Assembly (NCBI GenBank): GCA_000720805.1
Contig: JODI01000010.1
Coordinates: forward strand, 84,712 to 148,711
Reading direction: 5' to 3'
DNA length: 64,000 nucleotides
Origin: Streptomyces violaceoruber
GTDB lineage: Bacteria; Actinomycetota; Actinomycetes; Streptomycetales; Streptomycetaceae
Both the position numbers and the translations under genes were made by a program. A model generated the notes under the pieces. The model was not told the origin of the DNA, did not search any database, and saw only the letters and a program-made list of their open reading frames with translations. Shown in pieces: positions 1 through 64,000 of this stretch (position 1 is its first letter; every line of letters starts with the position of its first letter).

Positions 1-1493
1 AGCAGCCTCCTTCGACGACGGACGAGACACCGCTCGCTCCCGCCGCGACGGACGACGCAGAGCCGCTCGCTCCCGCCGCGACGGAGGACATACCAAGGCC
101 CCTGACAGCCGACGGCCCGGCCCAGACGGCGGCCTCCCGTGCAGAGCCCACCGGCATACAGCGCCCCGGCACACAACCCGGCGCACAACCCCCCTCCGGC
201 GCACCGACCGTCGGCATCCCGACCGCCGCGGCGCCGGCCCCCGAGATCTCGCCCCCCGCCACCGCCACCTTCCTCGCCACCGCCCCGCCCGCAGAAGCCC
301 CGCCCTTCGACATCGCACGCGGCCAAGCCCCGAGCCCCGATCCCCGCGTCCCCGCCCAGCGGCCCGTCTCCCCTCCGGACGCCTCTCCGGACGCCGTCCT
401 CATCCGTCGGACCATGGCCGAGATCGGCCCCGTCGCCGACAAGGTCACGTCGTACTTCTACGCGCTGCTCTTCGTACGCCACCCCGACCTCAGGCCACTG
501 TTCCCGGCGGCGATGGACGCCCAACGAGACCGGCTGCTCAAGGCCCTGCTCACCGCGGCCGAGCACATCGACAACACCGAGGTTCTCGTCGACTACCTGC
601 AGAACCTCGGTCGCGGTCACCGCAAGTACGGCACTCAGGCCGAGCACTATCCGGCGGTCGGCGAGTGCCTGATCGGAGCGCTGAGCAAGTATTCCCCGGG
701 CTGGGACACGGACACGGAGGGAGCCTGGGTACGGGCGTACACGACGATCTCGCAGGTGATGATCGACGCGGCGGCCGCGGACGAACTGCGCGCTCCGGCC
801 TGGTGGTACGCGGAGGTCGTCTCGCACGACCTCAGAACGCCGGACGTCGCGGTGGTCACCGTCCGCCCCGATCAGCCCTATCCCTTCCTGGCAGGGCAGT
901 ACGCGAGTCTGGAGACGCCCTGGTGGCCGCGGATCTGGCGGCACTACTCCTTCGCCTCCGCACCCCGCTCCGACGGACTGTTGTCGTTCCACGTGAAGGC
1001 CGTCCCCGCGGGCTGGGTCTCCAACGCCCTGGTACATCGCGCCCGCCCCGGAGACGTCATCAGACTCGGCCCGCCGGCCGGGTCGATGACCGTGGACCAC
1101 ACCTCTGCCAGCGGCCTGCTCTGTCTCGGTGGCGGAACCGGTATAGCGCCGATCAAGGCGCTGGTCGAGGATGTCGCCGAGCACGGGGCACGGCGACCCG
1201 TCGAGGTGTTCTACGGCGCCCGTACCGACCACGACCTCTATGACATCGACACGATGCTCCGGCTCCAGCAGTCCCACTCCTGGCTCTCGGTCCGTGCGGT
1301 CGTCGACCAGCAGGCGCATCTCCAGCTTCCCGACGCCATCCGGGAGTACGGCCCGTGGAACGAGTACGACGCCTATGTGTCCGGCCCGCCCGGCATGATC
1401 CGCAGCGGGGTGGACGCGCTCAGGGACATTGGTGTCCCGTTCGAGCGCATACGCCATGACTCGGTGGAGGAACTCGTCGCCATCTCTTCGTGA
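1..1493 (+). CDS. Flavohemoprotein-type globin/FAD-NAD(P)H reductase (5' partial)
   Basis: A globin domain is fused to a ferredoxin-reductase-like module, the layout of flavohemoproteins that detoxify nitric oxide in the cytoplasm with O2 and NAD(P)H. Counting from the first internal ATG (414), the globin covers about residues 1-125 with the expected proximal His in GHRKYG (His 69); the FAD-binding RHYS motif is near 175 and the NAD(P)H-binding GGGTGIAP near 238. The frame is open from base 3 to 414 with no ATG or GTG, so the true start lies outside the window. This visible leader is Pro/Ala-rich, low in complexity, and carries a twice-repeated PLAPAAT segment. NO-dioxygenase activity is inferred from the domain order; other haem-redox roles are possible. 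Confidence 0.85.
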   Translation, partial: QPPSTTDETPLAPAATDDAEPLAPAATEDIPRPLTADGPAQTAASRAEPTGIQRPGTQPGAQPPSGAPTVGIPTAAAPAPEISPPATATFLATAPPAEAPPFDIARGQAPSPDPRVPAQRPVSPPDASPDAVLIRRTMAEIGPVADKVTSYFYALLFVRHPDLRPLFPAAMDAQRDRLLKALLTAAEHIDNTEVLVDYLQNLGRGHRKYGTQAEHYPAVGECLIGALSKYSPGWDTDTEGAWVRAYTTISQVMIDAAAADELRAPAWWYAEVVSHDLRTPDVAVVTVRPDQPYPFLAGQYASLETPWWPRIWRHYSFASAPRSDGLLSFHVKAVPAGWVSNALVHRARPGDVIRLGPPAGSMTVDHTSASGLLCLGGGTGIAPIKALVEDVAEHGARRPVEVFYGARTDHDLYDIDTMLRLQQSHSWLSVRAVVDQQAHLQLPDAIREYGPWNEYDAYVSGPPGMIRSGVDALRDIGVPFERIRHDSVEELVAISS

Positions 1494-1501
1494 GGCGGGG
1501 A

Positions 1502-1984
1502 TCAGCCCAGGTCGGGAGCGTGCATGGCGCGTACGCCCTCGATGTTGCCGTCGAGGTAGTGCCGCAGCGACAGCGGCACGAGGTGGACGGAGGCGATGCC
1601 CACCCGGGTGAAGGGCACACGCACGATCTCGTACTCGCCGATGGGCTCGTCCACCTCGGGACCGTGCCGTAGTGCCGGATCCATCGACTCCAGGTGGCAG
1701 ACGAAGAAGTGCTGTACTTTCACGCCGGTCGTGCTGCTGTCCTCGCCGATGTGTTCGACGGTGTCGACGAAGCAGGGCACCACGTCGGTGATCTTGGCGC
1801 CGAGTTCCTCGTACACCTCGCGGTGCAGGGCGTGGACGACGGTCGTGTCCTCCGGCTCGACCCCGCCGCCGGGCGTGAGCCAGTAGGGATCCATGCCGGG
1901 CTTGGTGCGCTTGATCAGAATCAGGTCGTCACCGTCCAGCAGAACGGCGCGTGCGGTGCGCTTGACCACAGGTCGGACGGTCAT
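1502..1984 (-). CDS. NUDIX hydrolase
   Basis: A 160-residue NUDIX-fold pyrophosphohydrolase. The NUDIX box is readable as GGGVEPEDTTVVHALHREVY followed by EELG, with the RE..EE metal-binding core intact. Substrates of such proteins are nucleoside diphosphates linked to another moiety; nothing here tells which. The frame runs 21 codons further upstream to 2047, but the ATG at 1984 begins the conserved strand (MTVRPVVKRTARAVLL), and the extra segment crosses the parS-like site at 2006-2019, so 1984 is the preferred start. Convergent with the flavohemoprotein, 8 bp apart. Confidence 0.85.
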   Translation of the reverse strand: MTVRPVVKRTARAVLLDGDDLILIKRTKPGMDPYWLTPGGGVEPEDTTVVHALHREVYEELGAKITDVVPCFVDTVEHIGEDSSTTGVKVQHFFVCHLESMDPALRHGPEVDEPIGEYEIVRVPFTRVGIASVHLVPLSLRHYLDGNIEGVRAMHAPDLG

Positions 1985-2005
1985 GGGAGAAATGTGGCCC
2001 GGCTG

Positions 2006-2019
2006 GTTCCACGTGAAAC
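2006..2019. other. parS: parS-like ParB-binding site (one mismatch)
   Basis: GTTCCACGTGAAAC differs at one base from the Streptomyces parS core GTTTCACGTGAAAC. It lies just upstream of the NUDIX start. ParB loads at such sites, which concentrate around oriC and organise origin segregation in sporulating hyphae. Five sites of this type occur in the 64 kb, far above chance for a 14-mer. Confidence 0.7.
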
Positions 2020-2071
2020 ATCGCGAAACGTGACCGGGTGAGCTCATCCCGTGATGAGCCGGGATCAGGCC

Positions 2072-3016
2072 TCAGCACCAGTCTCCAGCCGCCCGCAGAA
2101 GCCACTCGTGAGCCCGCGCGATATGCGGCATGGCCAGCGTTCCGGTGCGGACCGACAGGAAGTACGTCCGCAGGGGCGGCACCGGCGGTTCGTGCAGCGC
2201 GACGACGTCACCGCGGCGCAGAGCGTCGGCGGACAGATAGCGGGGCAGCACCGCGAGACCGGCGCCCGCGGCCGCGCAGGCGAGGACCGCGCGCAGGTCC
2301 GGGACGATGACGGTGCCCGGAGCAGCCGGGCAGGAGTCGAAGACGGAGGCCCAGTAGCGGGAGACGAACGGCAGTGACTCGTGCACCTCGACGACCGGCA
2401 CGCTCTCCAGCGCATGCGCTCCCTTTGCCATGAGGAGTCCGTCCGCCGACCGTGCCCCCTTGCGGCGCCCCGGCCTCTCGGCGCCGAGCAGCTCGACCCA
2501 GCGCGGAGCGGCCACCAGGACGTGCTCCTCGTCGCAGAGCGCAGTCGCCGTGAGAAGAGCGCCGCGCGGACGGGCCGTACTGATGGCCAGATCGTGATGT
2601 CCGGCGGCCAGTCCCTCCAGCGCCTCCTCGGCATTGCCGAAGGAGGCACGCAGTGCGAAGCCCTGACCGTCCTCGCCGGTCAGCGTGGTGAGCGCGGGTA
2701 ACGCCCGCTCCGCGGTGAACTCGGGAGGGCCGACGAGATGCAGTGTGCGCAGGGAGGACTCGTCGTCGAGTCCGGCCTCGGTGATCTCCACCAGGGCGTC
2801 GAGATGCGGCGCCGCCTTGTGGGCGAGCTCGTCGCCGATGGTCGTCGGGGTCACCCCGCGGGCCTGTCGCAGGAACAGCGGCCGCCCGAGCTGCCGCTCC
2901 AGGGTCCGGATCTGCGAGGTGACGGCCGGCTGGGACAGCCCGAGCAGTGCGGCGGCGCGGGTGAAGGAACCGGCCCGGTGCACGGTCACGAAGGTGCGCA
3001 ACAAGGCCAGATCCAT
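2072..3016 (-). CDS. LysR-family transcriptional regulator
   Basis: A 314-residue LysR-type regulator. The N-terminal winged helix-turn-helix is complete (MDLALLRTFVTVHRAGSFTR, then ALLGLSQPAVTSQIRTLERQ), followed by a periplasmic-binding-protein-like effector domain from about residue 90. The start is the ATG at 3016, where the family alignment begins; the frame extends 12 codons further to 3052 without a better site. It is convergent with nothing close and separated by about 270 bp from the transsulfuration gene, so its target and ligand are not evident. Confidence 0.9.
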   Translation of the reverse strand: MDLALLRTFVTVHRAGSFTRAAALLGLSQPAVTSQIRTLERQLGRPLFLRQARGVTPTTIGDELAHKAAPHLDALVEITEAGLDDESSLRTLHLVGPPEFTAERALPALTTLTGEDGQGFALRASFGNAEEALEGLAAGHHDLAISTARPRGALLTATALCDEEHVLVAAPRWVELLGAERPGRRKGARSADGLLMAKGAHALESVPVVEVHESLPFVSRYWASVFDSCPAAPGTVIVPDLRAVLACAAAGAGLAVLPRYLSADALRRGDVVALHEPPVPPLRTYFLSVRTGTLAMPHIARAHEWLLRAAGDWC

Positions 3017-3286
3017 GGCGACGACGTCCCCTTCCCTGCCCTTCTCGGGCACCGAGAAAGGCCCAACTATAAATATGTCGATAGGCCTGTGTCGCTACTG
3101 TGATTGGACACTGACAGAGAGTCAACTAGCCTTGGTCACGCGGTTCTTCGCGCGCAGAACCGAGGACGGTCCGAGCCACGAGGGGGGAGGCTCGGACCGT
3201 CCGCCGACCGCTGTCCGCAGCCGGAGGCCATCCGGCGGGGCGCGACGCGTCCTCGTCGGAGACGAAGCGTCGAGGCACGACGAGGG

Positions 3287-4471
3287 TCAGGAGTCCGACT
3301 CGTCCAGCGCGCGCAGCACGTCTGCCACCAGGTCCTCGGGATCCTCGGCGCCGACCGAGAAGCGGATGAAGCCCTCTGGCACAGGGTCTCCGCCCCACCG
3401 CCCGCGCCGCTCGGCCGTGGACCTAACTCCGCCGAAGCTGGTCGCGTCATCCACCAGCCGCAGCGCGTCGAGAAAGCGGTCGGCACGCGCGCGCGTGGGC
3501 AGCGTGAACGAGACCACGCACCCGTAGCGCCGCATCTGCTGCGAGGCCACCTTGTGCGAGGGATCGTCGGGCAGCCCCGGATACCGCAGCCCGGTCACCT
3601 CGGTCCGCTTCCGCAGCGCCTCGGCGAGCACCAGGGCGCTTGCGTTCTGCCGGTCGACCCGCAGCTGGAGCGTGGCGATCGAACGGTGCGCGAGCCAGGC
3701 CTCCATGGGCCCCGCGATGGCCCCGACGATCTTGCGCCAGTGGCGTACGGCGGCCATGGCCTGGGTGTCATGGCCGGTGACGTATCCGAGAAGGACGTCG
3801 CCGTGCCCGGTCAGCTGCTTGGTGCCGCTGGCCACGGAGAAGTCGGCGCCGAGCTCCAGCGGACGTTGTCCGAGCGGTGTGGCGAGGGTGTTGTCGACCG
3901 CCACCAGAGCGCCACGCGCGTGTGCCGCCTCGACCAGTCGCCGGATGTCGCACACGTCGAGCCCGGGGTTCGACGGGCTCTCGATCCACAGCAGCCGCGC
4001 GCCGTCGAGGACATCGAGCTGCGCATCACCGCGGGTCGGCGCGGTGCGCACCTCGATGCCGTACGCCTCCAGCTGTCCACGGACCAGGGGCAGCGCCTGG
4101 TAGCCGTCCTCAGGCAGGACGACCGTGTCCCCGGCGCTCAGCTGAGAGAAGAGCACCGAGGAGACGGCGGCCATCCCGGAGGCGAAGACGAGCGTCTCGA
4201 CGCCTTCCCGCCCGGGCGCCTCCAACTCGCCGATCGCTCGCTCCAGCAACGTCCAGGTGGGATTGTCGTCGCGGCCGTACGCATACGGACCCGTCACCTC
4301 GCCGGGCAGATGGAAGTGCGCGGCGAACACCGGGCCGGGCAGGGTCGGTTCGTGTCTGACCGGCTTCGGCAGCCCCGCCCGTACCGCGCGGGTGCCGTCG
4401 CCGGCGCCCGGCGGACCCGCCGGACCGGCTCCCTCCCCCTGGCCGGAGACCCTCCCGCCCGAATCACTCAT
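3287..4471 (-). CDS. PLP-dependent cystathionine gamma-lyase/synthase family enzyme
   Basis: A 394-residue Cys/Met-metabolism PLP enzyme. The Schiff-base lysine sits in SGTKQLTGHGDVLLG, and the upstream FASGMAAVS and ESPSNPG motifs are typical of the transsulfuration fold. The reaction is elimination or replacement at C-gamma of cystathionine or O-acyl-homoserine; lyase versus synthase cannot be decided by eye. The first ~35 residues are Gly/Pro-rich and probably disordered. Its ATG overlaps the stop of ptpA by 4 bp, so the two are translationally coupled and transcribed together. Confidence 0.85.
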   Translation of the reverse strand: MSDSGGRVSGQGEGAGPAGPPGAGDGTRAVRAGLPKPVRHEPTLPGPVFAAHFHLPGEVTGPYAYGRDDNPTWTLLERAIGELEAPGREGVETLVFASGMAAVSSVLFSQLSAGDTVVLPEDGYQALPLVRGQLEAYGIEVRTAPTRGDAQLDVLDGARLLWIESPSNPGLDVCDIRRLVEAAHARGALVAVDNTLATPLGQRPLELGADFSVASGTKQLTGHGDVLLGYVTGHDTQAMAAVRHWRKIVGAIAGPMEAWLAHRSIATLQLRVDRQNASALVLAEALRKRTEVTGLRYPGLPDDPSHKVASQQMRRYGCVVSFTLPTRARADRFLDALRLVDDATSFGGVRSTAERRGRWGGDPVPEGFIRFSVGAEDPEDLVADVLRALDESDS

Positions 4472-4959
4472 GCCACCCGTCCTTCCATGTCCTCGCGTAC
4501 CGCGGCGAGCAGGCCCTCGCTCGCGGATTCCACCATCTCAAGGCACTCCTCGAAGCCGTCCATGCCCCCGTAGTACGGGTCCGGAACGTCGAGGTCGCCG
4601 TCCGCGGACGGGTCGAAGGAACGCAGCAGCCGCACCTTCTGCGCGTCCTGCGCGGTGGGGGCGAGGCGGCGCAGGGCCTTGAGGTGGCCGGTGTCCAGCG
4701 CGATGACGAGGTCCAGGCGGGAGAACCAGGAGGGCTGGAACTGGCGGGCGGTGTGCGCGCTGTCGTAGCCGTTGTCCGCGAGGACGGTGACGGTACGAGG
4801 GTCGGCGCCGTCTCCCTCGTGCCAGCCACCCGTGCCGGCGCTGTCGACCTCCACCAGGCCCTCGAGCCCGGCCTCCTTGACGCGGGCGCGGAAGACGGAC
4901 TCGGCCATCGGGGAACGGCAGATGTTGCCGGTGCAGACGAAGCAGACGCGGTACGTCAT
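4468..4959 (-). CDS. ptpA: Low-molecular-weight protein-tyrosine phosphatase
   Basis: A 163-residue cytoplasmic phosphatase. The P-loop CX5R nucleophile motif is CTGNICRS at residues 9-16, and the general-acid loop is DPYYGG near 127-132, both complete. It matches PtpA, which in Streptomyces dephosphorylates phosphotyrosine and affects secondary metabolism. It is the first gene of a two-gene unit with the downstream transsulfuration enzyme (4-bp overlap) and starts 7 bp after the stop of the membrane protein upstream, so all three may form one transcript. Confidence 0.93.
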   Translation of the reverse strand: MTYRVCFVCTGNICRSPMAESVFRARVKEAGLEGLVEVDSAGTGGWHEGDGADPRTVTVLADNGYDSAHTARQFQPSWFSRLDLVIALDTGHLKALRRLAPTAQDAQKVRLLRSFDPSADGDLDVPDPYYGGMDGFEECLEMVESASEGLLAAVREDMEGRVA

Positions 4960-4966
4960 GGCGTGC

Positions 4967-5344
4967 TCAGTCCTCGTCGGGCAGGACGACGTGGAGTGCC
5001 CAGGACACGATCGAGATGATCAGGCCGCCGAGGACGGCGGTCCAGAAGCCCTCCACATGGAAGCTCAGGTCGAGCTTGTCGGCCAGCCACGAGGTGAGCA
5101 GCAGCATCAGGGCGTTGACCACCAGGGTGATCAGGCCGAGCGTCAGGATGAACAGCGGGAAGGTGAGGACCTTCACAATGGGCTTGACCAGGAAGTTCAC
5201 CAGGCCGAAGACCAGGGCGACGAGTATCAGGGTCCAGACCTTCTTCCCGGTACTGTCACCGGTCAGAGTGATCTTGTCGAGCAGCCAGACGGCGACCGCC
5301 AGGGCGCCCGCGTTGGCGATCGTCTTGACTACGAAATTCTTCAT
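4967..5344 (-). CDS. Four-TM phage-holin-family membrane protein
   Basis: A 125-residue integral membrane protein with about four hydrophobic helices (near residues 8-22, 36-58, 62-85 and 100-120). The sequence pattern around FGLVNFLVKPIVKVLTFPLF is that of the DUF360/'phage holin family' proteins that are common in actinobacterial chromosomes and not linked to prophage. No function is established. It lies directly upstream of ptpA on the same strand, and divergent from the cupin gene. Confidence 0.85.
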   Translation of the reverse strand: MKNFVVKTIANAGALAVAVWLLDKITLTGDSTGKKVWTLILVALVFGLVNFLVKPIVKVLTFPLFILTLGLITLVVNALMLLLTSWLADKLDLSFHVEGFWTAVLGGLIISIVSWALHVVLPDED

Positions 5345-5402
5345 GTGTCTGATCGTGGCAGACGAGATCGGTTACGAGCACTGGCAGGGGCGGACGAAGT
5401 CG

Positions 5403-5720
5403 ATGAAGGCATTCCGGTTGGATGAGCTGGAGGCGGAGCGCGCCGCCAACGACGGCGCTTACCTGCAGTTCCTGCGGGAGCGGAACATGTCGGTCGGCCT
5501 GTACGCACTCGACGCCGGCAAGGGCGACCCGCAGCAGCCGCACAACCAGGACGAGGTCTACTTCGTGGTGAGCGGCCGCGCCGCGATCACCGTCGGCATG
5601 GAGACCACCCAGGTCGCGCGCGGCAGCGTGGTCTACGTGCCGGCCGGAGTCGCGCACAAGTTCCACCACATCAGCGAGGACCTCAGGGTGCTGGTGGTGT
5701 TCTCTCCACCCGAGAGCTGA
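5403..5720 (+). CDS. Small cupin-domain protein
   Basis: A 105-residue single cupin. The two cupin motifs are visible: PQQPHNQDEVYFVVSGRA (His, Glu) and PAGVAHKFHHI (His). The ligands fit metal binding, but a substrate cannot be inferred. The frame is open upstream across the divergent gene; ATG 5403 is chosen because homologous cupins of this size begin MKAFRLDELEAER. No partner gene nearby explains its role. Confidence 0.8.
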   Translation: MKAFRLDELEAERAANDGAYLQFLRERNMSVGLYALDAGKGDPQQPHNQDEVYFVVSGRAAITVGMETTQVARGSVVYVPAGVAHKFHHISEDLRVLVVFSPPES

Positions 5721-5878
5721 TCCGGGACCTCGGGGTTCCCTAGGGGATCAGTCAGGGGCGGACAAGGGGTGCGAGGCCCCCGCCGACCCCCCTCCTCGCC
5801 CTAGCATCGAGTGCAGGACATCAGATCGACTCGGCACCAGAGTGCCGGGCGTGCGCAGGCATCAGAGAGGTTGGGGCG

Positions 5879-6091
5879 ATGCGAGACATCTTCGCGGGAC
5901 TGCCGTGGTGGGTGAAGTGGGTCGCGGTGCCGGTCATCGCCCTGGTCGTGTTCGGCGGGCTGATCGCCACCGTCGTCGGCTTCGTCATCGGACTGCTGTT
6001 CAAGCTGCTGGTCTTCGTGGCACTGGTCGGCGGACTGATCTACGTCGTACGGAAGTTCATGGCGAGCTCCTCGTCGCGCAGCGACTGGTGA
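5879..6091 (+). CDS. DUF5326-type small membrane protein
   Basis: A 70-residue protein with two adjoining hydrophobic helices (about residues 8-30 and 32-56) and a short charged tail. It resembles the DUF5326 family, a Streptomyces-type membrane protein of unknown function. A GAGAGGTTGGGG Shine-Dalgarno-like stretch precedes the ATG. Shortly after the stop, a GCGACTG...GAGG segment recurs about 35 bp downstream, a weak relative of the stop-anchored repeats seen elsewhere. Confidence 0.75.
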   Translation: MRDIFAGLPWWVKWVAVPVIALVVFGGLIATVVGFVIGLLFKLLVFVALVGGLIYVVRKFMASSSSRSDW

Positions 6092-6222
6092 GGCGACCGG
6101 GGCGCATCCGGCGGTCGGGCGACTGAGGAGCCTGATGCGGGCAGGGCGGCCGGAGCGGCGAGCGCGAGGCGGTCGAAAGGGGCGGTACGGGGCAACCGGC
6201 GACCGGTAACAGGAATCACCGG

Positions 6223-6240
6223 TTCCCTCGCGCGAGGGAA
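6223..6240. promoter_or_regulatory. 18-bp perfect palindrome upstream of ssgR
   Basis: TTCCCTCGCGCGAGGGAA is a perfect palindrome with no loop, 140 bp before the ssgR TTG start and 130 bp after the DUF5326 stop. The absence of a loop suits a protein operator better than a terminator. Autoregulation by SsgR is one possibility; the binding protein is unknown. Confidence 0.45.
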
Positions 6241-6379
6241 GTTTCCTGGCAGGCCGTCTGCGAGCGGCGGCGGAGGAATAGAGTCCGGAACTCGTCGCGG
6301 GGGATTAACCCCGTGAGCGGCGAACACCCACTCCCGTGTTCCCCCGCACGGGCCGCCCCTCGCGCTATGGGAGTGCCCC

Positions 6380-7378
6380 TTGGCCACGGTCGACACCGCC
6401 CCCACGGAACCCCCCGCACCCTCAGCGCCGGTCCGGGCCTCCGCTCCGGCTCCGGGATCCCGCATCCGGCCGCCCGAGCAACCCGCGCCCCCGACCGGGC
6501 GACCGCGCTCGACCGCGCCTTCCGGGCGAGCCGCACCGCCGGCACAGCCCCACTCGACCGCGACCCCTCCTGTCCAGCGGCACGCGACCCCCGTACATCC
6601 GCACGCGGCGGAATCCTTCGCGCCGCCTCACTCCACGACCCTCATCGGTTCGGTGCAGCGCGCGATGCGCCTGCTGGAGGCCGTCGCCGAGCACGAACAC
6701 GGTGCGCCGGCCAAACAGCTGGCCCGGGAGACGGGCCTGGCCCTCCCGACGGCGTACCACCTGCTGCGCACCCTCGTGTTCGAGGGCTATCTGCGCCGGG
6801 ACAAAGGGCTGTTCTTCCTCGGGGAGGCGGCCGAGCGGCTGGGGAGCAGCGGAGCGCGGCAGAAACGTCGCAGCACCGTCGTGGACACCCTCGCCGACTG
6901 GCGCGACGCCATCGGTGCCCCCGTGTACTACGCCATGTACCGCGACGGTGAGATCGAGGTCGTCTGCGTCTCCGACACGCCCGGAATCCCGGCGGTCGAG
7001 GAGTGGGCCGACTTCCGCGAGACCGGGCACGCGCACGCCATCGGTCAGTGTCTGCTGGCCCAGCTGGACGAGGAGGCTCGCCGTGACCACCTCGACCGCC
7101 ACCCCGTGCAGTCCATCACCCCGTACACGGTGCGTGACAGCCACAGTCTGCTCCGGCGGCTCGAACGCATGCGCCGTATGGACCCCGTGACGGAGCGCCA
7201 GGAGTACGCGCTGGGCACGGTGTGTGCGGCCATTCCGATCACCGTGGGCACGACGGCCGCGACGATGGCCATTTCTCTCCCGGCGCACCAGGCAGATCGT
7301 CTGCCTGCGGCGACGCAGCAGTTGCAGCACGCCGTGGGACGGCTCCTGGGGTCACTCGCGATCTCTATCAGTATCTGA
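6380..7378 (+). CDS. ssgR: IclR-family activator of ssgA
   Basis: A 332-residue IclR-type regulator immediately upstream of ssgA, the known position of SsgR, which activates ssgA and so cell division in sporulating hyphae. The IclR helix-turn-helix begins near residue 88 (LIGSVQRAMRLLEAVAEHEH) and the effector domain follows. The first ~87 residues are Pro/Ala/His-rich and look disordered. The start is a TTG at 6380 preceded by GGGAG six bases upstream; the core alone would be about 245 residues, the size I recall for S. coelicolor SsgR. The extension is therefore either a species-specific addition or an over-long prediction. Confidence 0.9.
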   Translation: MATVDTAPTEPPAPSAPVRASAPAPGSRIRPPEQPAPPTGRPRSTAPSGRAAPPAQPHSTATPPVQRHATPVHPHAAESFAPPHSTTLIGSVQRAMRLLEAVAEHEHGAPAKQLARETGLALPTAYHLLRTLVFEGYLRRDKGLFFLGEAAERLGSSGARQKRRSTVVDTLADWRDAIGAPVYYAMYRDGEIEVVCVSDTPGIPAVEEWADFRETGHAHAIGQCLLAQLDEEARRDHLDRHPVQSITPYTVRDSHSLLRRLERMRRMDPVTERQEYALGTVCAAIPITVGTTAATMAISLPAHQADRLPAATQQLQHAVGRLLGSLAISISI

Positions 7379-7476
7379 AAACTCACTCCTTGTGATCTGG
7401 CGTGCACGTTCAGCAAGATGCCAGGAGTGTCAGAGGGACCATTCCCGGCCAGTCGACGTCACACGACGGGGTAGCG

Positions 7477-7914
7477 ATGCGCGAGACCGTACAGGCAGAG
7501 GTCATGATGAGCTTTCTCGTGTCCGAGGAGCTCTCCTTCCGCATCCCGGTGGAGCTGCGCTACGAGACCTGTGATCCCTACGCCGTGCGACTGACCTTTC
7601 ATTTGCCCGGCGACGCGCCCGTGACCTGGGCGTTCGGTCGTGAGCTGCTGATCGACGGGGTGGGCCGCCCGTGCGGGGAGGGAGACGTGCGGGTCTCGCC
7701 CGCCGACGCCGACACGCTGGGTGACGTACTGATCCGGCTTCAGGTCGGCGGCGACCAGGCACTGTTCCGCTCGTCCACGGCCCCCCTGGTCGCCTTCCTC
7801 GACCGCACCGACAAGCTGGTGCCCCTGGGTCAGGAGGGCGCGCTGGCCGACTTTGACGCCCACCTCGACGAGGCGCTGGACCGCATCCTGGCGGAGGAAC
7901 AGAGCGCGGGCTGA
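7477..7914 (+). CDS. ssgA: Sporulation-specific cell-division activator SsgA
   Basis: A SsgA-like protein (SALP) carrying the family hallmarks FRIPVELRYET, AVRLTFHLPGDAPVTWAFGR, and a C-terminal LDRTDKLVPLGQE. SsgA marks septum sites and stimulates sporulation-specific division; with SsgB it localises FtsZ. The start at ATG 7477 gives 145 residues, the length of S. griseus SsgA; an internal ATG at 7504 would give 136 residues, the length I recall for S. coelicolor. It follows ssgR by 98 bp, allowing its own SsgR-dependent promoter. A strong terminator hairpin overlaps its stop codon. Confidence 0.95.
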   Translation: MRETVQAEVMMSFLVSEELSFRIPVELRYETCDPYAVRLTFHLPGDAPVTWAFGRELLIDGVGRPCGEGDVRVSPADADTLGDVLIRLQVGGDQALFRSSTAPLVAFLDRTDKLVPLGQEGALADFDAHLDEALDRILAEEQSAG

Positions 7915-7949
7915 AGCGTTCCGCCACGACTGTGGCGGAACGCTTCAGC
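7910..7949 (+). terminator. 18-bp perfect hairpin terminator of ssgA
   Basis: The arm 7910-7927 (starting GCTGAAGCG) is exactly complementary to 7932-7949, with a four-base loop GACT. The stop codon of ssgA (7912-7914) lies inside the left arm. No T-run follows, as is usual for Streptomyces terminators. Confidence 0.85.
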
Positions 7950-8184
7950 GCCGCCGTGGGCCACTTCATCCCGCGTGACCGGGGCGCGCGGGATGGTGAC
8001 CCGGAACCCGGGAGCTGTGACCCGGAGCCGGGACCCTCGGCCGGGGGCGACTGGGGCGGGCTCGTGGCCCAGCTCATGTGACGGTGCGAGGCGACCGTCG
8101 CGCCTGATGACGGCGAGGGCCCGCCGGAGTGGACCGAGCTGGTCGCGCCTCGGCCCGCTGCTTGAGCCGGCCGTGCCTCCCGCC

Positions 8185-9906
8185 TCAGCGCTTGCGCCGA
8201 CGTCCCTTTCCACCGCGTGCCGGAGCCGGGCGCTCGGCGGCCGTGACCGGTCCCGTGCCGGTCGCCACACCCACCGCAGCGGTCGTCGGCTCCGGACCCG
8301 GCCGGTCGGCCGAGACCACCAGGGCCGCGAGGGCCGTGGTGACCGGTACCGACGCGACGAGGCCGATCGAGCCCACCAGGGTGCGCACGATCTCCTCCGC
8401 GACCAACTCGCTGTTGGCGACCGTCCCCACGCTGCTCTGGGCGATCGAGAAGAGCAGCAGCAACGGCAGCGCGGCGCCCGCGTAGGCGAGGACGAGGGTG
8501 TTGACGACGGACGCGATGTGGTCACGGCCGATGCGGATGCCCGCCCGGTACAGCCCGCGCCAGCCCATCGACGGGTTGGCCTCGTGCAGCTCCCAGACCG
8601 CCGAGGTCTGCGTGACCGTCACATCGTCCAAGACGCCGAGCGAACCGATGATGACACCGGCGAGCAGCAGACCACTCATGTCGATCGAGGGGTACAGGCC
8701 ATGGATCAGGCCGGTGTTGTCATCGGTGTTGCCGGTGAGCGCGGCCCAGCCGATGAACAACGAGCCGAGGACTCCGATCAGCACCAGCGAGATCAGCGTG
8801 CCCAGTACCGCCACGGAGGTTCTGGCCGACAGACCGTGGCACAGATAGAGGGCGATCAGCATGATGGCGCTCGCCCCGATCACCGCCACGAGCAGCGGGT
8901 TCGAGCCCTGCAGGATCGCGGGCAGGATGAAGAAGTTCAGGATCATGAAGCTGATGGCCAGCGCCACCAGCGCCATGAGACCGCGCAGTCGGCCCACCAC
9001 CACGACGGCGATCGCGAAGATCCCAGCGAGCAGGGACATCGGCAGTCGACGGTTCACGTCGGTGACCGAGTACTGAAGGTCCCTCGGTGCGGAGGGCTCG
9101 TAGGCGACCACGACCTTCTCGCCCTCATGCAACTGCCGTGACTGGTCCGGCTGCACGATCTCGGTGAACGTGCGGCCCTTGTCCTTGCCGGTGTCGACCC
9201 GGATCGTCGCCCTCTTGCAGGTGCCGTTCGCCTGCTGCTGGGCGGACGAGCCCTCGGCGGTGGAGGTGTCGCCGGTGGGGGGCTCCCCGGAGGCGTTGAC
9301 CGACTTGCAGCTGACGTTCTCGACCTTGCTGACGGTCGCCTGCTGGGTCTGCCGGTCGAAGCCGACGCCGGTGCGCTCGTGCCCCGGTGCACCGCCCGGC
9401 CACAGCACCGCGAGCCCGACCAGCACTGCGGCGCCGAACGGGATCAGGATCGCCGCGATGACCTTGCGCAGGTGCCTGGAGACGGGCGCGGCGGGTCCGT
9501 GACTGTGCGTGTGGCCGTGCCCGCCGCCGGACCCCGGGCTGTGACCGTCCCCGGCTCCATGACCATCGTGAGGGCCCACTCCGCCACCGGGGCTGCGACC
9601 GTGGCCCGTGCTGTGTCCCTGCCCGGCGCCGTGACCGTCGCCTGGACCGAGCCTCTGCCCGCCGACGAATCCGGAGCCGTGTTCATACCCCCCACCGGAT
9701 CCGGGTCCGTGCTCGTACCCCGCCCCGCCTCCCGGGCCGTGGTCCTGCCCGCGCTCGTCAGGGTCGTCGGTCCCGCCTCCGGCGCCGAACCAGTCGCCGC
9801 CGCGTCCACCACCGGAACCGCCGTCTCCACGGCGCAGGCCGTTGCCGGCTCCGGGCCTCCGCGGCGGCTCGGGCGGCGGGTACGGGGGCTGATGTGTCGT
9901 GGTCAC
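8185..9906 (-). CDS. YibE/F-family multi-pass membrane protein
   Basis: A 573-residue protein in three parts. The first ~140 residues are a Gly/His/Asp-rich low-complexity cytoplasmic leader. One membrane helix (near HLRKVIAAILIPFGAAVLVG) anchors an extracytoplasmic region of about 110 residues, followed by seven or so further helices that match YibE/F proteins. The role of the family is not settled; membrane transport is assumed. The GTG at 9906 is chosen since it opens the VTTTHQPPYPPPEPP leader; the frame runs 11 codons further. The His-rich leader could bind metal, but that is inference. Divergent from thiC. Confidence 0.85.
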   Translation of the reverse strand: MTTTHQPPYPPPEPPRRPGAGNGLRRGDGGSGGGRGGDWFGAGGGTDDPDERGQDHGPGGGAGYEHGPGSGGGYEHGSGFVGGQRLGPGDGHGAGQGHSTGHGRSPGGGVGPHDGHGAGDGHSPGSGGGHGHTHSHGPAAPVSRHLRKVIAAILIPFGAAVLVGLAVLWPGGAPGHERTGVGFDRQTQQATVSKVENVSCKSVNASGEPPTGDTSTAEGSSAQQQANGTCKRATIRVDTGKDKGRTFTEIVQPDQSRQLHEGEKVVVAYEPSAPRDLQYSVTDVNRRLPMSLLAGIFAIAVVVVGRLRGLMALVALAISFMILNFFILPAILQGSNPLLVAVIGASAIMLIALYLCHGLSARTSVAVLGTLISLVLIGVLGSLFIGWAALTGNTDDNTGLIHGLYPSIDMSGLLLAGVIIGSLGVLDDVTVTQTSAVWELHEANPSMGWRGLYRAGIRIGRDHIASVVNTLVLAYAGAALPLLLLFSIAQSSVGTVANSELVAEEIVRTLVGSIGLVASVPVTTALAALVVSADRPGPEPTTAAVGVATGTGPVTAAERPAPARGGKGRRRKR

Positions 9907-9989
9907 CGCCCGATCATCGCAAGAACGACAGAGGCCCACTGTTCACCGCGCCACAAATGACGCTAGCGTGGAGGCACCTTTGCACACGC

Positions 9990-11980
<1,991 letters not shown>

Positions 11981-12039
11981 CCTGGGCAGATACGGCTGGT
12001 CGATGTCTACGGGGTGTCGGCTAGCCGTTGAGCCTGTGA

Positions 12040-12762
12040 TCAGAGTTGCTGAGCCTTCCGCAGCCGTTCCACTTGCCGACTGATCAACTTGGTGGGGAAC
12101 GACAGGCCTGCGCCTACGCTGAGTTCGGAGAACGTGGCGATGGTGTTTCCCGTGCGGATCACGATGAACTGCTCGTTGCGGTCCCCGGGCTGTTCCGGCC
12201 CCATGGGGATGGTCTCCCGGAAGGCCACCGCCTCTTCGCCGACCTGCGGCGGTGTCTCCGTGGTCACTCTCGCCTTGAACGGTCCGACGTAGCCCTCGCC
12301 CTCGTAGGACCGGCAGGTGGCGAGGGCCTCCTTGAGTTCCGCGAAGCGCTGTTCGGCCTTGTCCTCCTCATAGGAGGCGAGGGTCGAGCTGCCGCCCATG
12401 ACGTTCTTCTTCCAGTTGAAGATCTGGAAGACGTGAGCTAATGACCCCTCGCCGCTGCGGATGTCGATGAGTGGCTGGCATGCAGGTACGGATATGGGCG
12501 GGAAGGAGCGTCCGCTTCCTTGCGGCTGAGGTTCCTGCACCGCCATGGGCTCGTAAGCTTGCGGGACTTCTCCTGCCTTGAAGGCGAGGTCCTTGAGTTG
12601 CGCCATCGTCAGGGGCGTCACCGCGGCCTTGTCCGAAGCCTTGGTGGACGAGGCTTCAGTAACGCTCTTCGGCTCCTGCGCCGAGGCACACCCTGACGCG
12701 AGGGAAACTCCTATGACAGTTGCTGCGGCTCTTGTCGTCAGCCGTGTCGTGCGCGCTTGCAT
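12040..12762 (-). CDS. Secreted lipoprotein of unknown function in the thiC insertion
   Basis: A 240-residue predicted lipoprotein: a positively charged start (MQARTTRLTTR), a hydrophobic stretch and the lipobox LASGC at residues 21-25. The mature part begins with a Ser/Thr/Lys linker and has three further cysteines; no domain is recognised. It contains a TTA leucine codon (12441-12439, in frame, in GSLAHV), so translation would need the developmental tRNA bldA. It is the only gene in the ~1 kb between the two thiC 3' ends, pointing to horizontal origin. Its C-terminus lies 60 bp from the thiC stop, convergent. Confidence 0.75.
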   Translation of the reverse strand: MQARTTRLTTRAAATVIGVSLASGCASAQEPKSVTEASSTKASDKAAVTPLTMAQLKDLAFKAGEVPQAYEPMAVQEPQPQGSGRSFPPISVPACQPLIDIRSGEGSLAHVFQIFNWKKNVMGGSSTLASYEEDKAEQRFAELKEALATCRSYEGEGYVGPFKARVTTETPPQVGEEAVAFRETIPMGPEQPGDRNEQFIVIRTGNTIATFSELSVGAGLSFPTKLISRQVERLRKAQQL

Positions 12763-12890
12763 GAGTCCCCCCGGACAGGTGTGGATGAGAAGCCGACGCT
12801 AGTGATCTGGGCAGTCGGTTACCAGGGAGTATCCGATCACGAATCGGGAAGCGAAATCCGGTGTCGGCCACATGTGGGCTGATCCTGCCA

Positions 12891-13022
12891 TCGATGAAGA
12901 TCTCCCAGGACATCCGCCTCCTGCATGGCCGGAGTCAGGATGAGGTCGAGGAAGGCATGGCCCAGAAGTCGAAGGAGTTCGCGGCGGCGGGCAACCGGGT
13001 GTACCTGCCGATCGCGGACTGA
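12891..13022 (+). pseudogene. Displaced native 3' end of thiC (attR-like remnant)
   Basis: The frame reads MKISQDIRLLHGRSQDEVEE from 12894 and ends [18 protein letters not shown] with a stop at 13020-13022, i.e. the last 42 codons of a normal Streptomyces thiC without any upstream part. It has no start context of its own. It begins with the same 11-bp core as the current thiC at 11831 and shares its last ~20 codons almost base for base. This is the footprint of an insertion into the gene end. Confidence 0.85.
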
Positions 13023-13209
13023 CCGGCGGTCCGAGGGCCCGTGTCTGCCCGGGCGCGGGCCCGGCCGGCCCGGTGGGTCTCAATGACCAGGGGGCGGTCC
13101 GGTACGGCGGAAAGAGCGGGTGATCGGGGGTGGACGGGCACAATCCGGATCGGCGCGGCCCGTGGCCGGGTCTTCGGCTTGCGCTCCCCGGATGAGCTGG
13201 TGGGGGCGC

Positions 13210-13252
13210 AAGCCGAGGGGCTGTTCCGGCTGTTACTCCGGCTTGTGCTCCG
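13210..13252 (-). repeat. Stop-anchored 12-bp repeats at the end of the 285-aa membrane protein gene
   Basis: Read on the minus strand, CCGGAGCACAAG, CCGGAGTAACAG and CCGGAACAG follow one another. The first unit encodes the last residues, the second contains the TAA stop, and the third lies beyond it. Confidence 0.5.
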
Positions 13253-14090
13253 GCCCCCCGAAGTCCGGGCTGGTGTAGTCCGGGCTCGTGAAGCTCGGTC
13301 GCGAGCCGGAGGCGCCGTCGTCCGGGCTGCTGAAGCCGGGCCGGTCGTAGCCGAGGTGCGGCATGCGGCTGGTCGGCGCCGGCGGTGCCGTACGACGCAG
13401 AGCGGCGGTTCCGGGATCGGCGAGGGCCTCCCGCAGAAAAGGCAGGATGCCGCGCTCCATCAGTGCCTCGAGCCAGGCTTCCCTGGCCCGGATCACTTCC
13501 GCGTTCATCTCGCCGTACGGTCCCGCTTCGAGCGAGGGCCGGTTGCGCAGAGCGGTCAGGAGCAGTCCGACAGCGGCGACGAGGATCGCGGCCGCGGTCA
13601 TGGCGCCGAACACCCATCCGGCGGTGAGCATGGTCTGGGCGAACGCCGGCTCCGGGTCGAGCATCTTGAGTATGTAACCCACGAGCAGGAAGATCGCCGC
13701 GGCGGTTCCGGCCAGGACGGGTGCCAGGACCGCGACGACGGCGATGGCTCCAGCGCCGGTGGTCTCGGCGACCTCTCCCATGGTGGTGGCGAGCCCCATC
13801 GCGGCGGTGCCCGGCTCCGCGGAGCCGGTGTCCCGGTGGGACGACGGGGTGGACGGCGCCGGGTGACGCAGTTCCTCGCGGGCCTTCACGTAGTGCTGGT
13901 ACTCGGTCGCTGCGGCCGCCGTGATGAGCGCGGTGGCGTTGAGCGCCATGGTGCGCAGCTGTTCCGGGTTGAGCCGCTGTCCGACAGCGGCCAGTTCCGG
14001 GCGGGTTGGTGCGGAGCGCAGCGCCTCATCGAGGATCCGCTCGTATTCCTGGCGGTCCTCGCTCAGCAGGTGCTGCGGAACGCTGTTCAT
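13233..14090 (-). CDS. Membrane protein of unknown function, two TM helices
   Basis: A 285-residue protein with an N-terminal alpha-helical region (residues 1-100), two hydrophobic helices (about 115-145 and 155-185), a further amphipathic stretch, and a Pro/Ser/Asp-rich C-terminal tail with short repeats of the SFTSPDYTSPDFGGPE kind. No family is recognised. The ATG at 14090 is preferred because GGGGG lies six bases upstream; an in-frame ATG two codons earlier is also possible. The end of the gene shows short repeats spanning the stop codon. Confidence 0.75.
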   Translation of the reverse strand: MNSVPQHLLSEDRQEYERILDEALRSAPTRPELAAVGQRLNPEQLRTMALNATALITAAAATEYQHYVKAREELRHPAPSTPSSHRDTGSAEPGTAAMGLATTMGEVAETTGAGAIAVVAVLAPVLAGTAAAIFLLVGYILKMLDPEPAFAQTMLTAGWVFGAMTAAAILVAAVGLLLTALRNRPSLEAGPYGEMNAEVIRAREAWLEALMERGILPFLREALADPGTAALRRTAPPAPTSRMPHLGYDRPGFSSPDDGASGSRPSFTSPDYTSPDFGGPEHKPE

Positions 14091-14288
14091 GTGCATCCCC
14101 CGATGCTCCGTAGGGCTTGGGGCTCGCACGCTGACGAGCCGTCGGGCAGAAACGGAGGGGAGCCTGCTACGGATAAGCCGATGGTAGAGCGATGACGGTA
14201 CGGCGTGACAGGGGGTTTACCGAAAATGCGCTGTGGCCTGTGTCGTCACCGGTCGGTCCGGCAGGGGGAACGTCTGCCCCGTGAACGG

Positions 14289-15371
14289 TCAGGCATCCAG
14301 CGGAAGTTGCTGGACCAGCAGCTTTCCGGCCATGGTCACTCCGCCGTCCATGGCGATGGCGAGTCCGTCGGCGTAGAGGTGCGGTCCCTCGACCACGGGG
14401 ACGGCCGGGTCCTCGCCCTCCTCGGAGCCGACTTCGCCCAGGAGGTAGGGGATGGGGCTGTGGCCGTGGACGATGCGGGTGCCGCCGTACGTGTCGAGCA
14501 GGGAGCGCACATGGTCGGCGCCGCCCTCGTCGCGGAAGGAGAAGCGCTTGGTGAACTTGCGGAACAGGTCCCACACCTCGTCCGCGTCGTTGCGCGTGAT
14601 GGTCTCGCGGACGGTGTCGTTGACCGCTTCGATCGAGTCGCCGTAGTCGAGGTAGGCAGTGGTGTCGGAGTGGACGAGCAGGTGCCCGTCGACCTGCTCC
14701 ATGGCGTCGAGGCGGGCCATCCACTGCAGATGGTGGTCCTGGAGGCGGTCCATGTCCGTCTTCTGGCCGCCGTTGAGCAGCCAGGCCGCCTGGAAGGTGG
14801 CGGTGCCCGCGCCGGAGTTGACGGGCGTGTCGCCGAACCGCTTGGCGCCGAGCAGGAGGAGCTCGTGGTTGCCCATGAGGGCCTTGCAGTAGCCGCCGGC
14901 CGCGGCGGCCTCGGCGGACAGCCGCATCACGAGGTCGATGACGCCGATGCCGTCCGGGCCGCGGTCGGTGAAGTCGCCGAGGAACCACAGCCGTGCGGTG
15001 CCCGCGCACCAGTTGCCCGCGGCGTCGAGGAGGCCCTTCTCCTGGAGCGCTGCGACCAGTTCGTCGAGATAGCCGTGCACGTCCCCCACGACGAAGAGCG
15101 GGCCGGGGCCGGCCGTGGGCTGTGGGGCCGGGAGGGAGGCCGGATCGACGGTCGTCCGCAGCGTGTCGCCCCGCTGGATGACCGGCAGGTCGCGCTCCGT
15201 GGGGGTGTAGCCCTCCGGATGGTCCACCGGTTCCTCGACCGGGCTGACCGTGTCACCGCTGTGCACGCCCTGCGGGTACGGACCGGTCTCGTGGACGTAC
15301 GCGGGCACCCGGAAGTCGCGCAACGTCGCCGTCCGCTCCACCTCGGGTCCCTGACCGGCCCCCTGAGTCAT
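14289..15371 (-). CDS. Calcineurin-like metallophosphoesterase
   Basis: A 360-residue protein with a complete metallophosphoesterase core: GDVHG (about residue 95), GDFTDRG (132), GNHE (167) and a late GHSP (300). The order and the DRG match PPP-type Ser/Thr and symmetrical dinucleoside-tetraphosphate phosphatases, so the substrate is a phosphoprotein or Ap4A-like nucleotide. The first ~85 residues are a Pro-rich extension. It is transcribed alone on the minus strand, 280 bp from its neighbours. Confidence 0.85.
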   Translation of the reverse strand: MTQGAGQGPEVERTATLRDFRVPAYVHETGPYPQGVHSGDTVSPVEEPVDHPEGYTPTERDLPVIQRGDTLRTTVDPASLPAPQPTAGPGPLFVVGDVHGYLDELVAALQEKGLLDAAGNWCAGTARLWFLGDFTDRGPDGIGVIDLVMRLSAEAAAAGGYCKALMGNHELLLLGAKRFGDTPVNSGAGTATFQAAWLLNGGQKTDMDRLQDHHLQWMARLDAMEQVDGHLLVHSDTTAYLDYGDSIEAVNDTVRETITRNDADEVWDLFRKFTKRFSFRDEGGADHVRSLLDTYGGTRIVHGHSPIPYLLGEVGSEEGEDPAVPVVEGPHLYADGLAIAMDGGVTMAGKLLVQQLPLDA

Positions 15372-15659
15372 CAGACCCCTCCACCATCGCGCCGCATCTG
15401 CACCGCGTCGGACTGCCTGGTCGCAGCGGCCCGCGGTGTCGTGGGCCCATCATAGGAATGCGGATCGCGCTGTGTGATGACCCAGGGGTGGTGAATCGGA
15501 GCAGGACTCCAGTTCACCGTGGCTTTCGCCCCGATTGGGCAGGGGTTCGACCGTGCGGTGAGGACCGCTGAGCGTTCCGGTGACCCGTCGGTGAGAGCCT
15601 GGTCACCGCCCCCGCACTGCCCGGCCGAACGCGCTTACCGCCTTGCCCGGTCGCCCGCG

Positions 15660-16772
15660 CTACTTCCCCTCGGGGGATCGCGGCGCGCTGACCGTCGTCC
15701 GCGGCGGACGTCGCTGGGAAGAGGTACGCACGATCAGTTCGGTCGGTATCACCTGCTCGACCGGCTGGTCGGACTCGAGCCCCTCGATGGCGTCGATGAG
15801 GAGCTGAACCACGGCCGTGCCGATACGGCGCGGTTTCAGGGAGAGCGTGGTGACGGGCGGCTCGGTGTTGGCATACACGGTGGACTCGCTGCAGCAGACC
15901 AGAAGCAGGTCGTCCGGTACGCGCAGTCCGTAGCGACGGGCGGCGGCGAGCAGGTCGGTGCCGTTCGGGTCGAACAGGCCGTAGACGGCGTCCGGACGGT
16001 CGGGGCGGGCGAGCAGCCGGTCGGCGGCGACGGCGCCCGCGCACGGATCGTGCGCCGGGTAGGCCTCGTACACCGGATCCTGGCCCACACGCTCGCACCA
16101 GCGCAGGTATGCGGTGGTCGACAGATGGGTGTACGTGTCCGTGCTGGTCCCGGTGAGCAGGCCGATGCGGCGGGCACCGGCGTCGGCCAGGTGGTCGAGG
16201 ATCCCGAGGACGGCGGCCTCGTGGTCGTTGTCGACCCAGGCGGTGACCGGGAGCGTGCCGGCCGGGCGGCCGTCGGAGACGACCGGCAGACCCTGCCGGA
16301 CCAGTTCGCTGACGACGGGGTCCTGGTCGGACGGGTCGATGACGACCGTGCCGTCGAGGGCGACGTTCGACCACACGTCGTGCCGGGAGGTCGCCGGGAG
16401 GATGACGAGGGCGTAGCCGCGGGCGAGTGCGGCCGAGGTGGCGGCCCGCGCCATCTCGGCGAAGTAGGCGAACTCGGTGAAGGTGAAAGGTTCATCCCCG
16501 TACGTCGTCACGGTCAGACCGATCAGTCCGGACTTGCCGGTACGGAGGGTGCGGGCGGCGGCCGAGGGCCGGTAACCCAGCCGGTCGGCGACCTCGCGGA
16601 CATGGCGTCGGGTGGCGTCCGGGAGCCTGCCCTTCCCGTTGAGGGCGTCGGAGACGGTCGTGATGGAGACTCCGGCGGCGGCGGCAACGTCTCTGATGCC
16701 CGCCCGGCCCGGCCGGCTGCCTCGCCGAGAGGTTTCCGCGCGGCTCACCTGGTGCTTCCCTGCTGCTGTCAT
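15660..16772 (-). CDS. LacI-family transcriptional regulator
   Basis: A 370-residue LacI/GalR-type repressor. The helix-turn-helix reads GIRDVAAAAGVSITTVSDAL with the hinge ending YRPSAAARTLRTGKSGLIGL, followed by a sugar-binding-type periplasmic domain. The ATG at 16772 is chosen because translation upstream gives non-family sequence. The hisC gene is divergent and unlikely to be its target; a ligand cannot be read from the context. Confidence 0.88.
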   Translation of the reverse strand: MTAAGKHQVSRAETSRRGSRPGRAGIRDVAAAAGVSITTVSDALNGKGRLPDATRRHVREVADRLGYRPSAAARTLRTGKSGLIGLTVTTYGDEPFTFTEFAYFAEMARAATSAALARGYALVILPATSRHDVWSNVALDGTVVIDPSDQDPVVSELVRQGLPVVSDGRPAGTLPVTAWVDNDHEAAVLGILDHLADAGARRIGLLTGTSTDTYTHLSTTAYLRWCERVGQDPVYEAYPAHDPCAGAVAADRLLARPDRPDAVYGLFDPNGTDLLAAARRYGLRVPDDLLLVCCSESTVYANTEPPVTTLSLKPRRIGTAVVQLLIDAIEGLESDQPVEQVIPTELIVRTSSQRRPPRTTVSAPRSPEGK

Positions 16773-17212
16773 GGCGAGCCGATAGTAGGGCTCATGCGGT
16801 GGGGTAGGGCGGACGCATATGCACGCGTTGACAGGCACGTTTCTGCAAGGTTGTGAGGGGTTAATTCCCTTCGAAAGCAAGGGAGTTGGGGCCTCAGTCG
16901 GTAGGACGTGACGTGTCGGCGCACACCGGCCTGCCAACTCGCAGATGTTTCGAAGAGGTCTCAACTCACCTTGACGAGCGACGCGCGCCACGGCGTGAGC
17001 CACCGGCGCGTAGATATATGTGACCGCGCCCCTGGATTCGTATGCCTTCGTACGGTGATGGCGCCCGATGCCGAGGGAGACAGCCGAGGCGGAGGCCGCG
17101 ACGAACGAGGTTGTCGCGCACCTGTACGCAGCGGCGCCGAATCCTCATAGGGTGAGGAGCATTGGAAGCCGGCGGTGCTGATGGTCCGCCGGTGGTCACG
17201 AGGAGGACTGCG
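16773..17212. other. Intergenic region between lacI-type gene and hisC
   Basis: About 440 bp without a credible gene, holding the divergent promoters. One imperfect hairpin is visible at 16863-16887 (AATTCCCTT / AAGGGAGTT, seven-base loop). The AGGAGG Shine-Dalgarno of hisC is at 17201-17206. No other signal was found. Confidence 0.5.
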
Positions 17213-18292
17213 GTGAGCGAGACGAGGCCCAAGCTGCGCGCCGAGCTGGAGGGTATCCCCACCTATGTGCCGGGCAGGCCCGCCGCGGCCGGCGGCCCGG
17301 TGGCCTACAAGCTGTCCTCCAACGAGAACCCGTATCCGCCGCTGCCCGGTGTGATGGAGACGGTGATGGCCGCGTCGTCGTCGTTCAACCGCTACCCGGA
17401 CCTGGCCTGCACGGCCCTGATCGGCGAGCTGTCGGAGCGCTTCGGCGTCCCGCTCTCCCACCTGGCCACCGGCACCGGCTCGGTCGGTGTCGCCCAGCAG
17501 CTGATCCAGGCGACGGCCGGCCCCGGCGACGAGGTGATCTACGCCTGGCGGTCGTTCGAGGCGTACCCGATCATCACGCAGATCAGCGGAGCCGCTTCGG
17601 TGCGGGTGCCGCTGACCCCGGGGGATGTGCACGACCTGGACGCCATGGCGGACGCGATCACCGACCGGACGCGGCTGATCTTCGTCTGCAACCCCAACAA
17701 CCCCACGGGCACAGTGGTGCGCCGGGCCGAGCTGGAACGGTTCCTCGACCGGGTGCCCGGTGACGTGCTGGTGGTGCTGGACGAGGCGTACCGCGAGTTC
17801 ATCCGCGACCCCGAGGTTCCGGACGGTGTGGAGCTGTACCGCGAGCGGCCGAACGTCTGTGTGCTGCGCACGTTCTCCAAGGCGTACGGTCTCGCCGGTC
17901 TGCGCGTCGGTTTCGCGATCGCCCATGAGCCGGTGGCTGCGGCGCTGCGCAAGACAGCCGTGCCCTTCGGTGTGAGTCATGTCGCACAGGAGGCGGCCAT
18001 CGCCTCGCTGCGCGCCGAGGACGCACTGCTCGGCCGGGTCGGATCCCTGGTGTGTGAACGCAAGCGTGTCGTCGACGCGCTGCGCGCCCAGGGGTGGACG
18101 GTGCCCGAGACGCAGGCCAACTTCGTGTGGCTGCGGCTGGGGGAGCGCACGGTGGAGTTCGCGCGCGCCTGTGAGCAGGCAGGAGTGGTGATCCGGCCGT
18201 TCGCGGGTGAGGGCGTGCGGGTCACGGTCGGGGAGACCGAGGCGAACGACATCTTCCTGAAGGCGGCGGAGGGGTTCCGGAAGGAACTGTAG
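17213..18292 (+). CDS. hisC: Histidinol-phosphate aminotransferase-type PLP enzyme
   Basis: A 359-residue class-II aminotransferase. Typical features are [15 protein letters not shown] near the start, NPNNPTGT at about 160, and the PLP lysine in [14 protein letters not shown] near 220. HisC transfers an amino group from glutamate to imidazole-acetol phosphate; related enzymes act on phenylpyruvate, and since this gene lies outside a his operon an aromatic role is possible. The GTG at 17213 is set by the AGGAGG seven bases upstream. Confidence 0.85.
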
Positions 18293-18361
18293 GGGTCCTC
18301 GCGGTCGCCTGGGGCCGACCGGTTCCTGTCCCTGGCAGCGGTCGACCGGTATCAGGACCCC
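18292..18361 (+). terminator. Composite hairpin after hisC
   Basis: GGGGTCCT at 18292-18299 pairs with AGGACCCC at 18354-18361, and CGACCG at 18316-18321 pairs with CGGTCG at 18339-18344 inside it. The position directly after the hisC stop suggests a terminator, and it keeps hisC apart from the Rex-controlled cyd genes. Confidence 0.45.
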
Positions 18362-18406
18362 CGCCCCTCACGCCTCGAACGGCTATGGGTCATAATTGCT
18401 TGTGAA

Positions 18407-18422
18407 TGTGAACGCTTTCACA
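18407..18422. promoter_or_regulatory. Rex operator (ROP) upstream of cydA
   Basis: TGTGAACGCTTTCACA matches the Streptomyces Rex operator TGTGAACGCGTTCACA at 15 of 16 positions. Rex is the NADH/NAD+ sensor that represses cydABCD when oxygen is plentiful, an established regulation in S. coelicolor. The site is 84 bp before the cydA start. Confidence 0.9.
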
Positions 18423-18505
18423 AGCGGGCCCCGGTTGTTCCAGGATGTCTGTGACAAAGGGGCACGTACTGCCACAGCACCATGGCGAAGTAAGGAGACG
18501 ACGAC

Positions 18506-20014
18506 GTGGACATAGCCTTGGCGCCGGAGACCCTGGCGCGCTGGCAGTTCGGCATCACGACCGTCTACCACTTCCTGTTCGTCCCCCTGACGATCTCCCT
18601 GGCCGCCCTCACGGCCGGGCTGCAGACCGCGTGGGTGCGCACGGAGAAGGAGAAGTACCTCAAGGCCACCAAGTTCTGGGGCAAGCTCTTCCTGATCAAC
18701 ATCGCGATGGGCGTGGTCACCGGCATCGTGCAGGAGTTCCAGTTCGGCATGAACTGGTCCGACTACTCGCGCTTCGTCGGCGACATCTTCGGCGCCCCGC
18801 TCGCCTTCGAGGCCCTGATCGCCTTCTTCTTCGAGTCCACCTTCATCGGCCTGTGGATCTTCGGCTGGGACAAGCTGCCCAAGAAGATCCACCTGGCCTG
18901 CATATGGATGGTCTCGATCGGCACGATCCTGTCGGCCTACTTCATCCTCGCGGCCAACTCATGGATGCAGCACCCCGTCGGCTACAAGATCAACGAGGCG
19001 AAGGGGCGGGCCGAGCTCACCGACTTCTGGCTCGTGCTGACCCAGAACACCGCGCTCGCCCAGGCCTTCCACACCCTCTCCGCGGCCTTCCTCACGGGCG
19101 GCGCCTTCATGGTCGGCATCTCCGCCTTCCATCTGCTGCGCAAGAAGCACATCCGCGAGATGAAGACCTCGCTGCGGCTCGGCCTGGTCACCGTGGTCAT
19201 CGGCGGCATGCTCACCGCGATCAGCGGTGACACCCTCGGCAAGATCATGTTCGAGCAGCAGCCGATGAAGATGGCCGCCGCCGAGGCCCTGTGGGACGGT
19301 GAGTCGCCCGCGCCGTTCTCCGTCTTCGCCTATGGCGACGTCGACGCGGGCCACAACAAGGTCGCGATAGAGATCCCCGGCCTGCTGTCCTTCCTGGCCA
19401 AGGACGACTTCACCTCGTACGTGCCCGGCATCAACGACGTCAACAAGGCCGAGCAGGAGAAGTTCGGGCCCGGCGACTACCGGCCCAACATCCCGGTCGC
19501 CTACTGGGGCTTCCGCTGGATGATCGGCTTCGGCATGACGTCCTTCGCCATCGGGCTGGCCGGCCTCTGGCTGACCCGCAAGAAGTTCCTGCTGCCGAAG
19601 CACCTCAGGGTCGGTGACGAGGAAGTTCCGCATCTTGTCCTCTTCAGGAAGAAGGCCCTCGGCCCGACGCTCACCACCTGGTACTGGCGCATCGCGGTCC
19701 TGACCCTGGCCTTCCCGCTGATCGCCAACTCCTGGGGCTGGATCTTCACCGAGATGGGCCGTCAGCCGTGGGTCGTCTACGGCCTCTTCCAGACCCGCGA
19801 CGCGGTCTCCCCCGGAGTCTCCCAGGGCGAGGTCCTCACCTCGATGATCGTCTTCACCAGCCTGTACGCCATCCTCGCCGTCATCGAGGTCAAGCTGCTG
19901 GCGAAGTATGTGAAGGCCGGCCCGCCCGAGCTCACCGAGGCCGACCTCAACCCGCCCACGAAGATCGGCGGCGACTCCCGTGACGCCGACAAGCCGATGG
20001 CCTTCTCGTACTAG
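18506..20014 (+). CDS. cydA: Cytochrome bd ubiquinol/menaquinol oxidase subunit I
   Basis: A 502-residue integral membrane subunit carrying the haem groups and quinol site of the high-affinity terminal oxidase used under low oxygen. Haem ligand positions are visible: His in VYHFLFVPLTISLA near the start, His in QAFHTLSAAFLTGG in the middle, and Met in FRWMIGFGM. The GTG start is fixed by AAGGAG upstream. First gene of the Rex-controlled group; cydB follows after 20 bp. Confidence 0.97.
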   Translation: MDIALAPETLARWQFGITTVYHFLFVPLTISLAALTAGLQTAWVRTEKEKYLKATKFWGKLFLINIAMGVVTGIVQEFQFGMNWSDYSRFVGDIFGAPLAFEALIAFFFESTFIGLWIFGWDKLPKKIHLACIWMVSIGTILSAYFILAANSWMQHPVGYKINEAKGRAELTDFWLVLTQNTALAQAFHTLSAAFLTGGAFMVGISAFHLLRKKHIREMKTSLRLGLVTVVIGGMLTAISGDTLGKIMFEQQPMKMAAAEALWDGESPAPFSVFAYGDVDAGHNKVAIEIPGLLSFLAKDDFTSYVPGINDVNKAEQEKFGPGDYRPNIPVAYWGFRWMIGFGMTSFAIGLAGLWLTRKKFLLPKHLRVGDEEVPHLVLFRKKALGPTLTTWYWRIAVLTLAFPLIANSWGWIFTEMGRQPWVVYGLFQTRDAVSPGVSQGEVLTSMIVFTSLYAILAVIEVKLLAKYVKAGPPELTEADLNPPTKIGGDSRDADKPMAFSY

Positions 20015-20034
20015 GCCGAGGGAGCTGCACAGTC

Positions 20035-21030
<996 letters not shown>

Positions 21031-21039
<9 letters not shown>

Positions 21040-21117
21040 CCGTGCGAAACCGGTGCGAAACCCGTGCACTTGACCGTGCGAACCAGTGCGCTGACCTTGC
21101 TGAAACCGTGCGTTGAG
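21031..21117 (+). repeat. Stop-anchored repeats between cydB and cydCD
   Basis: The last codons and stop of cydB, GTGCACTGA (21031-21039), recur as GTGCACTTGA (21063), GTGCGCTGA (21086) and GTGCGTTGA (21109), separated by ACCGTGCGAAAC-like spacers. The final copy abuts the ribosome-binding site of cydCD. Confidence 0.6.
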
Positions 21118-21121
21118 GTGT

Positions 21122-21135
21122 GTTTCACGTGAAAC
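21122..21135. other. parS: Perfect parS site containing the cydCD start codon
   Basis: GTTTCACGTGAAAC is an exact copy of the parS core. Its central GTG (21129-21131) is the probable start codon of cydCD, and GAGGTG upstream at 21115-21120 is the ribosome-binding site. A ParB complex here would sit on the translation start region of a respiratory gene. Confidence 0.88.
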
Positions 21136-24100
21136 CAATCGATCCACGTCTGCTCCGGTACGCCCGTGCCACCCGGTTCTTCCTGGTGGCGGTGGTCGGC
21201 CTGGGCGCCTTCGGGGCCCTTCTGGTCATCGCGCAGGCGATGCTCATCGCCGAGATCGTGGTGGGTGCCTTCCAGCACGGGCTGTCGGTAGCCGAACTCC
21301 GTACTCCCCTGCTGCTGTTGGTGGCCGTCGCCGGCGGTCGCGCGCTGGTCTCCTGGCTCACCGAACTCGCCGCGCACCGGGCGAGCGCGGCGGTGAAGTC
21401 GGAGCTTCGCCGGCGGCTGCTGGAGCGTGCGGTCGCGCTGGGGCCCGGGTGGCTGAGCGGGCAGCGGACCGGATCGCTGGTCGCCCTCGCCACCCGGGGG
21501 GTCGATGCCCTGGACGACTACTTCTCGCGCTATCTCCCGCAGCTGGGGCTGGCGGTGGTGGTCCCGGTGGCGGTGCTGGCGCGGATCGTCACCGAGGACT
21601 GGGTCTCGGCGGCCATCATCGTCGGGACCCTGCCGCTCATTCCGGTCTTCATGATGCTGATCGGCTGGGCCACCCAGTCCCGGATGGACCGCCAGTGGCG
21701 GCTGCTGTCCCGGCTGTCCGGGCACTTTCTGGACGTGGTGGCCGGCCTTCCTACCCTGAAGGTCTTCGGGCGGGCGAAGGCGCAGGCCGAGTCCATCCGG
21801 CGCATCACCGGCGAGTACCGGCAGGCGACCATGCGGACCCTGCGGATCGCCTTCATCTCGTCCTTCGCGCTGGAGTTGCTGGCGACCTTGTCGGTGGCGC
21901 TGGTCGCCGTGACCATCGGGATGCGGCTCGTGCACGGGGACATGGACCTGTACATCGGCCTGGTCGTTCTCGTGCTCGCGCCCGAGGCCTATCTGCCGCT
22001 GCGGCAGGTGGGGGCCCAGTACCACGCGGCGGCCGAGGGGCTGGCCGCCGCCGAGGAGATCTTCTCGGTGCTGGAGACGCCGGTTCCGGTCTCAGGTTCC
22101 GGTGCCGTGCCGGCGGGGGGCCTGGCCTTCGAGGGGGTGACCGTCCGGTACCCCGGGCGGTCGGGGGACGCCGTGACGGACGTGTCTTTCGCCGTCGAGT
22201 CCGGGGAGACGGTCGCGCTCGTCGGGCCGAGCGGTGCGGGCAAGTCGACGCTGCTGAACGTGGTGCTCGGCTTCGTACGCCCCAGTGAGGGGCGGGTGTC
22301 GGTCGGGGGAGTCGATCTCGCCGAGGCCGACCTGGAGGAGTGGCGGTCGCGGGTCGCGTGGGTGCCGCAGCGGCCGCACCTGTTCGCCGGGACGATCGCC
22401 GAGAACGTACGGCTGGCCCGGCCCGACGCGGAGGATGCCGCCGTACGACGGGCGCTGGCGGACGCGGGGGCGCTGGAGTTCGTGGACGCGTTGCCCCGAG
22501 GCCCGGGCACCGTGCTCGGGGAGGACGGAGCCGGGCTGTCCGCCGGGCAGCGGCAGCGGCTCGCGCTGGCCCGGGCGTTTCTCGCCGACCGGCCCGTGCT
22601 GCTGCTCGACGAACCGACGGCGGCGCTCGACGGGGCCACCGAGGGCGAGGTCGTGGAGGCGGTGCGACGGCTCGCGGTGGGACGGACGGTCCTGCTGGTG
22701 GTGCACCGGCCCGCGTTGTTGTCGGTGGCGGACCGGGTGGTGCGACTGGCCGAGCCGGTCTCCCCCGCCCCCAGGGAGGCCGGGCACAGCACGGCCGGAG
22801 TCCGCACGGTCGAGGCAGGACCGGCCCCCGCCCTCAACGCCCCGGAGACGTCGGTGTCAACGGCGGACGCCCGTGGTGTCCTGGCCCGCGTGCGGGCCAT
22901 GTCCGGCGCCCGGCGGGGACGCCTGATGTTCGCCCTGCTGCTGGCAAGCCTCGCGCTCGGCAGTGCCGTCGGGCTCATGGCGACCTCCGGATGGCTCATC
23001 TCCCGGGCCTCGCAGCAACCGCCCGTGCTCTATCTGATGGTGGCCGTGACCGCGACGCGGGCCTTCGGGATCGGGCGGGCCGTCTTCCGGTACGCCGAGC
23101 GGCTCGTGTCGCACGACGCCGTGTTGCGGATGCTGGCCGACACGCGCGTCGCCGTGTACCGGCGCCTGGAGCGGCTGGCGCCTGCCGGGCTGCGCCGTAC
23201 CCGGCGGGGCGATCTGCTCTCCCGGCTGGTCGCCGACGTGGACGCCCTGCAGGACTACTGGCTGCGCTGGCTGCTGCCCGCCGGTGCCGCCGTGATCGTG
23301 TCCGCCGCCTCCGTCGGCTTCACCGCCTGGCTGCTGCCGGAGGCCGCGATGGCACTCGCCGCCGGACTGGTGGCCGCCGGTGCCGGTGTCCCCCTGGTCA
23401 CCGGTGCCGTGGCCCGACGGTCCGAGCGCAGGCTCGCACCCGCCCGCGGCGCGCTGGCGACCCGCGTGACCGACCTGCTCACCGGGACGGCCGAGCTGAC
23501 CGTCGCCGGCGCCCTGCCCGGACGTACCGCCGAGGCGCGGCGGGTCGACGGGAAGCTCACCCGGATCGCCTCACGTGCCGCCACCGCCACCGCGCTCGGC
23601 GACGGACTGACCGCGCTGATCTCCGGCCTGACGGTGGCCGCGGCCGCGCTCGTGGGCGCCCAGGCGGTCGCCGGCGGACGGCTGGGCGGCGTGGCGATGG
23701 CGGTCGTCGTCCTCACTCCGCTCGCCGCGTTCGAGGCCGTCCTCGGGCTCCCGCTCGCCGTGCAGTACCGGCAGCGGGTGCGCAGGAGCGCGGAGCGTGT
23801 GTACGAGGTGCTGGACGCGCCCGAGCCGGTCAGGGAGCCGCAACGGCCCCGGCAGGCGCCCGCGTCGCCCTTCCCTGTCGTATTGCGGGGCCTTGCCGCC
23901 CGGCACGCCGGGCAGGACCGGGACGCGCTCGCCGGAGTCGACCTCACCCTGGAGGAGGGGCGCCGGGTCGCCGTGGTCGGGCCGTCCGGGTCCGGCAAGA
24001 CGACGCTCGCACAGGTCCTCCTGCGCTTCCTGGACACGGACGCGGGGGCGTACACGCTGGGCGGAGTGGACGCGTACGGCCTGGACGGCGACGACGTACG

Positions 24101-24620
24101 GCGGCTCGTCGGGCTGTGTGCGCAGGACGCGCACCTCTTCGACAGCTCGGTGCGCGAGAACCTGCTGCTCGCGAAGAAGGACGCGACCGAGGCCGAACTG
24201 CGCGACGCGCTGGGGCGGGCCCGGCTGCTGGACTGGGCCGACGGTCTGCCCGACGGGCTCGACACGCTGGTCGGCGAGCACGGAGCGCGGTTGTCCGGCG
24301 GGCAGCGGCAGCGGCTGGCGCTGGCCCGGGCGCTGCTGGCCGACTTCCCCGTCCTGGTGCTCGACGAGCCCGCCGAGCACCTCGACCTGCCGACGGCCGA
24401 CGCGCTCACCGCCGACCTGCTGGCCGCCACCGAGGGCCGCACCACCCTGCTCATCACCCACCGGCTGGCCGGCCTGGCGGCGGTGGACGAGGTGATCGTG
24501 CTGGACGAGGGGCGGGTGGTGCAGCGCGGTACATACGAGGAGCTGACGGCGGCGCGAGGGCCGTTGCGCGCGATGGCGGAGCGGGAGGAGGCGGCGGACC
24601 TGTTGGTCGGGGCGCGGTAG
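21129..24620 (+). CDS. cydCD: Fused CydD-CydC thiol exporter, ABC type
   Basis: A 1163-residue single-chain version of the heterodimeric exporter of cysteine and glutathione-like thiols needed for cytochrome bd assembly. Each half has a six-helix membrane domain and a nucleotide-binding domain. The first has GPSGAGKST and LSAGQRQR with LLLDEPTAALD; the second, after about residue 570, has GPSGSGKTT and LSGGQRQR with LVLDEPAEHLD. The start is taken as GTG 21129 (VKPIDPRLLRYAR) since GAGGTG is eight bases upstream; a GTG at 21120 would add three residues encoded by the parS site. Fusion is the common actinobacterial form. Confidence 0.94.
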   Translation: MKPIDPRLLRYARATRFFLVAVVGLGAFGALLVIAQAMLIAEIVVGAFQHGLSVAELRTPLLLLVAVAGGRALVSWLTELAAHRASAAVKSELRRRLLERAVALGPGWLSGQRTGSLVALATRGVDALDDYFSRYLPQLGLAVVVPVAVLARIVTEDWVSAAIIVGTLPLIPVFMMLIGWATQSRMDRQWRLLSRLSGHFLDVVAGLPTLKVFGRAKAQAESIRRITGEYRQATMRTLRIAFISSFALELLATLSVALVAVTIGMRLVHGDMDLYIGLVVLVLAPEAYLPLRQVGAQYHAAAEGLAAAEEIFSVLETPVPVSGSGAVPAGGLAFEGVTVRYPGRSGDAVTDVSFAVESGETVALVGPSGAGKSTLLNVVLGFVRPSEGRVSVGGVDLAEADLEEWRSRVAWVPQRPHLFAGTIAENVRLARPDAEDAAVRRALADAGALEFVDALPRGPGTVLGEDGAGLSAGQRQRLALARAFLADRPVLLLDEPTAALDGATEGEVVEAVRRLAVGRTVLLVVHRPALLSVADRVVRLAEPVSPAPREAGHSTAGVRTVEAGPAPALNAPETSVSTADARGVLARVRAMSGARRGRLMFALLLASLALGSAVGLMATSGWLISRASQQPPVLYLMVAVTATRAFGIGRAVFRYAERLVSHDAVLRMLADTRVAVYRRLERLAPAGLRRTRRGDLLSRLVADVDALQDYWLRWLLPAGAAVIVSAASVGFTAWLLPEAAMALAAGLVAAGAGVPLVTGAVARRSERRLAPARGALATRVTDLLTGTAELTVAGALPGRTAEARRVDGKLTRIASRAATATALGDGLTALISGLTVAAAALVGAQAVAGGRLGGVAMAVVVLTPLAAFEAVLGLPLAVQYRQRVRRSAERVYEVLDAPEPVREPQRPRQAPASPFPVVLRGLAARHAGQDRDALAGVDLTLEEGRRVAVVGPSGSGKTTLAQVLLRFLDTDAGAYTLGGVDAYGLDGDDVRRLVGLCAQDAHLFDSSVRENLLLAKKDATEAELRDALGRARLLDWADGLPDGLDTLVGEHGARLSGGQRQRLALARALLADFPVLVLDEPAEHLDLPTADALTADLLAATEGRTTLLITHRLAGLAAVDEVIVLDEGRVVQRGTYEELTAARGPLRAMAEREEAADLLVGAR

Positions 24621-24777
24621 GGGGGGAGGCGGTCCGTCGGCAGCCGCCTGGAGCCGCGCTCCTCTCCGGACCGGACCTGTGGGACACGCTGCCCCGTGAC
24701 CCGTCTGCCGCAACCGTTACCCCAGCCGTACGACGTGAACAGGACCGCGGCCCCATGGCCGGGTCACGATCGCTGAC

Positions 24778-25848
24778 ATGCGCTCACTTCGCCGTCATCC
24801 GCTGCTTGTTCCGGCGCTGCTGTGCGCGTTCGCCGTGCTCGCGGCCCGTCCCACCGACGGGGGCGGCGGCGGTGCGGGCGAGGGTGCGTACGGCTCGGCG
24901 GACTCCGGGATCAGCGGGCAGGTGGCCCGGCTGTACGAGGCCGCGGCGGTGGCGACGCAGCGGTACGAGGCGGGACGGCTCAAGGCCGAGGGGCAGCGGG
25001 CGCGGGCGCTGCGAGTGGAGGCGCTCCTCGACCGAGAGCGACGGGAGAGCGCGGTGATGCGTGAGGACCTGGGCCGCATCGCACGGGCCCAGTACCGCAG
25101 CGGCGGCGGACTGCCGCTCACCGCGCAGCTCATCCTCGCCGACAGCCAGGATGAGCTGATGCGCGGTCAGCACGTCTTCTCGCAGACGCAACTGGCGGTC
25201 AACAACGCGATCGACAAGAGCCGTCGGGCCGAACGCCGGCTCGCCGCGGACGAGGCGAAGGCCGTGGCGGCCTGGCAGGCCCTGGAGCAGCGGAACGCCG
25301 AACTCGCCAGTCTGAAGAAGGACATCGAGCAGAAACTCGACCAGGCGCGCCGGCAGTTGCAGGGGCAGGCGGACGCGTCCGTCGCGGCCGGTGCCTGCCG
25401 TGGCGCTGTCCGGCTCGATCAGCCGCGGAAGGCCGTCACGAACGCATGGGTCGCTCCTGTGGAGGCGTACACGCTGTCCGCCGGCTTCGGCAGCGGCGGT
25501 GCCCGGTGGGCGAACCGGCACACCGGGCAGGACTTCGCGGTGCCGATCGGTACGCTGGTGCGGGCGGTCGGCGCCGGCCGGGTGGTGAAGGTGTCGTGCG
25601 GGGGCGCCTTCGGGATCGAGGCGGTCGTGGAGCACATGGGCGGCTACTACACGCAGTACGCCCATCTCGCCGCCGTCACCGTCGACCAGGGTGAGCAGGT
25701 GAGTGCGGGGCAGTGGATCGGTCAGTCGGGCACGTCCGGCAACTCCACCGGCCCGCACCTGCACTTCGAGGTGCGGGTCACCCCGGAGATGGGCTCGGCG
25801 GTCGATCCGGTGCCGTGGTTGGCGGCAAGAGGAGTGCCGTTGGGATAG
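24778..25848 (+). CDS. Secreted M23 (LytM-type) peptidase with coiled coil
   Basis: A 356-residue exported protein: a signal peptide (RHPLLVPALLCAFAVLAARP), an alpha-helical coiled-coil segment (about 45-205) rich in Ala/Glu/Arg, and a C-terminal LytM domain. Zinc ligands are in place: HTGQD near 250 and HLHFE near 330. Such proteins cut peptidoglycan cross-links or activate amidases at division sites. The last codons and a copy of them lie on both sides of the stop. Confidence 0.9.
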   Translation: MRSLRRHPLLVPALLCAFAVLAARPTDGGGGGAGEGAYGSADSGISGQVARLYEAAAVATQRYEAGRLKAEGQRARALRVEALLDRERRESAVMREDLGRIARAQYRSGGGLPLTAQLILADSQDELMRGQHVFSQTQLAVNNAIDKSRRAERRLAADEAKAVAAWQALEQRNAELASLKKDIEQKLDQARRQLQGQADASVAAGACRGAVRLDQPRKAVTNAWVAPVEAYTLSAGFGSGGARWANRHTGQDFAVPIGTLVRAVGAGRVVKVSCGGAFGIEAVVEHMGGYYTQYAHLAAVTVDQGEQVSAGQWIGQSGTSGNSTGPHLHFEVRVTPEMGSAVDPVPWLAARGVPLG

Positions 25849-25871
25849 CACCCGCGCGGAGTGCCGTTGGG
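25831..25871 (+). repeat. Stop-anchored duplication at the M23 gene end
   Basis: GGAGTGCCGTTGGG at 25831-25844, the codons before the TAG stop, is repeated at 25858-25871, 27 bp later. Period 27 keeps the reading phase. Confidence 0.7.
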
Positions 25872-25904
25872 GGGACGGTCGGGCCGGGCGAGGGCCGCTC
25901 GCGG

Positions 25905-26774
25905 CTATTCGCGTTCCGCCAGCAGCTGCTCGATCACGACCGCGACCCCGTCCTCGTTGTTGGCGACCGTCCGGCCGCTGGCCGCCGCGATCACGTCCGG
26001 GTGCGCGTTGCCCATCGCGTAGGACCGGCCCGCCCACGTGAGCATCTCGACGTCGTTGGGCATGTCCCCGAAGGCGACGACCTCCTCGTGCGAGATGCCG
26101 CGTTCGGCGCAGCACAGGGCGAGCGTGCTGGCCTTGGAGACGTCGGGACCGCTGATCTCCAGCAGGGCGCTGGGGCTGGAGCGGGTGACGTTGGCGCGCT
26201 CTCCGATGGCGAGGCGAGCGAGGGTGAGGAAGGCGTCCGGGTCGACCGTGGGGTGGTAGGCGAGGATCTTGAGGACCGGTTCGTCGGCGCCGGGGCCGTC
26301 CGGCGCCAGCAGATCCTCGGCCGGTGCCAGGGAGTCCGGGATCTCCAGGTGCAACTTCGGATAGTCCGGCTCCTGGTAGAAGCCGTACGTCTGCTCCACG
26401 GCGTACACCGTGCCCGGCGCCGCCTCACGCAGCAGCCGTACGGCGTCCAGCGCGTTGTCCCGGACCAGTTCGCGTACCTTCACGAACTTGTGCGCGCCGG
26501 GGCCGCCGTGCAGGTCGACCACCGCGGCGCCGTTGCCGCAGATGGCCAGGCCGTGGCCGTGGACATGGTCGCTGACGACGTCCATCCAGCGGGCCGGGCG
26601 GCCGGTGACGAAGAAGACCTCGATGCCCGCCTCCTCGGCCGCGGCGAGGGCGGCGACGGTGCGCGCGGAGACCGAATTGTCGTCGCGCAGCAGGGTGCCG
26701 TCCAGATCGGTGGCGATCAGTCGCGGCGGGGCGATGGCGGCGGGGGTTTCGGGCTGTCGAGTCGCTGAGGTCAC
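25905..26774 (-). CDS. HAD-IIB (Cof-type) phosphatase
   Basis: A 289-residue haloacid-dehalogenase hydrolase of the Cof subfamily, acting on small phosphorylated metabolites. Motif I is DLDGTLL (about 22-28), motif II TGR near 57, and motif [12 protein letters not shown] near 240, with a C2 cap between. It is a paralogue of the protein at 35282-36097; both end in an [16 protein letters not shown] tail. Convergent with the M23 peptidase gene. Confidence 0.88.
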
Positions 26775-26853
26775 CCGGCCATTCTCCTGCAGTCGGCCCG
26801 CAGGTCCGTGCGGGCCTGCGACATCTGCGGTGCCACCGCTCTCACCTGCCCCG

Positions 26854-27765
26854 TCAGCGCAGTTGAGCGGGTGCTTCCATGGCGATCTGCTCGAAGACCT
26901 TCTCGTCCGCGGCGAAGTCCGAGTCGGGGATCGGCCAGTGGATCACGATCTCGGTGAAGCCCAGGTCCCGGTGCCGGCCCGCGAAGTCCACGAACGCGTC
27001 GAGGGACTGGAGCGGACGCGCGCGGTCAGGGGTGAAACCGGTCAGCAGGACCTTGTCCATGTCCCGCACGTCCCGTCCGAGCGCGGCGCAGGCGTCGGCC
27101 AGCTTCTCGGTCTGTCCGCGGAGGGCCTGAACCGACTGGTCGGGCGTGCCGTTCTCGTACAGCCTGGGGTCGCCGGTGGTCACCCAGGCGTGTCCGTACC
27201 GAGCGGCGAGCTCGAGCCCGCGGGGGCCGGTCGCGGCCACCGCGAAGGGCAGCCGGGGCCGCTGTACGCAGCCAGGGATGTTGCGCGCCTCGTGCGCCGA
27301 GTAGTGATCGCCCTTGTACGACACACCCTGGGCACCGTCTTCGGTCAGCAGCCGGTCGAGGAGTGACACGAACTCGGCGAAGCGGTCGGCCCGCTCGCGC
27401 GGGGTCCACGGCTCCTGTCCGAGCGCCGTGGCGTCGAATCCGGTGCCGCCCGCGCCGACACCGAGCGTGATACGCCCGCCGGAGATGTCGTCGAGGGAGA
27501 TCAGCTCCTTGGCGAGGGTCACCGGCTGCCGGAAGTTCGGCGAGGTCACCAGCGTGCCCAGGCGCAGGGTGTCGGTGATGCCCGCGGCGGCGGTCAGTGT
27601 CGGTACGGCACCGAACCAGGGCCCGTCCCGGAAGCTGCGCCAGGACAAGTGGTCGTAGGTGTAGGCGGCGTGGAACCCGAGCTGCTCCGCGCGTTGCCAT
27701 GTCGAACGGCCACCTTCGTGCCAGCGGCGGTACGGAAGGATCACAGTGCTCAGACGCAGACTCAT
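26854..27765 (-). CDS. LLM-class flavin/F420-dependent oxidoreductase
   Basis: A 303-residue luciferase-like monooxygenase fold, with the N-terminal [15 protein letters not shown] strand and [27 protein letters not shown] and [14 protein letters not shown] motifs of the actinobacterial F420-using group. Substrate unknown. The ATG at 27765 starts the first beta strand; the longer frame (to 27810) would run through the parS site. Confidence 0.87.
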
Positions 27766-27790
27766 GGGTCGAGCGTATGCGGACGATCGT

Positions 27791-27804
27791 GTTTCACGTG
27801 AAAC
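27791..27804. other. parS: Perfect parS site
   Basis: GTTTCACGTGAAAC, exact parS core, in the 50-bp gap between two minus-strand genes (the LLM oxidoreductase and the 148-residue protein). Confidence 0.9.
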
Positions 27805-27816
27805 CCTCACGGACGG

Positions 27817-28263
27817 TCATCGCACCCGTCCGCTCAGCCATGGGCTGAGCGTGATCATCGGCATGTACTCCTTGTGGGTGCGGTCGCCGGGCAGCGGCAC
27901 GATCAGGAAGTAGCCGGGCGGGAAGCGGCGGCCCTTGACGTGGGCGAGGTCGCCGAAGACGGAGCTCAGGAAGGCGGGCACGTCGTCGCGCGGGATGTCG
28001 GGGCACTCGACGCCCTCGACATCGATCAGGGCGTCGCCTTCGGGGTAGAGCCGCACGCTCACCCGAGGAACGCCGCCGAACTCGACGTAGGCCTCATGGG
28101 GCAGCGAGCCGTCCGGGTCGGCCGTGACCCCGACGCCCGCGGCGCTGCGGCGGGAGGTCTGGTCTGCGCCGATGTCGTGGGTGACCTCGATCTCGCGCGC
28201 GAACTCCTCGGCGAGGGCCCGCAGTGCCGTGACAGCGGCTTCGGTGGTGGGGAAGTGGTCCAT
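27817..28263 (-). CDS. Conserved protein of unknown function
   Basis: A 148-residue soluble protein, mixed alpha/beta, with no signal peptide or membrane helix and no motif I recognise. It contains ADPDGSLPHEAYVEFGG and a Pro-rich RRFPPGYFLIVPLPGD segment. The ATG start at 28263 is followed by normal Streptomyces codon use. Genes on both sides share its strand with gaps of 25 and 51 bp, so co-transcription with kptA is likely. Confidence 0.65.
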   Translation of the reverse strand: MDHFPTTEAAVTALRALAEEFAREIEVTHDIGADQTSRRSAAGVGVTADPDGSLPHEAYVEFGGVPRVSVRLYPEGDALIDVEGVECPDIPRDDVPAFLSSVFGDLAHVKGRRFPPGYFLIVPLPGDRTHKEYMPMITLSPWLSGRVR

Positions 28264-28288
28264 ACCACTGATTCTGGCGGACCGGAGG

Positions 28289-28852
28289 TCAGTGTCGCTC
28301 TGGAAACCGCAGGTACTCGGGCGGTACCGCCTTCGTCAGCCACACCCCGTTCGCGCTCACGTGGAAGAGGTGGCCGTCGCGGTGCATGGCACCGGCGTCC
28401 ACCGGGAGCACGACCGGCCGGCCGCGCCGGGCGCCGACGCGGGTCGCCGTCTCCCGGTCGGGCGAGAGGTGCACGTCGTGACGGTTCATGGCCCGCAGCC
28501 CTTCGGTGCGGATCGCGTCCAGGAAGCGGGCCACGGTCCCGTGGTAGAGGTAAGGCGGCGGGGTCGCGGGCGCCAGTCCCAGGTCGACGTCGATGCTGTG
28601 GCCCTGGCTGGCGCGAATCCGGGTGCCGTCGATCGCGAAACGTCGCTTGTCATTGGCAGCGACCACGTGATCCAGCTCTGCCCGGGTGAACCGGAAGCCG
28701 TGCGCGGCGGCCGCGGCGATCAGCGTGTCGATCTCGACCCACCCGCCCTCGTCGAGGGTGAGTCCGATCCGCTCCGGTTGGTGCCGTAGATGCTTCGACA
28801 GATACTTGGACACCTTGACGGTGCGTTGTTCATCCATGCGTCTTTCGTCCAT
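28289..28852 (-). CDS. kptA: RNA 2'-phosphotransferase Tpt1/KptA
   Basis: A 187-residue Tpt1 homologue, which in eukaryotes removes the 2'-phosphate left on tRNA after splicing using NAD+; the bacterial role is unclear. Conserved stretches are SKYLSKHLRHQPERIGL at the start, RASQGHSIDVDL in the middle and YHGTV...RHDVHLS. Start ATG 28852 or 28837 (five codons later); neither has a strong ribosome-binding site. Three DnaA boxes lie just upstream. Confidence 0.9.
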   Translation of the reverse strand: MDERRMDEQRTVKVSKYLSKHLRHQPERIGLTLDEGGWVEIDTLIAAAAAHGFRFTRAELDHVVAANDKRRFAIDGTRIRASQGHSIDVDLGLAPATPPPYLYHGTVARFLDAIRTEGLRAMNRHDVHLSPDRETATRVGARRGRPVVLPVDAGAMHRDGHLFHVSANGVWLTKAVPPEYLRFPERH

Positions 28853-28908
28853 CTCGCCAGCCTGCCGGGAGGGATGTGAATCACGCGAATGATTTTGCCG
28901 CCGATGTT

Positions 28909-28962
28909 TGATCCACAGCCAAGTGCAGTTATCCACAGGGAAATTGGCGATTCTGTGGACAA
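28909..28962. other. Cluster of three DnaA boxes
   Basis: TGATCCACA at 28909-28917, TTATCCACA at 28929-28937, and TGTGGACAA (reverse of TTGTCCACA) at 28954-28962, between kptA and the hydrolase-SDR gene. The last is the preferred Streptomyces box. The spacing is about 20-25 bp. Confidence 0.75.
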
Positions 28963-28973
28963 CGATCCTTGGC

Positions 28974-30731
28974 CTACAGCGGTGGCTCCAGCCGTGCGAT
29001 CGCCCGCAGCGCCCCGGGCGTGATGCGGGACAGGAGACGGGCGCCGCGGGCCTCGGGCGTCACCGCAACCACGGCCTGATTGCGCACCACCGCCCGCAGG
29101 ACGGCGTCGGCGACCTTCTCCGGCGGGTAGTTGCGCAGCCCGTACAGCCGGGCGGTGCGCTGTCGGCGCCGCTTCTCCTCGGCGGCGTCGACGCCCACGA
29201 AGCGCGCGGTCGAGGTGATGCCGGTGTTGACCAAGCCCGGACAGATCGCGCTCACCCCGATCCCCCGTCCGGCCAGCTCCGCGCGCAGGCACTCGCTCAG
29301 CATCAGCACCGCAGCCTTGGAGGCACTGTAGGCGGCCAGTGCCCTGGAGGGCTGGTACGCGGCGGCCGACGCGGTGTTGACGATGTGGCCGCCCTGTCCG
29401 CGCTCGGCCATCTGCTTCCCGAAGAGCCGGCAGCCGTGGATCACGCCCCACAGGTTGACGTCGAGGACCTTCTTCCAGTCCTCCGGGGTGGTGTCGAAGA
29501 AGGAGCCGGACAGGCCGATGCCCGCGTTGTTCACCAGGATGTCCACGACGCCGTAGTCGGCGGCGACCTTCGTGGCGAACCTCTCCATGGCCTGTGCGTC
29601 GGAGACGTCGACCGTCTCCGCCCAGGCCGTGGGCGCGCCGGCCAGCCGGGACTGCTCGGCGGTGCGGGCCGCCGCCTCGGCGTCCCGGTCGACGGCCACC
29701 ACACGCGCTCCGGCTTCGGCGAACGCGAGCGCCGTGGCCCGTCCGATGCCGCTGCCCGCGCCGGTGACCAGGACGAGCTGCCCGCCGAAGCGGTCGGCGT
29801 GCCGGCCCGTCGCCGTTACGGGCTCAGGCCTTCCGCCCTCCACACCCTCCACGAACTCCGTGATCCAGGCCGCCAGTTGGTCGGGGCGGGTGCGCGGGAC
29901 CCAGTGTTTGGCCGGAAGGGTGCGCCGCGTCAACTGCGGAACCCACTGCTCCAGTTCGTCGTAGAGCCTCTCCGACAGAAACGCGTCGCCGAGGGGCGTG
30001 ATGAGCTGCACGGGCGCGTGGGCGTACGCGTCCGCACGAGGGCGGCGCAGCCGGGCTCGGACGTTGTCGCGGTACAGCCACGCTCCGTGCGCAGCGTCCG
30101 TGCGCAGCGTCGAGGTCGGGTAGTCGCCGCCGGGGAGCTTCTCGACGCGCTCCAGGAGCCGGGGCCAGCGCTTGCCGAGGGGGCCGCGCCAGGCCAGCTC
30201 GGGCAGGACGGGCGTGTGCAGCAGGTACACGTACCAGGACTTGGCGCCCTGGCCGAGCAGCTGGCCGACCCGGCGCGGAGTGGGGCGCCGGAGGCGCCTG
30301 TCAATCCAATGGCCGAGGTGGTCCAGAGACGGGCCGGACATCGAGGTGAAAGAGGCGATGCGGCCCTCGGCGCGCCGGACCGTGGCGAACTCCCAGGCCT
30401 GTACCGACCCCCAGTCGTGCCCCACCAGATGCACGGGCCGGCCCGGGCTGACGGCGTCCGCGACGGCCAGGAAGTCGTCCGTCAGTTTCTCCAGCGTGAA
30501 CCCGCCGCGCAACGGCTCGGGTGCCGTGGACCGGCCGTGGCCCCGGACGTCGTACAGAACGACGTGGAAGCGCTCGGCCAGCCGGGGCGCCACCTGGGAC
30601 CACACCTCCTTGCTGTCCGGGTAGCCGTGCACCAGGACGACCGTCGGCGCCGACGGGTCCCCCAGCTCGGCCACGGACAGCTCGACCCCACCGGTGTGCA
30701 CCCGGCGCTCCCGCGCGCCCTCAACAGGCAC
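28974..30731 (-). CDS. Alpha/beta-hydrolase fused to short-chain dehydrogenase
   Basis: A 585-residue two-domain enzyme. Residues 1-300 form an epoxide-hydrolase-like alpha/beta-hydrolase (VLVHGYPDSKEVW, nucleophile context GHDWGSVQAW). From about 315 an SDR follows: GAGSGIGRATA cofactor loop, NNAGIG, and the YSASK catalytic pair near 470. Both active sites look intact. The arrangement is known in actinobacteria; the substrate is unknown. GTG start at 30731; divergent from the ABC operon. Confidence 0.9.
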   Translation of the reverse strand: MPVEGARERRVHTGGVELSVAELGDPSAPTVVLVHGYPDSKEVWSQVAPRLAERFHVVLYDVRGHGRSTAPEPLRGGFTLEKLTDDFLAVADAVSPGRPVHLVGHDWGSVQAWEFATVRRAEGRIASFTSMSGPSLDHLGHWIDRRLRRPTPRRVGQLLGQGAKSWYVYLLHTPVLPELAWRGPLGKRWPRLLERVEKLPGGDYPTSTLRTDAAHGAWLYRDNVRARLRRPRADAYAHAPVQLITPLGDAFLSERLYDELEQWVPQLTRRTLPAKHWVPRTRPDQLAAWITEFVEGVEGGRPEPVTATGRHADRFGGQLVLVTGAGSGIGRATALAFAEAGARVVAVDRDAEAAARTAEQSRLAGAPTAWAETVDVSDAQAMERFATKVAADYGVVDILVNNAGIGLSGSFFDTTPEDWKKVLDVNLWGVIHGCRLFGKQMAERGQGGHIVNTASAAAYQPSRALAAYSASKAAVLMLSECLRAELAGRGIGVSAICPGLVNTGITSTARFVGVDAAEEKRRRQRTARLYGLRNYPPEKVADAVLRAVVRNQAVVAVTPEARGARLLSRITPGALRAIARLEPPL

Positions 30732-30855
30732 CTGGGTCTCCTCTCCTCCGCTCAGCGCCGCAGGCGCGGCAGCTCGTCCTCCAGCCAGCAGGCACGCTCC
30801 TCGAGGCCCGCGTCAAGAGGCCTCCGGGCTGAGAACAGCTCCGCGTAGCTCTCAG

Positions 30856-30872
30856 GTAGGGGGACCCCCTAC
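30856..30872. promoter_or_regulatory. Inverted repeat between hydrolase-SDR gene and ABC operon
   Basis: GTAGGGGG and CCCCCTAC are perfect inverted arms around a single A at 30864, in the divergent promoter region 83 bp before the first ABC gene. It may be an operator; no regulator gene is adjacent. Confidence 0.4.
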
Positions 30873-30954
30873 GGGCCCGTACGACTGGAGTCTGAGGCGA
30901 AGACGGCTCTGGGGGTTGACGACTGGCGTGGTCCGCGTCACTACTTTCGAAGAT

Positions 30955-31938
30955 GTGACTGTGATCGCGACCGAAAGCCTGAGCAAGCGGTACCCCCGGG
31001 TGACCGCGCTTGACCGGCTCTCCGTGGACGTCGGGCCCGGTGTGACCGGACTCGTCGGAGCCAATGGAGCCGGCAAGTCGACACTGATCAAGATCCTGCT
31101 GGGTCTGTCCCCCGCCACCGAGGGCCGCGCCGAAGTGCTCGGCCTCGATGTCGCCACCAAGGGCGCCGCCATCCGCGAGCGGGTCGGCTACATGCCGGAG
31201 CACGACTGCCTGCCGCCCGACGTCTCGGCCACCGAGTTCGTCGTGCACATGGCGCGCATGTCCGGCCTGCCGCCCGCCGCCGCCCGTGAACGCACCGCGG
31301 ACACCCTGCGCCATGTCGGGCTGTACGAGGAGCGCTACCGCCCCATCGGTGGTTACTCCACCGGTATGAAGCAGCGCGTGAAGCTCGCGCAGGCCCTCGT
31401 GCACGACCCGCAGCTGGTTCTCCTGGACGAGCCGACCAACGGCCTCGACCCGGTCGGCCGCGACGAGATGCTCGGTCTCATCCGCCGCATCTACACCGAC
31501 TTCGGCATCTCGGTCCTGGTCACCTCCCACCTGCTGGGCGAACTGGAGCGCACCTGCGACCACGTGGTGGTGGTCGACGGCGGCAAGCTCCTGCGCTCCA
31601 GCTCCACCACCGATTTCACCCAGACCACCACGACCCTCGCGATCGAGGTCACCGACACCGACGAGCACCCGGACGGCACCCGCGCCGTGCGCGAGGCGCT
31701 GCAAGCGCGCGGGATGGACGTCCTCGACAGCGGCGGCGGCCTGCCGGGCGCCGGACACGTGCTGCTGCTCACCGCGCAGGGCGAGGAGACATACGACCTG
31801 GTGCGCGATGTGGTCGCCGACCTCGGCCTCGGCCTGGTGCGCATGGAACAGCGCCGGCACCACATCGCGGAGGTCTTCACGAACAGCGGCGAACAGCGCG
31901 ACGCGCAGCGGAAGGAGGCGGTCGGCCATGGCAACTGA
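30955..31938 (+). CDS. ABC-2 transporter ATPase (first)
   Basis: A 327-residue ATP-binding subunit. Walker A GANGAGKST, signature YSTGMKQR and Walker B LVLLDEPTNGLD are complete. A C-terminal domain of about 100 residues follows the ATPase. The GTG at 30955 begins VTVIATESLSKRYPRV, the usual first strand. Its stop overlaps the next gene by 11 bp. Operon of two ATPase-permease pairs, 30955-34474; the exported substrate is not evident. Confidence 0.88.
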   Translation: MTVIATESLSKRYPRVTALDRLSVDVGPGVTGLVGANGAGKSTLIKILLGLSPATEGRAEVLGLDVATKGAAIRERVGYMPEHDCLPPDVSATEFVVHMARMSGLPPAAARERTADTLRHVGLYEERYRPIGGYSTGMKQRVKLAQALVHDPQLVLLDEPTNGLDPVGRDEMLGLIRRIYTDFGISVLVTSHLLGELERTCDHVVVVDGGKLLRSSSTTDFTQTTTTLAIEVTDTDEHPDGTRAVREALQARGMDVLDSGGGLPGAGHVLLLTAQGEETYDLVRDVVADLGLGLVRMEQRRHHIAEVFTNSGEQRDAQRKEAVGHGN

Positions 31939-32836
31939 ACACTCCGTAGCCGCACCTTCGGGTGACCAGACCCGTATCCACAACATCGGCTACCGCACCT
32001 ACGACGGCCCCCGTCTGGGTCGCGCCTACGCCCGTCGCTCCCTCTACTCGCAGTCCCTGCGCGGCGCCTACGGCCTCGGCCGGTCGGTCAAGTCCAAGGT
32101 GCTGCCGATGCTGCTGTTCGTGGTGATGTGCGTTCCAGCGGCCATCATGGTGGCCGTCGCGGTCGCCACGAAGGCGAAGGAACTGCCCCTCGACTACACG
32201 CGCTACGCGATCGTCATGCAGGCCGTCATCAGCCTGTACGTCGCCTCGCAGGCACCCCAGTCCGTCTCGCGCGACCTGCGCTTCAAGACCGTACCGCTGT
32301 ACTTCTCGCGGCCCATCGAGACCGCGGACTACGTACGGGCCAAGTTCGCGGCGATGGCCTCCGCGCTGTTCATCCTCACCGCCGCTCCGCTGCTGGTGCT
32401 CTACGTGGGCGCCCTGCTGGCCAAGCTCGACTTCGCCGACCAGACCAAGGGATTCGCGCAGGGAGTCGTCTCCGTGGCCCTGCTCTCGCTGCTCTTCGCC
32501 GGCCTCGGTCTGGTGGTCGCGGCGATCACCCCGCGCCGCGGCTTCGGCATCGCGGCCGTGATCGCCGTCCTGACCATCTCCTACGGCGCCGTCTCCACCC
32601 TCCAGGCCATCGCCGAGGCACAGTCCAGCACCGGATCCATCGCCTGGATCGGCCTGTTCTCGCCCATCACGCTCATCGACGGCGTGCAGTCCGCGTTCCT
32701 GGGAGCCAGTTCCGCATTCCCCGGAGGGATCGCACCGACCAACGGGGAGGGCGTGGTCTACGTCCTCCTCACCCTCGGCCTGATCGCCGCCTGCTACGGC
32801 CTCCTGATGCGCCGCTACCGAAAGGTCGGACTGTGA
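31928..32836 (+). CDS. ABC-2 transporter permease (first)
   Basis: A 302-residue membrane protein with about six helices, the first near 57-80 and the last near 280-295. It begins with a soluble ~55-residue segment containing RIHNIGYRTYDGPRLGR, typical of this actinobacterial permease group. It pairs with the ATPase upstream (11-bp overlap) and overlaps the next ATPase by GTGA. Confidence 0.85.
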   Translation: MATEHSVAAPSGDQTRIHNIGYRTYDGPRLGRAYARRSLYSQSLRGAYGLGRSVKSKVLPMLLFVVMCVPAAIMVAVAVATKAKELPLDYTRYAIVMQAVISLYVASQAPQSVSRDLRFKTVPLYFSRPIETADYVRAKFAAMASALFILTAAPLLVLYVGALLAKLDFADQTKGFAQGVVSVALLSLLFAGLGLVVAAITPRRGFGIAAVIAVLTISYGAVSTLQAIAEAQSSTGSIAWIGLFSPITLIDGVQSAFLGASSAFPGGIAPTNGEGVVYVLLTLGLIAACYGLLMRRYRKVGL

Positions 32837-33744
32837 CCACGCTCACCATCGACCACGTCTCACGCTGGTTCGGCAACGTGGTCGCCGTCAACGACATCAC
32901 CATGACCATCGGCCCCGGCGTCACCGGCCTGCTGGGTCCCAACGGCGCCGGAAAGTCCACCCTCATCAACATGATGGGCGGCTTCCTCGCTCCCTCCACC
33001 GGCACCGTCACCCTCGACGGACAGCAGGTGTGGCGCAACGAGGCGATCTACCAGCACATCGGCGTCGTCCCCGAGCGCGAGGCGATGTACGACTTCCTCA
33101 CCGGGCGCGAATTCGTCGTCGCCAACGCCGAGTTGCACGGCCTGGGCGCCAAGGCGGCACAGAAGGCGCTGGCCACGGTCGAGATGGAGTCCGCGCAGGA
33201 CCGTAAGATCTCGACCTACTCCAAGGGCATGCGCCAGCGCGTGAAGATGGCGAGTGCCCTGGTCCACGACCCGTCGCTGCTCCTGCTCGACGAGCCCTTC
33301 AACGGCATGGACCCGCGCCAGCGCATGCAGCTGATGGACCTGCTGCGGCGCATGGGCGACGAGGGCCGCACGGTGCTCTTCTCGTCGCACATCCTCGAAG
33401 AGGTCGAGCAACTCGCCTGGCACATCGAGGTCGTGGTCGCCGGACGGCACGCGGCCAGTGGCGACTTCCGCAAGATCCGCCGCCTGATGACCGACCGTCC
33501 GCACCGCTACCTGGTGCGCTCCAGCGACGACCGCGCCCTCGCGGCCGCGCTGATCGCCGACCCGTCGACGTCCGGCATCGAGGTCGACCTCGCCGAGGGC
33601 GCCCTGCGTATCCAGGCCGTCGACTTCGGCCGTTTCACGGCCCTGCTGCCGAGGGTCGCGAGGGACCACGGCATCCGGCTGCTCACGGTCTCGCCGTCCG
33701 ACGAGTCCCTCGAGTCCGTCTTCTCGTATCTCGTCGCGGCGTAG
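32833..33744 (+). CDS. ABC-2 transporter ATPase (second)
   Basis: A 303-residue ATPase with Walker A GPNGAGKST, signature YSKGMRQR and Walker B LLLLDEPFNGMD. It ends in a 90-residue domain similar in place to that of the first ATPase. GTG start overlapping the preceding stop by 4 bp; 10 bp from the following permease. Confidence 0.88.
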   Translation: MTTLTIDHVSRWFGNVVAVNDITMTIGPGVTGLLGPNGAGKSTLINMMGGFLAPSTGTVTLDGQQVWRNEAIYQHIGVVPEREAMYDFLTGREFVVANAELHGLGAKAAQKALATVEMESAQDRKISTYSKGMRQRVKMASALVHDPSLLLLDEPFNGMDPRQRMQLMDLLRRMGDEGRTVLFSSHILEEVEQLAWHIEVVVAGRHAASGDFRKIRRLMTDRPHRYLVRSSDDRALAAALIADPSTSGIEVDLAEGALRIQAVDFGRFTALLPRVARDHGIRLLTVSPSDESLESVFSYLVAA

Positions 33745-33754
33745 GAGGCCCAAG

Positions 33755-34474
33755 ATGTACGACCCCACAGTCGCCCGACTCACCTACCGGGCCCTGCTCG
33801 GCCGGCGCCGGGCCCTCATCCTGGGCGCGTTGCCCCTGCTGCTGATCGTGATCTCGGTCGTGGTGCGCGCCCTCGCCGGCGCCGACGACCAGACCGCGTC
33901 CGACCTGCTCGGCGGGCTCGCGCTCGCCACCATGGTGCCGATCATCGGTGTCATCGCGGGCACGGGCGCGATCGGCCCGGAGATCGACGACGGCTCGGTG
34001 GTCTATCTGCTGTCCAAGCCGGTCAAACGGCCGACGATCATCTTCACCAAGCTGATCGTGGCGATCGCCGTGACGATGGTGTTCTCGGCCGTGCCGACCC
34101 TGATCGCGGGCTTCATCCTGAACGGCAACGGTCAGCAGATCGCCGTGGCCTACACGGTGGCCGCCCTGGTCGCCTCCATCGCCTACGCGGCGCTCTTCCT
34201 GCTGCTCGGCACGGTCTCCCGCCACGCGGTGGTGTTCGGGCTGGTCTACGCACTCGTCTGGGAGGCCCTGTTCGGCTCCCTGGTGTCCGGGGCGCGCACC
34301 CTCAGCGTCCAGCAGTGGTCGCTGGCCGTGGCCCACAAGGTGGCCGGCGGGGACCTGGTGACCTCGGACGTCGGACTGACGACGGCCACCGTCCTGCTGG
34401 TCGGCGTCACCGTACTGGCCACCTGGTACGCGGGACAGAAACTGCGGTCGCTGACGCTCGCGGGTGAGGAGTAG
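33755..34474 (+). CDS. ABC-2 transporter permease (second)
   Basis: A 239-residue membrane protein of about six helices, shorter than the first permease and without the soluble leader. It contains SVVYLLSKPVKRPTII, the conserved cytoplasmic loop of ABC-2 permeases. Last gene of the operon. Three 13-bp units (CTTGTCGAACTGG and variants) follow within 20 bp of its stop. Confidence 0.85.
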   Translation: MYDPTVARLTYRALLGRRRALILGALPLLLIVISVVVRALAGADDQTASDLLGGLALATMVPIIGVIAGTGAIGPEIDDGSVVYLLSKPVKRPTIIFTKLIVAIAVTMVFSAVPTLIAGFILNGNGQQIAVAYTVAALVASIAYAALFLLLGTVSRHAVVFGLVYALVWEALFGSLVSGARTLSVQQWSLAVAHKVAGGDLVTSDVGLTTATVLLVGVTVLATWYAGQKLRSLTLAGEE

Positions 34475-34600
34475 ACGCCCCGCTTGTCGAACTGGCTTGT
34501 CGACCTGGTTTGGCGACGCGCTTATTGACAGGGGCTTCACCTGCGTCCGGGCACACTGGGCAATCGGGACGTTCGGGTGGGAGCGGGTGGGAGGACGGGG

Positions 34601-34837
34601 ATGGCAGGCAAGACACCGCAGGACGACGGCCGCGGGCAGTCCGGGGACGTATGGGACGACCTGGTCCTCGACGAGGACTTCATACGGTCCGCCGACACGT
34701 CCGAACCCTCCGCCCGGGCCCGGATGCTCGCCGCGCGCTGGCGCGGCGAGCATCCCGAACCCCAGCCCTGGCGCTCCGACGAACCGCCCGCGGGGTGGTT
34801 CTTCAGCAAGCGCCGACGCAGGTGGCGCCGCCGGTAG
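34601..34837 (+). CDS. Small hydrophilic protein of unknown function
   Basis: A 78-residue protein, acidic in the middle (VWDDLVLDEDFIRSAD) and basic at the end (SKRRRRWRRR). GAGGACGGGG precedes the ATG at 34601, which is chosen over an in-frame ATG eight codons earlier. No signal or membrane helix. The conserved-looking DDLVLDEDF block suggests a peptide used for binding a partner, but no function is known. A GC-rich hairpin follows. Confidence 0.7.
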   Translation: MAGKTPQDDGRGQSGDVWDDLVLDEDFIRSADTSEPSARARMLAARWRGEHPEPQPWRSDEPPAGWFFSKRRRRWRRR

Positions 34838-34839
34838 GA

Positions 34840-34875
34840 CCGGGCCCCGGGTCCGGTGGGACCCGGCCCCGGGGA
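34840..34875 (+). terminator. GC-rich hairpin after the 78-residue protein gene
   Basis: CCGGGCCCCGGGTCC is followed after GGT by GGGACCCGGCCCCGG, an imperfect inverted repeat of about 14 bp two bases after the stop codon, consistent with a terminator. Confidence 0.5.
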
Positions 34876-34889
34876 TCTGTGGCCGCCCG

Positions 34890-35141
34890 TTAATCAGTGG
34901 CGTCGAACTCGGCCTCCGGGCACAGTGGTTGTGTCCAGGACGCCGGGTTCGAACCGGCGCCACGCACTGGGGAGGAGCCGGGCGATGTCCATGCACGACA
35001 GTGCGTCCAGCTCCCCGCAGGGCAGCCCGCGGCGGACTCCGGAGTAGTTGGCCCTCCGTCGAGTCCGTCCCGCACGGGGAGCTGCCCGGGGCGGCCGCTT
35101 CGAGCACGCGGCGCACCGCGTCCGCGTGAGGCCGCCCACCC
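34890..35141. other. Structured non-coding stretch upstream of the tRNA-like gene
   Basis: About 250 bp without a credible gene but full of paired segments: GTGGCG (34897-34902) with CGCCAC (34958-34963); TCGAACTCGG (34903-34912) with CCGGGTTCGA (34943-34952), one G-U; an apical GGGCACA/TGTGTCC; then CAGCTCCCCG (35008-35017) with CGGGGAGCTG (35075-35084), enclosing CGGACTC (35033-35039) with GAGTCCG (35061-35067). GC-rich DNA makes chance pairing easy, but the nesting is notable. It may be a structured RNA or a regulatory leader. Confidence 0.4.
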
Positions 35142-35247
<106 letters not shown>

Positions 35248-35256
35248 CAAGACCAA

Positions 35257-35277
35257 GTGATCCCCGCAGGGGACCAC
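35257..35277. terminator. Bidirectional hairpin between tRNA-like gene and HAD gene
   Basis: GTGATCCCC (35257-35265) pairs with GGGGACCAC (35269-35277), one G-U, three-base loop GCA. It lies 10 bases after the tRNA-like 3' end and 4 bases from the HAD gene stop, suiting termination from both sides. Confidence 0.65.
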
Positions 35278-35281
35278 GACT

Positions 35282-36097
35282 TCAGCCCAGCAGCCGTTCC
35301 AGCACCACCGCGATGCCGTCCTCCTCGTTCGAGGACGTCACTTCGTCGGCCACCGCCTTGAGCTCCTCGTGGGCGTTGGCCATGGCTACGCCGTAGGAGG
35401 CCCAGCCGAACATCGGGATGTCGTTGGGCATGTCGCCGAAGGCGATCGTGTCGGCGGCCTTCATGCCCAGGCGACGGGCCGCGAGGGACAGTCCGGTGGC
35501 CTTCGACAATCCCAGCGGAAGCAGTTCGACGATGCCCTCGCCGGCCATCGCGACGGTGACGAAGCCGCCGGCGGCCTGGCGGGAGGCCTCGGCCAACTCG
35601 TCGTCGGTCAGCGCCGGATGCTGTATGTAGATCTTGTTCAGCGGGGCGGTCCACAGGTCGGACGCGTCCGTGAAGGGGGTCGCGGGGAGCGCGCCGGTGA
35701 CCGCATAGCCCGGCCCCACCAGCACCTCGCCGTCCAGCCCGTCGCGGCTCGCCGCGAGATACAGCGGGCCGACCTCCGCCTCGATCTTCGCCAGCGCCAC
35801 CCCGGCCAGTTGCCGGTCGAGGGTCACCGACGTCAGCAGGCGATGCTCGCCGGCGTCGTACACCTGTGCGCCCTGGGCGCAGACCGCGAGGCCGTCGTAT
35901 GCGAGGTCGTCGAGGATGTGCCGGGTCCAGGGGGCCGCGCGGCCCGTGACGACGATGTGGGCGGCGCCCGCCGCGGTGGCCGCGGCGAGCGCCTCACGGG
36001 TGCGCTGCGAGACCGACTCGTCGGAGCGCAGCAGCGTTCCGTCGAGGTCGGTCGCGATCAGGCGGTAGGGAAAGCCCGGGGCAGCGGCGGTGCTCAC
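35282..36097 (-). CDS. HAD-IIB (Cof-type) phosphatase, second copy
   Basis: A 271-residue HAD hydrolase with motif I DLDGTLL (about 17-23), TGR near 50 and motif [13 protein letters not shown] near 223. It is clearly related to the product of 25905-26774. The GTG at 36097 overlaps the serS stop by 4 bp, so the two genes are coupled. The frame is open far upstream inside serS, which is a shadow. Why a Cof phosphatase travels with seryl-tRNA synthetase is not known; the pairing is common in Streptomyces. Confidence 0.87.
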
Positions 36098-37371
36098 TTG
36101 GCGACCGGCTCGAGGATCTCCCGGCCGCCCAGGTACGGACGCAGCACCTCCGGCACCCGCACGGAGCCGTCTGCCTGCTGGTGGTTCTCCAGGATCGCCA
36201 CGATCGTGCGCGGTACGGCGCACAGCGTGCCGTTGAGCGTCGCCAGCGGCTTGACCTGCTTGCCGTCCCGCATCCGGATCGACAGCCGACGGGACTGGAA
36301 CTCGGTGCAGTCCGAGGTCGAGGTCAGCTCGCGGTACTTGCCCTGGGTCGGGATCCACGCCTCGCAGTCGAACTTGCGGGCGGCCGAGGAGCCGAGGTCG
36401 GCGGAGGCGACGTCGATGACCCGGAACGGCAGTTCCAGCGACGTCAGCCACTGCTTCTCCCACTCCAGCAGGCGCTGGTGCTCGGCCTGCGAGTCCGCCG
36501 GGTCGACGTACGAGAACATCTCGACCTTGTCGAACTGGTGGACGCGGAAGATTCCCCGCGTGTCCTTGCCGTGCGAGCCGGCCTCGCGGCGGAAGCAGGG
36601 CGAGAAGCCCGCGTAGCGCAGGGGGAGCCGGTCGGCGTCGATGATCTCGTCCATGTGGTACGCGGCGAGGGGGACCTCGGAGGTGCCGACGAGGTAGAGG
36701 TCGTCCTTGTCCAGGTGGTAGACGTCCTGGGCCGCCTGGCCGAGGAAGCCGGTGCCGGCCATCGACTGCGGGCGGACCAGCGCGGGCGTCAGCATCGGCG
36801 TGAAGCCGGCCGCCGTGGCCTGCGCGATCGCCGCGTTCACGAGCGCGAGTTCGAGGAGCGCGCCGACACCCGTCAGAAAGTAGAAGCGCGATCCGGACAC
36901 CTTGGCGCCGCGCTCGACGTCGATCGCGCCGAGGACCGTGCCGAGCTCCAGGTGGTCCTTGGGGTCGAAGCCCTCGGCGCCGAAATCGCGGATCGTGCCG
37001 TGGGTCTCCAGCGTGACGAAGTCCTCCTCGCCGCCCACGGGCACCTCGGGGTGCACGAGGTTGCTCAGCCGGAGGAGGAGCTCCTGGGTCTCGGTGTCGG
37101 CCGTGTCGCGCTCGGCGTCGGCGGCCTTGACGTCGGCGGCGAGCTGGCTCGCCTTCTTCAGCAGCTCAGCCTTCTCGTCGCCGGAGGCCTTGGGGATGAG
37201 CTTGCCGAGCGCCTTCTGCTCGGCACGCAGCTCGTCGAAGCGGACGCCGGACGACCTGCGCCGCTCGTCGGCGGACAGGAGGGAGTCGACGAGCGCGACG
37301 TCCTCTCCACGGGCGCGCTGGGACGCGCGCACACGGTCGGGGTCCTCACGGAGCAGGCGAAGGTCAATCAC
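36094..37371 (-). CDS. serS: Seryl-tRNA synthetase
   Basis: A 425-residue class-II aminoacyl-tRNA synthetase charging tRNA-Ser. The N-terminal coiled-coil arm that grips the long variable arm of tRNA-Ser spans about residues 30-105. Motif 2 ([20 protein letters not shown]) and motif 3 ([17 protein letters not shown]) are intact. GTG start at 37371, beginning [15 protein letters not shown]. Upstream lies a 550-bp intergenic region with a DnaA-box cluster. The Ser-like tRNA gene at 35142 lies beyond the HAD gene. Confidence 0.96.
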
Positions 37372-37576
37372 GCCGCCAAGGCTACCGGTGCGGGGTGACG
37401 CCTCACGACTCACTATTCCGGGCTGCACCAAATCACGCATTACGTTCCGCTATGCGCCAATTGCCCGCTGTGTTCTTCAGTGTCAATAAAAGGTGTCTCA
37501 CTACCTGGGACGGAGTAGACGTTCGGCTGCTGGTTGACTCGATTCCCTTGCGCGGAACGGGACTTGGAGGCCGGCT

Positions 37577-37888
37577 CTGTCCACAGAAATCCACAGCCGC
37601 GAAAAGTTATCCACAGGGTGTGCGAAAGATCTGTGGACGCCGGAAGTGATCATTCCGGCACGGGTCTCCGGGGTGGAGGATTCCCGAGGCAAACCACCTT
37701 CACGCCCACTTTCGGGTGGAAATGAGTCACCTCGAAGGGTGGACCGAAGGAAACGGGTGGACGAAGAGTGACCTACGGGACTGTGGACGAACTTGAGGGC
37801 TGTAGGGCGATTTGTCGACTGGGTGGTACTTCGTTGTCGACTTGTCCCCAGGTCGAGAAGCTCGCCTGTGGATAACTCCTGTGGATAA
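37577..37888. other. DnaA-box cluster between serS and pheA
   Basis: The 37372-37922 gap has no credible gene. Boxes seen: CTGTCCACA 37577-37585, TTATCCACA 37607-37615, TGTGGACGA 37782-37790, and two TGTGGATAA copies at 37867-37875 and 37880-37888. Weaker matches are AAATCCACA at 37587, TGTGGACGC at 37632 and TTGTCCCCA at 37842. S. coelicolor has a DnaA-titrating cluster, D78, in this part of its chromosome; this or the cluster at 28909 may correspond to it. Confidence 0.75.
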
Positions 37889-37922
37889 CTAAAATATGCA
37901 GGTAGGGACGGTCGGTAACCTG

Positions 37923-38855
37923 CTAGAAACGTCCGTCCTGGCACCGCGCCACCCAGTCCGCCGCCGAGGTGAACTCCTCGTCCGAGGTCCCCTTCATCAG
38001 CGGACGCACGCCCTCCTGTCCCACATCCGCACGCGGGTACGAACCGAGGAACCGCGCCTGGAGGCAGATCCGCTTGAGCCCCATCAGGGCCTCGGCGACC
38101 CGGCGGTCGGAGATATGGCCCTCGGCGTCGATGCAGAAGCAGTAGTTGCCGATGCCGGCGCCGGTGGGCCGGGACTGCAGCAGCATCAGGTTGATGCCGC
38201 GCGTCGCGAACTCGCCCAGCAGGTCCCGCAGACCGCCGGGGTGGTCGTCGCGCTGCCACAGCACGACGGACGTCTTGTCGGCCCCGGTCGGCGCGGCGGG
38301 CCGGGCGGGCCGGCCGACCAGCACGAACCGCGTCTGGGCGTTCTCGGCGTCGTGGATCCCGGTCTCCAGGGCCGTGAGGCCGTACCGGGCGGCGGCGAAC
38401 TCGCCCGCGAAGGCGGCGTCGTACTGGCCCTCCTGCACCAGCCGGGCGGCGTCCGCATTGGAGGCGGCGGACTCCCAGTGGGCGTCCGGGAGGTTCCGCT
38501 TGAGCCAGTTGCGCACCTGCGGCTGGGCGGCCGGATGGGCGGAGACCGTCTTGATGTCCGACAGCGTCGTGCCCGGCCGGACCAGGAGCGCGAAGGTGAT
38601 CGACAGCAGGACCTCGCGGTAGATCATCAGCGGCGCGCCCGCGACCAGCTCGTCGAGGGTGGTGGTGATCCCGCCCTCGACGGAGTTCTCGATCGGCACG
38701 AACGCGGCCTCGGCCTCGCCGCCGCGGACCGCGTCGAGCGCCGACTGTACGGACACGTAAGGAATCAGCTCCCGCGTCGCCGCCTCCGGAAGCGTACGCA
38801 GGGCGACTTCGGTGAAGGTGCCCTCGGGACCGAGATACGCATAGCTCGCTGGCAT
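37923..38855 (-). CDS. pheA: Prephenate dehydratase
   Basis: A 310-residue enzyme converting prephenate to phenylpyruvate for phenylalanine synthesis. The catalytic domain (YAYLGPEGTFTEVAL through residue ~185, with PIENSVEGGITTTLD) is followed by an ACT regulatory domain (about 200-290) containing GGLRDLLGEFATRGINL and the LQSRPT element that binds phenylalanine for feedback inhibition. No chorismate mutase domain is fused. ATG start. Confidence 0.95.
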   Translation of the reverse strand: MPASYAYLGPEGTFTEVALRTLPEAATRELIPYVSVQSALDAVRGGEAEAAFVPIENSVEGGITTTLDELVAGAPLMIYREVLLSITFALLVRPGTTLSDIKTVSAHPAAQPQVRNWLKRNLPDAHWESAASNADAARLVQEGQYDAAFAGEFAAARYGLTALETGIHDAENAQTRFVLVGRPARPAAPTGADKTSVVLWQRDDHPGGLRDLLGEFATRGINLMLLQSRPTGAGIGNYCFCIDAEGHISDRRVAEALMGLKRICLQARFLGSYPRADVGQEGVRPLMKGTSDEEFTSAADWVARCQDGRF

Positions 38856-38904
38856 GACTTCACCTTAATGGCCGTCGAGAAACGCAGCGCACGCATCGCG
38901 CAAC

Positions 38905-39036
38905 AGCCCCCCTCGGGGGGATGGACCCCAGGGCGATGGCACCCTAGTGCGCTGGACCACGCACAGGGCGATGGACAACCCCCAGGGCGATGGACAACCC
39001 CCAGGGCGCTGGATCACTCCAAGGGCGTTGGACTCA
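38905..39036 (-). repeat. Stop-anchored 19-bp repeats after dtpA
   Basis: On the minus strand the array starts with the last codon and stop of dtpA (GGG TGA) and continues as GGAGTGATCCAGCGCCCTG, two identical GGGGTTGTCCATCGCCCTG units, TGCGTGGTCCAGCGCACTA and shorter remnants, filling the gap to pheA. Period 19. Confidence 0.8.
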
Positions 39037-40416
39037 CCCCTCCAGCAGCCGCTGCCCCACGTACTCCCCCTCCGCCGCCCCGCCCGGCACCGCGAAAAGG
39101 CCGCTGGCCTCGTGGCGGATGTACTGGGACAGGGCGTCGCCGCGGTCGAGCTTGCGCTGGACCGGGACGAAGCCGCGCAGCGGGTCGGTCTGCCAGCAGA
39201 CGAAGAGGAGACCGGCGTCGGGAACCCCGTCCTGGTCGAAGCCGTCGTGGTACGAGAACGGGCGGCGGAGCATCGCCGCGCCCCCGTTCTGGTCGGGGCG
39301 GGTGATGCGGGCGTGCGCGTTGATCGGGACGACCAGGTTGCCCTTGGCATCGGTCTTCTCCAGGTCCATCTCGGTCGTCTCGGTGCCCCCGGAAAGAGCC
39401 GCCCCGTCGGACTTGCGGCGCCCGATGACGTTCTCCTGGGCCGCGACCGAGAGCTTCTCCCAGTCGTCGAGGAGCATGCGGATGCGGCGTACGACGGCGT
39501 AGGAGCCGTTCGCCATCCACGCGGGCGTGCCGGACTCGGGTACGAAGACGCGCTGGTCGAAGTCGGATTCGCGCGGCTTCGGATTGCGGGTGCCGTCCAG
39601 CTGCCCCATCAGATTGCGGGCCGTCATGGGGTGGGACGTCGCGCCGGGTGAGCGGTTGAAGCCGTTCATCTGCCAGCGGAGCCGCGCAGCGTCGCCCGCG
39701 TCCTTCTGGAGGGCGCGCAGGGCGTGGAAGGCGACCAGTGCGTCGTTGGCGCCGATCTGCACCCACAGGTCGCCGTCGCTGCGCTTCTTGTCGAGGTGGT
39801 CGGAGGAGAAGTCGGGCAGCGGGTCCAGCGCGACCGGTCGCTGTTTCTCCAGGCCCGTGCGGCCGAAGAAGCTGTGCCCGAAGCCGAAGGTGACCGTCAG
39901 CGAGGACGGGCCGGCATCCCGGGCCACGTCCGTGTCGTCGTGGGGCGCCGCCTCGCCCGCCATCAACCGCCGGGCTGTCTGCGACCAGCGGCGCAGCAGC
40001 GCGGCGGCCTCCTTGCGGCCCGCCCCCGCGGCCAGGTCGAAGGCGACGAGGTGGCCGCGGGCCTGGAGTCCCTCGGTGATACCGGGCTGATGTTTCCCGT
40101 GAAACATCACCTGGTCCGCGCCCACGGAGGTCAGCGGTGTGGCCCGGGACGGCTGGGCGGTGTAGCCGACGACCCCGCCGGCCGCGCCCAGGACGAGCCC
40201 GGTGGCCCCGGCGGTCCCGAGCAGCTTCCGTCGGGTGAGGCCCTCCACGGAGCGGGCGGTTTCGAAGGCACCCTCCTTGACTTCGGAGGCACCCTCCCCG
40301 ACCTCCTCGACTTCGGAGGCACCCACCTCGACTTCGGTCGTGCCCTCCTTGAGTTCGGAGGAGCTCTCCTCGTCGAGCGCGGGAGGGCGGGCCTCCGGAA
40401 TGGACTGGTCAGGCAT
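39034..40416 (-). CDS. dtpA: Tat-exported DyP-type haem peroxidase
   Basis: A 460-residue dye-decolorising peroxidase of the EfeB/DtpA group. A twin-arginine signal (TRRKLLGTAGATG) starts near residue 60 after an acidic, repetitive leader (TEVEVGASEVEE, GEGASEVKEGAF). The GXXDG motif is GQLDGTRNP near 262, and the proximal His region follows at about 340-360. In S. lividans DtpA acts with Sco and ECuC in maturing the copper oxidase GlxA; the gene order here (sco, ecuC, copCD, dtpA) is the same. A one-mismatch parS lies inside the gene. Confidence 0.9.
   Translation of the reverse strand: MPDQSIPEARPPALDEESSSELKEGTTEVEVGASEVEEVGEGASEVKEGAFETARSVEGLTRRKLLGTAGATGLVLGAAGGVVGYTAQPSRATPLTSVGADQVMFHGKHQPGITEGLQARGHLVAFDLAAGAGRKEAAALLRRWSQTARRLMAGEAAPHDDTDVARDAGPSSLTVTFGFGHSFFGRTGLEKQRPVALDPLPDFSSDHLDKKRSDGDLWVQIGANDALVAFHALRALQKDAGDAARLRWQMNGFNRSPGATSHPMTARNLMGQLDGTRNPKPRESDFDQRVFVPESGTPAWMANGSYAVVRRIRMLLDDWEKLSVAAQENVIGRRKSDGAALSGGTETTEMDLEKTDAKGNLVVPINAHARITRPDQNGGAAMLRRPFSYHDGFDQDGVPDAGLLFVCWQTDPLRGFVPVQRKLDRGDALSQYIRHEASGLFAVPGGAAEGEYVGQRLLEG
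40092..40105. other. parS: parS-like site inside dtpA (one mismatch)
   Basis: GTTTCCCGTGAAAC, flanked by T and A so that 15 of the 16 bases of TGTTTCACGTGAAACA match. It encodes MFHGKH, just after the signal-peptide region of dtpA. Confidence 0.7.
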
Positions 40417-40425
40417 GGTGATGGC

Positions 40426-42354
40426 TCAGCCGATCTGCGCGTTCTTGGAGACGGTCGTCTGGTCGATGTCGGAGGTCCGCACGGTCACCGCGATCTTCCA
40501 CTCGCCGGCCATGGGGATCTGCACTCCGTTCGCCGACCAGTGACCCGTGGTGACGTGGTCGGGCACGACGGGCAGCGGGCCGATCTTCTTGGCCTCCAGG
40601 GTGAAGGCGACCTTCACCTCGGGGACGTCGAAGGCACGCCCGTTGGGCCGCTGGACATAGACGTGCATCTCGTTGCCGCCCACGCGCGCGGGATCGAGGT
40701 CGACCGTCACGACGCCCTTGCCGTCCTCGCCGCCCGTGTCGAACGACATGTCCAAGGTCAGCGCACCGGCCGAGGAGGACGACGAGGACGAGGAGGACGA
40801 GGAGGAGGCCGAGGCCGCCTTGGCGTCCTCCTCCGTGCGTCCCGGCTCGGTCTGCGTCAGCACGGTGGTGACGGCGAGCAGCACGACGGCGACCCCCGCC
40901 TCGGCGAGGACCGAGCGACGCAGTCCGAACCGGTTCGGGTCGGTGTCCCGCGTCCGCTTCTGACGCGCCGCGTCCATCGCGGCCCGCTGCCGGGCGAGCT
41001 GAGCGGCCCGCTGGGGACCACCGCTCCCCTTGGGGGCGCCGCTCCCCTTGGAACCCGCGCCGCCCTTCGAAGCACCCGCGTCGGCCGTCACCCGTGCCTT
41101 CTTCGACGTGGCCCGCTGGACCACCGTGTCCGCCAGCCGTGCCGTCCACCGCCGCGAGATGTAGGCGGTGCCGACCAGCAGCGCCACGAGCCCGATCTTG
41201 ACCAGCAGCAGTTGGCCGTACCGGGTTTCGGTGAAGGCCGACCAGGACCCGAGCTGACGCCAGGACTGGTAGACGCCGGTGACGACCAGTGCGACCACGC
41301 TGCCGAAGGCGACGGTGGAGAACCGGCGGACGGCGGCGGTGTCGACGGGCCGGTCCGAGGGGGCCCAGTACAGCGCTCCGAGGAGCGCGGTGAGTCCGCC
41401 GAGCCAGGTCGCGACAGCCAGCAGATGGATCACGTCGACAGGCATCGCGATGCTCGGCTGGAGCCCGACGGAGGCGTGCTCGGACATCGCCCAGCTCGCG
41501 GCGAGCCCGGCGGCCACGACCGTCCCGCCGATCGCCAGCCCGAAGGTCAGGTCCCGCTTCTCCTCGTCGTCCCGCTTCTCGTACGCCCCGAACAGCACCG
41601 CGATGAACAGCGCCGCCGCGGCGAGCAGCAGCAGCCGGGACACCAGCGCCGCGCCCGTCTTGGTCTGCAGCACCTGGCCCAGCAGGTTCAGGTCGAAGAT
41701 GTCGCCGACCTTCCCGGAGGTGGCGTAGGAGCCGCGCAGAAGCAGCAGGAAGAGGGTGGCGGCGGTGAGCGTGAGCCACCCGGCGACGACGAGCCGCTGC
41801 ATGGCCCGCACCCCGGCGCCGCGCTGCCAGCAGGCGAGTACGAAGGCGGCACCGCCGACCAGCACGACGAAACCGGCGTACGACATGTACCGGCCGAACC
41901 CGTACAGCCAGCCGACCACCCCGCCGCCGGCCGTGGGCCCGGACACCGCGACGGAGGTCGCGGAGGGCTTGCCCACGGAGAAGGTGTAAGCGCCGGAGAC
42001 GGGATGGCTGTCCGCGGAGACGACCTGGTAGGTGACGGTGTACGTGCCGTCGGGCAGGCCGCTGTGCAGTTGCACCGCGTAGGTCGTGCCGCTCACGTTG
42101 GTCGGCTTGCCGCTCTGCACGGGCTTGCCCTTGGGGTCGAGCACGCGCAGCGAGTCGGCGGAGGTCGAGACCTGCTCGGAGAAGGTCAGCGAGACCTGGG
42201 TGGGTGCCTTGTCGACCACCACCCCCTGCTGGGGATCGCTGCCGGTGAGCGCGGCGTGCGCGGAGGCCGGCGCGGCCGTGGTGAGGAGTAGTCCGGCCGC
42301 GGCCAGAAGCAGCAGCACCAGGGTCCGGACGTGGGGGGCGATGGTCTTCGTCAA
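40426..42354 (-). CDS. CopC-CopD fusion with YtkA-like tail, copper transport
   Basis: A 642-residue membrane protein. A signal peptide (LVLLLLAAAGLLLTTAAPASA) leads to a CopC copper-binding domain that starts with His (AHAALTGSDP) and contains SADSHPVSGAYTF. Eight or so helices of CopD follow (about 150-400), then a Lys/Arg-rich loop, another helix, a run of about a dozen serines, and a soluble beta-sandwich tail. Start is TTG 42354, with GGAGGG nine bases upstream. It lies between ecuC and dtpA in the copper set, and probably moves copper across the membrane. Confidence 0.88.
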   Translation of the reverse strand: MTKTIAPHVRTLVLLLLAAAGLLLTTAAPASAHAALTGSDPQQGVVVDKAPTQVSLTFSEQVSTSADSLRVLDPKGKPVQSGKPTNVSGTTYAVQLHSGLPDGTYTVTYQVVSADSHPVSGAYTFSVGKPSATSVAVSGPTAGGGVVGWLYGFGRYMSYAGFVVLVGGAAFVLACWQRGAGVRAMQRLVVAGWLTLTAATLFLLLLRGSYATSGKVGDIFDLNLLGQVLQTKTGAALVSRLLLLAAAALFIAVLFGAYEKRDDEEKRDLTFGLAIGGTVVAAGLAASWAMSEHASVGLQPSIAMPVDVIHLLAVATWLGGLTALLGALYWAPSDRPVDTAAVRRFSTVAFGSVVALVVTGVYQSWRQLGSWSAFTETRYGQLLLVKIGLVALLVGTAYISRRWTARLADTVVQRATSKKARVTADAGASKGGAGSKGSGAPKGSGGPQRAAQLARQRAAMDAARQKRTRDTDPNRFGLRRSVLAEAGVAVVLLAVTTVLTQTEPGRTEEDAKAASASSSSSSSSSSSSAGALTLDMSFDTGGEDGKGVVTVDLDPARVGGNEMHVYVQRPNGRAFDVPEVKVAFTLEAKKIGPLPVVPDHVTTGHWSANGVQIPMAGEWKIAVTVRTSDIDQTTVSKNAQIG

Positions 42355-42368
42355 GGGGATTCCCTCCC

Positions 42369-42839
42369 TCAGTGTCCGGTTTTCGGGACGTATGTCGCCG
42401 ACTTCACCGGCATCTTGACGACGACGGGGTCCGACGAGGCGAAGTGCAGTTCGACCGAGATGTTCTGGCCCTGCTTCGGCTTGCGCTTCAGCTTGTCGAA
42501 CATCAGATGGTTGCCGCCGCTTTTGAACACGAGTTGACCATGTGCGGGTACGGGGAATTCCGTGAGCTCCCGCATCGCGCCGCCGACCGTCTCGTGCATG
42601 GTGACCTCGCCCGCGGAGCTGGTGACCGAGGTCAGCTCGTCCTTGGTGTCGCTGTCGTTGTTGATCGTCAGGTAGCCGGCCGCCATGTCGTCGGAGACCG
42701 GCTGCGGCATGTAGGCGCCGGAGACGGTGATGCCGCCCTCGCCGCCGGAGCCGGAGGCCGAGCCGCTGTCGGAACCGCACCCGGCGAGGAGCAGGGCGGC
42801 ACCGGCCAGGACGCCGACCGCGAGCGTGGGACGCCTCAC
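42369..42839 (-). CDS. ecuC: Extracellular copper chaperone, PCuAC family
   Basis: A 156-residue lipoprotein (lipobox LLAGC at 17-21). The Cu(I)-binding signature H-M-X10-M-X21-H-X-M is represented by MHETVGGAMRELTEFPVPAH followed by GGNHLMF. ECuC passes copper to Sco and on to cytochrome oxidase or GlxA. GTG start; 4-bp GTGA overlap with the sco stop, so the two are coupled. Confidence 0.9.
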   Translation of the reverse strand: MRRPTLAVGVLAGAALLLAGCGSDSGSASGSGGEGGITVSGAYMPQPVSDDMAAGYLTINNDSDTKDELTSVTSSAGEVTMHETVGGAMRELTEFPVPAHGQLVFKSGGNHLMFDKLKRKPKQGQNISVELHFASSDPVVVKMPVKSATYVPKTGH

Positions 42840-43489
42840 GGCTTCTCACCCTTGATGATCTTGGGGAGATCCTTGGTGTAGTCGTCGACCGTGGCGTCCT
42901 CGCCGTACAGCAGATACCCGGCGTCGGTCTTCGGGGAGAAGGCGACGACCTGGGTGCCGTGCACGGAGACGAGCTTGCCGTTCTTGTCCTTCTGTGTCGG
43001 CTCGATGGAGATGCCGAGGGTGCGGGCGCCGGCCTGGATGGTGGAGAAGTCGCCGGTGAGGCCGACGAACCGGGAGTCGATGCCCTTGAGCCACTTGCCG
43101 AGTTCGGCCGGGGTGTCCCGGCCGGGGTCGGTGGTGACGAACACCACGCTCAGCTTGTCCTGTTCGGCCTTGGGCAGCTGCTTCTTGGCGACGGCGATGT
43201 TGTTCATGGTCAGCGGGCAGACGTCGGGGCAGTGGGTGTAGCCGAAGTAGATCAGCGTCGGCCGGCCCTTGGTCTCCGCGCGGAGGTCGTACTTCTTGCC
43301 CTGGGTGTCGGTGAGGACCAGGTCCGGCTTCTCGAACGGCTGGTCGAGGACCGTGGCAGCCTTGTCCGAGCCGGCCTCCTCGGACACCACGGACACGGGT
43401 GAACCGCTGTCGTCACTGCTGCCGCAGGCGGAGAGGGTCAGGGTGGCGGCGGCGAGCAGCGCGGCCGCGGCGAACGTCTTCTTGCGCAT
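42836..43489 (-). CDS. sco: Sco1/SenC copper chaperone
   Basis: A 217-residue lipoprotein (lipobox LSAC near 19-22) with a thioredoxin fold. The CPDVCP motif (about 87-92) and the distal histidine in VHGTQVVAF supply the copper ligands. Sco delivers copper to the Cu-A centre of cytochrome c oxidase. First gene of the sco-ecuC-copCD-dtpA run. Confidence 0.92.
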   Translation of the reverse strand: MRKKTFAAAALLAAATLTLSACGSSDDSGSPVSVVSEEAGSDKAATVLDQPFEKPDLVLTDTQGKKYDLRAETKGRPTLIYFGYTHCPDVCPLTMNNIAVAKKQLPKAEQDKLSVVFVTTDPGRDTPAELGKWLKGIDSRFVGLTGDFSTIQAGARTLGISIEPTQKDKNGKLVSVHGTQVVAFSPKTDAGYLLYGEDATVDDYTKDLPKIIKGEKP

Positions 43490-43519
43490 AGAAAAATGTC
43501 CCAGATGTAAGGGGGCCGA

Positions 43520-43618
43520 CGCCCACCGGGGTCGTACGCACAGTCCCGTGACCCTCGTGCGGCCTCTCGCGCGATCGTACGAGGGTTCGCAGGGCCCTTC
43601 GTGCGACCCCGGTGGGCG
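43520..43618. promoter_or_regulatory. Long nested inverted repeat between ycnI-type gene and sco
   Basis: CGCCCACCGGGGTCG (43520-43534) is exactly complementary to 43604-43618, and CCCTCGT (43552-43558) to ACGAGGG (43579-43585) inside it. It fills the 144-bp gap. It may terminate the ycnI-type transcript or act as a leader for the copper operon. Confidence 0.6.
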
Positions 43619-43633
43619 AGCGGGCGTCGATCG

Positions 43634-44371
43634 TCAGGCGCTGGTGCGCCGGCGTCCGGCCAGCACGCCGTAGGCCACGCCCACCACGCCGACGACGATG
43701 CCGACCACGCCCAGGACGCGGGCGGTGGTGTCGCTGCTGTCGGCGGGGGCGGCGGTCTCGGCGGAGGCGTTCTCGGTGGACGCCGTCTTCTCGGAGGTCT
43801 CCTCGGCCGCGGACGAGCCGTGGTGGCCGTCCTCGGAGGCGGCGGACAGGGTGAGCACGGGAGCCGGGTTCTCGGGCTCCTCCGCGCCCTCCTTCTGCTC
43901 CTCGATCCAGCGCACGACCTCCTTGTCGGAGTACGTCTGGATCGCCTTGAAGACCATGTCGTCCGCGTCCTCGGGCAGCGCGCCCACGGAGACGGGGAAC
44001 TTCTCGAAGTAGCCGGGCGCGATGCCCTTGCCGTCGGCGGTCCAGGTGACCTTGCTGACGGCCTCGGTGATCTGCTCGCCGTGTGCGTCGACGGGCTTGT
44101 CGAGCTTGGTCTTTGTGACCTTGATGTTCCAGCCGGCCATCGGCTCCGGCATGACCGAGGCCAGTGGGTGGGCGGTGGGGAAGGTGACCTCGAGCTTGGT
44201 GGTCGAGGTGTTGTCGCGCTCGTTGGGGACCTTGAAGTCGAGGACCGCGTAACCGCCCTTGGCGGCGGTCCCCTCCGGCTGCACGCCGACGTGCGCGAAC
44301 GCGGGCGAGGACAGGACGACGACGGCGGTGGCGGCGACGGCGCCGGTGACGGCGAGACGAGAGACCTTCAT
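43634..44371 (-). CDS. YcnI-like (DUF1775) copper-associated membrane protein
   Basis: A 245-residue exported protein. After the signal peptide the mature chain should begin with His (FAHVGVQPEGTAAKGG), the residue that with a nearby Trp (AGWNIKV) binds Cu(II) in YcnI. A Thr/Ala/Glu-rich linker leads to a C-terminal helix (VLGVVGIVVGVVGVAYGVLA) anchoring it outside the cell. ATG 44371 is chosen; the frame runs further without signal-like sequence. Neighbour of sco and copCD. Confidence 0.88.
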   Translation of the reverse strand: MKVSRLAVTGAVAATAVVVLSSPAFAHVGVQPEGTAAKGGYAVLDFKVPNERDNTSTTKLEVTFPTAHPLASVMPEPMAGWNIKVTKTKLDKPVDAHGEQITEAVSKVTWTADGKGIAPGYFEKFPVSVGALPEDADDMVFKAIQTYSDKEVVRWIEEQKEGAEEPENPAPVLTLSAASEDGHHGSSAAEETSEKTASTENASAETAAPADSSDTTARVLGVVGIVVGVVGVAYGVLAGRRRTSA

Positions 44372-44547
44372 GGACAGCACTCCACTTCGGTGGGCTTCCG
44401 GTGCGGAAGCCAGGACCACGGGAAGGGGGAAGAGGGGTGCGCGTGCGTGATCATTCGGGAACACGGGAACACGGGAACCCAGCACGCGCGCGTGCCGCAC
44501 GGCGGCGGCCCCTCCCCACGGATGTGGAGCGTGCGGGCGGCGTCGCG

Positions 44548-45330
44548 TCAGGCGGCGAGAACGAGAGCTGCGGCGGCCGGCGGGCCCCGCCTGGTCACCG
44601 TGTGCTGAAGCGCGGTGGTGCGGGGCGCCGACGGTGCGAGCAGGCCGGTGCGGAGCAGGCGCGGACCGGCGTCGGGCGTGCCCGGCAGCCCCGCCCGCAG
44701 GGCGCGCACCAGCGCGAGCGCCCCGCGCAGGGACCGTACGAGCGCTCCCTCGGCGACCAAGTGCGCCGATACGGCGGACAGTTCGACGAGCCGCAGCAGT
44801 GCCATGTCCCCGCGGCGCAGCAGCCAGCCGGCGGCGACGGCCGCGACGACGTGCCCCAGCAGCATCGGCAGCGACGGCAGCAGCGCCATGGAGGAGCCCG
44901 CGGCGGTGGACAGGACGTCCGCGGGGTGGTGCGCGACGCCCGTACCGGCCTGGTCGACCAGTGAGGCGTCGGACAGGGACCTCAGAGACGTTGTCGACGG
45001 CATGGAGGACATCGATCCGACCGCCGCCGCCCTCGCCGTACCGGCCACCGGGCCGTGCTGCCCCAGGCCGAACAGCGTGTGCAGCACGGTCTGGCCGAGG
45101 GCGAGCACTGTCGCGATCCCGGGCAGCGAGCGCTCACGTCCGGCGAGCGGCGCCGCCACCAGCAGGACCCCCAGGAATCCCGCGCCCAGCGTCCACAGCG
45201 GGACCGTGGAGCAGGATGCGAGGGCGTGGCCCGCCGCGCCCAGCACGACGCAGACCGCGGCGAACACCGCGGCCCGCAGAATCCGGAGATCTCCTCCGAA
45301 GCGCGTCATGCGCGGGTGGGGGGCAGTCAT
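44548..45330 (-). CDS. Integral membrane protein of unknown function
   Basis: A 260-residue protein with about five helices (near 18-38, 45-63, 70-85, 150-168 and 195-212). It has a Met/Ser-rich loop (GSMSSMPSTTSLRSLSD) and several histidines facing the outside. Position next to the YcnI-like gene suggests a role in copper handling; that is inference only. Start ATG 45330 or 45309. Confidence 0.7.
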   Translation of the reverse strand: MTAPHPRMTRFGGDLRILRAAVFAAVCVVLGAAGHALASCSTVPLWTLGAGFLGVLLVAAPLAGRERSLPGIATVLALGQTVLHTLFGLGQHGPVAGTARAAAVGSMSSMPSTTSLRSLSDASLVDQAGTGVAHHPADVLSTAAGSSMALLPSLPMLLGHVVAAVAAGWLLRRGDMALLRLVELSAVSAHLVAEGALVRSLRGALALVRALRAGLPGTPDAGPRLLRTGLLAPSAPRTTALQHTVTRRGPPAAAALVLAA

Positions 45331-45560
45331 GGCGGGCTCATCATCGCACTGCCCTTATAGGTGCCATACGGCAGGTCCACAAGATGACGTACGGGCGGTA
45401 CGACCGGAAGGTCACCTGTGCCACGAGCTGCCCCACATACACCGACTGCCACCGCAGATACATCCCCCGTATGGGCGGCATCACGTCAACTCTGTGCTTA
45501 CTCCGGTGCACTCGCGGCAATACGTAACGGTATGTCGAGCCGCAGCCAGGAGGCTGGAGC

Positions 45561-46007
45561 ATGAGCATCTGGTGGTCACTCCATCTGCGGCGCGAAGCTG
45601 CGAGCGTTCCGCTCGCCCGGCGCCTGCTGCTCGGCACCATGGAGACCGCGGGCGTCGATCCCGACGTCTCGTACGACCTCTCCGTGGCCCTCAGCGAGGC
45701 CTGTGCGAACGCCGTCGAACACGGCGGGGACACCGCGTACGGCGACTCCTCGGGGGCGTTCCGGGTCACCGCCTACCTCGACGGCGAGAAGTGCCGCATC
45801 GAGGTGGCCGACTCGGGCCCCGGCTTCGCCCGCCCCCAGGCCGTCCGTCCCGCCCCCACCGGAGCCGAGAACGGACGCGGGCTCTGCCTGATCCAGGAAC
45901 TCGCCGACCACGTCCACATCGGCAACAAACCGGGCCGGCGCGGAGCGGTGGTCAGCTTCGACAAGATCCTGAAGTGGCGCAAGGACGCGCCGCTGATGGC
46001 GGTGTAG
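45561..46007 (+). CDS. RsbW-like ATP-binding anti-sigma-factor protein
   Basis: A 148-residue GHKL (HATPase_c) domain protein of the serine-kinase anti-sigma type. N-box: SEACANAVEHG; G1: VADSGPGF; G2: GAENGRGLCLIQELAD. Such proteins bind sigma factors or phosphorylate STAS antagonists in partner-switching. AGGAGG nine bases upstream of the ATG. No sigma or STAS gene is adjacent, so its partners are elsewhere. Confidence 0.87.
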   Translation: MSIWWSLHLRREAASVPLARRLLLGTMETAGVDPDVSYDLSVALSEACANAVEHGGDTAYGDSSGAFRVTAYLDGEKCRIEVADSGPGFARPQAVRPAPTGAENGRGLCLIQELADHVHIGNKPGRRGAVVSFDKILKWRKDAPLMAV

Positions 46008-46084
46008 TTCCGCGGCACGCACTCTCAGGCCACGCACAGCGTGCGCTCACGGTCCTGACGGACGGCTTTCCTACTGTCCCGGAC

Positions 46085-47044
46085 ATGACGGGAAACCACA
46101 GGAACTCCGGAGTCACCCGGCGCCGCGCCCTCGCGGTGACCGGCGGCACGGTCGCGGCCGGCGGCATCGCGATCGCCGGTTACCAGTCGGCGTACGCCGA
46201 CACGGCGGCCACCACCGGGGCCACGGCCACCGCGTCGGCGACCTCCGGCGGCGGCACCTGCATGACGCTGATGCCGAGCGTCACCGAGGGCCCGTACTAC
46301 CTGGACGGCGCCCTGGTGCGCAAGGACATCACCGAGGGCAAGAGCGGCGTCCCGCTGACCCTGCGCCTGACCGTCGTGGACGCCACCGACGGCTGCACCC
46401 CGGTCCCCGGCGCGGCCGTGGAGATCTGGCACTGCGACGCCTGGGGCTACTACTCCGGCTACACCACCGCCAACCCCGGCGGCTCCGCGCCCGCGGAGAG
46501 CGAGGACGGCTCCACCGCCGACGACAACACCTATCTGCGCGGCTACCAGATCGCCAACGCCAACGGCGTCGTCAAGTTCGAGACGATCTTCCCCGGTTGG
46601 TACACGCCACGGACCTGCCACATCCACCTCAAGGTGCACACCGGCGGCCAGAAGGAGGACGGCACCTACGAGGGCGGCAAGGTCAACTACACCGGCCAGC
46701 TGTTCTTCCCCGACGCCATCGCCGAGGAGATCTTCACGCTGGAGCCGTACGCGAAGCACGTCGGCAGCTACACCACACTCGACAACGACATGGTGTACGA
46801 CGGCTCAGGCGCGTCGAGCGGTCTGCTGACCCTCGACGCCGTCCACAAGAAGGACCCCTCCAAGGGCTACAAGGGCTCCCTCACGCTCGGCGTCGACCCG
46901 GACGCGGAGAACACAGGCGCGGGCGGCGGCGACGGCGGTACGCCACCCAGCGGCGCCCCGAGCAGTGCCCCCACAGGGACCCCACCGAGCGGCACCGCCT
47001 CCCCGTCGGCCTCCCCGACGTCCTCCGCCTCGGCGTCCTCGTAG
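46085..47044 (+). CDS. Tat-exported intradiol ring-cleavage dioxygenase
   Basis: A 319-residue extracellular dioxygenase. A Tat signal (TRRRALAVTGGTVAAG) precedes a catechol 1,2-dioxygenase-like domain with likely iron ligands Tyr in GPYYLDG, Tyr in GWYTPRT and the two His of CHIHLKV. The tail is Ser/Pro/Thr-rich. It opens aromatic rings with a catechol group, perhaps from lignin. The following gene starts 3 bp later. Confidence 0.9.
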   Translation: MTGNHRNSGVTRRRALAVTGGTVAAGGIAIAGYQSAYADTAATTGATATASATSGGGTCMTLMPSVTEGPYYLDGALVRKDITEGKSGVPLTLRLTVVDATDGCTPVPGAAVEIWHCDAWGYYSGYTTANPGGSAPAESEDGSTADDNTYLRGYQIANANGVVKFETIFPGWYTPRTCHIHLKVHTGGQKEDGTYEGGKVNYTGQLFFPDAIAEEIFTLEPYAKHVGSYTTLDNDMVYDGSGASSGLLTLDAVHKKDPSKGYKGSLTLGVDPDAENTGAGGGDGGTPPSGAPSSAPTGTPPSGTASPSASPTSSASASS

Positions 47045-47047
47045 CCC

Positions 47048-47887
47048 ATGCACAGCCGTGAGGATGAAGCGCTGGCCCAAGCGGCCGTGGACGCGCTGAC
47101 CGGACAGCTGGCGCTCGCCCCCAAGCCGGGCCTGCCCGACCCGCGTGACCTCGGTGTCCGGGCCGGCCACCGGGACCACGACTGGCTGCGCTGGTCGGCC
47201 AAGGCGCTCGCACCCGGCCTCGCGGCGATGGCCGCCGCCGCCCGCCGCACCGGCGAACCCACACCCCGGCTCCGTATGGAACTGGGTGCGATCGGACGGT
47301 GCGCCGAGCACTCGCTGAGGCTGGCCGGCGGCGGCCACCGGGGCGCCCTGTGGACACTCGGCCTCCTCGTCGCCGCAGCCGCCCTGGAACCCGGCGCCGG
47401 GGCCCTGGAGGTGACCGCGGCCGCCAAACGGATCGCCGCCCACCCCGACCGACGGGCACCGCGGCGGCCGTCGCGCGGCTCGACGGTCTCGGCGACGTAC
47501 GGCGCCGCCGGGGCGCGCGGGGAGGCACGGGCCGGATTCCCGCACGTACGGCGTGCGTGGGACGCCCTGGCCGCCGCCCGCTCGGCCGGCGCCCCGGAGG
47601 CCGAGGCCCGCCTGGACGCCCTGCTCACCGTGATGTCCACCCTCCAGGACACCGAACTCCTGTACACCGCTGGCCCGCTCGGCCTGCGGCACGTCCAGGC
47701 GGGCGCCCGCGGGATCCTGGAGGCGGGCGGTACGGCGACGGAGGCGGGCCGTGCGGCCCTGCACGCCCTCGACACCGACCTGCACGCGCGCGCGTGCAGC
47801 CCACGAGGGAGTGCGGGGCTGCTGGCGGGGGCGCTGTTCCTGGACTGTCTTCCGGTGCGGGTCAGTTCACCGGAACGGGCGGCCTGA
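47048..47887 (+). CDS. Triphosphoribosyl-dephospho-CoA synthase-like (CitG/MdcB) protein
   Basis: A 279-residue protein of the CitG family, which makes the prosthetic-group precursor of citrate and malonate lyases. Family blocks are LAPKPGLPDPRDLGVRAGHR, GGGHRGALWTLGLLV and YGAAGARGEARAGFP. No citrate lyase or malonate decarboxylase genes are in the window, so the substrate here may differ. Its last 26 bp overlap the end of the convergent MFS gene. Confidence 0.8.
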   Translation: MHSREDEALAQAAVDALTGQLALAPKPGLPDPRDLGVRAGHRDHDWLRWSAKALAPGLAAMAAAARRTGEPTPRLRMELGAIGRCAEHSLRLAGGGHRGALWTLGLLVAAAALEPGAGALEVTAAAKRIAAHPDRRAPRRPSRGSTVSATYGAAGARGEARAGFPHVRRAWDALAAARSAGAPEAEARLDALLTVMSTLQDTELLYTAGPLGLRHVQAGARGILEAGGTATEAGRAALHALDTDLHARACSPRGSAGLLAGALFLDCLPVRVSSPERAA

Positions 47888-49085
47888 GGTCCGCCCGGGT
47901 GCCCTGGGCCCTGCGCGCGGCCGGGCCCATCGCGTACGACGCCGCCAGCGTCACCCCGCCCAGCAGCAGCCATCCGGGGGTGCCCCACTCCACCAGCAGC
48001 GTCGTCAGGACCAGCGGGCCGAGGGTGCGGGCGACGGTGACGCCCGTCCCGAAGAACCCCTGGTACTCGCCCACCCGGTCGGCCGGAGCCAGGTCGAAGG
48101 ACATCTGCCAGGAACCCGCCGACTGCCCCATCTCCGCGACCACTTGCAGCACCGCACCGACGACCAGCACACCCACGGCCGCTCCCGGCGAGGCACCCGC
48201 CGCCAGCGCGAACGCCACGCACGCCGCCAGCATCACCCACCCCGACCGCCGCACCGCCCGTGTGGCCGACGCGAGCCCGCTCACCCCGCGCGCCATCCTC
48301 ACCTGGAACAGCATCACCGCCCCGGTGTTGAGCACGAACAGAGCGGAGACCAGCCAGGTGGGCGCGTCCGTGCGCTCCGCGATCCACAACGGCAGACCGA
48401 GACTGAGCAACGGCATGCGCAGCAGCAGCACGGTGTTCAGCAGGGTGACCACGGCGTACGGGCGGTCGCGCAGGACACCGAGGCCGTGACGGTTGCCCGC
48501 CCCCCTCGGCGGCACGGACGGCAACCGCAGCAACAGTGCGGCGCACACCACGAAACCCACCGCGTCCAGCGCGAACACCCCGAGATACGCCGCCCTCGTC
48601 CCGGCGCTCAGCGCGACCCCGCCCAGCCCCGCGCCCACCGCGAGCCCGGCGTTCAGCGTCGACTGGAGATGCGCGAGCAGCCCGGTCCGTTCCCCGGCGG
48701 ACGTCAGCCCCGCCAGCAGCGCCTGCCGGGCCGCGGCCAGCCCCGACTGGGCGGCGGCGTACGCGCACGCGGCCGCGACGAACGGCAGGAACCCGCGGAC
48801 GATCAGGAAGGAGCCCACCGCGAGCGCCGTCGCCGTCGCCAGCAGCACCGCCGTACCGCGCGGCCCGCGCCGGTCCGCGAGCCGCCCCAGCGGCACCCCC
48901 ACCAGCGAACCGAACGCCCAGGCGAGGGTCAGCCCCAGGCCCACGCGCGCGGGGGTGAGCCCGACGACGTGGGTGAAGTAGAGCGCCGACGTCACGTAAT
49001 AGGCGCCGTCACCGACGGAGTTGGTCAACTGGGCGAGGGCCAGGACGCGTTGCGGGCCCGCGGGCGGGACGAGTGCGTTCGTCAT
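47862..49085 (-). CDS. Major facilitator superfamily transporter
   Basis: A 407-residue permease with 12 predicted helices. The MFS loop 2-3 motif is GVPLGRLADRRGPRG near 60-75. It resembles actinobacterial drug/multi-substrate exporters. Just downstream of the MocR-type regulator gene on the same strand (55-bp gap), which may control it. ATG start at 49085. Confidence 0.88.
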   Translation of the reverse strand: MTNALVPPAGPQRVLALAQLTNSVGDGAYYVTSALYFTHVVGLTPARVGLGLTLAWAFGSLVGVPLGRLADRRGPRGTAVLLATATALAVGSFLIVRGFLPFVAAACAYAAAQSGLAAARQALLAGLTSAGERTGLLAHLQSTLNAGLAVGAGLGGVALSAGTRAAYLGVFALDAVGFVVCAALLLRLPSVPPRGAGNRHGLGVLRDRPYAVVTLLNTVLLLRMPLLSLGLPLWIAERTDAPTWLVSALFVLNTGAVMLFQVRMARGVSGLASATRAVRRSGWVMLAACVAFALAAGASPGAAVGVLVVGAVLQVVAEMGQSAGSWQMSFDLAPADRVGEYQGFFGTGVTVARTLGPLVLTTLLVEWGTPGWLLLGGVTLAASYAMGPAARRAQGTRADLRPPVPVN

Positions 49086-49140
49086 GCACTCGACCCTAGG
49101 AACGCGGTGGGCCAGTCGGCAGACCCAATCCGTACCCCGC

Positions 49141-50529
49141 TCAGTGGCCCAATTCCAGAACCTTCCGCAGCACCTCCAACGCCTCCGGGTACACCCGCTC
49201 CCGGGGCGTCCCGTATCCCACGACCAGCCCCCGCGGCCGACCCACGCCGCCCGGCGCGTGCCAGTGCTCCCCGAGGTGCCCCACCGCGAGCCCCTCCATC
49301 GCCGCCCGCTCCAGCACCGCCGCCTCGTCGTCCACCTCGACGAGCGCGTGCAGCCCGGCCGCGATCCCGCGTACGCGCCGACGCGCCCCCAGCCGGTCCA
49401 GAAGCTGGTCCCTGCGCCGGCGGTACCGCAGCCGGCAGGCGCGCACATGACGGTCATAGGCATGGCTGTCGATGAGCTCGGCCAGCGCCAACTGGCCGAT
49501 GGACTCGGTGTGGTGGTCGCTGTGCAGCTTGGCGTCGGCCACCGCGTCGACCAGGTGCGGCGGCAGGACCATCCAGCCGAGCCGCAGCGCGGGCCCGAGC
49601 GTCTTGGAGGCGGTGCCCAGATACGCGACGTGCCCCGGCGCCATCCCCTGGAGCGCGCCGACGGGCTGCCGGTCGTAACGGAACTCCCCGTCGTAGTCGT
49701 CCTCGACGACCAAGGCCCCACGCGCGCGTGCCCAGTCGGTCAGCGCCCGCCGGCGCTCCGGGTGCAGAATCACGCCGGTCGGATACTGATGCGCGGGCGT
49801 GACGACCACGGCGGCCGTGCCCCCGATGTCCTCCAAGTCATCGACGCACGCTCCCCGCTCGTCCACCCGCACCGGCACGACCCGCCCGCCCCCGCGCCGG
49901 ACCACCTCCCGGTGGAAGGGCAGCCCGGGATCCTCCATGGCCACCGTGCCGCCCTCCAGCACCCGCGTGAGCAGCGACAGCCCCTGCACGTACCCGGAGG
50001 TGACCACGATCCGCTCCGGCGGCGCGACGACCCCGCGAGCCCGCCCCAGGTACCCCGACAGCGCGGTCCGCAGCTCGATCCGCCCGCGCGGATCGCCGTA
50101 GTCGTACACCCGCGAGGGCGCCGTCGCGAGGGCACGCCGCAGCGCGCGCATCCAGGCGGCCGCGGGAAACGTCCCGACGTCCGGACTACCCGGCCGCAGA
50201 TCGAAACGCGGCACCCGCGCGCGGGCGGTGGCCTCCGGCGGCTCGGCCGAGAGCGGAGGCAGCGGGGCAACCTGGGTCCCGGCGCCCTGCCGAGCCGTGA
50301 GGTACCCCTCGGCGACCAGCTGGTCGTACGCCGCCTTGACGGTCCCGCGCGAGACCCCCAACTCCTCCGAGAGCCGCCGGGTGGCAGGCAACCGCGCCCC
50401 GGGCGCCAGCCGTCCGTCCCGAACCGCGTCGCGCAGGGCACGCTCGAGACCGGCACGACGCCCTTCGGAAGGGTTCGCTTCCACATGAAGGTCCACACCA
50501 ACGCCCCCAGGGGCGCGAAGCTGTGACAT
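49141..50529 (-). CDS. MocR/PdxR-type GntR regulator with aminotransferase domain
   Basis: A 462-residue regulator: a GntR winged helix (about 25-90; LSEELGVSRGTVKAAYDQLV) joined to a type-I aminotransferase-like domain. The PLP lysine is in GTASKTLGPALRLGW near 320. MocR proteins use PLP or amino-acid adducts as effectors. The ATG at 50529 starts MSQLRAPGGVG. The likely target is its own promoter and perhaps the MFS gene downstream. Confidence 0.9.
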   Translation of the reverse strand: MSQLRAPGGVGVDLHVEANPSEGRRAGLERALRDAVRDGRLAPGARLPATRRLSEELGVSRGTVKAAYDQLVAEGYLTARQGAGTQVAPLPPLSAEPPEATARARVPRFDLRPGSPDVGTFPAAAWMRALRRALATAPSRVYDYGDPRGRIELRTALSGYLGRARGVVAPPERIVVTSGYVQGLSLLTRVLEGGTVAMEDPGLPFHREVVRRGGGRVVPVRVDERGACVDDLEDIGGTAAVVVTPAHQYPTGVILHPERRRALTDWARARGALVVEDDYDGEFRYDRQPVGALQGMAPGHVAYLGTASKTLGPALRLGWMVLPPHLVDAVADAKLHSDHHTESIGQLALAELIDSHAYDRHVRACRLRYRRRRDQLLDRLGARRRVRGIAAGLHALVEVDDEAAVLERAAMEGLAVGHLGEHWHAPGGVGRPRGLVVGYGTPRERVYPEALEVLRKVLELGH

Positions 50530-50582
50530 AGGAGGCTCCGCCGCGTGGGCGCGATCAGCCACCACCTGCTCGCCGCCGGAAC

Positions 50583-52082
50583 TCAACCCTTGAGAGCCGC
50601 CATCCACGCCTCGATCTCGTCGGAACGCCGAGGCAACCCGGAAGACAGGTTCCGGTGGCCGTCCTCCGTCACCAGGAGGTCGTCCTCGATCCGCACACCG
50701 ATCCCCCGGTACTCCTGCGGCACGGTCAGATCGTCGGCCTGGAAGTACAACCCGGGCTCGACGGTCAGCACCATCCCCGGCTCCAGCACACCCTCGACGT
50801 ACGACTCGGTCCGCGCGGCAGCGCAGTCGTGCACGTCCATCCCGAGCATGTGCCCGGTCCCGTGCAGCGTCCACCGCCGCTGCAGCCCCAGCTCCAGCAC
50901 CCGCTCCACCGGCCCCTCGACCAGCCCCCACGCCACCAGCCGCTCGGTCAGCACGCGCTGGGCCGCGTCGTGGAAGTCCCGGTACTTGGCGCCCGGCCGC
51001 ACCGCCGCGATGCCGGCCTCCTGGGCCTCGTACACGGCGTCGTAGATCTTCTTCTGGATCTCGCTGAACCGTCCGCTGACCGGCAGCGTGCGCGTGACGT
51101 CGGCGGTGTAGTACGTGTGCGTCTCGACGCCCGCGTCGAGCAGCAGCAGGTCACCGGAGCGCACGGGCCCGTCGTTGCGCACCCAGTGCAGCGTGCAGGC
51201 GTGCGGTCCGGCCGCGCAGATGGAGCCGTAGCCGACGTCGTTGCCCTCCACGCGCGCGCGGAGGAAGAACGTGCCCTCGATGTAGCGCTCGGAGGTCGCC
51301 TCGGCCTTGTCCAGCACACGGACGACGTCCTCGAAGCCACGCACGGTCGAGTCGACCGCCTTCTGCAGCTCGGCGATCTCGAACTCGTCCTTGACCAGTC
51401 GCGCCTCGGAGAGGAAGACCCGCAGCTCCTCGTCGCGCTCGGCGGTGACCTTGTCGGTCAGCGCGGCCTCGATGCCGGCGTCGTAGCCGCGCACGACCCG
51501 CACCGGACCCGTGGCCTCGCGCAGAGCGTCCGCCAGCGCACGCACGTCGGAGGCGGGGATGCCGTACAGCTTCTCCGCCTCGGTCAGGGAGTGGCGGCGG
51601 CCGACCCACAGCTCGCCCTGGCCGGAGAGCCAGAACTCGCCGTTCTCGCGGTCGGAGCGGGGCAGGAGGTAGATCGTCGCCTTGTGGCCGTCGGCGACGG
51701 GCTCCAGGACGAGGACGCCGTCCTCCGTCTGGTTGCCCGTGAGGTACGCGTACTCGACCGACGCCCGGAAGGGGTAGTCGGTGTCGTTCGAGCGGGTCTT
51801 CAGGTTCCCCGCGGGGATGACCAGACGCTCACCGGGGAATCGCGCCGACAGCGCGGAGCGCCGCGCGGCGGTCTCGGCGGCCTGGGCGATCGGCTCCAGG
51901 CTACGCAGCTCCGTGTCGGCCCAGCCGGACTTCATGTTCTCGGCCAGCTCGTCGGACACGCCCGGGTACAGGCCGTTCTTGCGCTGCTTGATGGGCTCTT
52001 CCGGCTCCTCCGACTCTTCCGGGCCCGCTGCTTCAGCAGCACGATCAGACACTGCCGGGGTGAGCTCATCGGCCACGGTCAT
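50583..52082 (-). CDS. pepP: Xaa-Pro aminopeptidase (aminopeptidase P)
   Basis: A 499-residue metallopeptidase removing N-terminal residues before proline. The pita-bread C-terminal domain has all five metal ligands: Asp in LLDAGVE, Asp in TADVTR, His in GTGHMLGMDVHD, Glu in VEPGLYF and Glu in RIEDDLLV. An N-terminal aminopeptidase-P domain (about 60-230) and an acidic leader precede it. ATG start. Confidence 0.93.
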   Translation of the reverse strand: MTVADELTPAVSDRAAEAAGPEESEEPEEPIKQRKNGLYPGVSDELAENMKSGWADTELRSLEPIAQAAETAARRSALSARFPGERLVIPAGNLKTRSNDTDYPFRASVEYAYLTGNQTEDGVLVLEPVADGHKATIYLLPRSDRENGEFWLSGQGELWVGRRHSLTEAEKLYGIPASDVRALADALREATGPVRVVRGYDAGIEAALTDKVTAERDEELRVFLSEARLVKDEFEIAELQKAVDSTVRGFEDVVRVLDKAEATSERYIEGTFFLRARVEGNDVGYGSICAAGPHACTLHWVRNDGPVRSGDLLLLDAGVETHTYYTADVTRTLPVSGRFSEIQKKIYDAVYEAQEAGIAAVRPGAKYRDFHDAAQRVLTERLVAWGLVEGPVERVLELGLQRRWTLHGTGHMLGMDVHDCAAARTESYVEGVLEPGMVLTVEPGLYFQADDLTVPQEYRGIGVRIEDDLLVTEDGHRNLSSGLPRRSDEIEAWMAALKG

Positions 52083-52166
52083 CCTCCTAGTTACGGCACT
52101 GGACCCTCTCCATCGTACGGTCGTACGGAAGGGGGCCCGGGGCCATAGGACCTGTTACCGACGGCA

Positions 52167-52261
52167 ACTCGAAGACGGCTGCCGGAAGCCGGGCGCGCCC
52201 GAAGACGGGCGCCCGAAGACGGCTGCTCGAAGGTGGGTGCTCGAGGCCGGCTACTCGAAGT
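52167..52261 (-). repeat. Stop-anchored ~14-bp repeats after the PP2C gene
   Basis: On the minus strand the end of the gene, TTCGAGTAG, is followed by seven or so degenerate units beginning TTCGAG or TTCGGG (TTCGAGCAGCCGTC, TTCGGGCGCCCGTC, TTCCGGCAGCCGTC, TTCGAGTTGCCGTC), reaching toward pepP. Confidence 0.65.
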
Positions 52262-53765
52262 GAACGGCCAGCAACACCACGTCCTCTTCGCTGTCCGCCT
52301 CGTCCCGTCCGCCCGGCAGCACGGTCCGCAGGACGTGGTCGGCGATGGCGGCAGGGTCGTGCCGCAGGTCCCTCGGCACTCCGGCCGCCGCCGCGTGCAG
52401 CCGCGCGAAGGCACGGTCGGTGGGGTCCCCGGTGCGGTGCAGCAGCCCGTCGGTGTACAGCAGCACCGTCTCTCCGGCCGCCGCGTGGAACTCCACACTC
52501 GGCGCCTCCCAGCAGGCGAGCATCCCCAGGGGCGCCGACACGGACGTCTCCACGAACTCGGTGCGCCGCGGCCCGACCAGCAGCGGCGGGCAGTGCCCGG
52601 CACCGGCGAGGGTGATCTTGCGCAGCGCGGGCTCGCAGTAGGCGAACAGGGCGGTGGCCGAGCGGGCGGGCTCGGTGAGCCGGAGCAACAGCTCCAGGTC
52701 GGACAGGACGGCGACGGGGTCCTCGCCCTCCATCACGGCGTACGCCCGCAGGGAGGCCCTCAGGCGGCCCATCGCGGCGACCGCACTGGCCCCGGAGCCC
52801 GTCACCGAGCCGACGGCCAGTCCGAGTGCGGCGTCCGGCAGCGGCAGCGCGTCGTACCAGTCGCCGCCGCCGCGCGGGCCGGTGCGGTGGCGGGCGGCGA
52901 GCCGTACTCCGGCGACGCGGGGGAGCCGGGACGGCAGCAGTTCCTCGGAGATCGTCGCCAGGCACGCGCGTGTGCGCTCCACCTCGACCAGCCGGGCCAG
53001 GTGCTCGCCGGCGTACCGGGCGTACAGGCCGACGAGGTGGCGCTGGCGCTCGGCCGGTTCGGCGGGCTCGTCGTAGAGCCACACGGCGGCGCCGAGCCGG
53101 CCGGTGATGGTGTCGGCGGCCAGCGGGAGCGCGTAGCTCGCGGCGTAGCCGAGGCGGGCGGCGACCTCGCGGTGGCGGGGGTCGAGTCCGGCGTCCGCGA
53201 ACAGGTCGGGCTGGGCGATCTCGCCGTCGCCGCCCGGCAGTCCGTCGAGGATGCGGCCGTACGCCAGGGAGCTGCGCGGCACGGTCTCGATGTGGCCGAG
53301 GTCGGCGCGGCCGAGGCCCAGGCCGATGGTGGTGTCGGGGCCGAGCCCGTCGGCCGGCTCCAGCACGACGAGTCCGCGGCGGGCGCCCACCAGGGCGGCT
53401 CCGGCGCGCAGTACTTCCTGGAGAGCGTCGGCGAGCCCACCCGTGCGCACCAGCCGTTCGGTGAGCTCGTGCAGGGTCGTCAGATCGGAGACCCAGCCGG
53501 CGAGACGGTCGGTGAGCAGGGCGCCCGGGGCGTTGGGGGAGAGCACCGAAGGGGTACCCGAGGCGGCAGGCGCGGGCGCGACAGTGTGTGCGGGTGAGGG
53601 AACCGTTGAATCGATTCCAGCCACTTTCGGAGGGTGGGGGGCGTTCATGGCGTCCGGCTTTCTGACCGGTGCGTATTGCTCAAAAGCATCGCAAACCCCC
53701 ATGTCATTCTGCACCGCTAGCAGTGTCTCCACATGTACACGCACTCGTGAGGGGATGTCCAGCAT
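52251..53765 (-). CDS. GAF-PP2C (RsbU-type) serine phosphatase
   Basis: A 504-residue cytoplasmic phosphatase. Residues about 130-270 form a GAF-like sensor domain; from 280 an SpoIIE/RsbU-type PP2C follows, with GGDWYDA, GSVTGSGASAVAAMGRLR, TALFAYC and DGLLHRTGD motifs. It would dephosphorylate STAS-type anti-anti-sigma factors, opposing RsbW-like kinases such as those at 45561 and 57262. The ATG at 53765 has AGGAC five bases upstream; an internal ATG at 53648 is a shorter alternative. Confidence 0.87.
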   Translation of the reverse strand: MLDIPSRVRVHVETLLAVQNDMGVCDAFEQYAPVRKPDAMNAPHPPKVAGIDSTVPSPAHTVAPAPAASGTPSVLSPNAPGALLTDRLAGWVSDLTTLHELTERLVRTGGLADALQEVLRAGAALVGARRGLVVLEPADGLGPDTTIGLGLGRADLGHIETVPRSSLAYGRILDGLPGGDGEIAQPDLFADAGLDPRHREVAARLGYAASYALPLAADTITGRLGAAVWLYDEPAEPAERQRHLVGLYARYAGEHLARLVEVERTRACLATISEELLPSRLPRVAGVRLAARHRTGPRGGGDWYDALPLPDAALGLAVGSVTGSGASAVAAMGRLRASLRAYAVMEGEDPVAVLSDLELLLRLTEPARSATALFAYCEPALRKITLAGAGHCPPLLVGPRRTEFVETSVSAPLGMLACWEAPSVEFHAAAGETVLLYTDGLLHRTGDPTDRAFARLHAAAAGVPRDLRHDPAAIADHVLRTVLPGGRDEADSEEDVVLLAVHFE

Positions 53766-54259
53766 TGTCCTGCCGGGATTCCTGGTGTCCGTGAGCCATC
53801 GGTGCACCACTTGCCAAAAGGCAAAGTTGGCTTAAAACTGACCCAGGTAGAGGCCTATTGCGGTCGACTGGGCTTGTTCCACAGAGCGTCACACCGGTCG
53901 TGATGGGTACGTACTCGGAGAAGACCAGGGGTGGTTGGCAATCACCCGGAACCTGGCGACGGACCCGGGCGTCTTAGCCACCGACGACCGAGCCCCATCC
54001 TCCCGTGGCGGAGGCGAAGAGAAATACGCGGGACGGCAAACGCCAGACTTCGCCACCCCCACGCCACGCTCATGCTTTTGATAGACCGCAGGTATGGGCG
54101 AGGCTGCCGCGGATGCAGCCGACGTTCGGCCCATAGGGGTTCCCCTTGTCTCCGACAGGGGTGTGATGCGCCAACAGGTACGCACAGTGAAGTGATCGAC
54201 ACATGGTGTGATGTGGTCCACGGTGTTGCCAGCGGTGCAACGGAAAGGAACGAGCGCTC
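53766..54259. other. Intergenic region between PP2C and Prim-Pol genes
   Basis: About 490 bp of divergent promoter region with no credible gene. Visible are a hairpin CCCCTTGTC (54142-54150) / GACAGGGG (54154-54161) and GTTGC/GCAAC just ahead of the AAAGGAA ribosome-binding site of the next gene. The length suggests long leaders or regulator sites. Confidence 0.5.
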
Positions 54260-54925
54260 ATGCGCGAGATCCTCGGAAAGCGACGCAGGCTCCTGTCCCA
54301 GCGCAGCGACGGGAGGCCTGAGTTGATCAGCGCGGCCCTGACCTTCGCCAAGGAATGGCAGTGGCCCGTACTCCCGGGTGTGGCGGCGGACCCTCAGGGT
54401 CGCGACCGCTGCGGGTGCCCGGATCCCGAGTGCACGGTGCCAGGTGCCCACCCCTTCGACCCCGGCCTCCTCGCGGCCACCACCGACGAACGCATGGTGC
54501 GCTGGTGGTGGGCCAACCGGCCCGCCGCCCCCATCGTCCTGGCCACCGGCGGCCAGGCTCCCTGTGCGGTCAGCCTGCCGGCGCTCCCGGCCGCCCGTGC
54601 CCTCGGCGCGCTCGACCGCGACGGCATGCGCCTCGGCCCGGTCGTCGCCTCGCCCACCCGCTGGGCGATCCTCGTGAAGCCGTACTCCCTGGAACAGCTG
54701 GGCGAACTGCTGTACGCCAAGGACCATGTCCCCGGCTCCCTCCGCTTCCACGGCGAGGGCGGCTACCTCGCCCTGCCCCCGTCCGAGACCGGCCAGGGCG
54801 AGATCCGCTGGGAACGCGCACCACTGCCCGGCTCCGCCGCCCCGTGGGTGCCGGATGTCGAGGCCGTGGTGGACGCGGTGGTCGAGGCTCTCACTCGTAC
54901 GGGTGTGAGCGCGCCCGAGTTGTAA
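54260..54925 (+). CDS. Prim-Pol-like (bifunctional primase/polymerase N-terminal) domain protein
   Basis: A 221-residue protein. It has the family pattern RPELISAALTFAKEWQWPVL, CGCPDPECTVPGAHPFD with a Cys/His cluster, and WWWANRPAAPIVLATG. Only the N-terminal primase-polymerase-like domain is present, with no helicase. Such short versions are common in Streptomyces and their activity is unproven. The usual acidic catalytic pair is not evident here (the strand after PIVLATGG reads APCAVSLP), so it may be inactive. Confidence 0.7.
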   Translation: MREILGKRRRLLSQRSDGRPELISAALTFAKEWQWPVLPGVAADPQGRDRCGCPDPECTVPGAHPFDPGLLAATTDERMVRWWWANRPAAPIVLATGGQAPCAVSLPALPAARALGALDRDGMRLGPVVASPTRWAILVKPYSLEQLGELLYAKDHVPGSLRFHGEGGYLALPPSETGQGEIRWERAPLPGSAAPWVPDVEAVVDAVVEALTRTGVSAPEL

Positions 54926-54981
54926 GGGTGTCGGGCGCGGACGGAACCGGCCGCCCGCCCCCACTCGTTATCTTCCGGCGT

Positions 54982-55695
54982 ATGAACCTTCGTCTGCTCG
55001 CCCTCGCGGGCGTCGCGGCATGCGTGGTCGCGCTGCCGCTGGCCGTGGCGTCCGCGGGCCAAGTGGGCGACGAGGGCCGCCCGCCCGCAGGCACGTCCGT
55101 GCGCGCGGATGCGCTTGATTCCGTACGTACGTCCGCGGAGGCCGGTGGGCGTGGATCCGTAGGCACATCCCCGGAGGCCGGGGGGCGTGCATCCGTACGT
55201 ACCTCCGCGCACCCCCATGAGCGCGACTCCGGACGCCCGTCCGCCCGCGCCGACGCCAAGGCCCCGCCCGCCGCACCCGGCCTCCCCCGCGCGCGAACCA
55301 CGTCGGACGAGGGGACCTCGACGCCGTTCCCGCTCGGCCTGGGGCTGGCCACCGCCGCCCGCTGCGGCCCCGAACTCACCTCCCCCGACGGCATCGAGGC
55401 GCAGACGTGCGTGCTGACCCAGGGTGAGGAGAGCTGGGCCCGCACCTACTACCGCAACACGACCGGCGACGCGCTGGACGCCGACCTGAGCCTGCTGGGG
55501 CCCGGTGGCCGCGCCGTGCAGATCCGCTGCCCGGTCGCCGCCGAGGACGAGCCCGGAACCTGCGAGACACCTCGGGAACGGACCCTGGGCGACCTGAACG
55601 GCTACTCGGCGGTCACGGAGTTCGCGGCGCGGGGCGGGGACGGGCCGCTGCTGCTGCGGTCCGGGAGCAACTCCGGGGCACCTACGGGCAGTTGA
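54982..55695 (+). CDS. Secreted protein of unknown function
   Basis: A 237-residue exported protein with a signal peptide (LRLLALAGVAACVVALPLAVASA). Residues 30-110 are low-complexity and repetitive (SVRTSAEAGGRGSVGTSPEAGG, in the DNA a ~48-bp tandem unit). The C-terminal ~110 residues are more regular with three cysteines (RCGPEL, QTCVLTQGEESWARTYYRN, TCETPRE) and may form a disulphide-stabilised beta domain. No family recognised. A strong terminator follows. Confidence 0.7.
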   Translation: MNLRLLALAGVAACVVALPLAVASAGQVGDEGRPPAGTSVRADALDSVRTSAEAGGRGSVGTSPEAGGRASVRTSAHPHERDSGRPSARADAKAPPAAPGLPRARTTSDEGTSTPFPLGLGLATAARCGPELTSPDGIEAQTCVLTQGEESWARTYYRNTTGDALDADLSLLGPGGRAVQIRCPVAAEDEPGTCETPRERTLGDLNGYSAVTEFAARGGDGPLLLRSGSNSGAPTGS

Positions 55696-55737
55696 CGCGC
55701 GATTCCACTCCGTAAGGGGAGTCCGCGCAAGGAAAGA

Positions 55738-55775
55738 CCCGGTTGCTGGCGACGGGGGATGCACCAGCAACCGGG
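55738..55775 (+). terminator. 12-bp hairpin terminator of the secreted-protein gene
   Basis: CCCGGTTGCTGG (55738-55749) and CCAGCAACCGGG (55764-55775) are perfect inverted repeats around a 14-base loop, 43 bp after the stop. Confidence 0.75.
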
Positions 55776-55892
55776 CTACTCGAACGGTAACAAGAGATCG
55801 GTGGTTCGCAAATTCGATCTCGGCCCGTCGTTGCCTATTCGGACACCGAATGGCTTGTCCTGAGCGGGAGTTGGGAGCCTCGGCCCCTCGAA

Positions 55893-55924
55893 CCGTGCGG
55901 CTGACCGACCAGTCAGCCGCACGG
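55893..55924 (-). terminator. 13-bp hairpin terminator of the SEC-C protein gene
   Basis: CCGTGCGGCTGAC (55893-55905) pairs perfectly with GTCAGCCGCACGG (55912-55924), six-base loop. It is 6 bp beyond the stop of the minus-strand gene. Confidence 0.85.
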
Positions 55925-55930
55925 ACTTCG

Positions 55931-56920
55931 TCAACTCAGCGTGACCTGCCGGTTGGTGAGCCCGCCGCGCGCGCGGCGCTCGTCGGCTGTCAGCGGAGCG
56001 TCCGTGGCCAGCGCGTCCGCGAGGCGCTCGGCGAACTCGGCGGCCGGCTTCTCGATGTCCTCCGCGCTGATGCCGCTCGGCAGGTCCCAGACCGGCACCG
56101 TGAGCCCGTGAGCGCGGAAGGAACCCACCAGACGGGTGCCCTCACCGAGGCTGGAGCGGCCCGCCGCGTGCAACCGCGCGAGAGCGTCCAGAAGCTGCTC
56201 CTCCGGGTGCGGCATGACCCAGCGCAGGTGGTTCTTCTCCGAGGTCTCGCACCAGTACGCCGCGTCCACGCCGGTCAGCCGCACGGTCGGGATGGCGGCG
56301 GCGTTGGCCCGCTCCAGGGAGGCGGTCACCTCCGGAGTGGCGTTCTCCGCGTCCGGGACCCAGAACTCGAAGCCCGGGTGCACAACTGGCTCGAACGTGC
56401 CTTCGGGGTCGAGCAGATCCTGGAGCCGCGGACTGTCGGCCGGGGCGCGGCGGCCCTCCACCGGGGTGCCGGGCTCCGCGGTCAGCGCGCGCTGAAGGGT
56501 GTCGGCGAGGTCGCGGCTGATGTCGCCGGACGCAGTGTCGTTCTGCAGTCCGATCAGCACCGAGCCGTCGTCGCGGCGCAGCGCGGGCCAGGCCATCGGC
56601 AGGACCGTGGCGAGCGTGACCGACGGGACGCCCTCGGGGAGGCCGCTCTTCAGTGTCAGCGTGACCGTCGCGGCCGGCACCAGCTCGCGCAGCGCCACCC
56701 AGTCGCACTCGCCCGCCAGTCCCTCGAACGGGCGGTGCACCAACTCGGTCGCTGCCTGCGCGGCCGCCCGGCCGTGACAGGCCTTGTAACGGCGGCCACT
56801 GCCGCACGGGCAGGGCTCGCGGGCACCGACCACCGGAACGTGCCCGTCAGCGCCTGCGGCGCGGGCCCCGTCCGTGGTCTGCGGCCGCTTGGCCTTCGTC
56901 TGGGGGCGCTTCTTGGCCAT
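55931..56920 (-). CDS. DUF5926 protein with SEC-C zinc motif
   Basis: A 329-residue protein. A Lys/Arg-rich start (MAKKRPQTKAKRPQTT) is followed by a SEC-C zinc-binding motif, CPCGSGRRYKACHG (about 37-50), as found at the end of SecA. The remaining ~270 residues match the actinobacterial DUF5926 family of unknown function. Three DnaA-box-like sequences lie 75-140 bp upstream of the ATG. Confidence 0.85.
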   Translation of the reverse strand: MAKKRPQTKAKRPQTTDGARAAGADGHVPVVGAREPCPCGSGRRYKACHGRAAAQAATELVHRPFEGLAGECDWVALRELVPAATVTLTLKSGLPEGVPSVTLATVLPMAWPALRRDDGSVLIGLQNDTASGDISRDLADTLQRALTAEPGTPVEGRRAPADSPRLQDLLDPEGTFEPVVHPGFEFWVPDAENATPEVTASLERANAAAIPTVRLTGVDAAYWCETSEKNHLRWVMPHPEEQLLDALARLHAAGRSSLGEGTRLVGSFRAHGLTVPVWDLPSGISAEDIEKPAAEFAERLADALATDAPLTADERRARGGLTNRQVTLS

Positions 56921-56995
56921 GGTGGGTGTCTCCCGGTTACGGCTCGTCTCGTACGGGCGCGAGCCTAGCCGTTCACGACTTGACCGATGGGAGGC

Positions 56996-57061
56996 TGTGG
57001 ACAACGGGGCGGATGTGCCGAGCTGTGGACAACGGGAGTCCGTGTGCCGAACTGTGCACAA
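56996..57061. other. Three DnaA-box units in 28-29 bp tandem
   Basis: TGTGGACAA at 56996-57004 and 57024-57032 and TGTGCACAA at 57053-57061 are each followed by CGG and separated by GGATGTGCCGAG-like spacers, so the boxes are part of a tandem repeat. The first two are perfect Streptomyces DnaA boxes in reverse orientation. Located between the SEC-C gene start and the end of the RsbW-like gene. Confidence 0.75.
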
Positions 57062-57110
57062 CGGTCGGCCGAGTTCTTGGACCGGCCCGGTCCACCAGTC
57101 GGTTCAGCCC

Positions 57111-57178
57111 CCGGTCGGCCCTGTCCTCCGGTCGGCCCTGGTCTCCGCTCGGCCCTGTCCTCCGCTCGGCTCAGTCCG
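57111..57178 (-). repeat. 17-bp tandem repeat, four units
   Basis: CCGGTCGGCCCTGTCCT and three variants start at 57111, 57128, 57145 and 57162 with an exact 17-bp period. The last unit merges into the 18-bp array that reaches the RsbW-like gene. Confidence 0.85.
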
Positions 57179-57279
57179 TGTCGTCGAATCAGTCCGTGCT
57201 GCCGAATCAGTCCGTGCCGGTCGACTCACTCCGTGGGGTCGGCTCACTCCATGGCGTCGAATCAGTCCATGTCGTCGAA
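57171..57279 (-). repeat. Six 18-bp copies of the gene end of the RsbW-like gene
   Basis: On the minus strand the terminal codons TTCGACGACATGGACTGA (57279-57262) are followed by TTCGACGCCATGGAGTGA, GCCGACCCCACGGAGTGA, one 19-bp unit, TTCGGCAGCACGGACTGA and TTCGACGACACGGACTGA. Every unit ends in TGA. Confidence 0.9.
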
Positions 57280-57900
57280 CGCGTCCGCGAAGTCCAGGCC
57301 CGGCAGTGCCGGTACCGACGGTGCCGTGACGCGCGTGGCGAAGTCGTCGCGGCGGTGACCGGCGTCCGGGTCGTGAACGTCGGTGTGGACGATCACCCAG
57401 ACCGTCACCTCGCCCCGGGCGTCGTCCCGGACGCCCCAGTCCTCGGCCAGTGCCGTGATGATGTTGAGCCCGCGGCCGCCGTGCGCGGTGACCGAGGGCG
57501 TGGCTGGAGCCGGGCGGGTGGGCCCGCCGCCGTCCGTCACCTCGACCGTGAGTCTGCCGCCCGCGTCCACCCGCCAGGTGGCGCGGACATCGCCGTCCCC
57601 GGCCAGGGCGTCGCCCAGCGGCCGGCCGTGCTTGCACGCGTTGCTCAAAAGTTCGGAAAGAATCAGTACGGCGTCGTCGATGACCGATTCCGAAACACCG
57701 CCCCTGCGTAGTTGCGTACGCATACGGTGCCTTGCCTGGCCCACGCCCGCAGGGCCATGGGGTACGGCCATGCTCGACGACGTGGGCACCTCCTGTGCCA
57801 CCACCAACGCCACCCCCGAGACCTCCTTTGCCCCACGCCACGGTGTGGATGCCCCTTTGGCCTGTACCGGAAACCGGCCAATCCAGGTCTGACGACGCAT
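57262..57900 (-). CDS. RsbW-like ATP-binding anti-sigma-factor protein, second copy
   Basis: A 212-residue protein with a GHKL ATPase domain from about residue 55: N-box ELLSNACKHG, G1 VTDGGGP, G2 AHGGRGLNIITALAE. A ~50-residue leader (QAKGASTPWRGAKEVSGVAL, PTSSSMAVPHGPAGVGQARH) precedes it. The ATG at 57900 is the likely start; the frame extends upstream without family similarity. C-terminal residues FDDMD are the template of the downstream 18-bp array. Probably part of a sigma-factor partner-switch. Confidence 0.83.
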   Translation of the reverse strand: MRRQTWIGRFPVQAKGASTPWRGAKEVSGVALVVAQEVPTSSSMAVPHGPAGVGQARHRMRTQLRRGGVSESVIDDAVLILSELLSNACKHGRPLGDALAGDGDVRATWRVDAGGRLTVEVTDGGGPTRPAPATPSVTAHGGRGLNIITALAEDWGVRDDARGEVTVWVIVHTDVHDPDAGHRRDDFATRVTAPSVPALPGLDFADAFDDMD

Positions 57901-58099
57901 TCGCAACGATCGAACACTGACCGAACGCGCCGGAGCACTCCCTGTAGCGATGTGGCTGGATTTCGACGGTATGGCCGAGGCTGGAGAATGGCGGCTGAGG
58001 GAGGGGCGGGTCAAGGGTTCTTCACAGGTCTTTACCAGTCATGTGAGCACGTCAGGCCTGGCCTCCGGCTGTCCAGCGCGTCTCTCTCCGCCGCCTTCG

Positions 58100-58198
58100 T
58101 CAGTCATCTCCGCCGACCGCCTTTTGCCGGTGATCTTCATCGGCCACCTTCACCGACCACGTTCGTCGGCCACCTCCACCGGCCATCCCCGCCAGTCA
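58100..58198 (-). repeat. Stop-anchored 13-bp repeats after the GDPD gene
   Basis: On the minus strand, the last codon and stop (CGC TGA, in GGCCGCTGA) are followed by GGCCGGTGGAGGT, GGCCGACGAACGT, GGTCGGTGAAGGT, GGCCGATGAAGAT and weaker units out to about 58100. Confidence 0.7.
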
Positions 58199-59023
58199 GC
58201 GGCCGAGCCGCTGCAGCACCGCGGCCGGACGGTTGGTGATGAGGGCGTCGACCCCCAGGCTGAGGCAGAGGTCGACGTCCTCCGGCTCGTTCACCGTCCA
58301 CACGTGCACCTGGTGGCCGACGGCCTTCAGGCGCTCGATGTACGCGGGATGGTTGCGCACGATCCGGATCGAGGGGCCCGCGATCCGGACACCCGCGGGC
58401 AGCCGTCCGTCGCGCAGCCGGGGCGAGACGAACTGCATCAGGTAGACCGTCGGCAGGGTCGGCGAGGCGGCCCGCACCCGGTGCAGCGAGCGTGCCGAGA
58501 AGCTCATGATCCGGACCGGCGACTCCTCCGCCGAGTCCGGGGCGTCGAGCCCGAAACGCTTCAGCAGGTGCATCAGCCGCTCCTCGACCTGCCCCGCCCA
58601 ACGCGTGGGGTGCTTGGTCTCGATCGCCAGCTCCACCCGCCGCCCGGCGTCCGCGACCAGCTCCAGCAGCCGCTGCAGGGTCAGTACCGAGGTGTCCTCG
58701 CGGTCCTCGGGGCGGAACTCCCAGTCGGGCTCCTCGTCGCGTGTGCGCCAGAAGTCCCGCGTTCTGCGCGAGCCGAAGTCCAGGGCGGCGAGGTCCGCGA
58801 GCTCCAGTGCGGAGACCGCTCCGCGACCGTTGGACGTACGGTTGACGCGGCGGTCGTGGACGCAGACGAGGTGACCGTCCGCGGTCAGGCGTACATCGCA
58901 TTCGAGGGCGTCGGCACCGTCCTCGATCGCCTTCCTGTACGCGGCCAGCGTGTGCTCGGGGGCCTCTTCGGAGGCTCCGCGGTGGGCGACGACCTGGGTG
59001 CGGTGCTGTCGTACGTGGGTCAC
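58196..59023 (-). CDS. Glycerophosphodiester phosphodiesterase
   Basis: A 275-residue GDPD hydrolysing deacylated phospholipids to glycerol 3-phosphate and an alcohol. Catalytic pattern: AHRGASEEAPEHTLAAYRKA, ALECDVRLTADGHLVCVHD with Glu, Asp and His ligands, and a C-terminal VWTVNEPEDVD. No signal peptide, so cytoplasmic. GTG 59023 is the first start before the HRG motif. Confidence 0.9.
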   Translation of the reverse strand: MTHVRQHRTQVVAHRGASEEAPEHTLAAYRKAIEDGADALECDVRLTADGHLVCVHDRRVNRTSNGRGAVSALELADLAALDFGSRRTRDFWRTRDEEPDWEFRPEDREDTSVLTLQRLLELVADAGRRVELAIETKHPTRWAGQVEERLMHLLKRFGLDAPDSAEESPVRIMSFSARSLHRVRAASPTLPTVYLMQFVSPRLRDGRLPAGVRIAGPSIRIVRNHPAYIERLKAVGHQVHVWTVNEPEDVDLCLSLGVDALITNRPAAVLQRLGR

Positions 59024-59179
59024 CGCGTCATGGTGCCACCGCGCGCGGGTACTCGTGCGAACGGAGTCCCCGGATTTGCGTCCTGTTTGCCCGAGATGAC
59101 CCATATAAGGAACGGTCGCAGACCCACAGGCACCGCTTATGGTGCTCTGACGTCCCGTGGGAAAAGCTGACGGCATACA

Positions 59180-59229
59180 AACGACATGCACGAATGACTG
59201 CACGAACGACTGCACGAACGACATGCACA
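59180..59229 (+). repeat. 12-bp tandem repeat upstream of the HtrA-type protease gene
   Basis: Four units of the type ACGACTGCACGA (ACGACATGCACGA, ATGACTGCACGA, ACGACTGCACGA, ACGACATGCACA) lie in the promoter region, 90-140 bp before the start codon. Confidence 0.8.
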
Positions 59230-59316
59230 GCTGCACCGCGCCGGACCGTCGAGCAACGTGCACGAGCGCGACCGAGCGCGACCGACAACAACAGCCGTGG
59301 ATCGAGGAGACAAGCT

Positions 59317-60822
59317 GTGAGCACCGAGAACGAGGGCACCGCGGTACCCCCGGCACCGTCCGCACCCCCCGTGCCGGTGGATGCTCCCGCTGCTTCGGCA
59401 CCCCAGGAACACCCCGCTCCCACGGGAGGCGCTCCGACGACTCCCATCCCGCCGGTTCCCTCGACGGGCTCCGGCGCCCATGAGCAGGACCTGGTGCACG
59501 CCGGTCAGGCACCCCCCGCCTACGCCTCCGCGGGTACCGGAGCGGCCCCCCAGGGGCGGCCCGAGGGCCAGTACGCCCAGGGTCCCGCCCCGGAGAGCGG
59601 CTGGCCGCCGCCCCCGCCGGCCACTCCGTCGTACGCCGACGGCGGCTCCGGAGGCGCGGGCTCGCACTGGGGCGCCGCGTACCAGCAGCCCACCCCGAAG
59701 CCCCGTAGCGGCCGGGGCGGACTGGTCGCCGCGGTCCTGGTGGCCGCGCTCGTCGCGGGCGGCCTGGGCGGCGGTCTCGGCTACACCCTGGCCAAGGACA
59801 ACGACAACAACTCCTCGACGACCGTTTCCGCGTCCGACAGCGGCGGCTCCATCAAGCGCGACCCGGGCACGGTCGCGGGCGTGGCGGCCAAGGCGCTGCC
59901 GTCCACCGTCACCATCCAGGCGGAGAGCAACAGCGGCGAGGGCGGCACCGGCACCGGTTTCGTCTTCGACACCGAGGGCCACATCGTCACCAACAACCAC
60001 GTGGTCGCGGACGCCGTCGACGGCGGCAAGCTCACGGCGACCTTCCCCAGCGGCAAGAAGTACGACGCTCAGGTCGTCGGCCACGCCCAGGGCTACGACG
60101 TGGCGGTCATCAAGCTCAAGAACGCACCGAGCGACCTCAAGCCGCTCACCCTGGGCGATTCCGACAAGGTCGCGGTGGGCGACTCCACGATCGCGATCGG
60201 CGCCCCCTTCGGCCTGTCCAACACGGTCACCACGGGCATCATCAGCGCCAAGGACCGTCCGGTGGCCTCCAGCGACGGCACCGGCTCCAACGCCTCGTAC
60301 ATGAGCGCCCTGCAGACCGACGCCTCGATCAACCCGGGCAACTCCGGCGGACCGCTGCTGGACGCGCAGGGCAACGTCATCGGCATCAACTCCGCGATCC
60401 AGTCCACCAGCGGCGGCGGTGTCGGAGGCACCAGCCAGTCCGGCTCGATCGGCCTCGGCTTCGCCATCCCGATCAACCAGGCCAAGTACGTCGCCCAGCA
60501 GCTGATCAAGACCGGCAAGCCGGTCTACGCGAAGATCGGCGCGTCCGTCTCCCTGGAGGACGGCACGGGCGGCGCCCAGATCAGCCAGCAGGGCGCCAGC
60601 GGCTCCGACGCGGTCGAGGCGGGCGGCCCCGCCGCCAAGGCCGGCCTCAAGCCCGGCGACGTCATCACCAAGCTCGACGACCACGTGATCGACTCCGGCC
60701 CCACCTTGATCGGCGAGATCTGGACCCACAAGCCCGGCGACAAGGTCACGATCACCTACGAGCGCGGCGGCAAGACCCACACCGCCGAACTCACCCTCGG
60801 CTCCCGCACCGGCGACAGCTGA
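59317..60822 (+). CDS. Membrane-anchored HtrA-type (S1C) serine protease with PDZ domain
   Basis: A 501-residue protease. A Pro/Ala/Gly-rich cytoplasmic region of ~130 residues, one helix (LVAAVLVAALVAGGLGGGLG), then an extracellular trypsin-like domain with the triad His in TNNHVVADA, Asp in YDVAVIKL and Ser in NPGNSGGPLLD. A C-terminal PDZ domain (about 400-495; AKAGLKPGDVITKLDD) binds substrate tails. It deals with misfolded proteins at the cell surface. GTG start with GAGGAG upstream. Confidence 0.93.
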   Translation: MSTENEGTAVPPAPSAPPVPVDAPAASAPQEHPAPTGGAPTTPIPPVPSTGSGAHEQDLVHAGQAPPAYASAGTGAAPQGRPEGQYAQGPAPESGWPPPPPATPSYADGGSGGAGSHWGAAYQQPTPKPRSGRGGLVAAVLVAALVAGGLGGGLGYTLAKDNDNNSSTTVSASDSGGSIKRDPGTVAGVAAKALPSTVTIQAESNSGEGGTGTGFVFDTEGHIVTNNHVVADAVDGGKLTATFPSGKKYDAQVVGHAQGYDVAVIKLKNAPSDLKPLTLGDSDKVAVGDSTIAIGAPFGLSNTVTTGIISAKDRPVASSDGTGSNASYMSALQTDASINPGNSGGPLLDAQGNVIGINSAIQSTSGGGVGGTSQSGSIGLGFAIPINQAKYVAQQLIKTGKPVYAKIGASVSLEDGTGGAQISQQGASGSDAVEAGGPAAKAGLKPGDVITKLDDHVIDSGPTLIGEIWTHKPGDKVTITYERGGKTHTAELTLGSRTGDS

Positions 60823-60882
60823 CCGCCACCCCCGACGCCACCCGTTACTCTTGTCCCCGCGCTTCCGATGACGGCGGCGCGG

Positions 60883-60969
60883 GGAGGCGTGCCCGAGCGG
60901 CCGAAGGGAACGGTCTTGAAAACCGTCGTGGCAGCGATGTCACCGTGGGTTCAAATCCCACCGCCTCCG
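60883..60969 (+). tRNA. tRNA-Ser(UGA)
   Basis: An 87-base class-II tRNA: acceptor GGAGGCG/CGCCTCC, D arm CCCGAGCGGCCGAAGGG, anticodon arm ACGGT CTTGAAA ACCGT with anticodon TGA, a long variable arm, T arm GTGGG TTCAAAT CCCAC, discriminator G. CCA is not encoded. It is a normal reference for the aberrant gene at 35142 and a likely attachment site for the accessory segment that follows. Confidence 0.97.
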
Positions 60970-60985
60970 CACGATGAGCAGTGAG

Positions 60986-61022
60986 AACGGCCCCTGACCA
61001 GGAGATACGGTCAGGGGCCGTT
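60986..61022 (+). terminator. 14-bp hairpin terminator of tRNA-Ser
   Basis: AACGGCCCCTGACC (60986-60999) pairs perfectly with GGTCAGGGGCCGTT (61009-61022) around a nine-base loop, followed by GTTCT. Confidence 0.9.
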
Positions 61023-61153
61023 GTTCTGTCCGCTGCCCGCTCATCGCCGTGTCTCCCCGTGGTTCCCCGCTCGATCGGGCACGGAAGGGGCACGGCCGGG
61101 GCACGCGCGGACGACTGCTTGAGGACATCGGCAACGGACACCGATGCGTCTGA

Positions 61154-61909
61154 CTACCGAGTGATCGGAATCTCGTAGACGATCTCGCAGAGAGCGGCGG
61201 GCACCACGATGTCCGCGGTTTCCACGGGCTGCCCCTGGTCGCTGTAGTAGGTCCGTCGGATGTGGGTGACCAGTGAGCCCTTCTGGATGCCCAGGAGTGA
61301 CGCCTCCTCGGCGCTCGCCTGGCGCGGCTCAGGCTGTTCCACGGCGTGGCTGACGGTGATGCCGATCTCCGCCATGCGGTTCACGACGCCTGCCCCGGCG
61401 TGCGGCCCTCCCTCGGGGAGCACGACGAGCGTGCCGGCGGTGAGGTCGTACGGCTCCCAACTCGTCGACATCTGCACCGGCCTGCCGTCGGCGAGGAACT
61501 CGTACGCGGTGCGGACACACGGATCACCCTCGGCGATGCCCAGACGTGCCGCGATCTCCGCCGGCGCCGGGACCTTCGCCTCGCTCCGGCTCTCCCAGTC
61601 GCCTTGCCTGCCCACGGCCCTCATGTCCGCACGGAACGGGGAGCCCTCGGGCTGCTCGCGCGCCGACGAGCGGACCACCCGCACCCGCTGCCGGGGCTCG
61701 GCGACGTAGGTACCGGAACCGGCACGACCTTCCAGCACACCCTGGGAGATCAGCAGTTCCTGGGCTCGGCGGACCACGTTCTCGCCCACTTGGCACTCCT
61801 GGGCGATCTGGGCCCGGGACGGAAGCCGATCTCCCGGCGTCCACTCGTGCTCCGCGATCCGCCGCCGGAGTTCGTCAGCGATGCGGAGATAGGGCGGCTG
61901 CTCAGGCAT
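61154..61909 (-). CDS. GntR-family regulator (HutC/KorSA-like) of the accessory segment
   Basis: A 251-residue regulator with a GntR winged helix (about 5-72; RIADELRRRIAEHEWTPGDR) and a UTRA ligand-binding domain (about 90-250). Such proteins (for example KorSA of pSAM2) keep actinobacterial integrative elements silent. Its ATG faces a divergent gene across a short AT-rich region with two CTAG palindromes, probable operators for autoregulation. Confidence 0.87.
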   Translation of the reverse strand: MPEQPPYLRIADELRRRIAEHEWTPGDRLPSRAQIAQECQVGENVVRRAQELLISQGVLEGRAGSGTYVAEPRQRVRVVRSSAREQPEGSPFRADMRAVGRQGDWESRSEAKVPAPAEIAARLGIAEGDPCVRTAYEFLADGRPVQMSTSWEPYDLTAGTLVVLPEGGPHAGAGVVNRMAEIGITVSHAVEQPEPRQASAEEASLLGIQKGSLVTHIRRTYYSDQGQPVETADIVVPAALCEIVYEIPITR

Positions 61910-61918
61910 ATGGAAAAT

Positions 61919-61949
61919 CTAGTCCACTAGCTCTAATCTAGTTAACTAG
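61919..61949. promoter_or_regulatory. Paired CTAG palindromes, probable GntR operators
   Basis: CTAGTCCACTAG (61919-61930, imperfect) and CTAGTTAACTAG (61938-61949, perfect) lie 19 bp apart, two helical turns, in the divergent promoter region between the GntR gene and the 92-residue protein. The region is markedly AT-rich compared with its surroundings. Confidence 0.7.
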
Positions 61950-61988
61950 CTTCACTCAAAGTGATCGCCAATGACCGGAGGATGCCCT

Positions 61989-62267
61989 GTGCCTGCTGAC
62001 GAGGTGAGCGCGGAGGCCATCGCAGGCCGGTTATCGGCCGTCGGGCTCACCCCACGCGTGGAGGAGCGCGACGACTGCACGGCCATCGAAGCGGAGGTGC
62101 CGGAACCACTCTCCGCCGAGTCATGGCGGGAGGTCCTGGAAGCGGTGGCCGAGGCCGACCGATTCGGGCTCCTCGCCACCAGCTCGAACGGCCGCACCCT
62201 CTGGGCGGTCGTAGGCAAAACGGTCCCCGCGACGGGCGATGTCGGGGGACCAGGCCATCAGCGATAG
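61989..62267 (+). CDS. Small protein of the accessory segment
   Basis: A 92-residue acidic protein with an alpha/beta pattern, no recognised family. The GTG at 61989 has GGAGG seven bases upstream; an ATG at 61971 is less likely. It carries an in-frame TTA codon (62031-62033, in GRLSAVG) and so depends on bldA tRNA. Controlled, by position, by the divergent GntR protein. Confidence 0.65.
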   Translation: MPADEVSAEAIAGRLSAVGLTPRVEERDDCTAIEAEVPEPLSAESWREVLEAVAEADRFGLLATSSNGRTLWAVVGKTVPATGDVGGPGHQR

Positions 62268-62279
62268 GAGCTGAGCAGC

Positions 62280-62576
62280 GTGTTCAGTCGTATCCGCCGT
62301 ACCGTCTCGCGCGTCAGTGCGCGGTACCGCCCGAGGGGTCGGCACCGCCGTGCCACCACACTTGCACGGCCGTTGGCCGCTTCCCCCGCATTCGCCTATG
62401 GGCCACCGCTGTTTCTGCGTCGGCATCGAGAACACACGAGCGTTCTCAAGGGCGAGGAGAGCGCGCTCGTCCGCCCGTACGTGCTGGCCAGTGAGGAGCA
62501 TGCACGGCACCGCCCAACGCCCGCCCTCTGCCCTCCTTTTGCCGGTCCCTGGCTCGCCTCGGCGGGTGACTGCTGA
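62280..62576 (+). CDS. Basic small protein typical of actinobacterial integrative elements
   Basis: A 98-residue Arg/His-rich protein, with KGEESALVRPYVLASEEHARHR in the second half, a pattern I associate with pSAM2-like elements in Streptomyces. Function unknown. GTG start 62280; its stop overlaps the next ATG (TGATG). Confidence 0.6.
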   Translation: MFSRIRRTVSRVSARYRPRGRHRRATTLARPLAASPAFAYGPPLFLRRHREHTSVLKGEESALVRPYVLASEEHARHRPTPALCPPFAGPWLASAGDC

Positions 62577-62779
62577 TGCCTCCTCGCCAACCGCCCCACA
62601 CCACGCAGGTGGAAGCCGACTCCTACCAGTCGATCGCGTGCCGGATCGGTACGCACAACGCCTGTGCGGAGTCCTCCCCGATTACCGCACCGGTCGACGT
62701 ACCGCTGATCTACGAAGCCTGTGAGTGCCCCTGTCACACGTTCGCCCCTCAGGAAGTGCCGGCGGAGGTGGCCAGGTGA
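62576..62779 (+). CDS. Small Cys-rich protein of the accessory segment
   Basis: A 67-residue protein with CRIGTHNAC and CECPCH clusters that could bind a metal ion. No recognised family. Overlaps both neighbours by a few bases, so part of one operon. Confidence 0.6.
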   Translation: MPPRQPPHTTQVEADSYQSIACRIGTHNACAESSPITAPVDVPLIYEACECPCHTFAPQEVPAEVAR

Positions 62780-63744
62780 GGGGACACGTACCCGGTGGCG
62801 TCGTGCTCTCCCCCGTCGAGATCACCTCGGCCAGCGTGCAGCTCGGCGACGTCATCCAGGTCGGAGGCCAGCACTGCCGAGTGATCGACCTCTTCCAACT
62901 GCCCGCCGGAGCCAAGCGACTTGTGTTGGACTCGGGCGAGCTGCTGACCATGCACATGGGCACTCGGCTCGACGCCCTGCGGCTCCGGAGAGTGCGAGGC
63001 GGTGATCCATCCCGTGCCCTCTCGCCGCGACACTATCGCCCATACCTCCGGGATCGGATCGCCACCGGCCGGATCAAGCCCGGCGAACGTCTTCCTGCTG
63101 AGGCCCAACTCGCCTCGGAGTACAGGGTCAGCACACCTACGCTGCGGAGCGCCCTCGCCGTGCTCCAAGCGGAAGGCCTCGTCGAAAAGGTCCACGGCAA
63201 GGGGAACTTCGTTCGCTGCCCCCTCCGCAGGATCGCGTACGTCGGAGGCGGCCGGACACCGGCCGGACAGACCACTGCTCACGCAGCCCTGAGCGTCACC
63301 GTCCACACCACCAGGATCCAGGCCAGCGGGCATCTGGCGAGCTTGCTGAAGGTGTCGACCAGCAGCCCTCTGACCGAGTTCCTCTGCCTCAGCCATGAGG
63401 GCGAGAGACCGCACAGCTTGGCTCGTATCTACGTCCCCTGCGACCTGGTGCCGGCCGCCGCGCTCCGCGAGTCGCTCCCGTACGAGGGGGTGATGACGCG
63501 GTTGCTGCGGCTCCGCCCGCCGCTGGCTGAGGTCCGGGAGAAGGTCAGCGTTCGACTCCCGACCCCGGAGGAGGCATCCATCCTTCGGATCAGCCCTGCC
63601 TTGGCGGTCCTCGCCATCACACGCCAGCTGGCCGACACCCGTGGACGCGTGGTCGAGGCTGCGCTCCTGGTGCTGCCAGGGGACCGCGCCGACGCGGTGT
63701 TCACCACTCACTATGTGACCGACGAGAGGACGCCGGAAGAATGA
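62776..63744 (+). CDS. GntR-family regulator with N-terminal extension
   Basis: A 322-residue regulator. About 75 N-terminal residues (SPVEITSASVQLGDVIQVGG and LDSGELLTMHMGTRL) precede a GntR winged helix (about 85-150; RDRIATGRIKPGERLPAEAQ) and a UTRA domain. The extension recalls others in integrative elements. GTG start overlapping the previous stop (GTGA). Two GntR regulators in 3 kb suggest layered control of the element. Confidence 0.85.
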   Translation: MRGHVPGGVVLSPVEITSASVQLGDVIQVGGQHCRVIDLFQLPAGAKRLVLDSGELLTMHMGTRLDALRLRRVRGGDPSRALSPRHYRPYLRDRIATGRIKPGERLPAEAQLASEYRVSTPTLRSALAVLQAEGLVEKVHGKGNFVRCPLRRIAYVGGGRTPAGQTTAHAALSVTVHTTRIQASGHLASLLKVSTSSPLTEFLCLSHEGERPHSLARIYVPCDLVPAAALRESLPYEGVMTRLLRLRPPLAEVREKVSVRLPTPEEASILRISPALAVLAITRQLADTRGRVVEAALLVLPGDRADAVFTTHYVTDERTPEE

Positions 63745-63923
63745 CGACGTCAGACGAACTGCGGCTCCTCCCCTGGGTGGGACCCGACGGCAAGCCCTGC
63801 TTTCTCAGCACCGATGACAGTGGCGGTCACATGTCCCTCTTGGCGGACAACATGGAATCGGTACAACTCGGCAGGGCAACCGAACTTCTGGACCAGGCGT
63901 TAGACATCGTCTCATTTGGTTAG
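63741..63923 (+). CDS. Small protein, possibly truncated by an IS
   Basis: A 60-residue protein of unknown family, coupled to the GntR gene by ATGA. Its penultimate region has a TTA codon (63900-63902). The last 12 bp overlap the end of a transposase gene on the other strand, so the present stop may be supplied by an inserted IS. Confidence 0.55.
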   Translation: MTTSDELRLLPWVGPDGKPCFLSTDDSGGHMSLLADNMESVQLGRATELLDQALDIVSFG

Positions 63924-64000
63924 TCTTCGGTAGCAGATGAGGGTGCAGGCAATGCTGGTGAAGGCCAGGAAGTGCTCGGCCTTGCGCTCATAGCGCCTGT
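63912..64000 (-). mobile_element. IS5-family-type transposase, C-terminal part (cut by window edge)
   Basis: The minus strand reads RRYERKAEHFLAFTSIACTL followed by ICYRRLTK and a TGA stop at 63914-63912. This ending is typical of Streptomyces IS5-group (DDE) transposases. The catalytic part and the far end of the IS lie outside the window; the terminal repeat next to the stop was not identified. Confidence 0.75.

Follow-up and report, generated by a model that had tools for sequence, protein, structure and literature searches.

Tandem repeats that seem to begin at the very ends of genes raise the question of whether stop codons anchor them. We addressed it in a window of 64,000 nt from Streptomyces violaceoruber (GCA_000720805.1, contig JODI01000010.1, positions 84,712-148,711 of the forward strand), where an initial annotation had described arrays at seven gene ends, said to begin at the final codons plus stop, with each unit a copy of its own gene end. 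The repeats at and beside these ends are:

57171..57279, minus strand: 18-bp array, six copies, beginning within the final codons and TGA of an rsbW-like (HATPase_c_2) gene, 57262-58014 (TRF, Pfam)
57111..57170, minus strand: 17-bp array, 3.5 copies, directly downstream of the 18-bp rsbW array (TRF)
56994..57064, minus strand: 29-bp array, 2.5 copies, before the DUF5926 gene (TRF, Pfam); it repeats a TTGTCCACA site (site scan), which we take to be DnaA-box-like
38926..39033, minus strand: 19-bp array, 5.8 copies (or 57 bp, 1.9 copies), at dtpA, 39034-40416, a Dyp peroxidase gene (TRF, Pfam)
52168..52260, minus strand: 14-bp array over the stop of a SpoIIE-type PP2C gene, 52251-53810 (TRF, Pfam)
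21040..21116, plus strand: 11/22-bp array right after cydB, 20035-21039 (TRF, Pfam)
58135..58185, minus strand: 13/26-bp array downstream of a GDPD gene, 58196-59512 (TRF, Pfam)
25831..25871, plus strand: two exact 14-nt copies at a lag of 27, across the TAG of an M23 peptidase gene, 24778-25848 (Pfam)
13225..13254, minus strand: 12-bp array, 2.5 copies, over the stop of gene 13233-14129 (TRF score 39), whose product is Yip1-like but under the Pfam cut-off

Each of the seven ends was searched with TRF from -30 to +110 of the stop and compared with 1000 dinucleotide shuffles. The cydB, dtpA, SpoIIE, rsbW and GDPD arrays were equalled by none of the shuffles, so that five of the seven described arrays stand beyond chance, while the one at 13233 is marginal (16/1000 shuffles equalled its score) and the M23 end gave no TRF call, only its single exact pair. 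Units differ entirely between loci, as had been claimed. The starts are less uniform than described. The rsbW 18-bp array starts at -18 or -7 relative to the stop, depending on the TRF run; the SpoIIE array, called at 28 bp (also in a 14-bp register), spans -10 to +83 (52170-52232 in another run); and the weak repeats at 13233 and M23 start at -22 and -18. These four do begin in the last codons, but the dtpA array (TRF score 140) starts at position 0, at the stop, the cydB call (22 bp, 2.9 copies) at +13 (by eye, part of a unit also covers the stop), and the GDPD array (26 bp, also in a 13-bp register) at +10. Some units copy their own gene end; the GDPD unit does not. In the genome-wide set, 4 of the 49 gene ends in the window have an array of score ≥50 starting between -30 and +10 (34474, dtpA, rsbW and GDPD); SpoIIE is missing from this count because that set takes its array from +18.

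A survey of 1.62 Mb of the same genome (TRF, with cut-offs of ≥50, ≥60 or ≥80 depending on the analysis) found tandem arrays of the same kind, with units of about 10-60 bp joined head to tail, in excess of chance. In base pairs, arrays of score ≥60 account for 4.9% of the spacer DNA between co-directional genes; the share is 4.4% in convergent spacers, 1.7% in divergent ones and 0.6% in coding sequence. Among spacers of at least 60 bp, arrays of score ≥50 were present in 77/405 co-directional, 19/102 convergent and 19/174 divergent spacers, against 2-7, 0-3 and 0-1 in five shuffles. Six of the seven ends indeed lie between co-directional genes (M23 is convergent), as had been noted, but genome-wide co-directional and convergent spacers are about alike (67/405 vs 18/102 at score ≥60). 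Spacers containing a 3' end carry arrays more often than divergent ones, both in this genome (85/507 vs 15/174 at score ≥60; P=0.009) and among 80 named Streptomyces loci (93/524 vs 21/218; P=0.005). In three relatives the deficit in divergent spacers did not reach significance (25/151 vs 4/41; P=0.34), and we dropped it as a universal rule. Arrays also cross stops more often than starts: 30 vs 3 in this genome (score ≥50), 40 vs 12 in the 80 loci, and 6 vs 0, 1 vs 0, 3 vs 0 and 5 vs 0 in the relatives G007, G013, G009 and G038. Counts were 0 vs 0 in E. coli (gene calling 73% coding) and in a fifth relative, G045, on which we place no weight given its poor gene calls (46% coding when self-trained, 66% with the own-genome model).

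Arrays are non-random and gathered downstream of genes, in line with the initial annotation, but anchoring on stops did not hold as a general rule. Starts in this genome are scattered over -20 to +60, with no sharp peak at the stop. We compared them with a null in which arrays are placed at random, the earliest permitted start lying one unit before the stop and the latest at the next promoter. With a 20-nt promoter guard, 12 of 48 co-directional starts (score ≥80) fell within -20 to +5, against 7.5 ± 2.2 expected. Without a guard, stop-touching starts were in mild excess in this genome (22/85 vs 15.0 expected, P=0.02; at score ≥80, 14/36 vs 8.7, P=0.02) and in four relatives (9/22 vs 4.2, P=0.015; 6/10 vs 2.1, P=0.004), whose gene calls are those behind the base-pair density analysis. 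A 40-nt guard, which was our choice, brought observed and expected values to 21 vs 20.1 and 13 vs 11.4 in this genome, and to 9 vs 7.1 and 6 vs 3.3 (P=0.03) in the relatives. In convergent spacers, where a guard is unnecessary, there was no stop peak in this genome (5/19 stop-touching starts vs 6.7 expected), and 12/26 vs 8.6 were seen in the 80 loci (P=0.10). Start positions are thus largely consistent with the null, with a few mild excesses, and stops do not stand out clearly as anchors: in this genome, the 80 loci and the four relatives, anchoring beyond geometry is mostly unneeded.

Arrays in the window differ in copy number from those of a near relative. L186, an independent assembly, is 97.7% identical to the window and has similar units in the rsbW, SpoIIE and GDPD arrays. 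Across 10.4 kb only four indels exceed 1 bp (14, 18, 19 and 12 bp), each lying in an array and measuring about one unit: the 18-bp rsbW array is about one unit shorter in L186 (19-bp gap), the 17-bp array beside it about one unit longer (18-bp gap), and the SpoIIE array one 14-bp unit shorter. Such VNTR-type differences are evident here, yet their placement shifts with the gap penalty: a lower penalty gave rsbW-end differences of +37 and +35 and, over a longer stretch, two extra indels, one of them coding. Two close pairs among the 80 loci (L210/L263 and L238/L247) showed mixed indels of at least 5 bp (4 and 6), only some of which are unit changes.

Comparison of orthologous ends revealed one striking locus. 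The rsbW end, for which all 77 tails were checked, carries arrays in 40/77 Streptomyces loci, against 38/375 for five other ends (P=3e-15), so a uniform duplication rate does not account for it. Its 51 arrays fall into 48 unit clusters, array presence requires at least 25 changes on a quick DUF5926 tree, and several arrays re-use one gene tail, which carries repeated GAC codons, at different periods. At five of the six ends most loci are array-free, and orthologous ends elsewhere are mostly array-free or carry unrelated units; the cydB end, for instance, has no array in G007, G013 and G009. Four ends other than rsbW and SpoIIE have arrays in only 7-10 of 71-80 loci, with no significant stop excess (L138, among the 29 relatives compared at dtpA, was unreadable). 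At the SpoIIE end 6/6 arrays begin no later than +3 (2.0 expected, P=0.0004) and at rsbW 14/51 do (9.1 expected, P=0.05), both P values being uncorrected for six ends and phylogeny; SpoIIE array presence is explicable by only 3 changes on the tree. Across four species, an array recurred at an orthologous end in at least two of them in 11/61 cases vs 6.7 expected, an excess that spacer length alone could explain.

We consider it likely that these arrays are independent VNTR-type minisatellites, born by local tandem duplication and retained at sites where proteins and promoters are left intact. They exceed shuffled sequence, favour spacers and stops, carry lineage-specific units and differ by about one unit from one near relative. 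From these patterns we infer both a mechanism and a selective filter. Local tandem duplication, through slipped replication or short-homology recombination, would duplicate stretches of about 10-60 bp at any site, after which changes in unit number would expand, contract and diverge the arrays. Copies in proteins, start codons and promoters would mostly be purged, as their depletion suggests, while those lying wholly or partly in the spacer that follows a stop would persist because a duplication that includes the stop keeps the protein unchanged. As the last codons can sit in the first unit and the coding sequence upstream is protected, arrays would often seem to begin at gene ends. Slippage fared best among the three mechanisms that the initial annotation had proposed.

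A compatible but less likely possibility is that some gene ends are mutational hotspots where, over and above selective tolerance, the duplication rate is raised by local sequence or processes, such as repeated GAC codons in the rsbW tail, termination of transcription or a replication pause at a DnaA box. The rsbW end stands out as a hotspot that recurs, and its many presence changes and re-used tail, together with the stop-touching SpoIIE arrays, point this way. The sparse arrays at the four other ends and the convergent spacers of this genome do not, and a single hot locus cannot tell mutation from relaxed constraint. Certain conserved gene ends, above all rsbW-like next to DUF5926, might be genus-wide hotspots of tandem duplication whose tail repeatedly seeds new arrays; if so, they would be nurseries of new repeat DNA, different species by species.

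The two other proposed mechanisms now look very unlikely. Arrays acting as 3'-end RNA or termination elements, such as a structured RNA or a multi-part terminator, would suit their clustering after genes and rarity near starts, but units seldom resemble each other from one species to another, arrays are missing from most orthologous ends other than rsbW, and array ends are less structured, not more: their mean z was -0.93 (n=42) vs -1.32 in 150 ends sampled from 421 array-free ones (20 shuffles each, small-overlap ends dropped), and z fell below -2 in 14% vs 31%. The arrays therefore do not show the hairpin of above-average stability for a gene end that an intrinsic terminator would call for, and nothing points to a conserved terminator or RNA. 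We give equally little credence to retention as back-up stop codons. TGA does occur in all six rsbW units, with units 2 and 3 in frame, although unit 4, of 19 bp, shifts the frame; and an in-frame stop follows within 30 nt at 8/30 stop-crossing ends vs 63/548 (P=0.02), a weak signal. Yet such near stops are about equally common whether the period is a multiple of 3 (4/13) or not (4/17), and frame-keeping units are not seen among stop-crossing arrays: periods mod 3 of 0, 1 and 2 number 10, 12 and 4 in the 26 mostly intergenic ones and 13, 13 and 4 in all 30, whereas arrays in coding sequence keep frame in 202/223. Chance or assembly artefact is hardly credible. It might fit the marginal 13233 array and the lone M23 pair, but shuffles lead one to expect about 4 array-bearing co-directional spacers, not the number observed, chance is ruled out at cydB and dtpA by the shuffle test, and three arrays recur in the separately assembled L186.

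These arrays illustrate how spacers grow and turn over in Streptomyces, and suggest markers for strain typing. They also call for caution, since apparent stop-codon anchoring can largely stem from protected upstream coding sequence. With its many array-bearing loci, the rsbW end provides a set of natural replicates for separating mutation from tolerance at hotspots.

Mycobacterial MIRU elements form one dispersed family, some members of which overlap the stops of upstream genes. Like them, the Streptomyces arrays are intergenic, tandem and variable in copy number; unlike them, the arrays are built of a different unit at every locus, and mostly so even at one orthologous end. The available part of one report places MIRU at 41 sites (PMC2734929). 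Among the matches listed in our search, outside which subscription journals mostly lay, there was no dedicated paper on bacterial tandem repeats at stop codons; S. coelicolor is named among satellite-rich species in an excerpt of PMC6749651. A close parallel is the M. tuberculosis rnc-fpg1 VNTR (ETR-F/VNTR3239), which, in the portion of PMC2734929 available, occupies a stop-to-start spacer, which other mycobacteria have in a short form, with five identical 37-bp copies starting 40 bp past the stop. As far as that portion goes, it shares with our arrays direct repeats in a post-stop spacer, a short spacer in related species and copy number that varies between close relatives, whereas in Streptomyces the median match between units is about 85% and the units may take in the last codons and stop. 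Tandem repeats that begin within the end of a gene have previously been described in archaeal Borg elements (PMC9879509); the accessible sections describe perfect, A-enriched units with periods that are multiples of 3 in genes and mostly not between them. To the extent covered there, both systems have array-specific units, independent origins and fast evolution, and for a share of arrays (the 30 stop-crossing ones here) the first unit lies wholly or partly in a gene end. On the same footing, Streptomyces differs in that its units are degenerate (TRF median match 85% in intergenic and 86% in straddling arrays), its DNA is 71% GC with an array AT skew near 0 (0.010), and its intergenic periods tilt towards multiples of 3 (81/153), which may perhaps reflect missed genes.

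The window forms the end of contig C10 in a draft genome of 10.5 Mb, of which 1.62 Mb was annotated by a Markov gene finder built for this work (1311 genes; stops more reliable than starts). Arrays were called genome-wide as tandem repeats of TRF score ≥50 and period 9-60. Among spacers of at least 60 bp, they occupied 77/405 co-directional, 19/102 convergent and 19/174 divergent ones, against 2-7, 0-3 and 0-1, respectively, in five shuffles. At score ≥60, their density around 689 stop ends was 0.4% at -150 and climbed to 7.8% at +45 to +60, compared with 2.8% at equal distance upstream of 828 start ends. Arrays spanning a stop numbered 30, those spanning a start 3 (score ≥50). The same pattern was found in one syntenic region of 80 named Streptomyces loci (84/399 co-directional, 28/125 convergent and 28/218 divergent spacers; 40 arrays over a stop vs 12 over a start). 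In G038, of the same order, the counts were 13/56, 2/10 and 3/19, and in three relatives the divergent class was not significantly poorer (25/151 vs 4/41; score ≥60, P=0.34). None of 66 spacers in 200 kb of E. coli K-12 held an array.

The initial annotation had described arrays at seven gene ends of the window as anchored on the stop codon, each a copy of its own gene end. Five of these arrays are solid (0/1000 dinucleotide shuffles as high), but the 13233 end is marginal (equalled by 16/1000) and the M23 peptidase end bears a lone 14-nt repeat pair spanning the stop. The last codons lie within the first unit at four ends (rsbW-like, SpoIIE/PP2C and the weak cases 13233 and M23), but not at dtpA, where the array begins at the stop itself, nor at cydB, where it begins at +13 and a partial copy covers the stop. 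At GDPD the description fails: the array starts 10 nt beyond the stop and does not copy the gene tail.

We then compared array starts with a placement null, in which arrays were free to occupy any position between one unit upstream of the stop and the spacer end, except for the last 20 nt before a co-directional start. In our genome, starts within -20 to +5 numbered 20/104 in co-directional spacers (16.0 ± 3.4 expected) and 7/27 in convergent ones (7.1 expected); at score ≥80 they were 12/48 (7.5 ± 2.2) and 3/15 (4.7). In a wider run, with spacers up to 600 bp and a promoter guard of varied, assumed length, an excess at the stop was seen without guard (own genome 22/85 vs 15.0, P=0.02; four relatives 9/22 vs 4.2, P=0.015), hardly any with 40 nt (21/83 vs 20.1; relatives 9/22 vs 7.1), and a deficit with 80 nt (own genome, 17/77 vs 24.6). 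The 80 loci gave 18/90 co-directional starts (20.6 expected, 40-nt guard) and 12/26 convergent ones (8.6, P=0.10). There were three exceptions. One was the set of four relatives at score ≥80 and 40-nt guard (6/10 vs 3.3, P=0.03); the others were the SpoIIE end (6/6 at the stop, P=0.0004) and the rsbW end (14/51 vs 9.1, P=0.05), both uncorrected for multiple ends and phylogeny. Start positions mostly fit random placement: the look of anchoring can arise from coding sequence kept intact on the upstream side and a promoter on the downstream side, though there may be a small genuine preference for stops.

Array ends show less structure than other gene ends, lending no support to a 3'-end RNA function or conserved terminator. 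Back-up stops leave only a weak signal: in-frame stops within 30 nt are more frequent at stop-crossing ends (8/30 vs 63/548), but the periods of these arrays disregard frame (10, 12 and 4 of 26 for mod 3 = 0, 1 and 2) and the effect is about equal for periods that are multiples of 3 and those that are not.

Arrays turn over quickly. The nearest of the 80 loci, L186 (Streptomyces cellulosae NRRL B-2687), is 97.7% identical across 13.9 kb, and over 10.4 kb shared with the window all four indels >1 bp are about one repeat unit.

Indels >1 bp between the window and L186
SpoIIE array: 14 bp
rsbW arrays: 18 and 19 bp
Array at 59180: 12 bp

A lower gap penalty gave six indels ≥5 bp over the 13.9 kb, of which five lie outside coding sequence, and sized the two gaps at the rsbW end as +37 and +35. 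Separately, window 49051-50540 (1.5 kb; gene 49141-50484) is without counterpart in L186, between aligned pieces (L186 16360-16365). A second record titled S. cellulosae, JCM 4462, matches the DUF5926 query at 89%, against 99% for L186, so one name is probably wrong.

Among 61 ends common to four species, the numbers bearing arrays were 9, 10, 13 and 5, and periods mostly differed; the one clear case common in place and period was a DnaA-box-like 13-bp pair near 37870, in our genome and the relative G007. By eye, the dtpA end of 28 readable relatives is a plain spacer in most and an unrelated array in a few. The N-terminal coding part of dtpA itself carries 30- and 21-bp repeats (40272-40372), in a region where protein matches of most relatives start only past residue ~40.

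The rsbW end stands apart: 40/77 Streptomyces loci have arrays there, while each of five further ends has them in 6-10 of 71-80 loci (P=3e-15); all 77 tails were confirmed as the correct gene end. Its 51 arrays fall into 48 unit clusters (comparing only pairs with periods within 2 nt), and array presence changes at least 25 times on a quick DUF5926 tree. Most of the 14 stop-touching arrays include the conserved tail in their units, with periods such as 18, 23-24, 27-28 and 33-35. The data fit either a mutational hotspot or a tolerant site, and the rsbW end may be one or the other. At one locus (L096), a YADGYDG-like repeat closes the reading frame before the stop, as if an array had been absorbed into the protein.

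The motif TTRTCCACA, which we take to be DnaA-box-like, occurs seven times in the window (28929, 28954, 37607, 37867, 37880, 56996 and 57024) and 23 times in 1.62 Mb (~5 expected by composition), 22 of these being intergenic. At least one site is retained between the rsbW-like and DUF5926 genes in 60/77 Streptomyces loci. These sites may reflect nearness to oriC, or DnaA may bind at a conserved site here.

The arrays are intergenic minisatellites of VNTR type. Arrays with their first unit inside a gene end are already described in Borgs (PMC9879509), and M. tuberculosis has VNTR expansion between a stop and the next start (PMC2734929). To these we add a bias towards 3' ends across the genome, a placement test that speaks against anchoring and the hotspot at the rsbW end, with no claim of being first in print.
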